In this document: piece by piece, positions 1 to 64,000 of the stretch
Numbering within the stretch: position 1 is the first letter of the stretch
Layout: every line of letters begins with the position of its first letter
Source: Panaeolus papilionaceus
Taxonomy: Eukaryota > Basidiomycota > Agaricomycetes > Agaricales
Assembly: GCA_015501605.1 (NCBI GenBank)
Contig: JADNRZ010000039.1
Coordinates: forward strand, 1-64,000
Length of the DNA: 64,000 nucleotides
Reading direction: 5' to 3'
Notes under the pieces: generated by a model
The model's input: the letters and a program-made list of their open reading frames with translations, nothing else
What the model was told of the DNA's origin: nothing
Database searches by the model: none
Made by a program: the position numbers and the translations under genes

Positions 1-727
1 CTCGCTGAAATTGCTTTCTGCACGCCTTGAGGCACTTTCGCCCCAAATGAGGTCCCACATTGTAGAAACAATTGTAATGAAGCTGCCTGACTCAGGTCCT
101 GTCAAGGCTTCGAAGGTTCTCAGGACCTGCCTTTGACTTCTGGGAAGGTGTGGGTTGTGTATAGGTGTAAAGTAAAGAATATTGAAGTATGGATTACTGA
201 GCTTGAGAGGTCAGTGTGTGTCTCAAGAAAGAGGCAACTGGGGCTCACCCATTTGTCTGAATCATCTTTCTCAACATGGAAACTATACCCATTGATGAGA
301 TTTTGGTATCTGCGAAGCCCGGAACATCCACAAGGTAAATCGGGTTCCCTCTCTTAGATTTGATATTCACGATCCGATAAATGGCCACTGATTGTGTGAA
401 CCCTTCCAACCTATTGCTGGAAAGGCCAAGTGAAGTGTTTGGTGCAAGCGATTCAATGAACTGCAATGGCATTGGCATTCTGTTTTGTCAAAAGTTGTGA
501 GTCTGATAGTCATCTAACTTACGGTACTCTTCCCTGATCCAGTCGGCCCAAGCAAGCTATGCATAGTGTATTGGTCATAATCTTGCAGTGGAATTGATCA
601 CTTACACAAATACATAATAACCCAAACTCCCATCTATTTGCTCTGCTCTTGAGACCTGCTCTACTGACACAGCTCCAGAAATGGTAACAATTTTTAGCTT
701 GGTTGCGAATTCCGGAATTGTGGACAT
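1..727 (-). CDS. P-loop GTPase gene, copy 1 (3' part beyond window edge)
   Basis: Partial copy of the GTPase family repeated in this window; the gene runs leftwards off the window. Exons by splice signals: 727-606, 556-523, 460-249 and 130 to the edge. Exon phases match the complete copy at 45569-44056. Exon 2 encodes the Walker A/G1 motif GPTGSGKST, exon 3 the G3 motif (DVPGFAD), and the visible part of exon 4 includes TMWD, which sits where a canonical G4 NKxD would be. Bulk function of these fungal soluble P-loop GTPases (AIG1/septin-like G domain) is unknown. No lesion is visible in the part shown. The start is the ATG at 727, conserved in all four copies. Confidence 0.75.
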
Positions 728-3700
728 TGAGAGGTATTAGCAAGAGAAGAAGCAGACTTGGTATGTTAAAGGCAAGATGGGTGTGTGAGAAGTGACCGAA
801 ATTCGCGAGTCTGACTACATATATGCACGAGGTGGCCACGAGGATTTCTATTCTGGTTGATCAACAAGACGATACGACTGGTGCGACAGGAAATCAAATT
901 TCTATGTTCCCGTTGACGGAGAGATTGTAATTGGGATGGTGCCATGTGACAATGATCGACATGTCATTCATCATCCTCAGATTTGAAGACTGAATGGGTC
1001 AGCATCGACGACCGAGTACGGTATTGCATGTCTTTCTTAATTCCTGATCCTTCAGAACTTGTGTTCCCTTAATTTTTACCAATAATAACATGATATCAAA
1101 TGAAAAAATGGGCATACTTGTGACGACGTGGAAAGCAAAGACGGTTTCAACGCGGCTCTATGGATTAACATGGCGCAGCAACTGATTGGTGATCCATGAT
1201 ACCACACATTGGTAAACCTTATGGACTCCAAATATACAAAACAATTCGCTCTTGCATGAACAAGCGTCCGCTCCTCTGACTTCACAGCTAAAACGCTCAA
1301 TTTCAAATTCAAACCCAAGCCTGCGTCGACGCACCAAATCAGAATGTGCACGTGCCATGCATCTCATGATTCTCATTCCCCAAATTTGGAAATCCCAACT
1401 TTGACTCGTGGCGTCACAGCGCTCTCCTCATTATTGACCACCACCGACACCTTGTCTTCCTCCCCTAGGTCCCAAAGTTATCTTTTTATGGAATCCTTCC
1501 TTTCTCTTATTTGATGATTTAAAACTCTAAAGACTTGCGACTATTGTTGGATGACGGGGTACTGTGGATGGAGTCGTTGATGTGGTTGGATGTGTTCGTT
1601 CTGCCTGCCATTGACGCGTTGGGCATGGTTCAGGTTGCTGGGCTTTATCTTCTCCATTAAAAGGGTTTGGACGTCATATATGTGAGTGAATGATCCTCTT
1701 TTTCCTTTACTTGACCTGGCCCTGACGCAGTTTCAACGGTCTCAGTGTATTTAGGACGAATAATACTATTTCCTGGCTGTGAAGTGAACATGAAGCGCTA
1801 CTATCTGCCCTCGTATCCCCCGCAAGGCATCATGTTACCTCTCACTATCCTCCCTTCCCAAACCCAGCGTATGTGCTAGACACAACCACGTCATCCCCGT
1901 TCTTGGAAATGATCCACTGCGTCAACGACTGGTCCCAACGAGGTCTGGGCTCACCAAAGTGGGGGTGTACATGATGTCCTGGTGCTACTGGAACAACTAT
2001 TGGAGGAGATGAAGCAAGAGCGGTGGTGGGACCGATCCACGGCTAATCCTTGTTCATCGTGTGGAGGATAATATATGTCATCCACAGTCCCCCGACCTTT
2101 CATTCTCGCTGCGACGACTCATTTATGACGACCTTGTCAACGTCTGCATCGTTGGAGCACAATGCTTCAGCTACACTCCATGGTCCACTCGCCCCTGCCG
2201 CTTCTGGAGCACAGTCGCAAATTTCACCCTCCATCCATGCTCGTCGTGGTATATTGAGTCGGAGGGAGCCTGCGACGTAAATCCCCACCCCGTCATCCAC
2301 TTCAACTCCAGCTCCGGCTCCAGCTTCAACCACGCCCGTCCTCCGCACTTGTCATCACCATCACCTTCTACGATTTCGTCAACCACTATGACTCTCGTCG
2401 TCATCTTCCAAGTTGTCCTGCAATCGGTCCACTTCTATTAGTTCTCCCTCCCCTCCCGCGATCTCCTCTCTCTCCGTGTTCATACCCGTTCAGCAACACT
2501 CTCAGTTACCACCACCCTAGCTCCACCACTTCCTGCCCCTCGTGAAGTCTGTCTTCAGTCGTACCTGCGGTTGTGTTGAGGTCAGGTGCCTTCGGAACGA
2601 CGCAAGGAGGATGTGAAGGAGAAGGATTACGCCAGTGTCGCGATGGCAAGCCTCTGCTTTCACCGCCTCATCCTAATTCCGTATCCCACATCTACCAACA
2701 CCAACACTCCTCTCCCCTCGTTCACCTGCGCCTAGTGCCCCTGGAGAATCCCTGAACCTCAAGCATAACCTTTCCCAAAAACTCACAGAACGATGCTGAA
2801 CTCTGCACAATTCTTACTTGTCACTGCGCGATATCGCAGATAGAGGAGATCGCGAGGGAAGCGGGCAGTCTGGCGTTGGTGGGAATGATGAGTGGGAATA
2901 TGGAAGGGAGATCGGGGAGATCGGGAAGGAAACGTCTATGATGTTGTTGAGTACGGACGTTGATGTTGACGAACACGAGTGGGATTGGAGGGACGGGAAG
3001 GAGAGAGACATGTCAAAATCGCTTCCAATTCTCGCACTTCATCCCATCCTTCTGGTCCCCATACACATTTTCACCTGCACCCGTGCCGCCTCCAACCTCA
3101 ACATCAGCTAAATCACCTCCGACTTCAACACCACCACTTTCACCTGTATCGCCTGCCCTTATATCAACAAATACGATGATCAATGCATACCCTATGAAAT
3201 AACGAGGAGAAGAGTAGGAAAGAGGGGGTGAAGGAGGATGCTTTGAGCGAATTGAGGAGAGCGGGAGAGGAGGGGGTAGTTAAACCTTGAGGGAGGAGGG
3301 AACGAGAGAGAGAGAGAGAGAGAGAGAAACGAGAACACCACCACTCGGCGCAGTAGGCGCAGAGAAAGGAGAGGTTCTCCTGAGTCACCCGTTCTAAATG
3401 AAAGGGTGTAGCGGGTGTATGAGTCTTCATCGTTCAAATCCGACGAGAAGGACGAGCAGCGCAGGACGGTTTCTCCGCGCTGTTGGTTGTTAAATGGCAT
3501 TAGGAAAACGCGGGCTGAAAGCATCGGGCGAGCTGCAGCTGTATTGGTAGCATACATATATGCCTATGAGCAGTGGATCATCGTCTTTGGGACGTAGACG
3601 ATGGATACCCTCCCCGGAGTCGCTTACAATTTTCATCCCCGCCCTCTTTTCTCTCCTACCTCAGCGTGGCCTCTATACCTCCTCTGTTTGCGACTGTGGT

Positions 3701-6700
3701 TCAACCATCCTCTGGTGCCTCAACACCCCAAACGATGGCTATTACGCTGGCTCGCTCCCGTTATACTTCCTTTAACCCCCAACTTGCGATCATGCACTCA
3801 ATCTTCTGTAAGTAGTCACTACTACTACCCTTCTGGCATCCCCAATTGACTTGCCATTCTTACCTGCGATCCTTAGGTGTTTGGAATCCGTATCACGACT
3901 GGCCAGCACGACAAGAAATGGTGATCACAAACCTCATCCCCTCCGACAACGACAACACGCCTGCCACGTCATCAATTTTCATTATAGATTTCTTCCCTCC
4001 TCCCGCTACGACTATGCCATGACCAGAGGACAAGGTCATGTTGTCGGTTTGGTCAACCCGACAGTGAGCTCAATACCCCACGCCGCTCAGTCGAGAGTTG
4101 AAAGGGTGTGATGTTGCCCTTGGGAGAGGAAAGTGAAGGCGGGGTGACGTTGGAGTCGCAGTCACTTTGACCTCTACCGGACGCCTGGATTCACTGGTGG
4201 ACCTCACTCCTTTTGTAAGAGGAACATTGTCATCGTATCCTACCCTTCATTGACTTTTGTTGGCTCTAGGTGTCGCTGACGGTCCAGGAAGCGTCGTTGT
4301 TGAAGGTCGGCGGATTGTCGGATTGGGTTCAGGGTCGGGGTCAGACAGAAGTGGGAGTGGTAACCACGATGGGGTTGTGATAACTCTGAGTACGATTACC
4401 GTCAAGGGTGCGAGTGAAAAAATGATTGGGATGTCGATGGATACATTTGGGTTAGTAGAGAGACAGGAAGAGAGGATGGCGAAGTTGGATCATGAGGGGA
4501 GCTTTGGGCGAGCCGTCATCATGGGTTGCAGACAGTATGACTCATTTGTGCGGGATGGATCTGTGAGTAATATTTTTCTGCTCTTAGGTGTTCGGGGACT
4601 GACTCTAGATTCGTTCTGTCTGGCGGCACTTTAGGCACGGTACAGGCTGTTCTGGTGTAAGTTTGGGTTGGTCGTTTTTTTCTGATTTCAAAAGGGTTTG
4701 ATTAAATATATACGTGAGTCATTTATCCAGCTTTTCTTTTAACTGAGCTGGTTCTGACGTATCTTCAACGCTCTCAGTGTATTTAGATTCAATAAATATC
4801 ATTCCTTTCGCGTCTTAATCTATGTGATATGCGCATCTAATCCTACACTTACACCACGAGTCATCCTGTCGTCCCTCTCTACCCTCGGCTCACGACCACG
4901 TCATGCCACGTTCTCTGGAATTTTAACGATCAGTACCGTTTAGGGAAAGTGGGGAGTACGTGGTGTCCCGGTGCACTAGGTACAACGCTTGGAGGAAGTG
5001 AAGCAAGCGATCAACAGCGACATCGGCAGTCTGAGTCTCCGACGACGTGAGTCTTTCTCTACCCCTTGACGACCTTCCACTCCGTCACCGCCATCGGCAC
5101 CAACCCGTTCTACTCCTTGCGCCATCTCAACTGCGACTCCCGATTATGCACAATCTCACTCACACAAAACGCACAATGCAATCTTGGTTACGTCGGATTT
5201 GACAGTGTCGCAATATGAAAGTAATGAGGATGAGGACGTAAAGAGGAGGAATACGATCATCGCGCTGGGATACGTGGACCTCTCTGCGAGGCTTGAGTCA
5301 CGGTCAGCGGACTAGACTAGGTATATTATGTTTGTAAGCTTTCGCTGTGCGCCCTTCATCACCCGTTTCTTACAACGCCCTCAGATTTCAGTATAATTTC
5401 GTAGCATAATAGTAATCTTTTTCGTTATTATTACTCTTTGATCGAATATTTAACACTACGTGAATTCATCCATCATCGCACATCTCGGATATTTGGTGCA
5501 ACCTATTCCATTCCCTTGAAATTGAGGGAGGGACAAGAACACAATGTGAGAGAAGGTATCCGATACACGCCGCGATGCGAGCAGGGTGAATTCACGGGAT
5601 ATACAAAAGCGTAACTGATCTTGGAAACAAGATGCGCCCTCAAGCGATAGTGGAAATGTCGCTACCGACAATGGTTCGCCTGTTTGATGTCCCAGTGTTC
5701 AATGGGATAGCGGGTGAATCGCAGATAATAACACCAGGCGTTGCTCGTGAACCTTCCGCAACCCTTAACTAACCTCAATTCAAAACTCCATCATCGTCAG
5801 CTACAATGCCCTTCCTTCACTCCGCATCCTGTGATATTGTCCGTTTTGTCTCCTGGGATATTCAGCCCGCTATCGCCCATGATTGTACCCTTTTTTTCAA
5901 AGTTTCAAAGTCCGTAGTTCGTGAAGAACCAAAAACATACTAGTATTTTTCAGTCGATTAATGGCCAGCTCGAGTTAAAAGAATGTAAGCGAAGACGTTC
6001 ATAGATTGACTCGTTACGGAAGGTTATCGACAACATGATGTACATAGAAAGAGAACTGCGAGGGACAAGGGACGAAATGCAGATGCGAAAATCTGAAAAA
6101 AAGAAATAGACGTTGAATGACAGAACTGGGCAGAAAGAGATAATGTTCTCATGAAGAACACGAGCGAGATCGAAGTGATGGGGGCGGAGAGAGAACATGA
6201 ATTAGCGCCCTGACTGGTCGTGGTCGACTACCGATTCCCTCCATTACATCTGGTGGTTCTGGTCCCTCATCCTCATGCACCGATTTACATGCACCCCCGC
6301 CGCCTCCAACTTCAATATCAGCTGCATCACCTGTGCCTTCAACATCGCTATCGTCACTAATATCACCCACTCGTCTCTCAACAAATACGATGACCGATAC
6401 TTACTCTGTGGAACAAGGAGGCAAAGATGGTAAAGAGGTCAACGTGGGTGGCTGTGCGAATTGAGGGGGATAGTCAAGCTAGAGGGGAAGAAAAATCAGA
6501 GAGAGAAAGGGAAAGACGCAAAATCGCCACCACTGGTTGTGTGAAACGACTGGTCCTCGTCGCTTACGCGCTCTAGATGGGGATCTATAGCCAGTGTAGG
6601 AGTCGCCATCGTTCAAAGCGAGAGTTCTGGGATAGGTGGTGAAGGGGGAGAAGAGGGATGTGAGGGCGGCGTTGGAGGATATAAGGACTGCCGCCTGATG

Positions 6701-7686
6701 AGGTGGAGAACCTCACCTATTCTGCAGTGGGAAGGGCGGGGATGAGGGTGATAGATAGGGAGAGTGTGAGGGATGCGCGGGAGGGGAGTGACTGTTACCG
6801 CCTATAGAGATCAATGTCTGCCTACATCGCCTCAGCTTGAAATGGGTATCCCGACGTTTACGATGTCGTCGTCAATCACGTTACCACTCCCCAGTACCAC
6901 CTCCGAGATTCAACCTGCGAGTTCTCTAACCTCACTTTCTGCTCTTTCTCTACCCCTGGACGATCCTTCCACTTCCCCCAGCGTGATATCGACGTCAACG
7001 TCGGGGGCGTCGCCGTTCCCAACCCATTTCACTCCACGCGTCATCTCAACTGCAGTTCCCAATTACGCTCAATGCTACTCACGCCAAAACGCAACTTGTC
7101 ATCGTTGGATTTGAGAGTGTCATGATATGAAAGTAATGGATGATTCTATAAGGAGAAAGACTCATTCGTAGTGCGCATTAGTCGCGGTCAGGCACTTTAG
7201 ACTAGGTATATTATGTGAATAAACTTCCATTGTGTGCCTCACACCAGCGATCTCTTACTACGCTCAGTATTCAGTGAAATTCTTGTGAGATCACCCCGGT
7301 TTGTCTCCTGCATTCCGCAGCTCGCTACTATCGCTCATATCAAAGCCTCAATGCATGAATTAAGCCCAATGTTTGTGCACCCTCAAAGTTGACATTAGCT
7401 TGGATACATAAGGAAAGACACCCATGGACAGTTTAATTACAGAACAATATTGACAAGAGGATGTCGAAAGAGAACAATTTAAAGAGATACAAAATGCAGA
7501 TAGGAAAATCCAAAACAAAAGGAGACGGAAATGTTGAGCCATATGGGAAGAGATAATATTCAAACAAAAAAAAATGAAAGAGAAAAGATGTTGTATGGAC
7601 AGTGGATGAAACTGAAACACTATATAAGCACGTGACTATTGTTTGACTTGGTAGTAAGAGAGTTACTGGAGTCTGGTCATGGCAGC
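728..7686. repeat. Tandem-array unit 1: decayed spacer between GTPase copies
   Basis: About 7 kb of sequence that recurs, with divergence, at 35956-44055, 45570-50566, 58470-61362 and 63270-64000. No complete gene is convincing here. Recognisable shared blocks are a minus-strand block near 1080-1400, a plus-strand block near 2098-2441 (nearly identical in translation to 37323-37666), Ser/Thr/Pro-rich tracts near 3060-3190 and 6250-6400, and a (GA)n run at about 3307-3328. Short stretches read like protein in shifting frames with stops, as expected of an old gene relic. The relic's identity is not recognised. Confidence 0.6.
3304..3328. repeat. (GA)n microsatellite
   Basis: Pure GA dinucleotide run. 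The equivalent place in the other units carries similar runs near 38543-38565 and 49256-49282, so the microsatellite predates duplication of the unit. Confidence 0.85.
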
Positions 7687-8811
7687 TTAACAATCCCTGC
7701 TCCTGTGAAGCTTCTTTTCCAGATGCTTCACTGAATTGATGACCCTGCCAAAGGGCCCTTTCTTCTGTATTATAGAATTCAGGGTGGGTGCAACGAGCAC
7801 AGGGATAGATTCAGAGGGTTCAGGGGTAGGAGGAGTGTCCAGTGCTGGGCCAAATTCTTCTAACTCCTTCTTGAATTTTGCAAGAAGGCCCTGTGTTTCC
7901 TCAAGTTGTGGAATAAGGGTGGCTTTGAGTTGCTTGTCTGATCGCTCTGTTGCATCCTGCAAATCTGACTGAATGTTGGATTGTTGTAATAGAAGACCCT
8001 GGATTTGTATTTGGAGGTCTTTGTATAGATCAGATGCGAATGGGGTTTGTCGGAGGGACTGTGAAATTGATTCCCTAAGGGCATAGTCTTCTGTAAATCC
8101 TCGATCAAAAGCAGCATCTAAAATTGTCAGTGCAGACACCTGCGTGTTTTGAAACCTGACAATATCACTTCCACTGCTGATGTATTTCTAATGAGTGATG
8201 GGAATGTCATTGATAAATACCACAAGAAATTTCCAAGATTAGCATACCTTCCAGATTTTGTCTCGAAGCTCGCTGAAATTGCTTTCTGCACGCCTCAAGG
8301 CACTTTCGCCCCAAACAAGGTCCCACATTGTAGAAATGATTGTAATGAGCCCAGCTGACCCTGGTCCTGTCAAGGCTTCAAAGGTTCGCAGCACCCGCCT
8401 TTGACTTCCAGGAAGGCGTGGGTTGTGTATAGGTGTGAAGTAAAGAATATAGAAGTAAGGATTGCTAAGCTTGAGGTCAGTGTGTGTCTCAGGAAAGAGA
8501 CAGCTGGGGCTCACTTGTTTGCCTGAATCACGTTTCTCAACATGGAGACTATACCCATTGACGAGATTTTGCTATCTGCAAAGCCCGGAACATCCACAAG
8601 GTAAATCGGCCAGTGGAAGCGATGGATATTCACGATGCGATATATGTTTATGGATTGTGTAAACCCTTCCAACTTATTACTGGAAATGCCGAGTGACGTG
8701 TTTGCTGCGAGCGATTCAATGAACTGCGACAGCATTGTTTTGTTAAAAGTAGTGAGTCTGATAATCATCTGACTTACTGTACTCTTCCCTGATCCAGTCG
8801 GCCCAAGCAAG
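7687..8811 (-). pseudogene. P-loop GTPase gene, copy 2, exons 2-5 (split by the giant insertion)
   Basis: Exons 8811-8778, 8723-8515, 8398-8248 and 8187-7687. They carry G1 GPTGSGKST, G3 DVPGFADS, the TMWD motif and a C-terminal region with a short Pro/Thr/Ser-rich linker. All junctions are in phase and no stop interrupts them. Exon 1 is missing next to exon 2: homology to the other copies stops at 8855, where a transposon terminus begins, and resumes 27 kb away at 35838. The matching exon 1 is at 35955-35846. With the insert removed the gene would encode about 334 aa. As it stands, intron 1 has grown from about 50 nt to 27 kb, so normal expression is unlikely. Confidence 0.8.
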
Positions 8812-8855
8812 CTATGCGTACGTGTATCAGTCATAATCTCGCAGTGGAATTGATC

Positions 8856-8865
8856 CATCAGTAAA
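8856..8865 (+). repeat. Left terminal inverted repeat of the giant element
   Basis: CATCAGTAAA, directly after the target TC at 8854-8855. It is the inverse of 35828-35837 and nearly identical to the end of the small element at 41482 (CATCAGCAAA). Confidence 0.85.
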
Positions 8866-9207
8866 TTTAAGAGATTCAGATAATGTCTCATATGCATACC
8901 GTAATCGATACCATTGACCATCAGCCAGACAACTTGACAAAATATTACAACATACCTTATGTCGTCATTATAAGAGTACCCCTCGGTACGTCAGTGTCGC
9001 CATTTTCATACCAGGCTGATAAGGCTCTGATATGTGTCTGGTCAGGATGTCACCCATGTCTAAGATCACTTCACGGTGGGCTGTTGTTATCGTTGCTACA
9101 ATGTATGCTATGTCATACCGTGCAGAGGACAAGCTTATTTTAATCTCTCGTTATAGAGGTATCTTACATGTGCTTGTGTAGCAGTAACATATATGGCTTG
9201 TATCCAT

Positions 9208-9735
9208 CAAAACAAATAATAATATTGTCGACCCACCAGGAACTGTGGTTGTGGCTTTAACCCCTCAGTCAATATCAACATCTTAGGTGGTAGCAAGACA
9301 AATAAGATTCTCGACATCTGCTTGGCCAATGCCAGTATTGTAAACAGTAGCAAGACAAATAATAATGTTATTGACTCACCAGGGACTGTCGTCTTGACTT
9401 AAGCGCCTCAGCCAATATCAACATCTTAGAAAATTACAAGACAAATAATAATGTTGTCGACTCATCGTGAATTGTCGCCAAGGCTTTAACCCCTCAGTCA
9501 ACATCAAGATCTTACGTGATAGCAAGACGAATAAGATTCTCGACATCTGCTCGGCCAATGCCAGTATTGTAAACAGTAGCAAGACAAATAATAATGTTAT
9601 TGACTCACCAGGGACTGTCGTCTTGGCTTAAGCGCCTTAACCAATATCAACATCTTAGAAAATTACAAGACAAATAATAATGTTGTCGACTCATCATGGA
9701 TTGTTGCCATGGCTTAAGCGCCTCAGCCAATATCA
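9208..9735 (+). repeat. Left subterminal tandem repeats (period about 229 bp)
   Basis: About 2.3 copies of a composite repeat. The phrase AATAAGATTCTCGACATCTG occurs at about 9301 and again about 229 bp later. Inside each period are shorter related units containing CAAGACAAATAATAATGTT and CCTCAGYCAATATCAACATC. No coding potential is seen. Subterminal repeats are usual transposase binding regions in CACTA-like elements; that role here is inferred. The stretch 9736-9928 between this array and the next gene shows nothing recognisable. Confidence 0.75.
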
Positions 9736-9928
9736 TTATCCAGTCAGGAATTTGACTGACTATGGGATATCTCACAGCCATTTTCAGATGGGCAGGTAGT
9801 AAGCATCACCGTTACTTAAATTCATGCAGCATGTTATGGTATAATTTTCCACAGATCACATATATTGGAAACATATAAAAAGGTATTCTATTCCAATCTA
9901 CTGGTACTTGTAGGAGACTCAAAATGAC

Positions 9929-11572
9929 TCAAGCCCTGGGACGAGATCTTTGTAACGCCAATTTCTTTCGGGCCTTCCAAGAATCTGCGCTAACAGACAC
10001 ATGTTGTGGAAATACCTGCCTAGATAAAACATATTTTGAGTCCTAGATCCAAGCCTTTAATATGATAATATGACAACATACTTATTCCACCACTTTAGGA
10101 GATCCCTCGCCTTTTTGGTAGACTCTTCATCAGGGGTTTCTTCGAAGTAGTCAACAATGAAGTTCCACAAGGTTGGGAAGTTGAAGCCGTTGTACATCTC
10201 TACCCATTGAGCAGCATCTGTAAGATTGAAAACAAGCTTCAAGGATGGATATACAGAATAGAGTCAGGCTTCGTATCTTCAAAAAAGTGCAACTGGGAGC
10301 ATTTCACATACCATTACAGCTGCGTAAGCAATGGAACGAGGGGTGACATTGCCAGACATGTGCAAGATGGTGGCAACGTTGGACTTGGTCGCTTTCTTGA
10401 CTGATCGCTTAACTTTCTTTCGGGAGGGCCCATCCTCAGTTTCACCATCTTCAAATTCATCTGAGGAAGTAGGAGATGTGAAGATAGCACAATATGTCTG
10501 TTAGATGTCAAATTGATGAATGAAAATAATACCGAATAGAATCAAAAACCTGCCTTGACAAGGAGACGACTGCGCAAGAATCCTTTCTCCACATCCTCAG
10601 GAACTCCTCGACCCATAGGATACAGGCAGACCAAAAAAAGGTCATCAGCAATGCTGAGACTGCCGTCTCTGATCTTCGCACGTATCCTTTAGGTTAAAAG
10701 TCAGATAATGGAACTTATAGATGCAATAAAAGAATTAAACATACTCGTCATCCTGCCAGTCATATTCAATGGGACATAGAAGGTGGCCAGTGATATCGTT
10801 GTGCAGTCCACGATCAGCACGAGATTTGACAGAGAAAGGGACAGTGGGAGAAAAACCAGCATTGAGCCAAATTCCAAGCTCCTCCTTGATGCGGCGCAGA
10901 TCATCGCTTCTGGCATCATTAGCTCCTTTTTGGATCTGTCAATGGGGGAAGTGGGGGCGCAAATGGTACAGAGAGTCAACAGGGGGAGTGAATAGAGTGA
11001 AAATGTTAACACACCTGCGAGAGGAGCTTATCAAGGTCTTCAATTTCGGCATCTGGATCATCTAACAAAGACCGGAGAGACGGCACAAGGTGGAGCACAA
11101 TGTTATACCCCCGGTATATGCGTTCAGCACTGCCAGTGGGGACCAAGAGCAGCGGGCTAGTCAGTTTCAAGTTCTCTCAAGAATTGAGGCAAGATGACAC
11201 ACTCTAACTTGGAGTCCTCGTCCATGTCGTCCATACTGGCATCATCGTCAGCTCGTCGGTCTGCTTCGGCAACGATTTGGTCCAAGGTTTCAAACAAGGA
11301 GGCCAGTCGACGGATACCTCGTCCCATTGTGACTGTGGTCCTAAAGCATTTATTGTACAATTAGTGTTATGTCTTGTGTTAAAAGGAGGAAAGGACAAAA
11401 TAACACACTGCTTCTTTTTGGAACACTGGCCTTGAGCGGTTGCAACCTCTTGCTCCAAGGCTACAATCCGACGTTTTAAGGACGATACAATGTTGGCCCT
11501 TGCCTGGTTAGGTGGGGGAGGACTTAACGACTGCGACACTCGGGGTTGACTCAAACTGGGAGAAGAGGACAT
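9929..11572 (-). CDS. DUF6698-like protein, 399 aa
   Basis: Eight exons: 11572-11409, 11340-11203, 11156-11015, 10935-10745, 10686-10554, 10497-10312, 10236-10082, 10019-9929. All are in phase and give 399 aa ending in TGA. The layout fits the agaricomycete family I know as DUF6698: an N-terminal coiled coil (SLKRRIVALEQE), then GRGIRRLASLFETL, an acidic stretch, a central region with TGHLLCPIEYDW, the motif VTPRSIAYAAV, and a C-terminal IVDYFEETP ... LLKWWNKQVF block. Function is unknown. The intron after 10554 has a GC donor. An upstream in-frame GTG is not a credible start. It lies nearest the left end of the giant element, in the same direction as the next minus-strand genes. Confidence 0.8.
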
Positions 11573-12115
11573 AGGAAGGAAATGCAAACGCGATGGTGTG
11601 ACTGGTACCACTCACCAGCTTGAAGTCCTCCTTCTTATATCATAACTTTTCCAAGTTCGTCCAAGACTAAAATTCATGCCAGGCTTCGTCAGCTGGTCGG
11701 CACAACAATACTGACTCATAGACCCATAGTAGCTGCCGGTACACAGGCAGACTGTTCAGGGATAACAGAACCTGACAGATTAGGCTAAGCCAACTGCTTG
11801 GGATTTGCGCTCTTCAGGGACGACCGATGACATGTTAGCCGATTCCGGCTATTTCAGAGGTTTTGTCAGATATTGTTTTTAGCCCCTGTCATGGTAAGCC
11901 AGCGGCAGTGAAAACCAAAACCTCACAAAATATTCATTGGATTTTAAAAAATTGTTAGAAAGACATATTAAGACACTTATTGTCACGGTTGTGCTGTAAT
12001 AGAGTCCTGGTGAGAACATCCACCCCCTTGTATTATCGTTACTGTTGAATTATTAATGACAACTTGAAACTCTGGAGAAACATTACTAGATGTCAGAGTC
12101 GTCATCAAATAAGAG
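11573..12115. other. Intergenic stretch, no gene seen
   Basis: Holds the 5' flank of the DUF6698-like gene and the 3' flank of the small peptide candidate. I see no long open frame, structured RNA or convincing repeat. Confidence 0.5.
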
Positions 12116-12478
12116 TTATTGATACCTACTTGGAGGGGGTTCATTATCGCAACGGGGAAGAACAGGCGACAATGGCTTCAGGTCTTCTGGACGTCCTTGT
12201 CCTTGCTGTCTCTGACTTGGAGCTTGTTCCTCTTCCACATTTGCTCCAGGTGTACCGAAATCTCTGGCTTGCACAGATCTCTCTCCAAGGCCACAGGGAA
12301 CGGCAGCTCCAAATCCAGATCGCAATGGGCGTCTATGACCATCGCCGTGATTGGTGGATGCAAGTGGTAGCTTTCGGAGTTGTATTCCTGAGTGACAGCT
12401 TTAATAAAGAATATGACAGAAGAGTGAACTGCAACATTTACCGAGTGCAATGAGGGATACAAATGCCTTGATAGCCAT
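12116..12478 (-). CDS. Candidate small secreted-peptide gene, two possible reading frames
   Basis: Exon 1 (12478-12442) begins MAIKAFVSLIAL, a plausible signal-peptide start, and ends at a GTAAAT donor. Two acceptors in the next bases are both in phase. Splicing to 12398 gives a protein ending at 12178, about 85 aa, rich in H, E, D and K. Splicing to 12387 switches frame and gives a protein ending at 12116, rich in G, P, R and Q and containing RSGFGAAVPCGLGERS. Both products stay open. I recognise no family. It may be one true frame plus a chance one, or alternative splicing. It is co-oriented with the neighbouring cargo genes. Confidence 0.35.
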
Positions 12479-12649
12479 TCTGAACTTGTATGCGGTATGA
12501 TAAAAGAGAGGTTGGATTAACAGGTGGATGATTGGACTGACCTAAAAATATGTCGACCTTCAAGTCAATCTACCATGCACAACAACATTCGAGTGCGACA
12601 CAACACCCTGACCACCCTTCTAACTAACGGAATCCTTGACCGTTCATCT

Positions 12650-12845
12650 AATCCTTACTGCATCCCTGACGGTCCTCTGAATTTCCAACCCTAACGGTAT
12701 GGTTGTATCCCTGACAGCTTTTCCAAATTTAACTACATCCCTGACGGTTCTCCCAAGTCTAACTGCATCCCTGACCATCCTTCCATGTCTCTGACAAACC
12801 AGATCAATGTAACTGCATCCCTGTTGGTCCTTCTTCGCATTGCAA
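12650..12845. repeat. Degenerate minisatellite (CTGCATCCCTGAC core)
   Basis: The phrase YTGYATCCCTGACNG and variants recurs roughly every 20-50 bp with T/C-rich spacers. Read on the minus strand it gives a repeated GR-V-RD-V-like peptide without a credible start, so I do not call a gene. The following stretch to 13213 holds nothing recognisable. Confidence 0.6.
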
Positions 12846-13213
12846 GCCAAATGATTTCTGCTGAGAGACTCACCATGGGTCAGTCGTCATCGTGAACAGA
12901 ACACCTATGCCATAAGTAAGTTCACATGAGCCCTGAAACTGAACTCACCATGGTCAAGAGAATACCATGACAAAACCAGAACAAGCCGTCACGGTCGTAA
13001 GATGATGATGATAGTCGGCAACTCGGCAATTTCCGCGAGCGCCTCAGGCTCTCGCTTGAATTGCGTTGATTTTGCCCAGCTTAGCAGAGCTGAACAGGGC
13101 TGAATGTTAACTTTTAAGTGATTAATCAATCATATCCATAAGGCAAATAAATATGTATTTTATTCGAATAAAAAATTCTGAATAGGTTCTGCATCATCAA
13201 CGTCGACAATCTA

Positions 13214-14408
13214 TCAAATTTCAACACTCATAGCAATGCTAAGTTCCCTTTCCACTTCCGTCCGCTCAAGTGCATCGCTTCTGATCGCTTGCTCAACCTC
13301 CTCCAAGAATATTCCAATGGCACCTTCGCTCATACCAAGAGACAGGTAGTACTGATGACCAAAGTGAACGACATTCACTGCATAAATAATGTCTCGCTCG
13401 ATAAGACGATCCTGATACTGGTAGAAGTTTAGTAGAGGATACTTATCATCAAGCACCTCAAGAACTGATGCAAGAGAAAGTGCTTCTGTCCGATCGTTGG
13501 GATCGCAAGTGGTCTTCTTCCCTATTATTCCACCATATGTTTGACTGGCTGGGTCAGTTGCTCTCCACCAGTGAAAACAATCTGGTGGAACTCTGCCAGT
13601 GGGATCAGCAAGACCATCGTACTTGATGAGTGAGTTTTAGAAAAGCGGCAGAGCATGGCTACATAGAAGTGAACTCACCATTCTCTTTGCCCACAAATGG
13701 AGCTCCTCCTCTCCTAAGCCTTGATGGTCCTCTGCAGTCTGTGACCCTGCTTTAACATAGCACCAACGATGCGGATGATTGACGCAGCAAAGCTTTCTAT
13801 CAAGGAGAAGCATTTGTGATCTGTAGGCGAGACCATAATAGTTCTAAAGTTTGCTGAGTGCATCGGTGAATAGCGATGGAATCAAGACTTACAAGGTGGA
13901 CCATGACCAATGCAATGACCTTGAGTCGTCGACGGTCGTTCTGAAGCTTCAGGACAGCCCCAATAGCATCTTCTAATTGTGCTTGTGTTTTGAGCTCCCG
14001 AGGCGGAACTGACTGACTTTCATTGCTCAGCTTCCATCCAAATGTTGCAACCGTTGGGTGAACCCCTAATTCTGTGCAAATAAACCTTGTAAAGGTTCCA
14101 ATCATTATGTCTGCTGAGACGAATATATCCCTATCAACAGTGCCAATGGGAACACGAACGCGAACTGTATATTGAAGTTAAAAGGTGATTGGGGCATAAA
14201 AAACTTGAAAGTAACACTCCCCACCTTGTTGCTCTTGACCACGTAAAGATGGACGCGTAAAAATGGAGTGAGAGGCAGAACCAGTATGAGTTGTGCTAAA
14301 GCGCCCAGAGGCAGCACGAACGGATGCTGAGTCAGAGTAGTGAGAGGTGGCAGTATTACTGGTAGCTGCAGTGCTTGAAGTACGACTGGGGAGTGGTCGC
14401 AAATTCAT
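13214..14408 (-). CDS. Unrecognised cargo protein, 342 aa
   Basis: Four exons: 14408-14225, 14164-13893, 13843-13679, 13621-13214; phases agree and it ends in TGA. The first 60 residues are Ser/Thr-rich and look disordered. A compact region follows, starting near VRVRVPIGTVDRDIFVSAD, with a basic segment (KLQNDRRRLKVIALVMVHL) at about residues 130-150, then a C-terminal acidic helical region (GIFLEEVEQAIRSDALE). An ATG at 14501 would add 31 hydrophobic residues; I prefer 14408 because that extension reads like leader sequence. I do not know the family. It shares strand and element with the DUF6698-like and dioxygenase genes. Confidence 0.65.
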
Positions 14409-14955
14409 AACTGGTGTGTGAGGATAAAAACAAATTAGGGTTGGGAACAAGAAAGAGATGGAAAACGAGGTTAAGGCAAAACAAAATGGGAAGGCAACCA
14501 TGGTACTAATAAGCGTTTATTGTGGATGCGCCACTCTAACCTTCGGCATCTGAATGCGTGAACATCGCTTTCAACTTGAACCACCGGCATGCGAAGACTC
14601 GGAATGAACAGTCAGGGTTGGCTTGACATGGCTTAAACTTGCCGCCAGACTTGCGTTGACCATGTTTTAATAGTAGTACACGATGGCAACAGGATAGTTC
14701 CAGGGATAAGGGTGAGCAATGACTCGAAGCATTGAAAAATTGCACAAAAGGCTTAGCCAAAAAAAAAGGGCAAAACTCAAATATAAAAAAACCATGACAG
14801 ACCTAAAACATAGACTTGCCAAAGGCCGACAGTCTCTCAGAGATAAGCATCAAATAATTTGAAAGAAATGGTGATTTTGATGTCGGAACTGGGAGGACTA
14901 CTAGTAGGCAAGAGCAAGATGTTGGAATGTAATAGCCAATCGAAATAAACACCGA
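14409..14955. other. Intergenic stretch between two minus-strand cargo genes
   Basis: Holds the 5' flank of the 342-aa gene and the 3' flank of the 874-aa gene. A 74-codon minus-strand frame at 14536-14760 has no ATG start and no recognisable motif. Confidence 0.45.
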
Positions 14956-17900
14956 TCATGATTGTCCCAATGAAGCCTGAGACTGTGCAGTATCGGCAGA
15001 TTGAGCTAGCGCTGCCAACTTTGCCTCGTCGTGAGCCTCAGACCAGATGGAATTGGATTGGGACGACAAGGTGGCTTTGAGACTGGGATCATTGTCAAGG
15101 ATGACTTGTGGATCGACGTGTTGCAGATATGAAGCAAGTATATGGTGGAAATCCAAATCCAGCATCCTTGCGTTGTCTTTGAGAGCGTTTTGCAAGCTTC
15201 TTGCATATAGCGCCCTGGAGAAGTTCTGCCAGTAGAGTTGATGGTTGTGGTGACGATGTGCCTCTGGCTGCAGACTCGGATGGGCTTCTAAGCCTTGACT
15301 CCGCAAATCTGAATGCATGGTGATCTCCATGGACATGGAACTTGTTGGACCAATAGTGTAATCTGGTATGATGGTAGTTGTAAGCTGAGGCTGAGGCTGG
15401 CGCGGCCATGATGCGGTCTGTGGTTGCTGAACTTCTAGGGGCTGAGAGTCATACACAGGGTTTGTTGTTGATGGCGACGGGTAAAGATGACTTGATACGC
15501 TTTGATCGACTTCAGTATGAGAATGTGAAGTAAAATCTAAGAACATTGGGTCGGAGGGCCCAGGTTGGGCATCATGATGGTGTTGGCGATGAATTTGTTG
15601 TGCAAGATTTTGCTGTGGCCAGTTGTGGCCCAGGGCGCCCTATGTTCAAGTTTAACAGCCAGTTGTTGACTAGTAGGATTGGATAACAAACCTGAAGACC
15701 GCTATTAGCCTGAATGACAGAACCATGACCTGGGCCATGGGTCAAATAGTGTTGATGACCATGATGGTGTATGTTAGAACTGTAGACCGAGGTGGCTGGT
15801 TGGAGGCTATTACCAGGGGATAGTATCGAGGGTGATGCTGGTGTATTCGCTTGGTTGTCAGTGTACATGGCCAGACTCTGTCTTGTCTGGGTGATGCTTG
15901 GGCGCTTGGGTGTATAAAGGCCACTGTCGCCTGGAGTCAGTGTATCTTGATTCCTTAAGCTGGGCTCAGTGACCCCTGTCAAAAAAAAAAAAGACGGAAA
16001 AAAATAGTGAGCCTCTGAGACAAGACACTAACTTCTATCACAAACTAAATCAAATTGTACCTTGTATAGGAAAAGTTCTGTTCTGCGAGGCCAGAATGGA
16101 CATTAGCATACCAACGTCAACATCTTGGAACTCGCGGACAAGGGCTACTTGAGGCTGTGACCAGGAGCTAGCCGCAGCAGGCTGAGCAGTTGCACCGACT
16201 CGGGAAAAAGTGGAGAGAGGGGCTCTATATGAAGAGGATTGATCTTGCTCAAAGCTGTTGGGTACCAATGGTATCGCAGAAGGTAAAGGGTGGGACATGG
16301 ATATTTGCCCCCACTTGCGAGCACTCATATTGACTACTTCGGCATGTATGTGGGGTAGAACTGGAAGTAGACAGGAGGCGTCCACAGCAGGCGGCTCTAG
16401 CTGGCCCTTCGGATTGCTACAGCAATGATTTGGTTAGCGGTCATTTTCGATCATAATTTTGATACTGAATAGTTATGTAAGGAATAGGTTAACTCACTAA
16501 ATCCATGCGATTTTATTGGCATGCGCCTGTCTTTCTGGTCCTGTCATCAAACGCATCGCCTTGGTGCACTCTTCAAAGACTTTTTGGCGTTCTTTATGAT
16601 CGTCTGTCTTGCTCTTTTCCAGAGCCCGAGCATATGACTGAGCGGTGATCTCAAGGAACGCAGTAGGTGTAGACGAAGAAACAAGTTGCAGACCGCGCTT
16701 GATATATTGTACGCAGTTAATAATCTAACACATGGTGGCATATATCAGTTCAGCACATTTGCACTAAAGAAACGGTAACTCACTCCTTCTATCGCTAAAA
16801 GGACCACATTTTCTGGAAATGTATCAAGTTCTTGGGACCATGCATAAAAAGGAGTTTGAGTGCCAAAAATATCTGGGTTTTCGTATCTGAACTGGCGGAT
16901 CTTAGCGATGACACGAAGTTGCTTGCGCGTTTGGGGGCCTTGGTGACCAAAAGTGAATATCGAGCTCAGCGTTGAATGAGTTTCTTCCAGAAATGATCTA
17001 GTATCTACAAGTACTTGATGAATGATCTCCCCAGAGAAAAAGGAGTATTCTGCATGCGAGGCCACCTAGGAAAGTATTAGTCACAGCTCAATCACTATTG
17101 AAATAAACGAACATGTGATCGGTTGGGTTGGGCGCCTATACAGTCGTGGAACAATAAGAATGTTTTCAAGGCTTGTGGGGTGCCGTCTGTGTTGTTCAGT
17201 TGTAGATCATACTCCTTTATCCAGGGGTTGATGATTTGCTGCACTTCACGATGCGATTTGTCTGGAAGGGAGAGGAACTGAAAGATGGAGTTGAAGATGT
17301 GAGCGCGACGTTGTCTAAGGCGCTTGTGGTATTGGTAAATGATCTGTGGTGGAATAATTATCAGATGTAGTCTTGATAAAGTAAAGCTAGACGTACAGCC
17401 TGTACAACTGGGTTGGGTATCTGAGCCAAGTTTGCAGTTGATGGGTTCCAATTGTCTTTGGAGGGTGTGGTGTGTGTGCTAGTGATGCCATCAGCTGAGG
17501 CCAAAAAGTTGCACCCTCGAACCAAGAGGGTCAATAGTTGTTGGTCGGATGGTATGGGGTTGAGACCATCATGTTGGGCAAGATTCACAAGGGCGCCAAC
17601 CCCTATGACCATCCTCTGCTCAGTAGGGTTCAGGCCTTTGAAAAGTCTGCTATACGCATGCTCGGTGATAACTGTTGTGGGGTGCCAGCGATGGTTGGAT
17701 ATATTACGATTGATCGGCTCAGACCGGGTAGCGCGACAAGGAGTTGTTTCAGCAATGCTGGTGGTTGGAGAAGAGACACCTGGATAGAATGATTGAGTTG
17801 TTGTGACGATCGGCATGGTAGTCGACAATGTGGGAGAGGTCCTTTGCCTCTTTTTACCATGGGTACTGGTGTGTCCATCATTGCTGTCGTCAGTAAGTGC

Positions 17901-17957
17901 GGGTGTGTGTTGAGCGACATGTTTGTGTTGGAAGCCCTGGATCCAAAGATGAGACAT
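14956..17957 (-). CDS. Unrecognised cargo protein, 874 aa
   Basis: Seven exons: 17957-17397, 17343-17113, 17065-16784, 16724-16498, 16416-16061, 15975-15692, 15639-14956; every junction is in phase and the frame is open to the stop. The N-terminal 110 residues are low-complexity and basic (HGKKRQRTSP). A helical block of about 280 residues follows (motifs HKRLRQRRAHIF, FENPDIFG-like RYENPDIFGTQTPF, CVQYIKRGLQLV). The C-terminal 400 residues are rich in Q, H, S and P, like transcription-regulator tails. No known domain is recognised. A possible non-coding leader exon lies upstream (splice-like GTAAGTG near 18056). It is the third gene of the co-oriented series. Confidence 0.65.
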
Positions 17958-18254
17958 GTTGAATGGGTGAAAAGATCTAGAAGATTTTGAAATGTGAAAA
18001 CAGATTTCAACGAGGGCACTGCCTTTATATATAGGTACATGAGAAACACTTACCTGAATTACGAATGCCAACGAGTACCGGATGACCAAGGCTGTAGCAG
18101 GGAATAAATAAGTAGAATAAAATAACCCATATCCCGAAGATTTGGACGAACAGGCAGACAACGCATCATGGTGGATAAATTTGAGAATGATTTAAAAGGA
18201 AAGAACGCTACAAAACCATGGTGCTACACATAACTGATAATTACAAGATATCAT

Positions 18255-19713
18255 CTACTCAAGATACAATGACACATCACCATCTTGGTCCGGCTCATGG
18301 ATGGTGAAACCATCCGATACAGGCGAGTGATTGGGGATAGAAGGAGCTCGTGGATAAATCCTAGATATAGTATCCTGGATTTCAGCAAGGGTGAGGGGCG
18401 TTGGAGTATGTAAATCTGGATGGGAAGACACGATCTCAAGACAGTATGCAGCAATATCATCGATGTGCCAGCCGAATTCCTTGAAAGAATCGATGATAGG
18501 AATCAGCTGGTGGTCGGCCTCCTGCGACATTGCTGAGGCCTCTTCGACTTCGTCCACCAGCTTTTCAACCAAAGCTTTGGCATAAGATAGTCTGGCATCT
18601 GCGAGCAGCTTTTTTGCCTCTGCTGTTGTGCGTGTTGCACGTGCAACTGCCAATGCCAGACCAGATTCGAGATTTTCCTGTTGTTTTCCATTCGCCTCAA
18701 GACTCAAAAGGAGGGAGGCCTCCTCACGTTTGCACTGGGCAAGAAAGGCTTCTGCGCTCGATACATTTCGAATAAGGGCCAGAATACGGTCCTTGCTAAG
18801 CGCTTTGTATAGTTCTGCATGAAGGAGGTCCCTTTGCTCCATTGGGGCTGCACGAAATTTTGCCTGATTAGTTTCGTCAGTCATTGATAGCATAGAACAT
18901 GGACTTGAATTCCACTCACCTGGTAATGTATAGACTTTCTAGACGGATCCTGAAGTCGCCAGGATGAGACGACCGCCCACTTCAAGCTTGGAATAAGGAG
19001 CTTATTGCTGCCAAAGGACCTTCCGATGGTAGTTTGATCATTTATTGGAGGTGGCTGGCTGAGAGAAACTTCATGAGACTGAGTGTGGTGAAGCCGCGAT
19101 GAACCTGGCTGCGAACTGGTGCCTGGGGAAGTTCTTGAATCTCTGTCAATGGCGGCGGTGGTCTGAAATAAATTTGGTGAATTGTCCGAATTGTCAGGCT
19201 TGCCACTGTATTGCCACTGAGTTGTCAAAGACTGTTAGTCAGTTGTAGAAAGAAAGCTCATCAGGGTCACCAGTTCCAGTTTAGAAATAAGAGAATACGT
19301 ACATATTGAGACGCGGCGGCATGATCTACATCAAGGTTGGTACCCGAATTTCGATGGGTGGTGTAAGCATCGTGATTTAAGGGAAGTGCGATGTCTGTGC
19401 CAGTAACTTCATTCATAATCGACTCGTGTCTCATCACTACCTGAACTTGAGGTAGATGTTGCCTACGGAGAAGACTCAGAGTGAATGCGTTGAAAATCTG
19501 GCGACAAAGCCTAATAAGTAACCACCGTCCTGCCACTGACTGGGAATAGTCGTCACAATCAGTCCCGACCTCGCTGCCTGCTGAGTTCGTCAGTGGCTCA
19601 GAGCTAACTTGCCTATCATGACTAGCACTTTGCGAGGACTCGGAGGTCGAGGTGGATGCCGTGCCGCTGAATGACTTGAGGTATTGGAGGTATGCTTGTG
19701 TAGAATGAAACAT
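18255..19713 (-). CDS. Unrecognised coiled-coil cargo protein, 438 aa
   Basis: Three exons: 19713-19303, 19216-18920, 18863-18255, all phase 0, starting at ATG (MFHSTQAYLQYLKSF). Residues 18-60 are Ser/Thr-rich. The last exon encodes a long amphipathic, Ala/Glu/Lys/Leu-rich helix typical of a coiled coil (CKREEASLLLSLEANGKQQ; EKLVDEVEEASAMSQEADH), followed by a short acidic C terminus. The family is unknown. It lies directly downstream of the dioxygenase-chromodomain gene in the same direction, about 0.5 kb away, so it may act with it; that is inference from position only. Confidence 0.65.
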
Positions 19714-20218
19714 TGTGAGGGCAATTCAAGCTGTTGGACGGTGTGGGATGAACTTGAGGTGGGAATCGTTCCAGTTCACTTCTCAACACCTCACTGGCAG
19801 AAGCGTTATCCTGATGTTGGTACAGTGGTCACGGTGAACCAGGTGTGGTGGTTGTTGATGTCACGGTGTGACAAAAACCACTGGCAGTGCCAGTGTAAGT
19901 TCAAGTTGGATAGACCTGGATTCAAGATTATGTTTGCACTGCAACAGACTCGGCGGAAGTCTGTTTTTGGGGCGAGTTTAGATTTTGGCTTCTTTGAGTC
20001 CTCAGACCTGGCAACTTCACTGGAAAGTTGCGGTGTCACGTGTGGGAGTGAGAGTTCTTCCATCATTTAATGTCATTTCAACATTCTGCAGTCCGGATCC
20101 GCCGCTGCGGCTGTGGATATTTTTGTTTCCTACAGCAAGTCGGGACTCAGACGTGGGGTGCATAGGCTTTGTCCAAGTCACAATGTCCAAATATAACTAC
20201 CTATTACTAGTACAGCTA
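19714..20218. other. Intergenic stretch
   Basis: Separates the 438-aa gene from the end of the dioxygenase-chromodomain gene. Plus-strand frames up to 128 codons occur but lack splice or motif support. Confidence 0.45.
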
Positions 20219-23200
20219 CTAGACAGGCATGGGAGTACTATAGTATGCTAATAAAAGTTCTTGAACATGCTTTAAAGATACGATAAGAGGAAATTGAAAA
20301 TCCAGGTGACTAGTAGGTTTCGATTTAGCGCTACTACTAATAGTAGAAGGCGTTTCAAGTTTTTCTGCAGACTGAGCACAGTCCAAAAAATCTGGCCACC
20401 GTTTGGAGTACCGGGTGATCTTGCAAAGTATGTGTTCGACAAACATTGGACTGAACCCTAGATCGACCTTATCTTTTTCAGAAAGTTGTATATCAAGGAA
20501 CTTCCAAACACAAAAGAAGGCGGGGTATACTGCTAACCCAGAGCGATCGCCAATGCTGAAGCCAAGAGTCTTCAAACCCTTCCATGCTCCAAGGTGTTTA
20601 TTTCTGCCAACCCAATTGACGATTTCTTGACAAGTTGGTTCTTCACAGATTCCAGCCAGGGCAAGGTTATTGGCACACTGAAATACTGTGAGACCCGTTT
20701 GAAAACCAGGAATGCGAAGATTGAGAAGGAATGTCAAGATCGTGAGCCAAGAGGGGCGCCTTCCTTGAAAATTCTGTGGGTCGATGTTGAGATTTGGTCC
20801 TAGGAATTCTTCCCATTGATCCTGAACAGACGAGGTCCAATATGGCTCAAATTTGTGTCGAACACCCCGATACTTCTCTGCCCCTTCAGGAGCTAGGCTG
20901 AATGATCGACTAGGCTGTCCCCAGATACGAGTGTCAAAGCAGGAGATAAAGGCGGGCGATTTATTAGCTTGGAGAGTAGTGCCAAAAATAGCACAATTTT
21001 TGGTCACAGCTGACTGAAAAAGCTGCACTACCTCATCGAGTGAGAACGTGAAGAATTTATGGGGTTTAGAGGCATGCATGCTAAGGAATGATGATGTTCC
21101 TGATCCCTGGCCTGTGCCCATATAGGAGAGAATGTTGCTGAGTCCAGACCGGGTTGTAAGAAGATGAGATGGAAGATTGAGGGCAAAAAGGCAGGCATAT
21201 TCTGAAGATGCTCGAATAGGGTTGGTGTGGTTTATTGGCTGTTTTGCATTTGAAGACAGGGTTGGATGGAGCCCAAGAAGAACACGATGAACTTCGTGCT
21301 GAGCGGCAGGTAGGTTGCGCTTGAGGTTGAGCGCCTCACGAATGATGAGACCTAGAGTTCCGAGACCGACTCCGGACTCAGAAATAAGCAAATCCGCAGA
21401 TGGTTGATAACCTCTCAACGCATTTGGGGTCTGGAGGTCTGCAGCCTTAGAGGGCCGATTGTTGGTTGAGTGTTCCGAGCCATCATCATCGTCTCCCCCA
21501 TCATCATCGTCTGAGGGAGGATGGCCATTAGCCAGAGCATTCATGGTACGGAGTACAGTTTGGTGAATTGATGAGACTGATTGTGAAATATCCGGGTACA
21601 GGGAAATTATTTCGTGAATTGACTGGAGGAGTGGTGCAAGGTGCATTTCGATTTCGTTCTCCTTGAGTATTGCCTTGGCCATTTTCATGTCGTCTCGATC
21701 GTATTTTGTAGACTCTATAATGGAAAAGGGACTCGAAAGAAATAGCTTGATTTGTAGGGTGAAGAAGATTGACGTCCCTCCGCAAATCTCCTGGAGACAG
21801 TGGAGGAGGGCTCCTCGAATGACAGCTCGTTTTTGAATGTGATGTGGTTCGAGACGGCTGCGGTTCCCACTCTGGCGCCGCACTGTAAACTCGTCAAACC
21901 GAGCAAGCTGGGGGATGATAAGATGAGCGGAAATAATTTCCATGAAGATCTTTGGGCCGTGTACATTGTAGACGTAGTCTTGCACATCGTCAATAACACG
22001 TTTGGCCTGTCCGAGACTAAAGGGCTTGGAAAGGTACTTTGAGAGATCGATATCCTTTCTAGGTGTGGAGCCAGTGAGCCCGTATAAGTCGGAGGGAATG
22101 ATGTTGGAGTCCTTCGGTGCATTGTTTGATCGATCGAGAATATATGTACAGTCTTGCATAATCTTCTGGGATCTGGAAGACGAGATTGGAGAGGGGATAG
22201 ATGAAGGTTTAAGAAGAAACTGGATGGTGGACACAAGAAAGTGGACGATGTGATCAGCAAGCTTGGCGAATAGAGGGAGCTGCCGTTGTAGATGTTGAAA
22301 TCCATGCTCTCGATGAGCACTCATAATATGGCTAGCCAGACGTGGACCATACTTATAATACCACTCATAGACAGAAACCCACATAATGCATGTCTCTGCC
22401 TGAACAGAGCGCTCGATATACGGTGCTGTCCAGTTAGCCTGCTTTAGTGGTGGGAGTTCTTGTAAAGACTGGCTCAAGAGGTTGAAACTGAGTAGATCCA
22501 TCGTAATGGGATTATTGTGCGCTAAAATGGGCCGGTAGGCATCAAAGACAAGCCGGCTAGATAAGAGACCATCCAATTCCTTGATTACTTTATTGAAGGA
22601 ACGCATAGATCCCTTCCATACAGCGGGGTTGAGTTGTTGTCGACGATATTCTTCTTCTAGTGTAATTGCTTCGCATTTGAGATCCTTGGGGTCAAGGATA
22701 GTGCGAAGCTGCTTAAGACTGTGTGCAAGGACAAGGACGTTTCTCTGGGTTGAGTCGCCAAGATTAGGTTTTTTTGATTTGTGAAGAGACTCCGCTGAAA
22801 AACATGGAAGAATAAGCGAATTTGCTGATGCATAATCGGCAAGGGTCTCGATGCAGTGTCTAGAGTATGTATTGTTATGTTCTATCCAAGGTTGAAAAAT
22901 AGAGAACCCACTCCAAGTTTTCGGCAGGCTGCCAGTCTGGATCATCATAGCCTTTCCATCGGATCAGGAATTCGAGCTTTCTCTGTTTTGCGATTGTTAG
23001 ATTATAAAATAGACAAGATGGGTACGCAAGAGCAATAGCTCACCGATTCGGTGTTAAAGCGATGTCTTTCAATACCATCCACCTCGTATTCAGGTTCCAC
23101 CTCCAGATCTGTAGATAAATCCCCTTCGCTTTGTGCAAATGGTCGCTTTGTTCCCCGCGTCTCATGTGTAGGTTGTGTAGTTTTGCGACCAGCTCTAACA

Positions 23201-25748
23201 GGAAGCTTTTTTATCGGTCGCTTCAAGTTTTTAACGAGGTTTGCGGCCGTTGTTGGGTTTGTTGATTTATGGGAGTCAGATTGCTGGGTGGCAATTGGGG
23301 CAGACGGTGGAGTATTGTCTGCGCTATGAGAAGTATCTGAAGATGATGGGGCCATAATGTTGGAAACCATGTTCGCATATTCAAAGGTGGGTTCGCTGCT
23401 TATATTTATCACAGGAATTTGGTTCTGATTGGATATAGACGATGTAGTATTCTGCAGCCATTGAATAACTTCCTTTCGACCACTTAGGCTGTAAATCTGT
23501 CAAGTTGGTTCAAAAATACGTAATTAAATTTACAGACCTTGGGTGGCTTGCATTTAGCGTAACCGGTGAATCCATACTTGACACTTGAATAGTGAAAAAC
23601 GTCTAGACAAAAACACAAAGAGTTAATTCAGTCTAACATGCAGAGTACGAACACTCTTACCTGGTTGTCAAATCTTTTGCAGGAAATGACCTTAATGACG
23701 TCGTCTGGTGAAAAGGGAGATTCGCTAAATGGTTCTGGCTGCGATGTGCCGATTTGTATTCTTCCTGGAAGGTCACAACTCGAATTGTCTCCTTGTAACA
23801 CTCTACGTCGACTGCGAATTTCTCCTTTGGTGATTCGAATATACAGCGCATGGCACCAAAATGAATGCCATCGATACAGAGAAACTAACCGCTGAATGTT
23901 TTGAGCATGTTCTTGAGGGTTGTATCGAAGAGGCTCCATGGAAATTCGTTTCCCGTCTTCTCCTGATATACTGATACGGCTGAGAAGGTCGCTGAGATTC
24001 ATGTCAAAATCCAGATCTGAAAGACAAAGGCCATTGTAGAAGTTGAAGACAACTTCTCGAGCTAAGCGATTGGCGCAGGCAGACGGTGGTCCCAGAGTCG
24101 CTGGACCATGTGATCCAAAGTTCAAATAGCTATCTATCTTTCCAGCAGATTTGGCCATGGAACTTGTAATATTCCCAAAAGATGTTGGAAGTGTTGCGTT
24201 CAATGAGCCAGACCGGTCAAGGGAGACGCGAGAGCTATACATGACATAACCAGCACGATTTGGGGGACCTGCCATGTTATACGCTGCATGAAGCTCAGAG
24301 TCGGTAACAAATGCCTCATGATCGTCAATTTGCTCTACCGGAGGAAAGCCAGAGTGTATATCGACCCCCTTGAATACTAAAAAGACGATCCAAGCGTCGA
24401 TATTGGCAGAATACAGTCCCCAGCGTCCAAGACAGAAAGGACCTGGATGACCCTCTAAAACGTGCATCACAGTTTAGCATAAGAATACTACTGAAAGAAA
24501 TATAGACTTACTCGGTCCAACACGAAGGAGTAAGATGAAGAGTGTGAAGCGGTCAGGATCATCATTGACATCGGTGTGCCACATCCCTTGTACTTCCCCT
24601 ATAGCATCTTCCAGGCTCGACCCGAGAGACGAGATATTGAGTTGTATGCTTGTAGCTGCCGGCTCCAAGCCTCCAGAGCAGAATGCATTCATGTATTCGG
24701 CGTGAAAGGTTGTAATGTCATATTCAAATCGTGAAATGCATTTCGGCAATACAAGTCGGTACAAGGAGTGAAGTGTCTGCAAAATTGCTTGAATTTGGGC
24801 TGACGCAGCTGGCAAATCTGTTTGGACAGTGGGAATAATGGTGCCAGGCCCATCGCCCTTCATGATAGTATTTCCGAGGTTGAACGAGCCATCATATTTT
24901 GAAATATGGGTTGTCTTTCGATGTTGGTGACGATCGTTGACTTTGAGTTTGAGTGTGTACACCGGGGGTATCACTGCATGACCGTCGTAACCTGGTCTGC
25001 CCCAGGTAAGCTGGGCAAGACGTATAGACAATTCTTCGATGTTGTTGTATTCGGCGCACCATCTCAGAGATGAAAGATTTTGAAAGCATGCAACTGTTTG
25101 AGGTAGGTCAGGGTTTCCATCGATGTACACCACAAATGGAATTCCAGGAATCAAATTGATCATCCCGGGGATAGGTTTAAGCACGTATCGGCCTTCCATT
25201 AGAACGGGTGTACATTCAGGCGGTGTTTGGATTGCGAGTAACGATTGGCGATGTTCCTCGCAGAAGGTCAGAGGGTAATCCGCTACGTAGATGGACCCAG
25301 AGGCATATCGGCAATCTTCTTGGAGACGGTATTCCAGAGCAACAGGATAGTAACCCTGTGGAGGTGGTTGACACGGTGGAGGAACCAACTTCGGCAGTAA
25401 TTCGCGCTTGGTTTGATCGTCTCGATGAATAGACGGATATGTGAATTCCTCAGCACACCAATCAGGTGCGATGGCATCTGGGGGCTTAGACGGCATTCCA
25501 AACCGCACTCTGCTGGAAATTGATTGGGCTATAAGTTCCATGTTTTTTCAATTTAGCGCAAGTTCAGACTCAAGAGTAGCATGACAACATATTTACCTCT
25601 GCTTGACGCAATAAACGCCTCAGGGAGCGTGACATTCTTCAGTGTCTTATGAGCAAAAAGACTGTCCAAGGACTTGCAGACAAGTCAGTATCATGAAAAT
25701 ATAAAGGTTCAAATGAAAAATATCTCTAACCTCAGGCTTGGGGTCCAT
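20219..25748 (-). CDS. Predicted TET/JBP-like 2-oxoglutarate dioxygenase with chromodomain, about 1,702 aa
   Basis: Exons 25748-25731, 25672-25597, 25528-24512, 24454-23661, 23576-23538, 23496-23044, 22982-22912, 22859-20219 keep one open frame throughout. Residues about 350-450 carry a 2-oxoglutarate/Fe(II) oxygenase signature: HTD (H349, D351), the strand AWIVFLVFKG, distal H404 in DIHSG, and R446 in a YSSR segment. These resemble fungal TET/JBP enzymes, which oxidise 5-methylcytosine. Residues about 783-825 form a chromodomain (YEVDGIERHR, then FLIRWKGYDDPDWQPAENLE, interrupted by an intron). Residues 825-1702 are an unrecognised helical region with an acidic Asp run near 21480. It could instead be two genes, the second starting near 23376. 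A competing frame (23884-23657) reads well and leaves exon 4 uncertain. Confidence 0.6.
22859..23080 (-). other. Chromodomain segment
   Basis: The chromodomain is encoded across exon ends at 23044, 22982-22912 and 22859. Conserved features are the first aromatic in YEVDGI, the strand FLIRWKGY, and the C-terminal W/N-L pattern (DWQPAENLE). Chromodomains bind methylated lysines, typically H3K9me or H3K27me; the target here is not known. Confidence 0.75.
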
Positions 25749-27033
25749 AATTACGATGCGTTGTCACTGTACTTAACAAGAAGATGGCTACGTGAGAGTC
25801 GCTCGGCCCATGAGGCTGAGGCCTGACTCGGATGACGGAGCATATCGATCATCTCAAAAACTCCTAGGTGAACATTGGGAAATAACAAACACACATAAGC
25901 ACGTATTTGAAGCTAGTACTAAGTAGTAGACAGCCACTGCGGCTTTGGTCAGTGGTCCTCATATGTCACGTGAAGCCGCAAGATTTTATCCACTTCGACG
26001 TGAGAAGTAGAAAAGATCTTGCGGATTCATGTGACACGAAGGCCCGACACCTCAACTCTGACCTCGGCTGTAACCCAGACCTCAAGGAGAGTGAGTTGGA
26101 GAAGTCACAGTTGTGGGTAATGACAAGGACCCTCGAAGGCTTTGAGCGCAATGAGCGTAACGAACAACACACAATCAAGGTAGTCTCAAAGACAAGGGAT
26201 TAATGACATACTCGTGGGCTCGACAAGGTGGATGACATGGGGGTGCACCAATGACCTTCTGACCTCTGGAGAGACCATGCATGGTGTTATGAGAAAACAA
26301 GGCGAAGCAAGATGGACTCCAGGATGAGCAAAGATTGAGATGAAGCGAACACAACAAGAAGCAGGATGGGTCCACAAAAATTGCTAAATGAGTACACCAC
26401 GATTTAGCAACTTGATCAGCCCATGATGACAGAAGAACGATCGACACAACCCAAATAATTCAGAATAATCGAACGGGAATGAAAATATGATCAATGAGCA
26501 GCAGGATGACGAAGAGAACTTCAAGTTGAAGGGGTCAAAGCCATAAAAGAGATATACGGTCCGGAGTGAAAAGAACTCGGTTACTTTGTAAGCCTCGTGA
26601 TATCGCGGATTTCTCCGGTGGCCCCAAATTCCCATCTTTGCACTGAAACGAAAAGTAGTGATATTCCTTCGTGCTGACCATCCACGTACATAAAATACTT
26701 ACCACCGACTTGGACACTCTGATGTTCATGAACTTACCCTTGCCCGAGGGGCAGCTTTTTCCGACATCCAGTGAGTCGTCGAAATCTTGGCCCCTCCTTC
26801 CTTCCACAAACAACGTCGCTCATCAACCTCACTAGAACCTCCAGGTCTTCCATGACAGTTCATAATGTACATATACTTCCCAAACCCCTGTGCTTGACCA
26901 ACACCACGGTTGTATAGGCCTCCACACAGCAAGCACCGAATTCAAAACACCCATCGCTACCCTCCAACGATATTGTACCGTTTTATCCAAGTAAGTGGCC
27001 CCTGCATCTCCATAGGGGCGTAACATTTGACAG
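25749..27033. other. Divergent intergenic region inside the giant element
   Basis: 1.3 kb between the minus-strand cargo series and the plus-strand coiled-coil pseudogene. It should contain the promoter of the dioxygenase gene. I see no domain-bearing frame and no clear repeat; short minus-strand frames near 26380-26810 lack support. Confidence 0.45.
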
Positions 27034-29155
27034 ATGCGAAACACTCGGTCAGGCCGCGAATATGGACCGGTTCAGAGTCTGCCCTTTAAACTACTCATGC
27101 AGGTCGCTGATCTTGTCGTCGAGAGACTGGATTCGAGGTTGGCCGTTCGTGACAAGGCATTCAATGTGGATGTTGTTACTTCACGGGTTACAGAGAGCGT
27201 CGAAGGGCTGTTGAAGTCTCTCTACGAGATGCCTGCTGCGCTGAACACTGTATTCGCTGCTCAGGAGGAAGTCGAGAAGGCTCAAAACAGATTCACAGCT
27301 AGCCAGGCCGAGTTAAAGGATGCTGTCCTTGTCGAACTACCTACACCAGCCAGCTTGAGGATCTCAAAGCTACTCAGGAACACATCTTGCAGAAGTTTGA
27401 TCAACTTCAAGCTGTCTCCGCTCCCGAGCCGGACAGCAATGTGCTCATTGTGAAGGAAGTCGTCGAGAAGCTTGCAGTGGAACAACACAAATTGGCTCAA
27501 CAATCCGACGAAACTGTTTCTCACAACAAGGCCGTAATGGACAAGCTCGCCGCTCTTCCCGACTCGTTCAAGGACGTCACAACTTCTCTTCAAGCTGGAC
27601 TCATGGAGCTCATCACCTCGCGAGACGCCACCAAATGCGAACTCGAGGAGTTGCGCAAGACCAACACGGAGAACCAAGTGCAGGTTGCGAAGGCTCGGGG
27701 TGCGCATGGTCAAGTCCGTGTGGAGAAGGATGTGCTAGCCAAGAAGCTTGGTATCGTGGAGGGTGATCGTGATCGGTTGCGCGCACAGGTCAAGGACCTC
27801 TGGAAAACGACTTCGGACAAGGTTAAAGATATAAGTGCATTGGAAGTCAAGTATGCAACCCTAGAAGCCGCTCTCTCAAAGGCACCTGAACGCCTCCAGG
27901 ACTCCGACGTAGCTGCTACGCAAGACAAGCAGAAGATCGCCAATTTGGAGAAGGCCAACAGGGAGCTGCTCGAAGAGAAGCAGGGGTTGAACATCAGGGT
28001 AAGCCTTTTTGAATATTGCATTCTTTGGCTTTAGCTTCGCATTTACTAATTGCACTTGTGATCAATAGGTTGAGTCATTTGAGGCAGAAGTTAAATTCGC
28101 ATTCCGCGAACATGACAGCGCACTAAAGGCTCATGAATCACTTCAGAAGCAGCAGCAGGAACTCATTGCCCAGCAAGGTAAATGGGAGATACTCGACGCC
28201 GCTACGGAGAAAATCAACATGGTGTTCAACCTCGAGAATGCTGACAGCGAAGAGCAGAAGGAGCTTCGCCTGCATCAGGATCGCAGCATGGCTCTGGAGA
28301 ACGAGAATCTGGCGCTGCAGAAATGTCTCAAGGAACTGGAAGCTAAAGTGGCTAACAGTGATAGGGCCGCAGCGACAGCCAGGCAAAGCTTGACACAAGC
28401 TCAGCAACGTTCCTCCGATTGGGAACATCGGGCGAAGGAGTATGAAGGACAGGTCGAGATGATTCAGACCCAATTAGAACAGGCCGAACAAACTCAGCAT
28501 CAACTCCAAGCCGATTACAACACCCTTAAGGAAGAGCAAGAGGCTGATAGTCGTCTCGCAAAGGTAATTTTGACTTCTGCATCGTTTTTTCATGACGACT
28601 CTAACGTTATCATCTTACCACTTGCAGGATCACAAGGAGAGGCTTCAACCTCAGATCAGTGCGCTAGAGTCTAAATGCAGCGTTCTGCAGAGTGAGCTCG
28701 AAAAGGCTAACGCTTCTCGACACACGACGCCACCGACATCAACACCTTACAGAGCTCACACCAACGGAGCTGCCACTCATCCTCCGCCTAGACCTGACTC
28801 TAGAGCTAGCACAATCCACGATGGCTGTGGGGGTGACTTTAATCGACGTGTATCCTCGTCCCGGAATGCACTTTCATCATCGCAAAATTCCCAGTCCTCT
28901 CAATCAGTCTAAGATTCAATGTACGCACCAGCCGCACCTAGCACCGATGGGTATACCAGCACAGCGAGCAAATACACCTCTCCAGCTCCACTCGCAGCTA
29001 CCGGGCATTACAGCAACTATACACCTTCTACACCTAAAGCACGCCTCTCAATGCCGCTTTACAACAATTCATATCGTGCTAGTCGCGGCCCTTCACCTAC
29101 TCCGAGCGTCGTTTCAGCAGTACCGACGCAAGGAGATGACGGCTGGTGGTCATAA
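27034..29155 (+). pseudogene. Decayed coiled-coil protein gene
   Basis: Starts at ATG (MRNTRSGREYGPVQSLPF). Exons are about 27034-27998, 28069-28563 and 28628-29155. The translation is a long coiled coil rich in K, E, Q and L (for example EKINMVFNLENADSEEQ), then a Ser/Pro/Tyr-rich tail ending GDDGWWS. Two lesions break it: a frame change between about 27330 and 27385, consistent with a one-base deletion, and an in-frame TAA at 28910-28912, after which the same frame continues to 29155. The family is not recognised. It lies inside the giant element as decayed cargo. Confidence 0.6.
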
Positions 29156-30736
29156 ACCGATTTTCTCTCCCATTTATTCAATTCTCTTCTTTCTTCGTCT
29201 ATATTCGCTATTTCAAATTCCTATGCGTTATATTTGTCACATATCCATTATTATACCTAATCTTCGCAACAGGCTTTCTACAACATACCTACACTTCGAC
29301 TCAGATGACTCACAGCAGAAAGTTGTGTTACCTAAGGACATGTAGTGAATATCTGGCCCAGCAGCGCAAGAAGAGACTGCGGAGAGTACAGCGCGGTCAA
29401 CCTTTGGAAAAGGCGATCATGATCGGGTGGAAGTAAGCAGCATGGGGTAATTGTAACCTATTCCCTAGTCGTCATCAGGGAGCCCTTGAAACGTGAGTGT
29501 CTCCTTCAAGTTTTTCGTGTGTTTGTTGGCATGTTTTGTTGAAACTCGCTCAGATATCGCAGTCTTTATCCACGACTTCCTCACGTAGCCAATTTCCATC
29601 GCATGAGACTCATGTCGCTCTATCCAAGTGCGTTGAATGAGATGTCAGAGACTGGGCCAAGGTGAGTAATGACATGTTATTGTCTAATTCGTTTTGGAGA
29701 TGGGACTCGGATCCCTAATTTTTCAGATATGGAGCTCAGCAGCGACGCCTCTCAAAACTCTTACGCCAACTGCCTTGACTGTTACACATGTCAACTTTTC
29801 CCATTTCTGGCACCACGACGACAAAATACCCCATGCGTATGGGCGGTGGTGGTCCGCTAGGCTGGATCATCAAGGGGGAGGACGGTTTAATGGTGGCTAT
29901 GGGATCGGTATCGACTTCCAAAGGTGGATGCACAGTGTCTGTCCTGATTTATTTTCAAAACACTGACTCGTCTTTATTGTTGGCGCATATTACAGGTGTG
30001 ATGGACTTTTTGGTTACACAGAGCACTGCGGCTAAAATTAGTTCTGAACCATTTTTAAACCTTATCGCTGCACATGTGCCCTCTGGTGATTGAGATTGAA
30101 TGACGTAGAAAGACAGATTTTCATGGAACAGCGGAAACTTGAAGTACCGCTGGCAATGAAGGAGATTTTACGAGCTTTCATACCTCTGTTCAAATCACCT
30201 CACGGGTGCTAGTGCTACATGGCGGTTTGGGGAAGTAGAGCGATCTTAAATTATAGTCACCATGCCAGCACCTGAGTCGCTCTAAGGCGTCTTAGGCTCA
30301 GCTGATGATTAGCACAAAATGAATGAAAATCATTGTACACCTTACATGGTTGTGAGCAGTCATTTCTTTGGCTATCTATTATTCATTGTGAATCCCTCCG
30401 ATATCATCGATTGGTAATAATGTGTGAAGCTCATATTCAACATGAATTTGGTTCAGCTTGATTCAGACTCCGCCTTACCTGTGTATGAGTCATCCGAGGA
30501 ATCATCATCTTGAGCTTGAACTTGAATGTTTGAACATTAAACTTGAGCTCATTCAGGCTTGAGCTTGAAACACATTTGGTTGGCATAGCATATTGCCTGT
30601 TATGCTTGTCAAATTAAACCCAGCTTCTAGCTACCGTGACGGTCAAACACTTAGAAATATTGGTCTCAAAATTGCCCTTCGACTTGTTCTTCGAGTTATC
30701 ATCGCAACTTCCCTCATCATATTCTTTCTCCAAGCC
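29156..30736. other. Region without a clear gene; possible exon relics near 29580-30090
   Basis: A splice-like pattern (donor GTGAGTAATG near 29660, acceptor TTTTCAG near 29727) joins short plus-strand frames, including a Gly-rich stretch (MRMGGGGPLGWIIKGED), but no complete frame or family is evident. The stretch 30100-30736 holds the 5' flank of the transposase and repeats of GCTTGAACTTGA-like phrases near 30510-30570. Confidence 0.4.
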
Positions 30737-33700
30737 ATGCCCGAGTCCAATCTGAAGTCGCTTGGTCATCGTTGCGTTCGTGGATGTGATAGAGTCTTTT
30801 ATGAGCAATCACATCTCACCAAGCACAAGAATTCTTGCGACCTCTCCCAAGATTTCAAGCGCAAAGTTGACTCGGAGCGTCGAGCCAGAGGCCTGGAATC
30901 TTTGCTTCCCAAAGACACACTATCACCAGCATCACGGATGTCCAGGAAGAGCCGTTTGATGGGGCTACAGGTAATGCATAAACTTTCTTATACGGGTTTG
31001 GATTGTCTGGATTATTGAAAACAGCAGCTCATACGTCTGCTGTTAGGGTATTGCTCCAGCAAAGTCCTCCAACGCCGTGGCAGGGCCCAGTAACAATTCT
31101 CAGGCCAATATGTCCTCTACAGAGTCTACACCACCCCCTACATTGCCACAATCGCCACAGCTTACACGTGCTGGTCGGCCTCGTCGGGAATACAAGTTAC
31201 CCAAACGATTTCAAGACTATGTTCCAGAATCATTGACATCGTTTATCGATGAAGCACTACCGACTACAAGACGAGTTTTGCTCATCGTGCGTGACCGTCT
31301 GATGACCTGTCTTGACTCTTTTGGCGTGTGGAGGGAGTACCCAAATCGACCCAGCACAGATCCCGACTCCCTGTTGACCTTGGAGGACTTGGCCAACCAC
31401 CGACTTGGGGACACGATGTCAACTTCTCTGCAGAGAGATATTCAGTCATCCCTGAACGATCACACTGCTTCGGCTCATTCTGGGAACTCAACCAGCCAGG
31501 AACGACCTAGTTATTGGCCATTCGCAAATCCCACAATACACTCTGTTATGTCCTGGCTCAATGATGGCCAGGTTGCCAAGTCAGAAGTAGAAACCACCAA
31601 ATTCGTCCATGATGTGATACTGTCCCCCACTTTCCAGAGCCACCACCTGCTAGGTTTCGACGCCCACCAGCAGAACCAACTCTTGGACCGGCAAATTTCC
31701 CAATCTCAACTCCACAATCAATTTTCAAAGAGCAGTCTACAAATACAGATTCCTTCAGGCCAGCAAAATGTACCATCCGTCCCTTTCAATATTCCGGGAT
31801 TTCTTTCACGGAACATTGTTGATGTAATTAAGGAAGCGTTTACGAGCCCCTATTCACATCTCCTGCATTTCTCGCCTTTCCGAATTTTTCGTCGGGATCC
31901 CAATACTGGTGTTGACGAGCGATTATATGGGGAGCTATACTCCTCTGATGCCTTTCTCGCTGAATCTGATAAAGTTCGCTACAAGTCACCTCCAGACCCC
32001 AACGATCCCGATTGCCAACGAGAGAAGGTTGTGGCTGCACTCATGTTTTCATCGGATGCAACACATCTCACCGATTTCGGAAATGCTAAAGCCTGGCCAA
32101 TCTACCTCATGCTTGGCAATCTCTCCAAATATATCCGTTCACAAGTTAATTCTGGTGCGATGCATCATCTGGCCTATATTCCTAGTGTATGTATTTCCCT
32201 TCATCTACTTGGATTGTGCTGATAACCTGCTTAGCTGCCAGAGTCATTCAATGCCTTTGTTGAGAGCTTCCACCCCAAGTGGAGAAGCCAGAAGGGCCAA
32301 ATTCTGACACATTGTAAACGCGAGTTGCTGCAAGAAGTGTGGAGATCACTACTGAATGATGAATTTGTCAATGCATACAAGTATGGTATCGTGATAATGT
32401 GCGTCGATGGCATTGAGCGTCGCATATTTCCTCGAATCTTTACATACTCTGCAGATTATCCTGAGAAGTAAGCCATGTTCGTTAAACTAGCTTATTCTAT
32501 TGATGCTGACTGTGTTTCCTGTCTTTCAGAGTCCTTCTTGCCACAATACGTGATAAGGGCATGTGCCCATGTCCGCGATGCCTAGTGCCCATGCAGAGCC
32601 TTGACCAATTGGGTACTCCTGTCGATCAAGCAACACGATCTGAATCACAGCGCGTATATCGTACCAAGGAAGTCAAGAACGCACGCGCTCTCATTTATAA
32701 GCAAGGGAAAGCCGTCAATGGAGCAAATGTCGAGGCAATACTTAAACCGTTCTCTGGTGTGCCCACAGTTGTGAGTATTGTCCACCTTAATACTCGATTT
32801 GTTTAGCTCAATTAGTCTTAGAACGCCTTTGTTGAGAGGTTGGGCACTGACTTTAATCCCTCTACTATGCTTGTTGTGGATCTACTCCACGAATTTGAAT
32901 TGGGTGTATGGAAATCCCTCTTCTCTCATTTGGTTAGACTTCTCCATGCTGCAGGAGGTTCAGATCGACTTGTCATCGAGATGGATAGGAGGTAAAAACA
33001 TTATTGAGACCTCTTCCTTCATGATTTATTAACTGCTTTTAGGTTCTCTGCTATCTCGACATTTGGGCGTGGAACAATACGGAAATTTCCAGCAAACTCG
33101 TCGGATATGAAGAAGATGGCTGCTCGAGATTATGAGGATCTTCTTCAAGTAAGCCCATATTTTTTTTTTAAAAAGTGATCATTTGAGTTGATAAGATGTA
33201 CCAGTGCTGTATCCCCGTTTTTGATGGGCTTTTACCTGAACCCCATAACCGCCACTTGCTCGAGCTACTTCATGTCACATCAGAATGGCATGCACTCGCC
33301 AAGCTTCGCATGCATACAGAGACTTCCCTACAACGCTTGCATACTCTCACCACTGATTTTGGAATACAAATTCGATGATTCAGAGACACGACTTGTGCAC
33401 ATTATCAGACCATTGAATTGCCGAGAGAAGCGGCCGCGCGCGCGCGACGAGAATTATCCTCATCCTCTGATAGTCACCGTACGTTTAAGTCCAAACCTCG
33501 CCCAGTAACTTTTTGATCACTAAGCCGCATTCAATTATCTTTTGGATGTATAGGTGGACCCTCAAGGACAGGCGATGCTTCTACCAGGAGGCCAAAAACT
33601 TTGAACCTTCAAACTGTGAAAATGCATTTCCTTGGCGACTATGTTGATCATATTCAGAGGTTTGGCACGTCTGATTCGTACTCTACCCAACTAGTGCGTA

Positions 33701-35059
33701 TCTCCCCATATCTTCTCTATTGTCTGCTCTGATTATACACTTGTCGCTTAGGGAGAACTTCAGCATCGTATCATCAAACAGTTATATGGGCTCACCAATA
33801 AAAAGGATTCTATGGAACAAGTAGGAAGGAAGTATATTCGGAAAGAGGTGTTGCGACCAGAGGAACAACAGGAATTGTTAGAAATGAAAATGAAGGCGAA
33901 ATTAGAAGACCGATTTATCATCTCTGATTCACACAACCTTCCCATTTCCCTTCTGGAGCTTGTCGGGGGGAATGGTCCGACACTCGCTTCAAAGGTGTGG
34001 CCTGGTAGCATTCCGTCTCTTGTCAAAATGTTGCTGATCATGATTGGCTTCAGAATTTTATTTCCAATCTGCGTACCCATTTACTGTCCCGGCTTCTGGA
34101 CAGCAAAGCCGAGCAAAATTTCACCGACACAGAATTAAACTCCCTTAGGATTCGAAATAACATCATTTTCGGGCATTCAACTGCCCGTGTCAACTATACG
34201 ACATATGATATGCGGCGTGATTTCGACACAATCAACCCTCGAACGCACCCCTTTATAATGGCTATTTCTCCTGAAGCTGCTGGGTACACAGCCTCGGATC
34301 CCAACCCCAAGTCTGGTACCAACACTCCGATTTTTTGGTATGCCGCAGTTTTGGGTATATTTCATGCCGACGTTCAACGCATCGGGTCAAATTCTGGAGA
34401 TCTTCGCTATCGCACTCTCCCCTTTCTTTGGGTTCGTTGGTTTGAACCATCACCAGGCCATCTTCCTGGACAATACCCACAGCTTCCTAAATTGCGACTT
34501 CTACCAGAAGAGGATGACTTTTCTTATGGTTTCCTCGACCCATCACTTGTGTTACGAGGTTGTCATCTTATCCCAGCATTTCGTGATGGTGAGTTGGTAA
34601 CACAGGAGCACACAATTTATTATCGAGGGCGCTCTATCATGAGTGAAACAATGCTGCGCCGATGGCAGCATTATTACGTTGGAATGTAGGCACCCATCGA
34701 GATTTCCACTGTTTCAACCTTGCTGATTAAATTGGAACACCTTTTTCAGCTTTGTTGATCGTGATATGTTTATGAGACATTCTAGTTTAGGTCCACACAC
34801 CCCATCGACTTATCAAGCTTCGTTGCAACCAGACAACCTCCATGACAATAGGACAGTGTTTCCATCATCCCAACCTGTGCCACATGCCAGTGAAAGCATG
34901 GATATAGACGAAGGAGATAGCACAGCACTAGTACAAGAGGAGGATGAGGCAGTGGAGGTCTTCGAGGGAGAGGATGGGGTGGTGGACGTTTTGGAGGGAG
35001 AGGATGAAGAGGACGACACCACCAGTGATACCTCCGAAGTGCCCTATGACGACCTGTAA
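30737..35059 (+). CDS. Plavaka-type transposase, 1,240 codons with one in-frame stop
   Basis: Exons: 30737-30970, 31047-32186, 32235-32467, 32530-32770, 32822-32991, 33043-33148, 33205-33478, 33554-33693, 33752-33994, 34054-34685, 34750-35059; all phases agree. An N-terminal zinc finger is visible (C13, C17, H30, C34). The core matches the fungal Plavaka group of CACTA/EnSpm-like enzymes: FSSDATHLTDFGNAKAWP (candidate acidic residue D415), FPRIFTYSADYPEK, CPCPRC, and VVDLLHEFELGVWK (D636). The C terminus carries GELQHR, YYVG...FVDRDM and an acidic tail. Codon 766 (33376-33378) is TGA between IQIR and FRDTTC, otherwise the gene is whole. It lies about 0.8 kb from the right terminus and is the likely mover of the element. 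Confidence 0.8.
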
Positions 35060-35827
35060 TCATATACTCATTGATCAATCACGTTGTAAAGTAATAGGAA
35101 CTTGAATGGGTATTATATGTATAGTTGACTTGTCAGAACCGATAGGTCTTGGGAGATATGCGAAAGCTATTAATGATGGGAGGTTATCCGTTGCTAAAGG
35201 GGTGGTTATACCTTGGAAGGCAGTTGGTGGCCACCAAAGTCTATCGGATATCAGAGGTTATGGGATAGGACAGCTAGTGGTTAAGACAGAGTCTCTGTTT
35301 TATTCATGCACCCAACTTGTCTCACTATCAGCATTAACCATGACGATGATATGAGAAGTCATCATATTTCTGAAATCAACACACAAATATGTCAGTTAAA
35401 TAAAATCACATATAATAAGATGTCGTTCTGTGAGGAACATGCAACAGCAATGTCAGAATGATGTCATAAGGCAAGGTTGGTCTCGTGCAATGTCATGGTT
35501 CTGAAATCAATACATGAAAATATATGGCCTATGTAATCGTACATTTATCCGATATGATCAGGCATCATTCTGTGGGGAGTAGTGCCGCATTGGTGTCAAG
35601 ATTAGAGGTCAACAAAAGCGGATGTATAGCTTATAAAATATGGTGCCCTGACCATAATATAAAGCCAGACATGCATGCTCAGCGTGAGATTGATAAGCGC
35701 TTCTGTCTTGCATATAACCAGACAGGATTTTGGCTCTGAAACTACATGTTCACGTATGGACATGTCAGGGATAGGCGATGTGTTACATAATCATCTGACC
35801 TGCAACAGCAAATCAATTGTTGATTTT
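35060..35827. repeat. Right subterminal region with short repeats
   Basis: No gene. TTCTGAAATCAAYACA occurs twice about 131 bp apart (near 35369 and 35500), and ATCATTCTGTGGGG/GTCGTTCTGTGAGG variants flank them. Many ATGTCA/TGATGTC words occur. This mirrors the left subterminal array and may bind transposase (inference). Confidence 0.55.
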
Positions 35828-35837
35828 TTTACTGATG
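35828..35837 (-). repeat. Right terminal inverted repeat of the giant element
   Basis: TTTACTGATG, the inverse complement of the left end. Read inward it continues CATCAGTAAAAAAATC, very close to the left end of the small element at 41482 (CATCAGCAAAAAAATT). The target TC follows at 35838-35839. Confidence 0.85.
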
Positions 35838-35845
35838 TCACTAAC

Positions 35846-35955
35846 ACCAACACCATCCCATCTATTGGCCCAACTTTTGAGACCTGCTCTACTGACACAG
35901 CTCCAGAAATTGTAATATGTTTGAATTTGGTTGCAAATTCCGGGATTGTCGACAT
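35846..35955 (-). pseudogene. Orphan exon 1 of GTPase copy 2
   Basis: Encodes MSTIPEFATKFKHITISGA and ends at a GTTAGTGA donor, whose next bases are the target duplication and the transposon end. The length (110 nt, phase 2) fits exon 2 at 8811-8778 exactly, so these are two parts of one gene, 27 kb apart. Confidence 0.8.
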
Positions 35956-38900
35956 CGAGGGGTATTAGCGAGTGAAGAAGGAGAGTTGGTATGTCAAAGT
36001 CAAGATGGATGTGCGAGAAGTGACCGAATTTTGCGAGTCTGACTATGTATATGCACGAGGTGACCTTGAGGATTTCTATTCTGAGGGACCAATGCGATAA
36101 GATTAGTGCGACAAGCAATTGAATTTTGATTGTAATTGGGATAGTGCCATGTGACAATCAACATGACATTCATCATCCTCACCTTTGACGACGGAAATAG
36201 GTCAGCATCGACGACCAAGTACGGTATTGCATGTCTTTATTAATTCCTGATCATTCGGTACTTGTGTTCCCTCAAATTTTACCGATGCTAACATGATATC
36301 AAGTGGAAAAATGGGTGCACTTCCGACAATGTAGAAATCAAAGGCGGGCTTCAAGCCTTCGACGCAGCCATAGGGATTGACATGCCGCAGAAAGCGATTA
36401 CCGATCCATGATATCGCACATTGCCAAACCCTATGGGCTCCAAATAGACAAAACAATTCACTATCGCATGAACAAGCGTCCGCTCCTCTGACTTTACTGT
36501 CAGGACGCTCAAATTCAAATTCAAACCCAAACCCCTGTCCGCGTTGACGCACTAAATCAGAACCGCGCACGTGCCTTGCACCGCATGCCCCAAATTTGGA
36601 AATCTGAACTTTGACTAAGTAGTGGCGTCACATCTCCCCTCATGATTGACCACCACCGACACCCCGTCTTGCTCCCCTAGGCCCCAAAGGTATCTTTTTA
36701 TGGGATCCCTCCTTTCCCTTATTTAATGATTTAAAACTTTGAAGACTTGTGGCTATTGTTGGATGACGGGGTACTGTGGATGGAGTCGTTGATGTGGTTG
36801 GATGTGTTCGTTCTGCCTGCCATTGACGCGTTGGGCATGGTTCAGACCGCTGGGCTGTATCTTCTCGTTTAAAAGGGTTTGGACGTCATATATGTGAGTT
36901 AATGATCCTGTTTTTTCTTTTTTTACTTGACCCGGCTCTGACGCAGCTTCAACGCTCTCAGTGTATTTAGGGCGAATAATACTATTTTCTTTCCGTGTTT
37001 TAACTGGGTGTGAAGTGAACATGAAGCGCTACTATCTGCCCTCATATCCCCTGCGAGGCATCATGCTACCCCTCACTATCCTCCCTTCCCAAACCCAGCG
37101 TATGTGCTAGACACAACCACGTCATCCCTGTTCTTGGAAATGATCCACTGCGTCAACGACTGGTCCCAACGAGGTTTGAGCTCACCAAAGTGGGGGTGTA
37201 CATGATGTCCTGGTGCTCCTGGAACAACTATTGGAGGAGGTGGTGCAAGAGCGGTGGTGGGACCCATCCCCTTTTTCATCTTGTGCAGGATAATAATATA
37301 CGTCACCCACAGTCCCAAAACCTCTCATTCTCGCTGCGACGACTCATTTATGACGACCTCGTTAACATCTGCATCGTTGGAGCACAATGCTTCAGCTACA
37401 CTCCATGGTCCACTTGCCCCTGCCGCTTCTGGAGCACAGTCGCAAATTTCACCCTCCATCCATGCTCGTCGTGGTATATTGAGTCGGAGGGAGCCTGCGA
37501 CGTAAATCCCCACCCCGTCATCCACTTCAACTCCAGCTCCGGCTCCAGCTTCAACCACGCCCGTCCTCCGCACTTGTCATCACCATCACCTTCTACGATT
37601 TCGTCAACCACTATGACTCTCGTCGTCATCTTTCAAGTTGTCCTGCAATCGGTCCACTTCTATTAGTTCTCCCTCTCCCCTCCCGCGATCTCCTCTCTCT
37701 CCGTGTTCATACCCCTTCAACAACACTCTCAGTTACCACCACCCCAGCTCCACCACTTCCTGCCCCTCGTGAAGTCTGTTTTCAGTCGTACCTGCCGTTG
37801 TGTTGAGGTCAAGTGTCTTAGGAACGACGCAAGGAGGATGTGAAGGAGAAGGATTACGCCAGTGTCGCGATGGCCAACCTCAAACCTCCGCCTCTGTTTT
37901 CACCACCCCATCCTAATTCCGTATCCCACATCCACCAGCACCAGCACCGCTCTCCCCTCACTCACCTTCGCCTAGTGCCACTGGAGAATCCCTGAACCTC
38001 AAGCATAACCCTTGCCCCAAACTCGCAGAACGACGCCGAACTCTGTACAATCCTTACTTGTCACTGCGCGATATCGCAGATAGAGGAGATTGCGAGTGAC
38101 GCAGGCAGACTGGCGTCAGTGGGAATGATGAGCGGGGATATGGAAGGGAGAGAGGGGAGATCGGGAAGGAAACGTCTATGATGTTGTTGAGTACGGACGT
38201 TGATGTTGACGAGAACACGAGCGGGTTGAAGGGAAGGGAAGGAGAGAGAAGTGAAATGCCACTCGGACGCGTCAAAGTCATCTCCGATTCTCTCCATTCG
38301 TTTCATCCTTCTGGTCCCTCAAGCACCTTTTCACCTGCACCCGCGCCGCTTTTAACTTGAATATCAGCTCCATCACCTCCGACTTCAACACCACCACTTT
38401 CATCTGTATCGCCTGTCCTTGTATCAACAAATACGATGAGCAATACGTATCATCAGGAAGAACGAGGGGACGACCGGGAAAGAGAGGGTAAAGGAGGCTG
38501 GGTTGAGCTGAGGACGGGGTAGTCAAACTAGAAAGGAGGAAACGAGAGAGAGAGAGAGAGAAAAAAACGAGAACACTACCGCTCGGCGCTGGTGGATCAG
38601 CGAACTGAGGGATTCTCCTCAGTCACGCATTCTCAATGAGGGGGTTTAGCGGGTTTATGAGGCGGCATCGTGCAAATTAGACGAGAAGGACGAGCGGAGC
38701 AGGGCGGTTTTTCTGCACTGGTGGTTGTTGGTTGGCATGAGGAAAACGCGGGGTGAAAGCATCGGGCGAGCTGCAGTTGTATTGGTAGCATATATGCCTA
38801 TGAGCAGTGGATAATCGTCGTTGGGGAAACTAGACGATGGATACCCTCTCCGGAGTTTCTTAAAATTTTCATCCCCGCCCTATTTTCTTTCCTACCTCAG

Positions 38901-41481
38901 CGTCGCTTCTATACCTCTGTCTGGCTCAAGTATACTCCGGTGTCTCAATTCCACAAACGATGGCTACTACGCTGGCCCATTCCGATTATACTTCCTTCAA
39001 CCCCAACTTGCGATCATTCACTCAATCTTCTGTAAGCCCACGCTACTACTACCCTTCCCGCGTCCTAATTGACTTACGATTCTTACCTGTGATCCCTAGG
39101 TTGGATAACGACCCGCCAGCGTGATAAGAGATGGTGATCATAAACCTCATCCCCTCTGACAACGACAACACGCCTGCCACGCCATCAATTTGCATCATAG
39201 ATTTCTTCCCTCCTCCCGCTACGACTATGCCATCACCAGAGGACATGGTCACGTTGTCGGTTTGGTCAACGCAACAGTGAGGCCAATACCCCACGCCGCT
39301 CAGTCGAGAGTTGAAAAAGTGTTATGTTGCGGTTGGGAGAGGAAACTGATGGCGGAGTGACGTTGGCGTCGCAGTCACTTTGGCCTCTACCAGAAGCCTG
39401 AATCCACCGGTGGACCTCACTCCTTTTGTAAGAGGAACATTGACATCGTATCCTGCTCTTCATTGAATTTTGTTGGCTCTAGGTGTTGCCGACGGTCCAG
39501 GAAGCGTCGTTGTTGAAGGTCGGTGGATTGTCGGATTGGGTTCAGGGTCGAGGTCAGAGAGAAGTGGGGGGTGGTAACTGCGACGGGGTTATGATAACTC
39601 TGCGTACAATTACTGTCGGGGGTGCGAGTGGAAAAATGGTCGGGATGTGGATGGGTATGTTTGGGGTAGTAGAGAGACGGGACCCGAGATGGCGAAGTTG
39701 AATAATGAGAGGAGCTATGGGCGAGCCGTCATCATGGGTTGCAGACATTATGACTCATTTGCGCGAGATGGATCTGTTAGTAATATTCTGCTGAAGCTCT
39801 TGGGTGTTCGGGGACTGACTCTGAATCAGATTCGCTCTGTCTGTTGGCACTGGGTTGGTCGCTTTTTTCTGATTTCAAAAGGGTTTGATTAAATATAAGT
39901 GAGTCATTTATCCAGATTTTCTTTTAACTGAGCTAGTTCTGACGTATCTCCAACGCTTTCAGTCTATTTAGGTTCAATAAATATCATTCCTTTCGCGTCT
40001 TAATCTATGTGATGTGCGCATCTAATCCTACCACACACACCACGAGTCGTCCTGTTACCCCTCTCTACTCTCGTCTTACGACCATGTCATGCCACGTTCT
40101 CTGGAATTTTAACCATCAGTACCGTTTAGGGAAAGTGGGGAGTACGTGGCGTCCCAGTGCACTAGGAACAACGCTTGGAGGAAGTGAAGCAAGCGATCAA
40201 CAGCGACATCGGCAGTCTGAGTCTCTTGACGTCTTAATCTCGTAGCGCCAATCCCTGCGGTGCCGAGTGTGTAGCCTCTTGGTCTCGTCTGGCATATAGT
40301 CTAAATGTTCAACTTTCACCCTACTCTTCACGTCTTCATAGTATAGCTAGTCGCGCCCAGCGGAAAGAATTTGGCTGTATATCCCCACCCCGTTGTCTGG
40401 TCCAACTGCGGCTTCAGCTCTGCACCCACCATCGCACATCCGGGATCCCTCATCGTCACTATCCACCATATCCTCAACCTCCACACTCATAAATGACCCT
40501 GCGAGATCGCTTGCGGTCAATACAACAACTAAAATTATTCCTACCACGTCTAGTCCTACCATGTCGGTGGATGCAACTAAAGGGCAGGTGTAGGTGCTCT
40601 CGTCGTTAAAAGTGTTGTTGAAGAAATGAGGGGAGATGTAGAGAACAGATTGATCATCGAGGATGTGAAGGAAGTTCTGAAGTAGTGAGATTCCGCGAGG
40701 GTAGTGAATGGGAATTCGAAAGCCTCTGCTTCCGTCGACGGACTTTGATCCTGTATTCCTACCACCTCGTGCGCCCGCAACTCCAGCACCAGTCTCAACA
40801 CCGGCACCCTTGCTCTTCCTACATCCACCACACGTCCCAGATCTGCTACCAAAAACGTCTTAAGGCGACAAGTCCCGCTCCTGTAATTTTTACCTGTCAT
40901 GACGACAACCTAAATCTCGCGATTCACGGAGATTAAGAGTGAAGTGGGTAGTTTGACGTTGGTGCAGATGATGAATGACACTGTGCAGGGGGAGGTTGTT
41001 GTGATCAGTGGGAAGGGAAGCGCGAGAGCGAGACAACGAGATGGAAAAACTGAAGGGGAGAGAGGAGACGAGGTAAGGAAACGTCTATGTCGTTGCTGGG
41101 TCGGGACGTTGACGTTGACGAGAACATGAATGGGGCTAAAGGGAAGGGGGAGGCGAGAGAACATGAAGTATCACCTAGGCGCGTTATCGTCAACTGCTGA
41201 TTCCCTCACTCCATCTCATCCTTCTGGTCCCTCAGACACCATTTCACCTGCACCCACGCTGCTTCATCACCCCTCACTTCAACATCAGCATCGTCACCTA
41301 TATCATCCGATCGTCTATCAGCAAATACAACGACTGATACTTACCCTGATGAAGACTCGGAACGAGGCAAAAACCGTAAAAGAAGAGGTGAAGGTAGGTG
41401 GGCTGAGCGAATTTACGAGTCAGAAAGAGAAGTACATGAGATTAACACCACCACTGGCGGCGCGAAAGAACAGTTCTCGTC
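35956..41481. repeat. Tandem-array unit 2: decayed spacer, first part
   Basis: Collinear with unit 1 (728-5050) over most of its length: for example 36750-37130 matches 1540-1920 and 37320-37720 matches 2095-2495 almost base for base. It carries a (GA)n run near 38543-38565. From about 40250 it diverges from unit 1 and resembles 59100-60200. Protein-like but interrupted stretches occur near 40590-40680 (plus strand: VKSVVEEMRGDVENR). No complete gene is convincing. Confidence 0.6.
36202..36570 (-). other. Conserved 122-codon open frame of unknown status
   Basis: Open only in this unit; the equivalent place in unit 1 (about 1040-1380) has a stop after RHVNP. The C-terminal half (LKPAFDFYIVGSAPIFPLDI) reads like real protein and is partly kept in units 1, 3 and 4. 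There is no recognised family and no start context, and it could be an exon of the relic gene. It may also lie in the upstream region of the GTPase gene. Confidence 0.3.
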
Positions 41482-42659
41482 CATCAGCAAAAAAATTGAT
41501 AGTAGATCTATGAACTGTCGTAGAAATGTAAATATCAGCTTGATATGGTATATATCATTCTGCAATACAACACTACAGTACGAAGTTGTGCATAGCTGTG
41601 TCACGTCATGATAGAGTCTTTGTTTATGAGGGATCTCAGTCTGCCCATGCCCTCTCAGTCAAATGTCAGAACACTATAACCTGTTATGTCACTCGTCAGT
41701 TTGATAACCCATAGATTATCTAAAACCTGAAGAGACTCCGCATATCTATGCATATTTAAGATAAATAATGTATACTAGCTGAATATCAGGCATAAACCGG
41801 CATATTAGTTTGGCATCACATCGAAATTTCACAGACTATCGATTGTCTAGCTGTCAGTCGTGTATTATGTTAATTTCAGATTGAAGTCTGTATATCGCAC
41901 ACATCTCAATCTCGCGGCATCTTGTCTGCTTAATTCCTACTTGTAATCATACACTGACTGTGAACTCAGCTTGAGGTCTACACATCAGCTGAATATCTGA
42001 TTGATATTGAGCATGTCAGGTTGAGATCACATATACCCATTGAAGGCCAGCTTTTTTTCGACATAATTATTATCTATACTTCATAAATGATAAGTGGATT
42101 AAATTGTGGAAATGAGTGTCTATCTAGTCAAAAATACGGGCGGTAATAAATATTATGACGTCCGATTTCTTGGAGGAGGCTAGATCCCACGCCTTCGAAG
42201 TTTGAAGTTTGAGGGATGAGCGAGGCGGTCGTGGATATATTTCCTTTGCTATTGCAAAGTAACAAAGGCTTCTTGGACTAGTGGGTTAATCGCTATAGAA
42301 TCTGTGGTGTTAGTCAACGCTTGGGTTCGATTCCTTGCATTGGAAATTTTCGTAGATTTACATTGCTGGTGTTATTCAACGCAAGTGTGGAATGAGCGGC
42401 TGGGTGAACCCTTCTAAAAAAGAAAAATCTTTTTATTTCTCTCTCGTTGCACTTATTCGATAGGTATGTGTAGTATAATCAGACGTCACTAGTTCAGCAG
42501 ATGTCAGATTGGGACTTAATATCAGGTTGACGTTTGATCTCAGACCGAAGCCCACAGCTGGGTGGGCAGACTCAGACTTCTGTCGCCGCCACATCACAGC
42601 CTGATATTGACTAGACATTGGCTGATATCACAGATCTACAGCCCGGTTTTTTGCTGATG
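41482..42659. mobile_element. 1,178-bp non-autonomous relative of the giant element
   Basis: Ends are CATCAGCAAAAAA (41482-41494) and TTTTTTGCTGATG (42647-42659), flanked by TC on both sides (41480-41481 and 42660-42661). Removing it with one TC restores CTCGTCGCTTAC, the sequence of the equivalent site in unit 1 near 6560. The terminal sequence and TC duplication match those of the 27-kb element, with a Y in place of the T at position 7. It has no coding capacity. Internal words CTGATAT/ATATCAG are frequent. It contains a tRNA-like segment. Confidence 0.8.
42260..42425 (+). repeat. tRNA-derived SINE-like sequence
   Basis: An A-box-like TGGACTAGTGG (42275-42285) and a perfect B-box GGTTCGATTCC (42325-42335), 39 nt apart, suit an RNA polymerase III internal promoter. 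The surrounding bases do not fold into a good tRNA (the T stem is weak), and an A-rich run follows near 42414. I read it as a SINE head or decayed tRNA inside the small transposon. Confidence 0.5.
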
Positions 42660-44055
42660 TCGCTTACACACTCTATAGGCAGATCTATAGCGAGCGTAGG
42701 AGTCGCCGTCGTTCAATCGAGAGTCCTGGGACAGGAAAGCGGGGATGGGCGTATTAGAGCTGGTGAGAGCGAGAGCGACCCACGAAGGAAAGCACTGTGA
42801 CCGCTTGTGGATCTTATCAATGTTTTCCCTTCATTAGATGGGCATCCCGACGTTTACGACGTCGTCGTCAATCGCACGACGACTCCCCAGTACGACCTCC
42901 GAACCTCAACTCGCGAGTTCTTTAAGCTCACCTTCCACTCCTTTTCTACCCCTGGACCATTCAACTCTGTCGACACCATTGTGTCGAACCTGTTCCACTC
43001 CTTGCACCATCTCAACTGCGACTCCCGGTCACGCACAATCACACACAAACCGAAACGCAAACTGCGATTCGAGTTCCGTCAGATTTGACAACGTCGTGAT
43101 AGGAAAGTAATGAGAATGAGGACGTAAAGAGGAATATGATCATAGCACTAGGATACGTAGACCTATCTGCGAGGCATAATTTACGGCTAGGCGGACTAGA
43201 ATAGGTGTATTATGTGTGTAAACATCCCCTGTATGTGTTCCATGACCCGTCCCTTGCTTACGCTCTCAGTTTTCAGTATAGTTTCGTAGCATATAATATT
43301 TAACACTACCTGAATTCATTTATCCTCGTCGCACATCTCGGATATTGAGTACAACCCATTCCTTTTCCTCGAAATCGACAGAGGGACAAGGACACAGCGC
43401 AAGAGGAGGTATGGGATGCGTGCCGCGATGGGATGCGTGCCGCGATGGGAGCAGGGTGTATTCACGGGAGATACAAATGAATATGTTGGAAAGAGGAGAT
43501 GACTTGAAGCATTGGTGAAAATGTGGCTACCGACAATGGTTTGCCTGTTTGCCATCTTCGTGAGCTACGCCGCTCTGCCTTCACGCTATCTTATATGATA
43601 CTGTCCCCCCTTCGATTCTCAGCTCGGCGCTTGCTATCGCCCATGTCGACGCTTCACCGCATGAGTCAACTCCAATGACAGTGCATTCTCACAGTTGACA
43701 TCGCCTGGACCTTGAACTCAAGAATATCAAGGGCGAGTATCATCAGTGCGACAAGACTGGCAGGCTCGAGTTAAATAAGGAGAGGCATGTGTGAATAGAT
43801 TGATGACTGAACATTATCGACACATAGAAAGAGAATGACAAGGTCCAAGGTGCGGATGCGAGAAGCCATAGAGAAGTAAGAGATAGACATTACATGTTGA
43901 ACTAGACAAGAAGAGACAATGTTCTAACAAAGAAAAAGACAGAGACAGAGATGGGTATATCGGCTGGATAAACTGAGATGCTGTATCAGCACGATAGCTT
44001 TTGTTTGATTGTATAGCAAGAGACTTACTGGAGTCGGGTTACGAGCCATGGCGGG
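42660..44055. repeat. Tandem-array unit 2: decayed spacer, second part
   Basis: Resumes homology with unit 1 (6560-7640). The segment 42830-43080 matches 6840-7110 and 60480-60620 and translates in part as HPDVYDVVVNRTT, an apparent exon relic. The segment 43320-43560 matches 5460-5700. A 16-bp direct duplication (GATGGGATGCGTGCCGC) lies at about 43420-43455. No complete gene. Confidence 0.55.
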
Positions 44056-45569
44056 TTAACGATCCCTGTTCCTGTGAAGCTTCTTTTCGAGTCTTTTTGC
44101 TGAATCGACAACCCTCCCAAAGAATCCTTTCTTCGTAGTTATGTGATCTGGGGTTGGCAGAACCAGAACAGGGGTAGACTCAGAGGGTTGAGGGGTGGGT
44201 GTGACAGATCCAGGGATAGGATCCAACAGATTGGAGATGGGTGCGACAGACACAGGGACAGTATCAGTGAGTGCAGATGTAGGAGGAGGAAGTGGGGTGG
44301 GTGCAACGGGCACAGGGGTAGACTCAGAGGCTGTAGGGATGGAAACAGGGGTGGATTTGGACGGTTCAGGGGTGGGTACCACAGAGATAGGGGCAGCATC
44401 AGCATGTTCAGGGGTAAAAGCAGTGTCTACCCCTGATTTGAAATCACGCAACTCCTGCTCGAATTTTACAAGAAGTCTCTGTGTTTCCTTGAATTGCGGA
44501 ATAAGGGTGGCTATGAGCTGCTCGTCTGATTGCTCTGTTGCATCCTGCAAATCCAACTGAATGTTGGTTTGTTGTAATTGAAGACCCTGGATTTGTATTT
44601 GAAGGTCATTGTATAGATTTGATGCGAATGGGGTTTGTTGGAGGGGCCACGAAATTGATTGCTCAAGGAGATAGTCTCTGAGGTAAGCGTGTCCCCAAGC
44701 ACCATCTAAAATTGTTAGTGCAGACTCCTGTGTGTTTTGAAACCTGACAATACAACTTCCGGACCAGATGTAGGGCTAACGAGTGATGGGAATGTCATCA
44801 ATCAATACTGCAAGAAATTTCCGAGATTAGCATACCTCCCAGATTTTGTCTCGAAGCTCGCTGAAATTGCTTTCTGCACGCCTCAAGGCGCTTTCACCCC
44901 AAACAAGGTCCCACATCGTAGAGACAATTGTGATTTTTCTAGCTGACATGGGTCCTGTCAAGGCTTCAAAGGTTTGCAGCACCCGCCTTTGACTTCCAGG
45001 AAGACGTGGGTTGTGTATAGGTGTGAAGTAAAGAATACGGAAGTATGTATTGCTAAGCTTGAGGTCAGTATGTCTCAAGAAAGAGGCGACTGGGGCTCAC
45101 TTGTTTGCCTGAATCATGTTTCTCAACATGGAGACTATACCCATTGACGAGATTTTGGTATCTGCGAAGCCCGGAACATCCACAAGGTAAATCGGCCAGT
45201 GGAAGCGCTGGATATTCACGATGCGATATATGTTTATGGATTGTGTAAACCCTTCCAACTTATTACTGGAAATGCCGAGTGATGTGTTTGCTGCGAGCGA
45301 TTCAATGAACTGCGACAGCATTGTTTTGTTAAAAGTAGTGAGTCTGATAATCATCTGACTTACTGTACTCTTCCCTGATCCAGTCGGCCCAAGCAAGCTA
45401 TGCGTACGTGTATCAGTCACAATCTCGCAGTGGCATTGATCACTTACACAAATACGATACAACTCTCACTCCCATCTATTGGCCCTACAATTGTGGCCCG
45501 CTCTACCGACACAGCTCCAGAAATTGTAATTTTTTTGAGCTTGGTTGCAAATTCCGGAATAATCGACAT
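44056..45569 (-). CDS. P-loop GTPase, copy 3, intact (411 aa)
   Basis: Exons 45569-45448, 45397-45364, 45309-45101, 44986-44836, 44775-44056; all phases agree. G1 is G44-PTGSGKS-T52, the switch Thr is probably T74 (GFTQS), G3 is D96-VP-G99, and the G4 position is taken by TMWD (145-148) in place of NKxD. The middle part has RFQNTQESALTILDGAW, a helical region follows, and then about 85 residues of P/T/S-V repeats before a basic C terminus (KRLEKKLHRNRDR). It resembles the soluble AIG1/septin-like GTPases expanded in agaricomycetes; physiological role unknown. It is the reference for the damaged copies. Confidence 0.8.
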
Positions 45570-47069
45570 TGAGAGGTATTACGGAGTGAGGACAGGTGAA
45601 TTAGTATGTCAAAATCAAGATGGATGTGCGAGAAGTGACCTAATTTCGCGGGTCTGACTATGTATATGCACGAGGTGGCCTCAAGGATATATGTTCTCGT
45701 CAATCAAAGAGATACGATTGGTGCGACAGACAATCAGATTTCTTCTTGACAGACGAATTGTAGTTGGGATAGTACCATGTGACAATCGACATGTCATTCT
45801 TCATCTTCAGATCTGAAGACTCCGATATTTCAGCATCGACGACCAACTTGAAGCACAGTATTAATATTGCATTCCTTTATTAACTTTTGATCTTTCAGAA
45901 ATTTGTTCCATCTATTTGTACCAACGATAGCATAATATCAACTGGATAAATGGACATACTCGTGACGACGTGGAAAGCAAAGACAGGCTTCGACACATCT
46001 TTTTGGATTGACGCGGCGCAGAAACTGATTGGTGATCCATGACATCACACATTGCTAAACCTTACGGACTCCAAAGAGGCCAAACTAGTCACTATCGCAT
46101 GAACAAGGGTCTGCTCCCCTGACTTCACAGCTAAGACGCTCAAATTCAAACCCAAGCCCCTGTGTGCGTTGACGGGCCAAAGCACAACCGCGCACGTGCC
46201 ATGCACCTCATCCGCAAATTTGGAAATCTGAACTTTTGACAAGTGGCATCACATCTCTCCTCATTATGCCACCACCGACACCTTCTCTTCTCCCCTAGGT
46301 CCCAAAGTTACCTTTTTATGGAATCCTTCCTTTCCCTTATTGGATGATTTAAAACTGTAAAGACTTGTGGCCATTGTTGGATGACGGGGTATTGTGGATG
46401 GAGTCGTTGATGTGGTTGGATGTGTTCGTTCAGCCTGCCATTGACGCGTTGGGCACAGTTCAGGTCGCTGGGTTGTATCTTTTCTATTAAAGGGTCTGGA
46501 CGTCATATATGTGAGTGAATGATCCTGTTTTTGTATTACTTGACTTAGCTCTGACGCAGTTTCAACGCTCCCAGTGTATTTGGACAGAACAATTCTATTT
46601 TCTTCTGGTGTTTTAACTATCTGTGGAGTGAAAATAAAACCCTACCATAACCCCTCACATACCGCACAAGTTCCTATGTACTATCCCTTATTCCCAGCTC
46701 AGGGTATTCTCTAGACACCACCACGTCATCCTGTCCTCGGAGGCCATCCACTGTGTCAACAACTGGTATCAACGAGGTCTGGGCTCGCCAAAGTGGCCCG
46801 TATGTGACGTCCTGGGGCTACTGGAACAACTATCAGAGGAGATGATGAAAGAGCGGTGGTGTGATCGACCCCTGCCTAATCCGTGTTTGTCCCATGGAGG
46901 ATAACTGGTCCCCATCCTTTTATTCAACACCGACCCAATTATGACGACCTCGTCGACATCTGCCTCTTTGGAGCATGGTGCTTCAGCTACACACCCCATG
47001 GTCCACTCGCCCCTGCCCCTTCTGGAGCACAGTCACAAATTTCACCCTCCATCCATACTCGTCGTGGTA
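45570..47069. repeat. Tandem-array unit 3: decayed spacer, first part
   Basis: Follows unit 1 from 728 to about 2255 with many substitutions and small gaps, including the minus-strand block and GACCACCACCGACACC. No intact gene. It ends at the TA target of the pogo-like insertion. Confidence 0.55.
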
Positions 47070-48074
47070 CAGTATCTCACCGTCATGTGACACACCCCTA
47101 CAACTTGACACAGTGAGGTAGAAAGCCTGCGCGCGCGCAGGTATACGGGGACGCGCACTTGCTTTTATGCACGCGTCTTCATTAATACGTAGTGGCGCAT
47201 GTATATACAAAGTCATGAGGCTAGAAGTTGTTTGTGTCAATTAATATACATGAATCAATGAAATTGGATTGTGTGAAAATGGCCCTTCACAAAAATGTAT
47301 TGGCCTACTGTGCAATAACATGCAAGCGCATGCATATGAAGCATGTACCAAATTTTTGAGGGTAAGTAGGGATATATGTGACGCAAGATTGAGAGTGAAA
47401 TAGTCATATTTGCGATGCCTAGAGCTATTATAATACAAATATTCAATGATTAAAATTAGTTATAAAGTGCTACTGTAGTAGCAACCCATTTCAACCCCAC
47501 AACACACTGCCATGGCTTGACAGACTCATAAACCGAAGCGTCGAATCCCTGCTCCTGCTGCCGCCTATCAAGAGATGACAACGAAGGAGCATCTCTACGA
47601 AATCACAGTCGACATGTACCATGATGAACAGGAGCTTGCTCGGGGTCCCAAGACCAGCTATGTGCCCTGCGGCCTTCGAAAGATCGCTATCCGTGTCTCG
47701 GATATTCACTACGAGGAGACTGGTATGCCGAGGATGAGGAGGACAGCAGCGGGGAGGATGAGGATGCCGAGGACGAGGATAGGGGCTCGGAGGAGGAAGA
47801 GGAGACCGGGGATGATGATGATTGATGTGATCAATCATCGGTTCCGGCCTTATTTTGGCCGGTGTGTCAAATAGTGGGAATGCCATCAAATCGCATTTCA
47901 CCACCATTTTTTTATTTTCTCTTCATCCTCTTCGTTTTCCGCTTAGATATTTCATACGAACATTTTATGGACTTGTTGCTATACGTAGAATTTTGTTTCA
48001 TGTATTTTCGTTATGTATTCGAGCTTTTATTTAATTTATTCATTTTTGGTGTGTCACATGACGGTTACATACTG
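47070..48074. mobile_element. Pogo-like (Tc1/mariner superfamily) deletion derivative, 1,005 bp
   Basis: Terminal inverted repeats begin CAGTATCTCACCGTCATG (left) and CAGTATGTAACCGTCATG (right, inverted), about 27 bp with few mismatches, flanked by TA on both sides. Removing it restores the unit sequence CGTGGTATATTGAGTC seen at 2250. Inside, on the plus strand, a frame from 47575 reads MTTKEHLYEITVDMYHDEQE, resembling the N terminus of fungal CENP-B-type/pogo transposases. After about 45 further codons the frame changes to an acidic tail (GSEEEEETGDDDD). The catalytic middle is missing, so it cannot move itself. Confidence 0.75.
47575..47860 (+). pseudogene. Internally deleted pogo-like transposase remnant
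   Basis: Keeps about 50-65 N-terminal residues (GLRKIAIRVSDIHYEETG) and an Asp/Glu-rich C terminus ending TGA near 47825. The DDE domain is absent and the two parts are in different frames near 47720. Upstream codons (PKRRIPAPAAAYQ from about 47530) appear to belong to the same protein. The A/T-rich 47880-48060 and the part before 47500 are non-coding. Confidence 0.6.
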
Positions 48075-50566
48075 TATATCAAGTAGGAGGGAGCCTGCGA
48101 CGTAAATCCCCACCCCGTCATCCACTTCAACCCCCGCTCCGGCTCCAGCTTCAACCACACCCATCCTCCGCACCTGTCATCACCATCACCTTCTACGATT
48201 TCGTCAACCACTATTACTCTCGTCGTCATGTCCCAAGTTGTCCTGCAATCAGTCAACTGCCCCTGGGTCTCCCTGACCTCTACCCCTCTCCTCTCGCCCG
48301 TGTCTAGACCCCTTGAACAACACTCTCAGCGACTACCGCCCCAGCTGCATATCCTCCACCTCGTACAGTCCCGCCTTCAGTTGTACGAGTCGTCATGGGC
48401 AGATGAGGTGCGGTGGGAACAACGCGTAGAGAATGTGAGGGAGGAGGATTGTGCCAGTGTCGGGATGTGGAAAGTTAAAAACCTCCGCCTCTGCTTTCAC
48501 CGCCCCATTCTAATCCCGTATCCCGTATCCCGTATCCCATATCCCATATCCTGCATCCACCCGCACCCGCACCCGCACCCGCATCCGCACCACCCTCTTT
48601 CCTCGCCCACCCACGTCCAGTACCACTGCGCATCCCTAAACCTCAAACACAACCCTTGCCAAAAACTCACAAAACAACGCCAGACTCTGCACAATCCTTA
48701 CCTTTCAGTGCGCACGTATCGCAAATGAGGAGCTCGCGAGTGAACCGGGCGGCCTGACATTGGTGGGGATGATGGGTGAGGATATGGGAAGGGAGGTTGT
48801 TGCGAGGAGTGAACAGGGAGGGGAGGTCGGGAGAACGGGATGGAAGAACTGAGTGAGAGAGAGGAGACGGGAAAGGAAACGTCTATGATACTGTTGAGCA
48901 CGGACGTTGATGTTGACGAGAACACGAGCGGGTTGAAGCGAAGGAAGGGAGACAGAACGTGAAATATCACCTGGACGCGTCAAAAAGTCGGCTGCGATTC
49001 CCTCAGTCCATCCTATTCTTCTGGTCTCTCGTACACCGTTTCACCTACACCCGCGCCGCCTCCAACGTCAATATCAGCTGCATCACCTCTGGGTTCAACA
49101 CCACCACTTTCACCTGTATCGTCTGTTCTTGTATCAACAAATACGATGACCAATACGTATCTTCAGGAAAAACGAGGAGAATCCCGGGAAAGAGAGGGTG
49201 AAGGAGGCTGGGTTGAGCTGAGGAGGGAGTAGTCAAACCTAGAGGGAGGAGGAAACGAGAGAGAGAGAGAGAGAGAGAGAAACGAGAACACCACCACTCG
49301 GCGCTGTCGGCACAGCGAAAGGAGAGGTTCTCCTGAGTCACCCGTTATAAATGAAAGGGTGTAGCGGGTGTATGAGTCTTCATTGTTCAAATCCGACGAG
49401 AAGGACGAGCGGCGCAGGAGGGTTTCTCTGCGCTGGTGGTTGTTGGTTGGCATGAGGAAAACGTGGGCTGAAAGCATCAGGCGAGCTGCAGTTGTATTGG
49501 TAGCATATATGCCTATGAGCAGTGGATAATCGTCTTTGGGACGTAGACGATGGATATCCTCCCCGGAGAATTTTATTTAGCTGCTTAGAATTTTTATCCC
49601 CGCCCTTTTTTCTCTCCTACCTCAGCGTGGCTTCTATACATCCTCTATCTGCGACTGTGGTTCAAGCATACTCCCGTGTCTCTACACCCCAAACGATGGC
49701 TACTACGCCGACCCACTCCCGTTATCCTTCCTTCAACCCCCAACTTGCGATCGTGCACTCAACCTTCTGTAAGTACTGGCCACTACTACCCTTCCCGCGT
49801 CCTAATTGACTTACGATTCTTACTTGTGATCCCTAGGTGCTTGGAATCCGTATCACGACTCGCCAGCACGATAAGAAATGGTGATCACAAACCTCATCCC
49901 CTCGCCTGCCACGTCATTAATTTTCATTATAGATATCTTTCCTCCTCCCGCTACGACTATGCCATGACCAGAGGACATGGTCATGTTGTCGGTTTGGTCA
50001 ACGCAACAGTGAGCCCAATACCCCACGCCGCTCAGTCGAGAGTTGCAAGGGTGTGATGTTGCCGTTGGGAGCGGGAAGTGATGGCGGGGTGACGTTGGCG
50101 TCGCAGTCACTTTGGCCTCAACCAGAAGCCTGGATTCACCGGTGGGCCTCACTCCTTTTGTAAGACGAACATTGACATCGTATCCTGCATTTCATTGACT
50201 TTTGTTGGCTCTGGGTGTCGCTGACGGTCCAGGAAGCGTCGTTGTTGAAGGTCGGCGGATTATCGGATTGGGTTCAGGGTCGGGGTCAGCCAGAAGTGGG
50301 AGTGGTAACCACGATGGGGTTATGATAACTCTGGGTATGAACACTGTCGGGGGTGCGAGTGGAAAAATGGTTGGGATGTGGATGGATACGTTTGGGGTAG
50401 CAGAGAGACGGGAGGCAAGATGGCGAAGTTGGATAACGAGGGGAGCTTTGGGCGAGCTATCAACATGGGTTATACACATTATGACTCATTTGTGCGAGGT
50501 GGATCTGTGAGTAATATTTTTCTGAGGCTCTTAGGTGTTCGAGCACTGACTCTGAATCAGATTATT
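48075..50566. repeat. Tandem-array unit 3: decayed spacer, second part
   Basis: Resumes unit 1/2 homology (2255-4610) including the Ser/Thr/Pro-rich relic and (GA)n at 49256-49282. A pentamer/hexamer run (ATCCCGT then CCGCAC) lies at about 48515-48600. Homology to the other units ends near 50566 after CTCTGAATCAGATT. Confidence 0.55.
48515..48600. repeat. Simple repeats (ATCCCGT)n and (CACCCG)n
   Basis: Adjacent imperfect runs of CCCGTATCCCGTATC and CACCCGCACCCGCAC. They are absent from the matching place in units 1 and 2, so they expanded recently in this copy. Confidence 0.7.
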
Positions 50567-51199
50567 CAGTGTATTCGTGTTATTTAGCCGCTGCTTCGTT
50601 TGTCGTTCACTACTTCTTCTCCCATGCTCACGTTCTTCACCCAAATTGACACATGCTCATACACACTCCCCATGGCCACCAAACGTCAACTTACTCTCAC
50701 CACCTACCAGCGTAACAAGGATGGGCAATCATTAACTCCACCGCCGCCAACGGTGATGCATGGGCTGACACGTCGTCATGCCCGTTGTTGCATTTTTCGC
50801 TCCTTCACCACATTCTCTTTTATCGTAAACTCATAAGCTGACCCGTTGGTCTGACATAATCCAAGTGTGCCAACTGCCAATCACATACAAGTTAGGGCCC
50901 TTGAGTGTGTATTGGCGGCTCACCACCTTTGTGTCGAATCTTGAGGAACGTGGGCGGCATCCGCCGTCACTTTGTTGACAACATGTCATTAATGTTGGGG
51001 ATCCGATGATTGTTTTATCGTCGACGTGATCGATCACGACACATCGACCTTAATGTTATTATACCGCTTTGATATTTCCCAATTTTTTCCCGCTGCATGA
51101 ACCAAAGCGGCATGATCTTCGATTGCATGATACCCTACTACAGGCCTAATAGTAGGCAGACAGCTTAAAATACATGTTCCATAATGATATACAGTCAAA
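50567..51199. other. Non-unit sequence 3' of the F-box gene
   Basis: Not homologous to the repeated units. It contains the 3' flank of the F-box gene and short frames without motifs. Together with 51200-52888 and 57888-58470 it forms a roughly 2.9-kb island inserted in, or replacing part of, the array. Confidence 0.45.
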
Positions 51200-52699
51200 C
51201 TAGAGCTTCCCGTCAACGGACGTCATCGACATCTCGACCTCAACACCTCCCCTAATCCTTGCCCTAAGAGTATCCTTGAGTGTAGTTTCATAGTGTCGAG
51301 CATCGAGGGAACTCAACACAAACTTAGTACGGCAATGGATGTTCAAAGAGAAACTGAATTTTGAAATCTTCGGGAATTGGTCCTCGCTTGATATACAGTC
51401 TGCGACCGTCGACCAACTGTCCAGAGGAGGTAGCATGTCCGACTCGCGAAAAAACACAGTATGAAGGGTGAATGTTTCCAGGATGTTCACTCCTGAGATC
51501 TGTAGGAGGAATGATGACACGTTGTCCAATGCCTTCTTAGATTCTGCAGGCGTACTACGGAGGTTTATGTGCAGAGAGAGATTTCGAAGCGATGTGTATA
51601 CACTCTTGATGTGCTCGAGAATTCCCAGCACGTCAAATGGGTTTCTTTCTGTTCGAGATCGGTATAAAACGACTAATGGGATGGGAAGGATATCAGTATG
51701 CCTGGACGTGTAAATTTTGCGATATTGCATGCGCTTACAATCTATATCCAAAGTTATTAGCTGTCGTAGCTTTCCCAGCAAAATCGACAACTCGACCCAT
51801 GCATCCTCGCCAGATGCCGCCAGTGAAAGGTGTTCAAGACGAGGAAGTGGAAGCCCCAGACCCGGATCACAAAATACGATGAAATCCCGGGTGTGAGAGC
51901 CCGAATATGGGTTTGTTTCCCGAGCTTTGAACGAAAGGTATCGTAATTTTGAGAAGGGTAGGGCATCCAATGTACGATTTTGAGATACAGGCCGGTAGTG
52001 TCTGTTAAACTCTATTTCAAGATGGGTGAGATTTGGATATCTGTCGAGGATGTGGAGAGGGAATTGACCGGGGTTGTATAGTTTGAACGTTGTGAGGTTT
52101 GACGACGAGGTGATGGGAACTATTTCAGAAGGCACGTCGAAGCGTAACTTTGGATGGTAGAGGGTCAAGGAGAGTAAGGATGGCGGTGGTGACAACAGGG
52201 CATCCATCGTCTGGATATCTTCCAAGGTGCCATAGATGGTTGCTGATTTCAATGTTCCCTGGGAGATATAAAAGGCAATGAGTTTGTTGATGAGGAAGGA
52301 TATCTGGTCGGGCATCTGATAGGAGCTCTCCTGCTGAAATGTAATAGAATCCAGGCGGGGTAGCATTAGCATAACTGGTCCCCAGAGATCAATGATATCC
52401 TCTGTTGTTATTTGTGGTATATCGTGTCCTCTTTCACGCAGATCGACGAGAAGACATCGCACGTAGGGCAAGTACAATGTATTTTGAGATAGACATGTAA
52501 GAACTGATAATGTGCGTGCGATATCCTTGTTGCTGAACCCAATGCAGATGCGCTCGAAGATGAAGGGACGACAAATATCGGAGAATGTCTTGCAGCAATA
52601 AGATAATGAGATTAGCGTGGATAGATCGTTGTCGTCCTTGACGAGGCTGATAATCTTGTGGATAAGCTCAAGGGGGAAGACTGGGTCCATGGGTGTCAT
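51200..52699 (-). CDS. F-box protein, 499 aa, single exon
   Basis: The start is chosen at ATG 52699 (MTPMDPVFPLELIHKIISLV); codons further upstream lack an ATG. An F-box lies at residues about 5-50: FPLELIHKIISL, then LSTLISLSYCCKTFSDICRPFIFERI. The rest (about 440 residues) has Leu-rich segments such as LPRLEHLSLAASG and YPNLTHLEIEF, suggestive of degenerate leucine-rich repeats for substrate binding. Basidiomycetes have large families of such proteins, which link substrates to SCF ubiquitin ligases. It is intronless, unlike its neighbours. A hAT element sits 181 bp upstream of the start. Confidence 0.75.
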   Translation of the reverse strand: MTPMDPVFPLELIHKIISLVKDDNDLSTLISLSYCCKTFSDICRPFIFERICIGFSNKDIARTLSVLTCLSQNTLYLPYVRCLLVDLRERGHDIPQITTEDIIDLWGPVMLMLPRLDSITFQQESSYQMPDQISFLINKLIAFYISQGTLKSATIYGTLEDIQTMDALLSPPPSLLSLTLYHPKLRFDVPSEIVPITSSSNLTTFKLYNPGQFPLHILDRYPNLTHLEIEFNRHYRPVSQNRTLDALPFSKLRYLSFKARETNPYSGSHTRDFIVFCDPGLGLPLPRLEHLSLAASGEDAWVELSILLGKLRQLITLDIDCKRMQYRKIYTSRHTDILPIPLVVLYRSRTERNPFDVLGILEHIKSVYTSLRNLSLHINLRSTPAESKKALDNVSSFLLQISGVNILETFTLHTVFFRESDMLPPLDSWSTVADCISSEDQFPKISKFSFSLNIHCRTKFVLSSLDARHYETTLKDTLRARIRGGVEVEMSMTSVDGKL

Positions 52700-52879
52700 C
52701 GCGATGTGACCAGGTGGTGACAGGAGGTTGAGTTGATTGGTATCTTGATTTGCGTATGATCTCGTTGTCAATTGAGTTCGTGAGCAGCTTTATGAATATA
52801 TTCGGATTGGAACCAATACATATAGCTGCCAAGGAGGAAGGTTTCTCACCTAGCCAAATGCCGCTACGCCGCGATTGAG

Positions 52880-52888
52880 GCTCCACTT
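52880..52888 (+). repeat. Target-site duplication of the hAT element, left
   Basis: GCTCCACTT, repeated directly at 57879-57887. hAT elements normally make 8-bp duplications; the ninth base may be chance or real. Confidence 0.75.
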
Positions 52889-55800
52889 TAGTCTCGGTCC
52901 CCCCATCCTCTCCCGCGAGTTACCATATTTGGGTGCCTCTGCGTGAGAGTCTGGGACCCAGCCATAGTGTTGCCGCTGGCTCGCTCAGAGCGGGCTCCAA
53001 GCCGGAGCGGAGCCACCTGGAGCTGAGCTGAGCTGGTGTTCCTGGTTCTCAGCTCCAAAGGGTTCAGCTCATGTGCGAACCCGCTTATCTAACGCTTGAG
53101 CGGGTTGAGCTCATGGCTCATGTCCGGTTTTGGAAGTTGGGTCAGACCACATCATGGTCTCGTCGTTGGCTGCTGGATTCTGAGTTTCTGTGTGCTGTCC
53201 TACAAATAAATTATTTTGTTTCACAACGCTGATAGGCATACCTAGAGTATTCTACTGTCGAATTAAAATTCCAGTTGATTTTCAGGTAGATATTGAATGA
53301 ATAGTCACTGCTTCGTATGATACTGACCGTGGAAATGATGAGTTGTGATCGAACTTCCCTTTCTCTGCTCTCTCTTGACTACCACAAGCTATCATCATCG
53401 TGCACCGTCCTCAGCTGGAATACCAGTCTGAAATCCTCTCCAGTCTCACCACCATCTATATAATATAATACATGAGGCACAATGACTCACATTGAATTTT
53501 ATTCAACAATAATGCATGCGTAATTTTAATCCTGGTTCCGCCTTTATCATGGCCTCTCCTGACCAGCAACGACAGCCTTATGATCGTTTGTGGACTGATA
53601 TGGACTTATTGTTATGATACCGACTGTTCTTGAGATCTGGGAGTGTGCTCACTGAGCCTGTTGTGATTGGTTGATTGCTCTGACTCTCATTGCAGGGTAA
53701 GGTGCAACGTTTTGTGGTGTAATAGAGATACACAACGCCGCAGGTGAGTTATACGTCCAACTCCATATTTTAGATGTTTCACTAATTCTTTTCAAGTTCC
53801 GGCTCCCCGCTCCTCAGAAAAATCCATATTTTCATATCCTTTCTTGTTGTGTGGTCGAATTGTTAGATTACCGACAGCAGCGATGGCCTTCTCTTTGAGG
53901 GCATTGGCTACCAACCCTGTTTCGGCCAATGACAACGACATATAAAACATCAATATGCAGTCTGGTAAGGAACTAACGTTTATCCCCTCTTCATCATGCC
54001 TCGCAGCACAAGCACATCACGACAAGGACGAGCAACTCGGACATGCCCAGCAACCACAACAGCTCTACCAAATGGTGCAGCACAAATTACATTTCAGGTG
54101 CAAGGTACAGGAATATTTCTCATCTGTAATCTATACGAGGCACTTAACTGGCTTTTGTAGCACCCACTAATGCACCAACACCTCAACAACCTCAAAGCCA
54201 GACTCACTGTGCTCCCTCCCAATCTCATCTGCAACCATCCGATGTCGGAATCGCAAACGTTTCTGCTCACATCACTCTACCTCCAATGCCAACGACGCCT
54301 CACCGAGGAGGTCAAGATGCCAGTGGTATGTTTGTTGTATGATCTCCTCATGATAGCACATTCACGAGCAGTTTTAGGTGATAGCTCAACCATGAACAGC
54401 CCAGGCAATATATTCCAGACCGGAAACGATGCACAGTCACGTCCAAACCACCCAAACCATGTCACCTTTGCCACCACAGACCCTGTCAGCAGCTCAGCCA
54501 ATACAGCAATCCCCCCAACTCGCAACGCACAGGGTAATCAGATCCAACAGATGACCCCTGCTGCTACCTCCTCTTCACCTCTTCGCTCCCATCGCTCTCC
54601 AGGCTCACCAAAGATTGGGCGTCACAGCACGCATCATGCATCCTCGTCCTCACCTCGCCAAGCTCAGGCTGCACCTAAGTCAACAGGAGCGAGAGACGTC
54701 TGGACATTTTACAAGAAGGTTGGATTGACACGTGAATGCATATTTTGCCAGTACGTGATTTCATCATCTCAATATCTATGTTTCATGCTCAATTATTCTA
54801 TAGGGTCAAGTGCAACGCCTCACCCGTTGACAATGATTCCGATGATGCATTACCTGTAAAGTTTTTTGCACTCGGGACAGGTACGTCGCCGCTACGCAAG
54901 CACCTTGCCAAGGAACATCTTGGAGAATGGGTGGACGCTTGTGACAAGTTCAAGATTCCAATCACCATTTCATCTCTGCAAGAGGTCGTCAATGCACATC
55001 GCCAAAAGAAAGGGCGTGCGACCACCGATGCTCACAGTGGGCAGCCTCCTAGCCATCAAACCTCATTCTCGCCCGAGGCCTTTCTAGATGCCATCACTGA
55101 ATTCATTGTCGCCGATGACCAGGTGAGCTTATCTGTCCAGAGTTAAACAGTATTCTCATTTCTCTTCGTCAGTCGCTCAAAGTCATTGATAGTCCATATC
55201 TGCGCCGCATCTTTATGATGCTGCGTGAGGATTTATCTGATGCTGACATCCCTCATCGCACCAAGGTCCGTGACCACTTATCAGAGGTCTGGTCGTCACA
55301 CCTTGAGGAATTGGAGAAAGATATGAAGGTATGCCCTTGTTCTATCATCGGATTATCTCAGCTAAGGTTGGAAATTATTATACTACCAGAATGCTCTTGG
55401 AAAGATCTCGACAACAATGGATCTGTGGAGCGACCCAAACTTGATGCCTTTCATGGCGGTGACAGCACATTGGATTGAGGCGAAAACGGTCAACACTCAC
55501 AATGGCATACAGTACGACTTACAACTGCGCTCTGATTTGATTGGTTTCCATCACGTTCCTGGAACGCACACAGGCGAACACCTGATGCATGCCTTCATAT
55601 TTGTTCTTGATCGCATTGGCATTTCAGAAAAGGTATATTTAATTATCTTAGCTGTCGACAATGATTATTGACATTGTTTTTGTCTTAGCTTGGCTGGGTA
55701 ACATTAGATAATGCAAGCAATAATGATACTTTCATGGTGCATCTGGAAGAGGAGATGCTGAGCCGAGACATTCCGTTCGATAGTGTAAAGCGTAGGATTC

Positions 55801-57878
55801 GGTATGTTATATTTTACATATTCTAATCATTTCACTGACATCTTCATTCATGGCAGGTGCTTCCCGCACATCGTGAACCTTGCATGCAAGGCTGTTCTTG
55901 CAGCTATCACCAATATTGATTATGCTGCAGAACAATTCAATGGGCTCAACGCTACACCTCTCGATGACGTCAGCGGAGACCCAATTGCCAAACTTCGGTG
56001 CTTGATCCGTATTGTCAGTATATTTTATCTATCAATGCGCAATGAGTATCACTAATATCTAAACCCTTTAGTTTCGTGCATCATCATTACGTCGCTTAGC
56101 CTTTAAAGAAGCGGCCAAAGCCAAAAACATCAATCTCCAACTTCTTCATGATGTCGACACACGTTGGTCCTCCACCTTCTACATGATTTTGCGTGCATTA
56201 CAGCTTGAAAAGGTATGCGAAATTTCTTTTTCTGAAAGTCAAGTAGCATGCACTTACCGTCACCATCTTTGTAGGTCATAAAGTACATGTTAAATGGGAC
56301 TGATTCATCAGAACTGCTTCGCCATAATCTCACAGAGAATGATTGGCAGGCACTGACGACGGCGCTGGAGATACTCTTTGTATGTATTTTAGTTTGACTG
56401 ATATTCTTATTAGTGATCTCAGTGATTTGCACGTTTCCCAACAGGTTCCATTTGACTTTCAGCAGGCACTTTCGACAGAGAAGACCCCAACATTAGGATA
56501 TGCCATCAAATTCTTCAATGACATGTTTAGCCGCTGGCATGAACTACAGACAAAGTACTGCAAAGAGGATCCAAATGCCTCTGAGGCTACTGTCATTCAA
56601 GATGGCATCGATAAGCTTCAAGACTACTATAACCGCATCGACGATGTCCCTGCTTATGTGATGGCAATGGGTATGTTGAATTCTTTTTTGTTGTGCATCT
56701 TATATCGGATCTAATCATTCATGTGTCAGTATTAAACCCAGAACTAAAGCTCACATATTTTGAGAAGTGTGCACCACATAAAGTCGCTCCAACGAAGCAA
56801 CTAGTCCTGGAATTGGTTCGTAAACATTTCTCGTGATCTTTTTATGCTGAAATTGACATTACAAACTCTCTCCGTTTCGATGAACTAGCTGTCACCATAC
56901 TACAATCAACATATCCAGCAAGCCGAGGCACGCAATTCTGATTTACATTCTAATTACTCTGCTCCCACTGCACATTGGTACACACCATCTCGCTCACGCG
57001 AACATCCAGGAGTCGCACCCCATCCATTTGCCACCACAGCACGTCTTGCGGCTGTGTTTGGCTCAAGAGCGCCAAGCATATCACAATCACGTGGGGCGCA
57101 ACAGCAGACAACACAACCTCTTGATCAGGAACTCAACGCTTACCTCCTCGACACATCCTTTAGCACCTCTCAGTCGGCTCTCAGGTTCTGGCAGGTTTGT
57201 ACACTCTTCATTCGATGATGGCTATAGTTGTGAGATTAACGACAACCTTTCAGGACAATCAACTGCGTTACCCTACCCTATTTCGTGCTGCCCTGGACTA
57301 CCTCCCCATCCAAGGCTCTGCTGTCCCTTGTGAACGGGTTTTCTCATCAGCTAAGGAGACCATGACAAATCGGTGCAATAATATCGACACACGTTTGATG
57401 GAAATACTACAAGTTTTGAAGTTCTCCTTCCGCCAGGGCTGAGGATTGGATTTCTCAGTTGGTAGCTCTTCGCAAGATATATTGGAATACTTAGAGGCAG
57501 CTGCAGGGAAGGAAGCCGACTCTTTTCGTGCACATGATGTTGAATCTTTCATAAGTGATCTCGTAGTTGCAGCAGAGCGCCATGGAGAGGACAATGAGTA
57601 GACTTGATGTAAATTAGATTATCTTAGTTACTAAAATTGCCTGATATGGACGATTTGTCATGAGCTGTCAGCTAAACCAGCTCAGGTCTGAGCTGATTGG
57701 AAACCAGAGCCCTGTTGGTGGCTCCGGAGTTGGCTCCGAGCTGTCAGATCCCTGAGCCAGTGCAAGTGAGCTGGAGCTGAGCTGAGCTGAGCTGTGGCAA
57801 CACTAGCTGGGTCCCAGACTCTCACGCAGAGGCACCCAAATATGGTAACTTGCGGGAGAGGATGGGGGACCGAGACTA
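52889..57878 (+). mobile_element. hAT transposon, 4,990 bp
   Basis: Long terminal inverted repeats of about 85 bp: left begins TAGTCTCGGTCCCCC and the right end inverted begins the same way. The match runs on to GGGACCCAGC and then TAGTGTTGCC (52965-52974 and, inverted, 57796-57805) with a 2-bp offset. GAGCTGAGCTGAGCTG subterminal repeats lie inside both ends. The GCTCCACTT direct repeat on each side marks the borders. It carries one transposase gene on the plus strand. Confidence 0.8.
53996..57442 (+). CDS. hAT transposase, 895 aa to a likely premature stop
   Basis: Fourteen exons: 53996-54104, 54161-54325, 54378-54750, 54804-55122, 55173-55328, 55390-55632, 55689-55801, 55857-56013, 56072-56212, 56275-56379, 56445-56670, 56730-56815, 56889-57194, 57254-57442; all phases agree. 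A BED zinc finger is at C212-x2-C215 ... H249-x4-H254. Catalytic-region motifs are TTMDLWSDPN (D385) and GWVTLDNASNND (D462), followed by FPHIVNLACKAV. The C-terminal hAT dimerisation block is YPTLFRAALDYLPIQGS...CERVFSSAKETM. It stops at TGA 57440, but the same frame continues 52 residues (GLDFSVGSSSQDILE) to a TAG at 57601, so the TGA probably arose by mutation of an Arg codon. Confidence 0.8.
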
Positions 57879-57887
57879 GCTCCACTT

Positions 57888-58469
57888 GTATAGGATGAAG
57901 AGGCGAAGGGGCAATGAGACGTAAATGGTTTAATAACCTCTAACCACAACGACTTTAGTATGCTCCTCAGGCCCCAGTAGGCTTTAACACCCTGCATACT
58001 CCCATTTCACCTTCACCTGCATCACGGGTATTACTGATACACCCACCCCTATCGACTCGTTGGTTTTCCGCTCCTAAATCGAGGTTATGGTGACAAAGAG
58101 ATGAGCTGGTAAGGCACGAAGAGGGGAACTGTGAACTGTAGTTTTGCCAACATGGAAAATGGATTTATAACGATATGGTTTGACCTGGAGACACATGAAC
58201 AGCCCAAATTTCATTCAGAACCTTATCATATTTTTCCAAGACCAGAAACACGCTTGTCATTGATCTGAGATAAATTTTGACCACGGTACTTGATTTTGAG
58301 AGAGATGGAGGGTGTTGAGATCGGTGGTGATGGCTATCGTTGCTAATGATCTCATTTATAATGCAGTTAAACTGTGGTTAGACTCCCAGATTCACCAGAA
58401 ACCATTACACCAGCGCCGCATTTGCAATCGTGTTCACGCTCTCTCAGAGCTGAAGCCCCTGCCTTCGCG
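57888..58469. other. Non-unit sequence right of the hAT element
   Basis: No gene is seen. It is the former upstream flank of the F-box gene before the hAT insertion. Homology to the array units resumes at about 58470. Confidence 0.45.
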
Positions 58470-61362
58470 GACGCGTCCTGTGCACGTGCCACCGCCTCAC
58501 ACCCCAATTTGGATAATAGCAACTTTGGGTCGCGCCATCAAATTTCAAACCACTCCGAGTCTGCTCTCTTCATTGCTGACCACCACCGACACTCTCTCAT
58601 GACTGCTCTTGGTGAAAAAGTTATACACGTGCCTTAATCTTCTTTCCCCACAATCATGTTTTACTATGCCTATTGAAGATTTGGAGTTATCCTTGGACGA
58701 AAGGATACAGTAGATTCAGGGTTATGTGTTCTGCCCATCGACAACGTGTTGTATCATCCCTTTTAACAGGATTTGGACTACATATCAGTGAGTCAATAAT
58801 CCTGGCTTTCGTTTATCTGACCTGTCTCTGACGGATCTTTGACATTTTCAGTGTGTTTTAGTTAGAACAATACTATTCCTTTGGTCACCTTCCATGATAT
58901 CCCGTTCTCTGAAAGTATCCACTGTGCCAACTACCGGTTCGATTTATAGCTCTGGAGACTGAGCCTAATCCCGCTTCACGCCTCATCTCAGCAAAGATCA
59001 CAAACAATATTCTCAGTCCCCTGTCTTTTAATCTCGCAGAACCTACTCCTACTATGAAGATGTCCTAGTGGAAATCTGCGTCTTTAAAGCTCCATTCTCC
59101 CGCTTTGGAGAGAATCTGTCTGGGCTACTCCCAACCGTCCATAGACTTCCACTACCTGTTTAGCTTCAGCTCCTTCGACCCTACCATCTTCCGCTGTCGT
59201 CTTAAGCGCTGCACCAGCTATTCACCTTGCAAGTTTACCTTCAAGCAGTACAACACTTGGTGCTGTTCCTACCATGTCTAATCCAACAACCACAAGTAGG
59301 ACTAAGGGCGTGAATACACTGGGTGGAAGCACAGTTGTGCAAGCGATCGTCATTGGGAGTGTTTTTTGAAGGATTGAGGGGGAACAGAGAAACACGATCA
59401 GGTGATTTGGGGAAGAAAGGGAAGGAGGACGAGAAGGAAGAGAATTTCGCGACTGTAGGGAATGGGAACCCGAAGCCTCTGGTTCCAACACCTCAGTCCA
59501 TTTTTGTATACCAATCCCCTGATGCACACGCAACACCACCACCACCACCACCACCAATTCCCTCCTTTTCTCTGCACATCCAATGCCGCCATGAGAAATT
59601 TCACAAGGCACCACACTCTGCTCGGACGCATACTAATTGCGAGTGCACATATGTATGAGGCAGCTCGGCATTGGTGCGGGTGGTGGGCGGAGCATTGGAG
59701 GGTGTTGGTGAAACTGGGAGCTGGGGTGAAAAGAGGAGGGTGAGAGACAACAGGACGAAGATCTGGATGGAAATAACGAAACGGGAAATGAAACGCCTGC
59801 ATCGTTGAGTAGGGAGATCGGGATTGTCGTTGACGAGAACAAGTACAAGAGCGAGGATGAAGTGAAGGGGCAAGAGAACGTGGAGTATCACTCGAACGTG
59901 TCACAGTCAGCTCTGATCCCTTCGATCCATCCCATTGTCCTGGTCCCTCACACTCCCGCACCCGCACCTGCGCCGCCTCCAACCTCAATATCAACTGTGC
60001 CGTCTCCGAATTTAATGTTACCGCCGTCACATTTTCTATCGACAAATACGATGACCGATACCAACTCTGAATCTGAGGAAGAGTGACATGAAGACAGGGA
60101 AAGAGGAGATGAAGGAGAGTCATTTGAGCGAATTCAGGAGGGAGGGAGAGGAGTAAGGGGTAGTCGAGGCTAGAGAGGAGGAGAAAACGAGTCACAAAGA
60201 AGGAGACGCCAAATCACCACCAGTGCTGTTCCGTGAAAGGACGGATCTCATCGCTTACGTGCTCTAAAGGGAAAACCATAGCGAGTGTAGGAGTTGAAAT
60301 GGTTCGAAGCGAGAGTGCTGGGTTTGTTTCGTGAAGAGGGAGAAGAGTGTGGTGTGTGATGATGAGGTGGAGAAAGCGGGCAATGTTGTTGTTGGGGAGA
60401 GCGGGGATGCAAGTGAGAGAGACATGCGAGGAGGAGGACCGTGACTGCCTGAGGAGGTTAATCCCTTCCCTGCGACGCCTCAGCTTGGGACAGTATCCCG
60501 GTGTTTACGATATCGTCATTAATCCCATTACTACTCTCCAGTACTACCTCCAAGACTTAACCTGCAAGTTCTCTAGAGTCGCATTCCACCCTTTCCCTAC
60601 CAGCGTTAGACTTCAATGTCTTCCAGCATAGTATCAACGAACGTCGCTTCATCCACTCGTTCTCCTCCTCGCACCACCTCAATAGCTCACTGTCACTCAC
60701 ACTGAACCCCAGAAACCCTCCGAAGTAAATTGCGCTTGTATTTCTCATGTGCTGTTGGTTTGTCCACTGAATCTGTCAGTGTTCACCACGTCGTGATACG
60801 AAAGCAATGAGGACGAGGATGTACAGTGGAAGAACAAGGCTGTAGTGTGATGATATCTAGACATTTCTACAAGGCATTATCCGCAGTCAAGCGCTTCAGA
60901 CTGGTTCTATTATGTGAGTGAACTTTCACTGGATCATCATGTCTTCCATGACCCGTCTCTTACACTGTCAAATTTCGGTGTAATTTCGTTGTGTAATGCT
61001 ATTCTTCTTTGTCACTATCTCCACTGGATCTCAATCATAACACTACCTGAGACCACCATCTTAGCGCATCTATGAGGAACTTGAAGGAAAAGAATCAAAT
61101 CAAAGCTGAGGGTGGATGGATTGATTATGGAACATTATCAAAAATAGGACAGAGACCTTGTTTGACTAGAAGAAAAGAAATCCTGGTGCAAAAATACAAG
61201 GCAAAAGAGATGTTGAACTTGTGATAGGACAATATACAATGTTCAAAAGAATGGGACATTATGGTCCTCTGCCAGAGGCTGCAGAGACAAATCTGAAATG
61301 TCACATCAACACAGCAACCATCGTTAAAGGGAGAGTGAGACACTTACTTTACTAGTTGTGAG
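58470..61362. repeat. Tandem-array unit 3, displaced part (decayed spacer)
   Basis: Begins with the block ending GACCACCACCGACAC (as at 1430 and 36655) and then follows unit 2 from about 40250 (59100-60200), the VYDIVINPIT relic (60480-60620, cf. 42840) and the GTPase 3' flank. It contains a (CAC)n run at 59533-59558 and Pro-rich relic translation at 59940-60080 (VSTN-like LSTNTMTDTNSESEEE). No complete gene is convincing. Confidence 0.5.
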
Positions 61363-63269
61363 TCAGTGGTCCCTCAGAAGTTTATGTCCCCACCTCTTCA
61401 CTGTCTTGATGGTCATGGCAAATGGTCCACTCTTGTGGGGAGTAAGAAACATAGCACCTGACTCAAACTCAAGCAACTCCTTCTCGAATTTTGCAAGAAG
61501 GTCCTGCACTTCCTCAAGTTGCAGAATAAGGGTGGCTATGAGTTCCTCATGCGATTGCTCTCTTGCATCCTGCAAATCCAACTGAATGTTGGTTTGTTGT
61601 AATTGAAGACCCTGGATTTGTGTTTGAAGGTCATTGTATAGATCTGATGCAAATGGTGTTTGTCGGAGGGGCTGTGAAATGGAACCGCGCAGGAGATAGT
61701 TGTTGCCATAATATCCTTGTCCCCAAGCACCATCTAAAATTGTCAGTGCAGACTCCTGCGTGTTTTGAAACCTGACAATATGACTTCCCCGGCTGATGTA
61801 GGGCTAACAAGTGATGGGAATGTCATCAATCAATACTGCAAGAAATTTCTGAGATTAGCATACCTTCCAGATCTCATCTTGAAGCTGGCTGAAATTGCTT
61901 TCTGTGCGCCTTGAGGCACTTTCACCCCAAACAAGGTCCCACATTGTAGAAACGATCATAACACGGGGGACAATTTGATGTCCGGTTGCACAAAACCTTT
62001 GTGATGGCTCTCGAGAGTCCATTGACTGTCCCATTACCGATTTCAAACTCAGACTGAGCATGAGGCTAAGGAATCATGAGCTGATGACGAAAATTGAACC
62101 TAATGGCTCGAGTGACGAACTGGTTCACACAGTAAGCAATTTCTATTCACTACATGGCATCCATGTCCGTGGGGATGCAGGACGACAACAGTGGGGAAGA
62201 AAGAACAGTGGGTGAGCTTAATTGACGTAGCGTGGTTTTTCACTCATCACCGTGTTGAACGTCCAGCAACGGAAAATTAGCGTCCTAAATTAAGTTAAAT
62301 TCAAAAAATATCATATTTTATTCTTTTGAACTTCTTCCTCCGCATTTTATGAGCTGTTGCACGACCCAGGACAGCACACACGTTAATTAACTACTTAGTG
62401 CTAATTATCATTGAATGACATTGTGTAATATAGATAAGATAAGATATTTACAGTTTGGATTACCTACATGAACTGACCCATCCCTTGAAACGAACCAACC
62501 CTCAAGCAATCTGAGTTTAAATTTCTGCAGTGGACAGTCAATGGACATGCAACGGACGCATGAGAGCCATCACCAGCACGGCGTGCAATCGGACATCAGA
62601 TTGTCCCCCGTGTAATGGACCGAGCTGACCTGGGTCCTGTCAAGGCTTCAAAGGTTCGCAGCACCCGCCTTTGACTTCCAGGAAGGCGTGGGTTGTGTAT
62701 AGGTGTGAAGTAAAGAATATTGAAGTGTGGATTACTATGCTTGAGATCAGTGTGTGTCTCAAGAAAGAGAAGATTGGGGCTCACTTGTTTGTCTGAATCA
62801 TCTTTCTCAACATGGAGACTATACCCATTGACGAGATTTTGGTATCTGCGAAGCCCGGAACATCCACAAGGTAAATAGGGTACATTGCCTTAGTCTTAAT
62901 ATTCACGATCCGATAAATGTTTACTGATTGTGTAAACCCTTCCAACTTATTGCTGGAAAGGCCGGGTGTAGTGTTTGGTGCGAGCGATTCTATGAACTGC
63001 AACGGCATTGGTCATCCCGTTTTGTCATAAGTAGTGAGTCTGGTATTCATCTAACGTACTGTACTCTTCCCTGATCCAGTCGGGCCAAGCAGACTATTCG
63101 TACATGTACATATAAGTCGTTATCTTGTGGCAGTATTGAGCACCTACACATATACGACATAACTAACACTCCCATCTATTCGCCCTACTTTTGAGACCCG
63201 TTCTAATGACACAGCTCCAGAAATTGTAATCCTTTTGAGCTTGGTTGCAAATTCTGGAATTGTGGACAT
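61363..63269 (-). pseudogene. P-loop GTPase, copy 4, interrupted in exon 4
   Basis: Exons 63269-63148, 63093-63060, 62996-62785, 62668-62613 joined to 61961-61864 (exon 4 broken by a 651-bp insertion), and 61803-61363. G1 GPTGSGKST and G3 DVPGFADTK are intact. The insertion falls just before the TMWD motif, so the protein cannot be made normally. The Pro/Thr repeat linker of copy 3 is absent and the C terminus reads MTIKTVKRWGHKLL, so the copies differ in tail length. Confidence 0.8.
61962..62612. mobile_element. PIF/Harbinger-like MITE, 651 bp
   Basis: Inverted ends CACGGGGGACAATTTGATG (left) and CACGGGGGACAATCTGATG (right, inverted), extending imperfectly over about 70 bp (GTGATGGCTCTC and GTCCATTGACTGTCC also match). 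It is flanked by TAA on both sides. Excising it with one TAA restores GATCATAATGG, as expected from the other GTPase copies. A 3-bp TWA duplication is typical of PIF/Harbinger elements. There is no open frame. Confidence 0.75.
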
Positions 63270-64000
63270 TGAGAGATATTAGGAAGAGAAGAAGCAGACT
63301 TAGTATGTTAAAGGCAAGGTGGGTGTGCGAGAAGTGACAAAAATTCGCGAGTCTGACTATGTGTATGCACGAGGTGACCTTGAGGATTTCTATTCTGGGG
63401 GATCAATGCCATACGATTGGTGCGACAGGAAATCGGATTCTGGTGTTCCCGTCGACAGAGGGATTGTACATATTTGAGATGGTGCCATGTGACAATCGAC
63501 ATGACATTCGTCATCCTCGGACTTGAAAACTAAGATAGGTTAGCATCAATGATCAAGCATAGTATTACATTTCTTTATTACTCCCTAATCCTTCAAAACT
63601 TCAGTTCCCTCAAATTTTACTGATACTAACATGGTATCAAGTAAAAAAATGGGTGCACTTCCGACGATGTATAAATCAAAGGTGGGCTTCAAGCCTTCGA
63701 CACAGCTTTAGGGATTGACATGGCGCAGAAACTGATTACTGATCTATGATATCGCACATTGTTAAACCTTATGGACTCCAAATATACAAAACAATTCGCT
63801 CTTGCATCCGCTCCTCTGACTTCACAGCTAAAACGCTCAAATTCAACCCAAGCCCCTGTCTGCATTGACGCGCCAAGCACAACTGCGCACGCGCCATGCA
63901 CCTCATTCCCCAAATTTGGTAATCTCAACTTTGGCTCGCAGCGTCGCACTGCTTCCCTCCGTATTGTTGACCACCACCGACACCTTGTCTTCCTCCCTTA
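63270..64000. repeat. Tandem-array unit 4 (start only)
   Basis: Matches 728-1460 of unit 1 including the minus-strand block (63640-63930) and GACCACCACCGACACCTTG at the right edge. It continues beyond the window. No gene. Confidence 0.6.

Follow-up and report, generated by a model that had tools for sequence, protein, structure and literature searches.

Why is a DNA transposon in the mushroom Panaeolus papilionaceus 27 kb long, and do the genes between its ends belong to it or ride in it as cargo? The question is raised by one inserted unit (positions 8856-35837, 26,982 bp) in the 64-kb stretch analysed here (the window; 64,000 nucleotides, positions 1 to 64,000 of contig JADNRZ010000039.1, assembly GCA_015501605.1). 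A first-pass annotation made from the sequence alone had read this unit as a cargo-bearing DNA transposon with a Plavaka-type transposase and had set it beside the Starships. Here, we report its boundaries, its sister copies in the same genome, the genes that accompany its transposase, and the origin of part of its contents. Coordinates are collected in Table 1.

Table 1. Features of the window element and positions of its large sister copies (window coordinates unless a copy is named by its own sequence)
Feature	Position	Strand	Remarks
Left target-site duplication TC	8854..8855	.	flank sequence
Left terminal inverted repeat CATCAGTAAA	8856..8865	+	conserved subterminal block extends to ~9020
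Core gene A	9929..11572	-	8 predicted exons, DUF6698 (PF20414, E 8.9e-41)
Core gene B	13217..14177	-	family without known match; exon pieces
Gene X	14956..17957	-	fast-evolving, 26% identity to C1 copy
Core gene C	18255..19713	-	divergent from transposase
Chromodomain protein gene	20219..23488	-	PF00385, E 3e-7; 914-aa open frame
2OG-Fe(II) dioxygenase-like gene (candidate)	23628..25496	-	3 predicted exons, GT-AG introns; HxD...H...R motif
Captured host gene 3' part	27099..29281	+	2.19 kb; source C5:111000-113190; both introns kept; decaying
Plavaka transposase	30602..34689 (end approximate)	+	PF18759, E 1.8e-32; in-frame TGA 33376-33378
Right terminal inverted repeat	35828..35837	-	pairs with left end
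Right target-site duplication TC	35838..35839	.	flank sequence
Empty site, sister copy 1 of host locus	599..618	.	others near 45441-45460 and 63108-63162
C2 copy	382892-403707		20,816 bp; duplication TA/TA, both ends
C3 first copy	517290-537841		20,552 bp; duplication GA/GA, both ends
C70 copy	1071189-1098518		27,330 bp; duplication TC/TC, both ends
C42 copy	113242-138879		25,638 bp; duplication GA/GA, both ends
C1 copy	2807389-2830127		22,739 bp; duplication GA/GA, both ends

The unit is confirmed as a real, well-bounded DNA transposon insertion. Its inverted repeats are perfect over 10 bp (CATCAGTAAA); the first bases from 8856 are CATCAGTAAATTTAAG, and the last bases up to 35837 are TTTACTGATG. 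Self-comparison of the window found the host locus four times, and in all three sister copies, which lack the insert, the sequence left of 8855 joins the sequence right of 35837 directly. Flank homology to the sister loci stops at 8855 and restarts at 35842-35848. Both element ends were compared with the whole genome (50.85 Mb, 71 contigs). The left 301 bp matched 14 places including the window, with every alignment beginning at element base 1 and the 13 matches elsewhere covering 126-195 bp; the right 301 bp matched five places including the window, with every alignment finishing at the last base and 57 bp recurring at the other four. The first-pass description of a single 27-kb transposon was exact in its ends, coordinates, and TC duplication, its transposase assignment was borne out by PF18759, and the empty site that it had deduced from three sister host copies was found in each of them.

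The host locus is a P-loop-containing gene present four times in diverged form (window 1-8855 and 35838-64000; blocks 74-93% identical), and the frame beside the left junction has weak Pfam matches to ABC_tran (0.0017) and MMR_HSR1 (0.0065). Just inside the left end of the element, positions 9208-9735 hold a 299-bp direct repeat, the copies of which overlap at a 229-bp offset and are 90% identical.

Six large copies with both ends, including that in the window, were located (20,552-27,330 bp); all six have a 2-bp duplication and CATCA..TGATG termini. Matching duplications flank all eight insertions for which both ends were read (the six large ones and two of ~1.2 kb); chance would give 1/16 each and ~2e-10 for all eight. 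A second copy on C3 was found with its right end only (at 1326136), and at the C23 locus neither element end was found within the 36 kb read. The C2 copy and the first C3 copy are 99.4-99.6% identical over ~19 kb, bar one extra stretch in each, and nothing is shared between their flanks in the 3.9/3.7 kb compared on the left or the 3.3 kb compared on the right. Near-identical copies thus sit at unrelated sites, and therefore units of ~20 kb move whole; this sister unit transposed recently. The first-pass annotation had proposed looking for same-ended copies at other sites and aligning full copies, and within this genome both searches succeeded: five more large copies with 2-bp duplications were recovered, and a gene block proved common to the copies compared.

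After the large copies, eight left-end matches remained, two of which were read. These are small non-autonomous elements on C71 and C40 (1176 and 1211 bp, CATCAG..CTGATG ends, duplications AA and TC) without the gene block, being too short to hold it; PlavakaB transposases probably mobilised them in trans.

The transposase of the window copy has a C2H2-like finger at its N terminus, scoring under the profile cut-off, and a CPRC that was recognised by eye in the model (a candidate for the C(2)C motif, which PlavakaB has along with H(3-4)H and DDE). At the position of its first TGA, a sense codon is present in all six of the other copies used for comparison; a second TGA, in the same frame (33514-33516), lies in a poorly conserved stretch. 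Because two stops interrupt the transposase frame, the window copy is probably non-autonomous now. The C2 and first C3 transposases are open in the compared stretch (models both 1332 aa, with 13 of 3999 bases differing), and several other copies have stops of their own there.

Gene models were built with a purpose-written simple exon finder (many short introns), and their exon boundaries are predicted. Genome-wide searches with the transposase and with genes A, B, and C found all three genes adjoining the transposase at 16 of 16 close-transposase loci, defined by a transposase match of at least 62% identity over a long stretch (C33, which is the window, two on C3, and C1, C2, C70, C42, C4, C20, C45, C30, C71, C34, C12, C9, and C23); the DNA itself was read at eight of these. 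Left out of the count were a 94-aa fragment on C11 (79%) and distant or short matches at 29-53% identity, among which C25 has a weak gene A match (32%) nearby. Gene A is further found by itself on C5, as is a C-like gene at C4:132339. Since A, B, and C accompany the transposase at every one of the 16 loci, we regard them as genes of the family and not as cargo; the association persists even where the transposases have diverged widely (identity as low as 62%). Gene X was found at seven of the eight loci examined and not at C23. At its position in the C2 copy lies a gene with a KH domain (PF00013); the C2 counterpart of gene C gave no Pfam match.

The size of the window element is therefore very probably to be explained by a cut-and-paste transposon of the PlavakaB type that is large through a conserved accessory block divergent from the transposase (A, which is the DUF6698 gene, B, C, and X in the compared copies). 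Copies lacking the special segment of the window copy (C2 and the first C3 copy) still measure 20.6-20.8 kb, and two others owe some of their size to nested DNA, the C70 copy having a Ty3/gypsy within its gene C and the C42 copy a hAT-type gene. The first-pass count of at least five non-transposase genes stands as a number; it fails as a count of cargo, at least three of them (A, B, and C) being standard family genes. "Cargo-bearing" likewise holds for the captured host DNA described below and not for the recurrent block.

Elements of one Ty3/gypsy family with a chromodomain integrase occur at C70 and C23 (~85% identical), nested in PlavakaB genes or next to them. The idea of a "cargo slot" occupied by the C70 gypsy was considered and rejected, the gypsy lying within gene C.

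What sets the window copy apart is the gap between gene C and the transposase, which spans 10.9 kb here versus ~290 bp in C2. The 10.9-kb segment contains the dioxygenase-like gene, the chromodomain gene, and the 2.19-kb host gene fragment. It is single-copy in this genome and could be a post-insertion addition. The exon finder merges the chromodomain gene with the dioxygenase-like gene, which are either one gene or two. For the 914-aa chromodomain frame, no protein-database homologue was found at E 0.001 among 7991 candidates scored. That frame and the dioxygenase-like protein have old genomic relatives, both on C28 and 230 kb apart, with no core genes beside either within the 9-10 kb around each; the chromodomain frame has an additional 96-residue match on C6.

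The host fragment is plainly copied host DNA, 95.7% identical to C5:111000-113190 over 2193 columns. The C5 region is the 3' portion of a host gene predicted to encode 2199 aa and includes two introns and a stretch past the stop. The direction of transfer is read as C5 to element, because the C5 gene is long and open and the window copy is a piece with a 7-bp deletion; the route was DNA and not RNA, because the introns are retained. On this sequence comparison, the fragment is best described as a host-gene capture at the DNA level, made either by the window element or by an element nested inside it. With C5 as the reference, the captured copy has 44 C>T/G>A differences, 30 of them on CpG, a context that covers 282 of the 1114 C/G positions (p 3e-9); when the comparison is turned round (window to C5), the bias is weaker (11/24 on CpG, p 0.008). 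The pattern fits CpG methylation of the element, as a signal that is not exclusive to it. Such a methylation trace makes a demethylase-type gene plausible and identifies none.

The dioxygenase-like protein has W-H-T-D followed by conserved F-K-G-x-D-I-H-S-G and N-R-x-G-Y, stretches common to Panaeolus, Suillus, and further homologues wherever covered (one homologue is in Suillus placidus and one in Panaeolus cyanescens). Among the homologues, P0001, P0002, and P0003 cover the HxD and retain it; the later H is retained in P0002-P0004 and the R region in P0003 and P0004. We take HxD...H...R to be the TET/JBP pattern, shared with other 2OG-Fe(II) dioxygenases. Searches with this protein returned nothing from Pfam, including Tet_JBP, at E 1 and nothing from the PDB by sequence at E 5; hhalign against five of the six Tet_JBP-like proteins of the genome gave no match (shallow profiles), and two AlphaFold2 models (mean pLDDT, 27.7 and 35.2) were too poor for use. 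The gene is therefore a candidate that is TET-like by motif only, TET identity having been supported by no test. Where the first-pass annotation had listed one chromatin/DNA-modification candidate, there are two: the chromodomain protein is upheld by its Pfam match, and the TET-like dioxygenase is unconfirmed.

Six Tet_JBP profile matches occur in the genome (C56, C24, C61, C10, C23:2142824, and C11), one of them above the family cut-off, and none lies within the six both-end copies. The C23 match lies ~12 kb past the transposase piece of C23, at a locus in which no element end was found.

The C1 copy encodes a predicted 1200-aa protein (C1:2818292-2822426) with an HxD...H pattern, by which it presumably resembles JmjC; in the second C3 copy, a remnant of this gene lies between gene C and the transposase. 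JmjC identity gained no support for the C1 protein, which gave no Pfam or PDB match and the many genomic relatives of which do not coincide with the five PF02373 (JmjC) matches in the genome. In the C1 copy, the block made up of genes C and X and the JmjC-like gene seems to run in the opposite orientation relative to the other copies.

Whether the PlavakaB element itself gathered the 10.9-kb segment is the point at which another reading deserves attention. The segment may be a second mobile element, such as a non-autonomous Helitron, nested in an ordinary PlavakaB that captured nothing, which we consider possible if somewhat doubtful. Its occupation of one intergenic gap would suit a nested element, as would the gypsy and hAT-type DNA nested in the C70 and C42 copies; fungal Helitrons, moreover, capture gene fragments, and the available part of one account has some of them carrying TET genes (PMC12730594). 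Against it, the Pfam scans of the segment's main frames found no other transposase, integrase, or helicase, and no convincing inverted repeats bound the segment around 19.7-30.6 kb among the 25 longest of 64 pairs; the pairs in that set that enclose a large part of it measure 14-20 nt and are 80-93% identical.

The remaining alternatives concern the element as a whole. It is large and multi-gene and has host DNA inside, as a Starship-like giant element shuttling host-beneficial cargo between genomes would have. That reading is very improbable, given a Plavaka transposase, 2-bp duplications, core genes that belong to the element, a captured piece that is a decaying fragment with its deletion, and no tyrosine recombinase in the main proteins scanned against Pfam. 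The first-pass comparison with Starships accordingly goes too far, the PlavakaB type having already been described (PMC12730594). A segmental duplication or assembly join, ending by chance in short repeats, might be suspected in a window where the host locus is repeated; it has practically no credibility beside ends that recur at exact base positions and matching duplications at 8/8 insertions.

For a PlavakaB-type transposon with its own accessory block, a mechanism can be sketched. The transposase would recognise the CATCAG-type ends and excise the unit, as membership in the CACTA/EnSpm-related group suggests, and the unit would insert at a dinucleotide target, which would become duplicated. 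Genes A, B, C, and X may support transposition, expression, or escape from silencing; host methylation or chromatin silencing might be countered by the dioxygenase-like gene and the chromodomain gene. A broader proposal, which we put forward tentatively and consider unlikely, is that mushroom PlavakaB is a lineage whose members are large, multi-gene DDE transposons, with an accessory block that stays fixed and, beside the transposase, a position whose contents can be exchanged. That position would take up host gene pieces and chromatin-modifying enzymes (one branch having a TET-like dioxygenase and a chromodomain protein, another a JmjC-like protein), making a counter-silencing platform that arose independently of Starships.

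A fungal DNA transposon with a Plavaka transposase can thus reach ~20 kb, hold several genes, and still move as one piece. Such a unit can also come to contain host DNA, and a large cargo element is therefore not necessarily a Starship with a tyrosine recombinase. With their common gene block, the 16 loci offer material on the role of DUF6698 and its neighbours for the transposon, and the system raises the question of whether transposon-borne dioxygenases undo host methylation.

KDZ and Plavaka reportedly are dominant, understudied DNA elements in the genome of Marasmius oreades. By its sequence, the window element is of the PlavakaB type, a CACTA/EnSpm-related class already described (PMC12730594), of which the window element, with its gene block and host fragment, is a variant. 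PlavakaB is defined, in the part of the source at hand, by CATCA..TGATG termini and a 2-3 bp duplication (Kojima 2025, PMC12730594), and the window element is like it in termini, duplication, and Plavaka transposase. TET-positive PlavakaB is reported there from two Agaricales, Agaricus bisporus and Gymnopus confluens, and some Helitrons carry TET genes as well (PMC12730594). Some PlavakaB members have a TET/JBP gene where the window element has a TET-like candidate by motif; the Plavaka TET proteins of that account are of the PE type with HxE, whereas the window protein has HxD (HTD) (PMC12730594). The portion of the PlavakaB description available to us has no mention of an accessory block, a size of 20-27 kb, or host gene capture, and neither "chromodomain" nor "JmjC" occurs in the main text (PMC12730594). 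In the open-licence literature, PlavakaB was found in this one paper (Kojima 2025, PMC12730594), and nothing was found on DUF6698 or on Plavaka with cargo.

Enlarged EnSpm/CACTA elements of 16-20 kb with four to five ORFs are described, in the section of the paper at hand, from the red alga Chondrus crispus (PMC6431247). They resemble the window element in belonging to a related superfamily, in being oversized, and in having several ORFs; the host is very different, and the likeness drawn here is one of size and ORF number (PMC6431247). Starships, as characterised in the sources available, share with the window element the standing of a large fungal cargo element but have a tyrosine recombinase and Pezizomycotina hosts, in contrast to its Plavaka transposase. 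Plant CACTA elements capture genes, and the Pack-CACTA/Pack-TYPE elements, which are small, hold host gene fragments between their ends. The window element is like Pack-TYPE, as far as the accounts at hand describe it, in that its transposon ends enclose part of a host gene with the introns retained. Pack-TYPE elements are non-autonomous and without a transposase gene, whereas the window copy is 27 kb long, keeps its gene block, and has a transposase that is present but interrupted.
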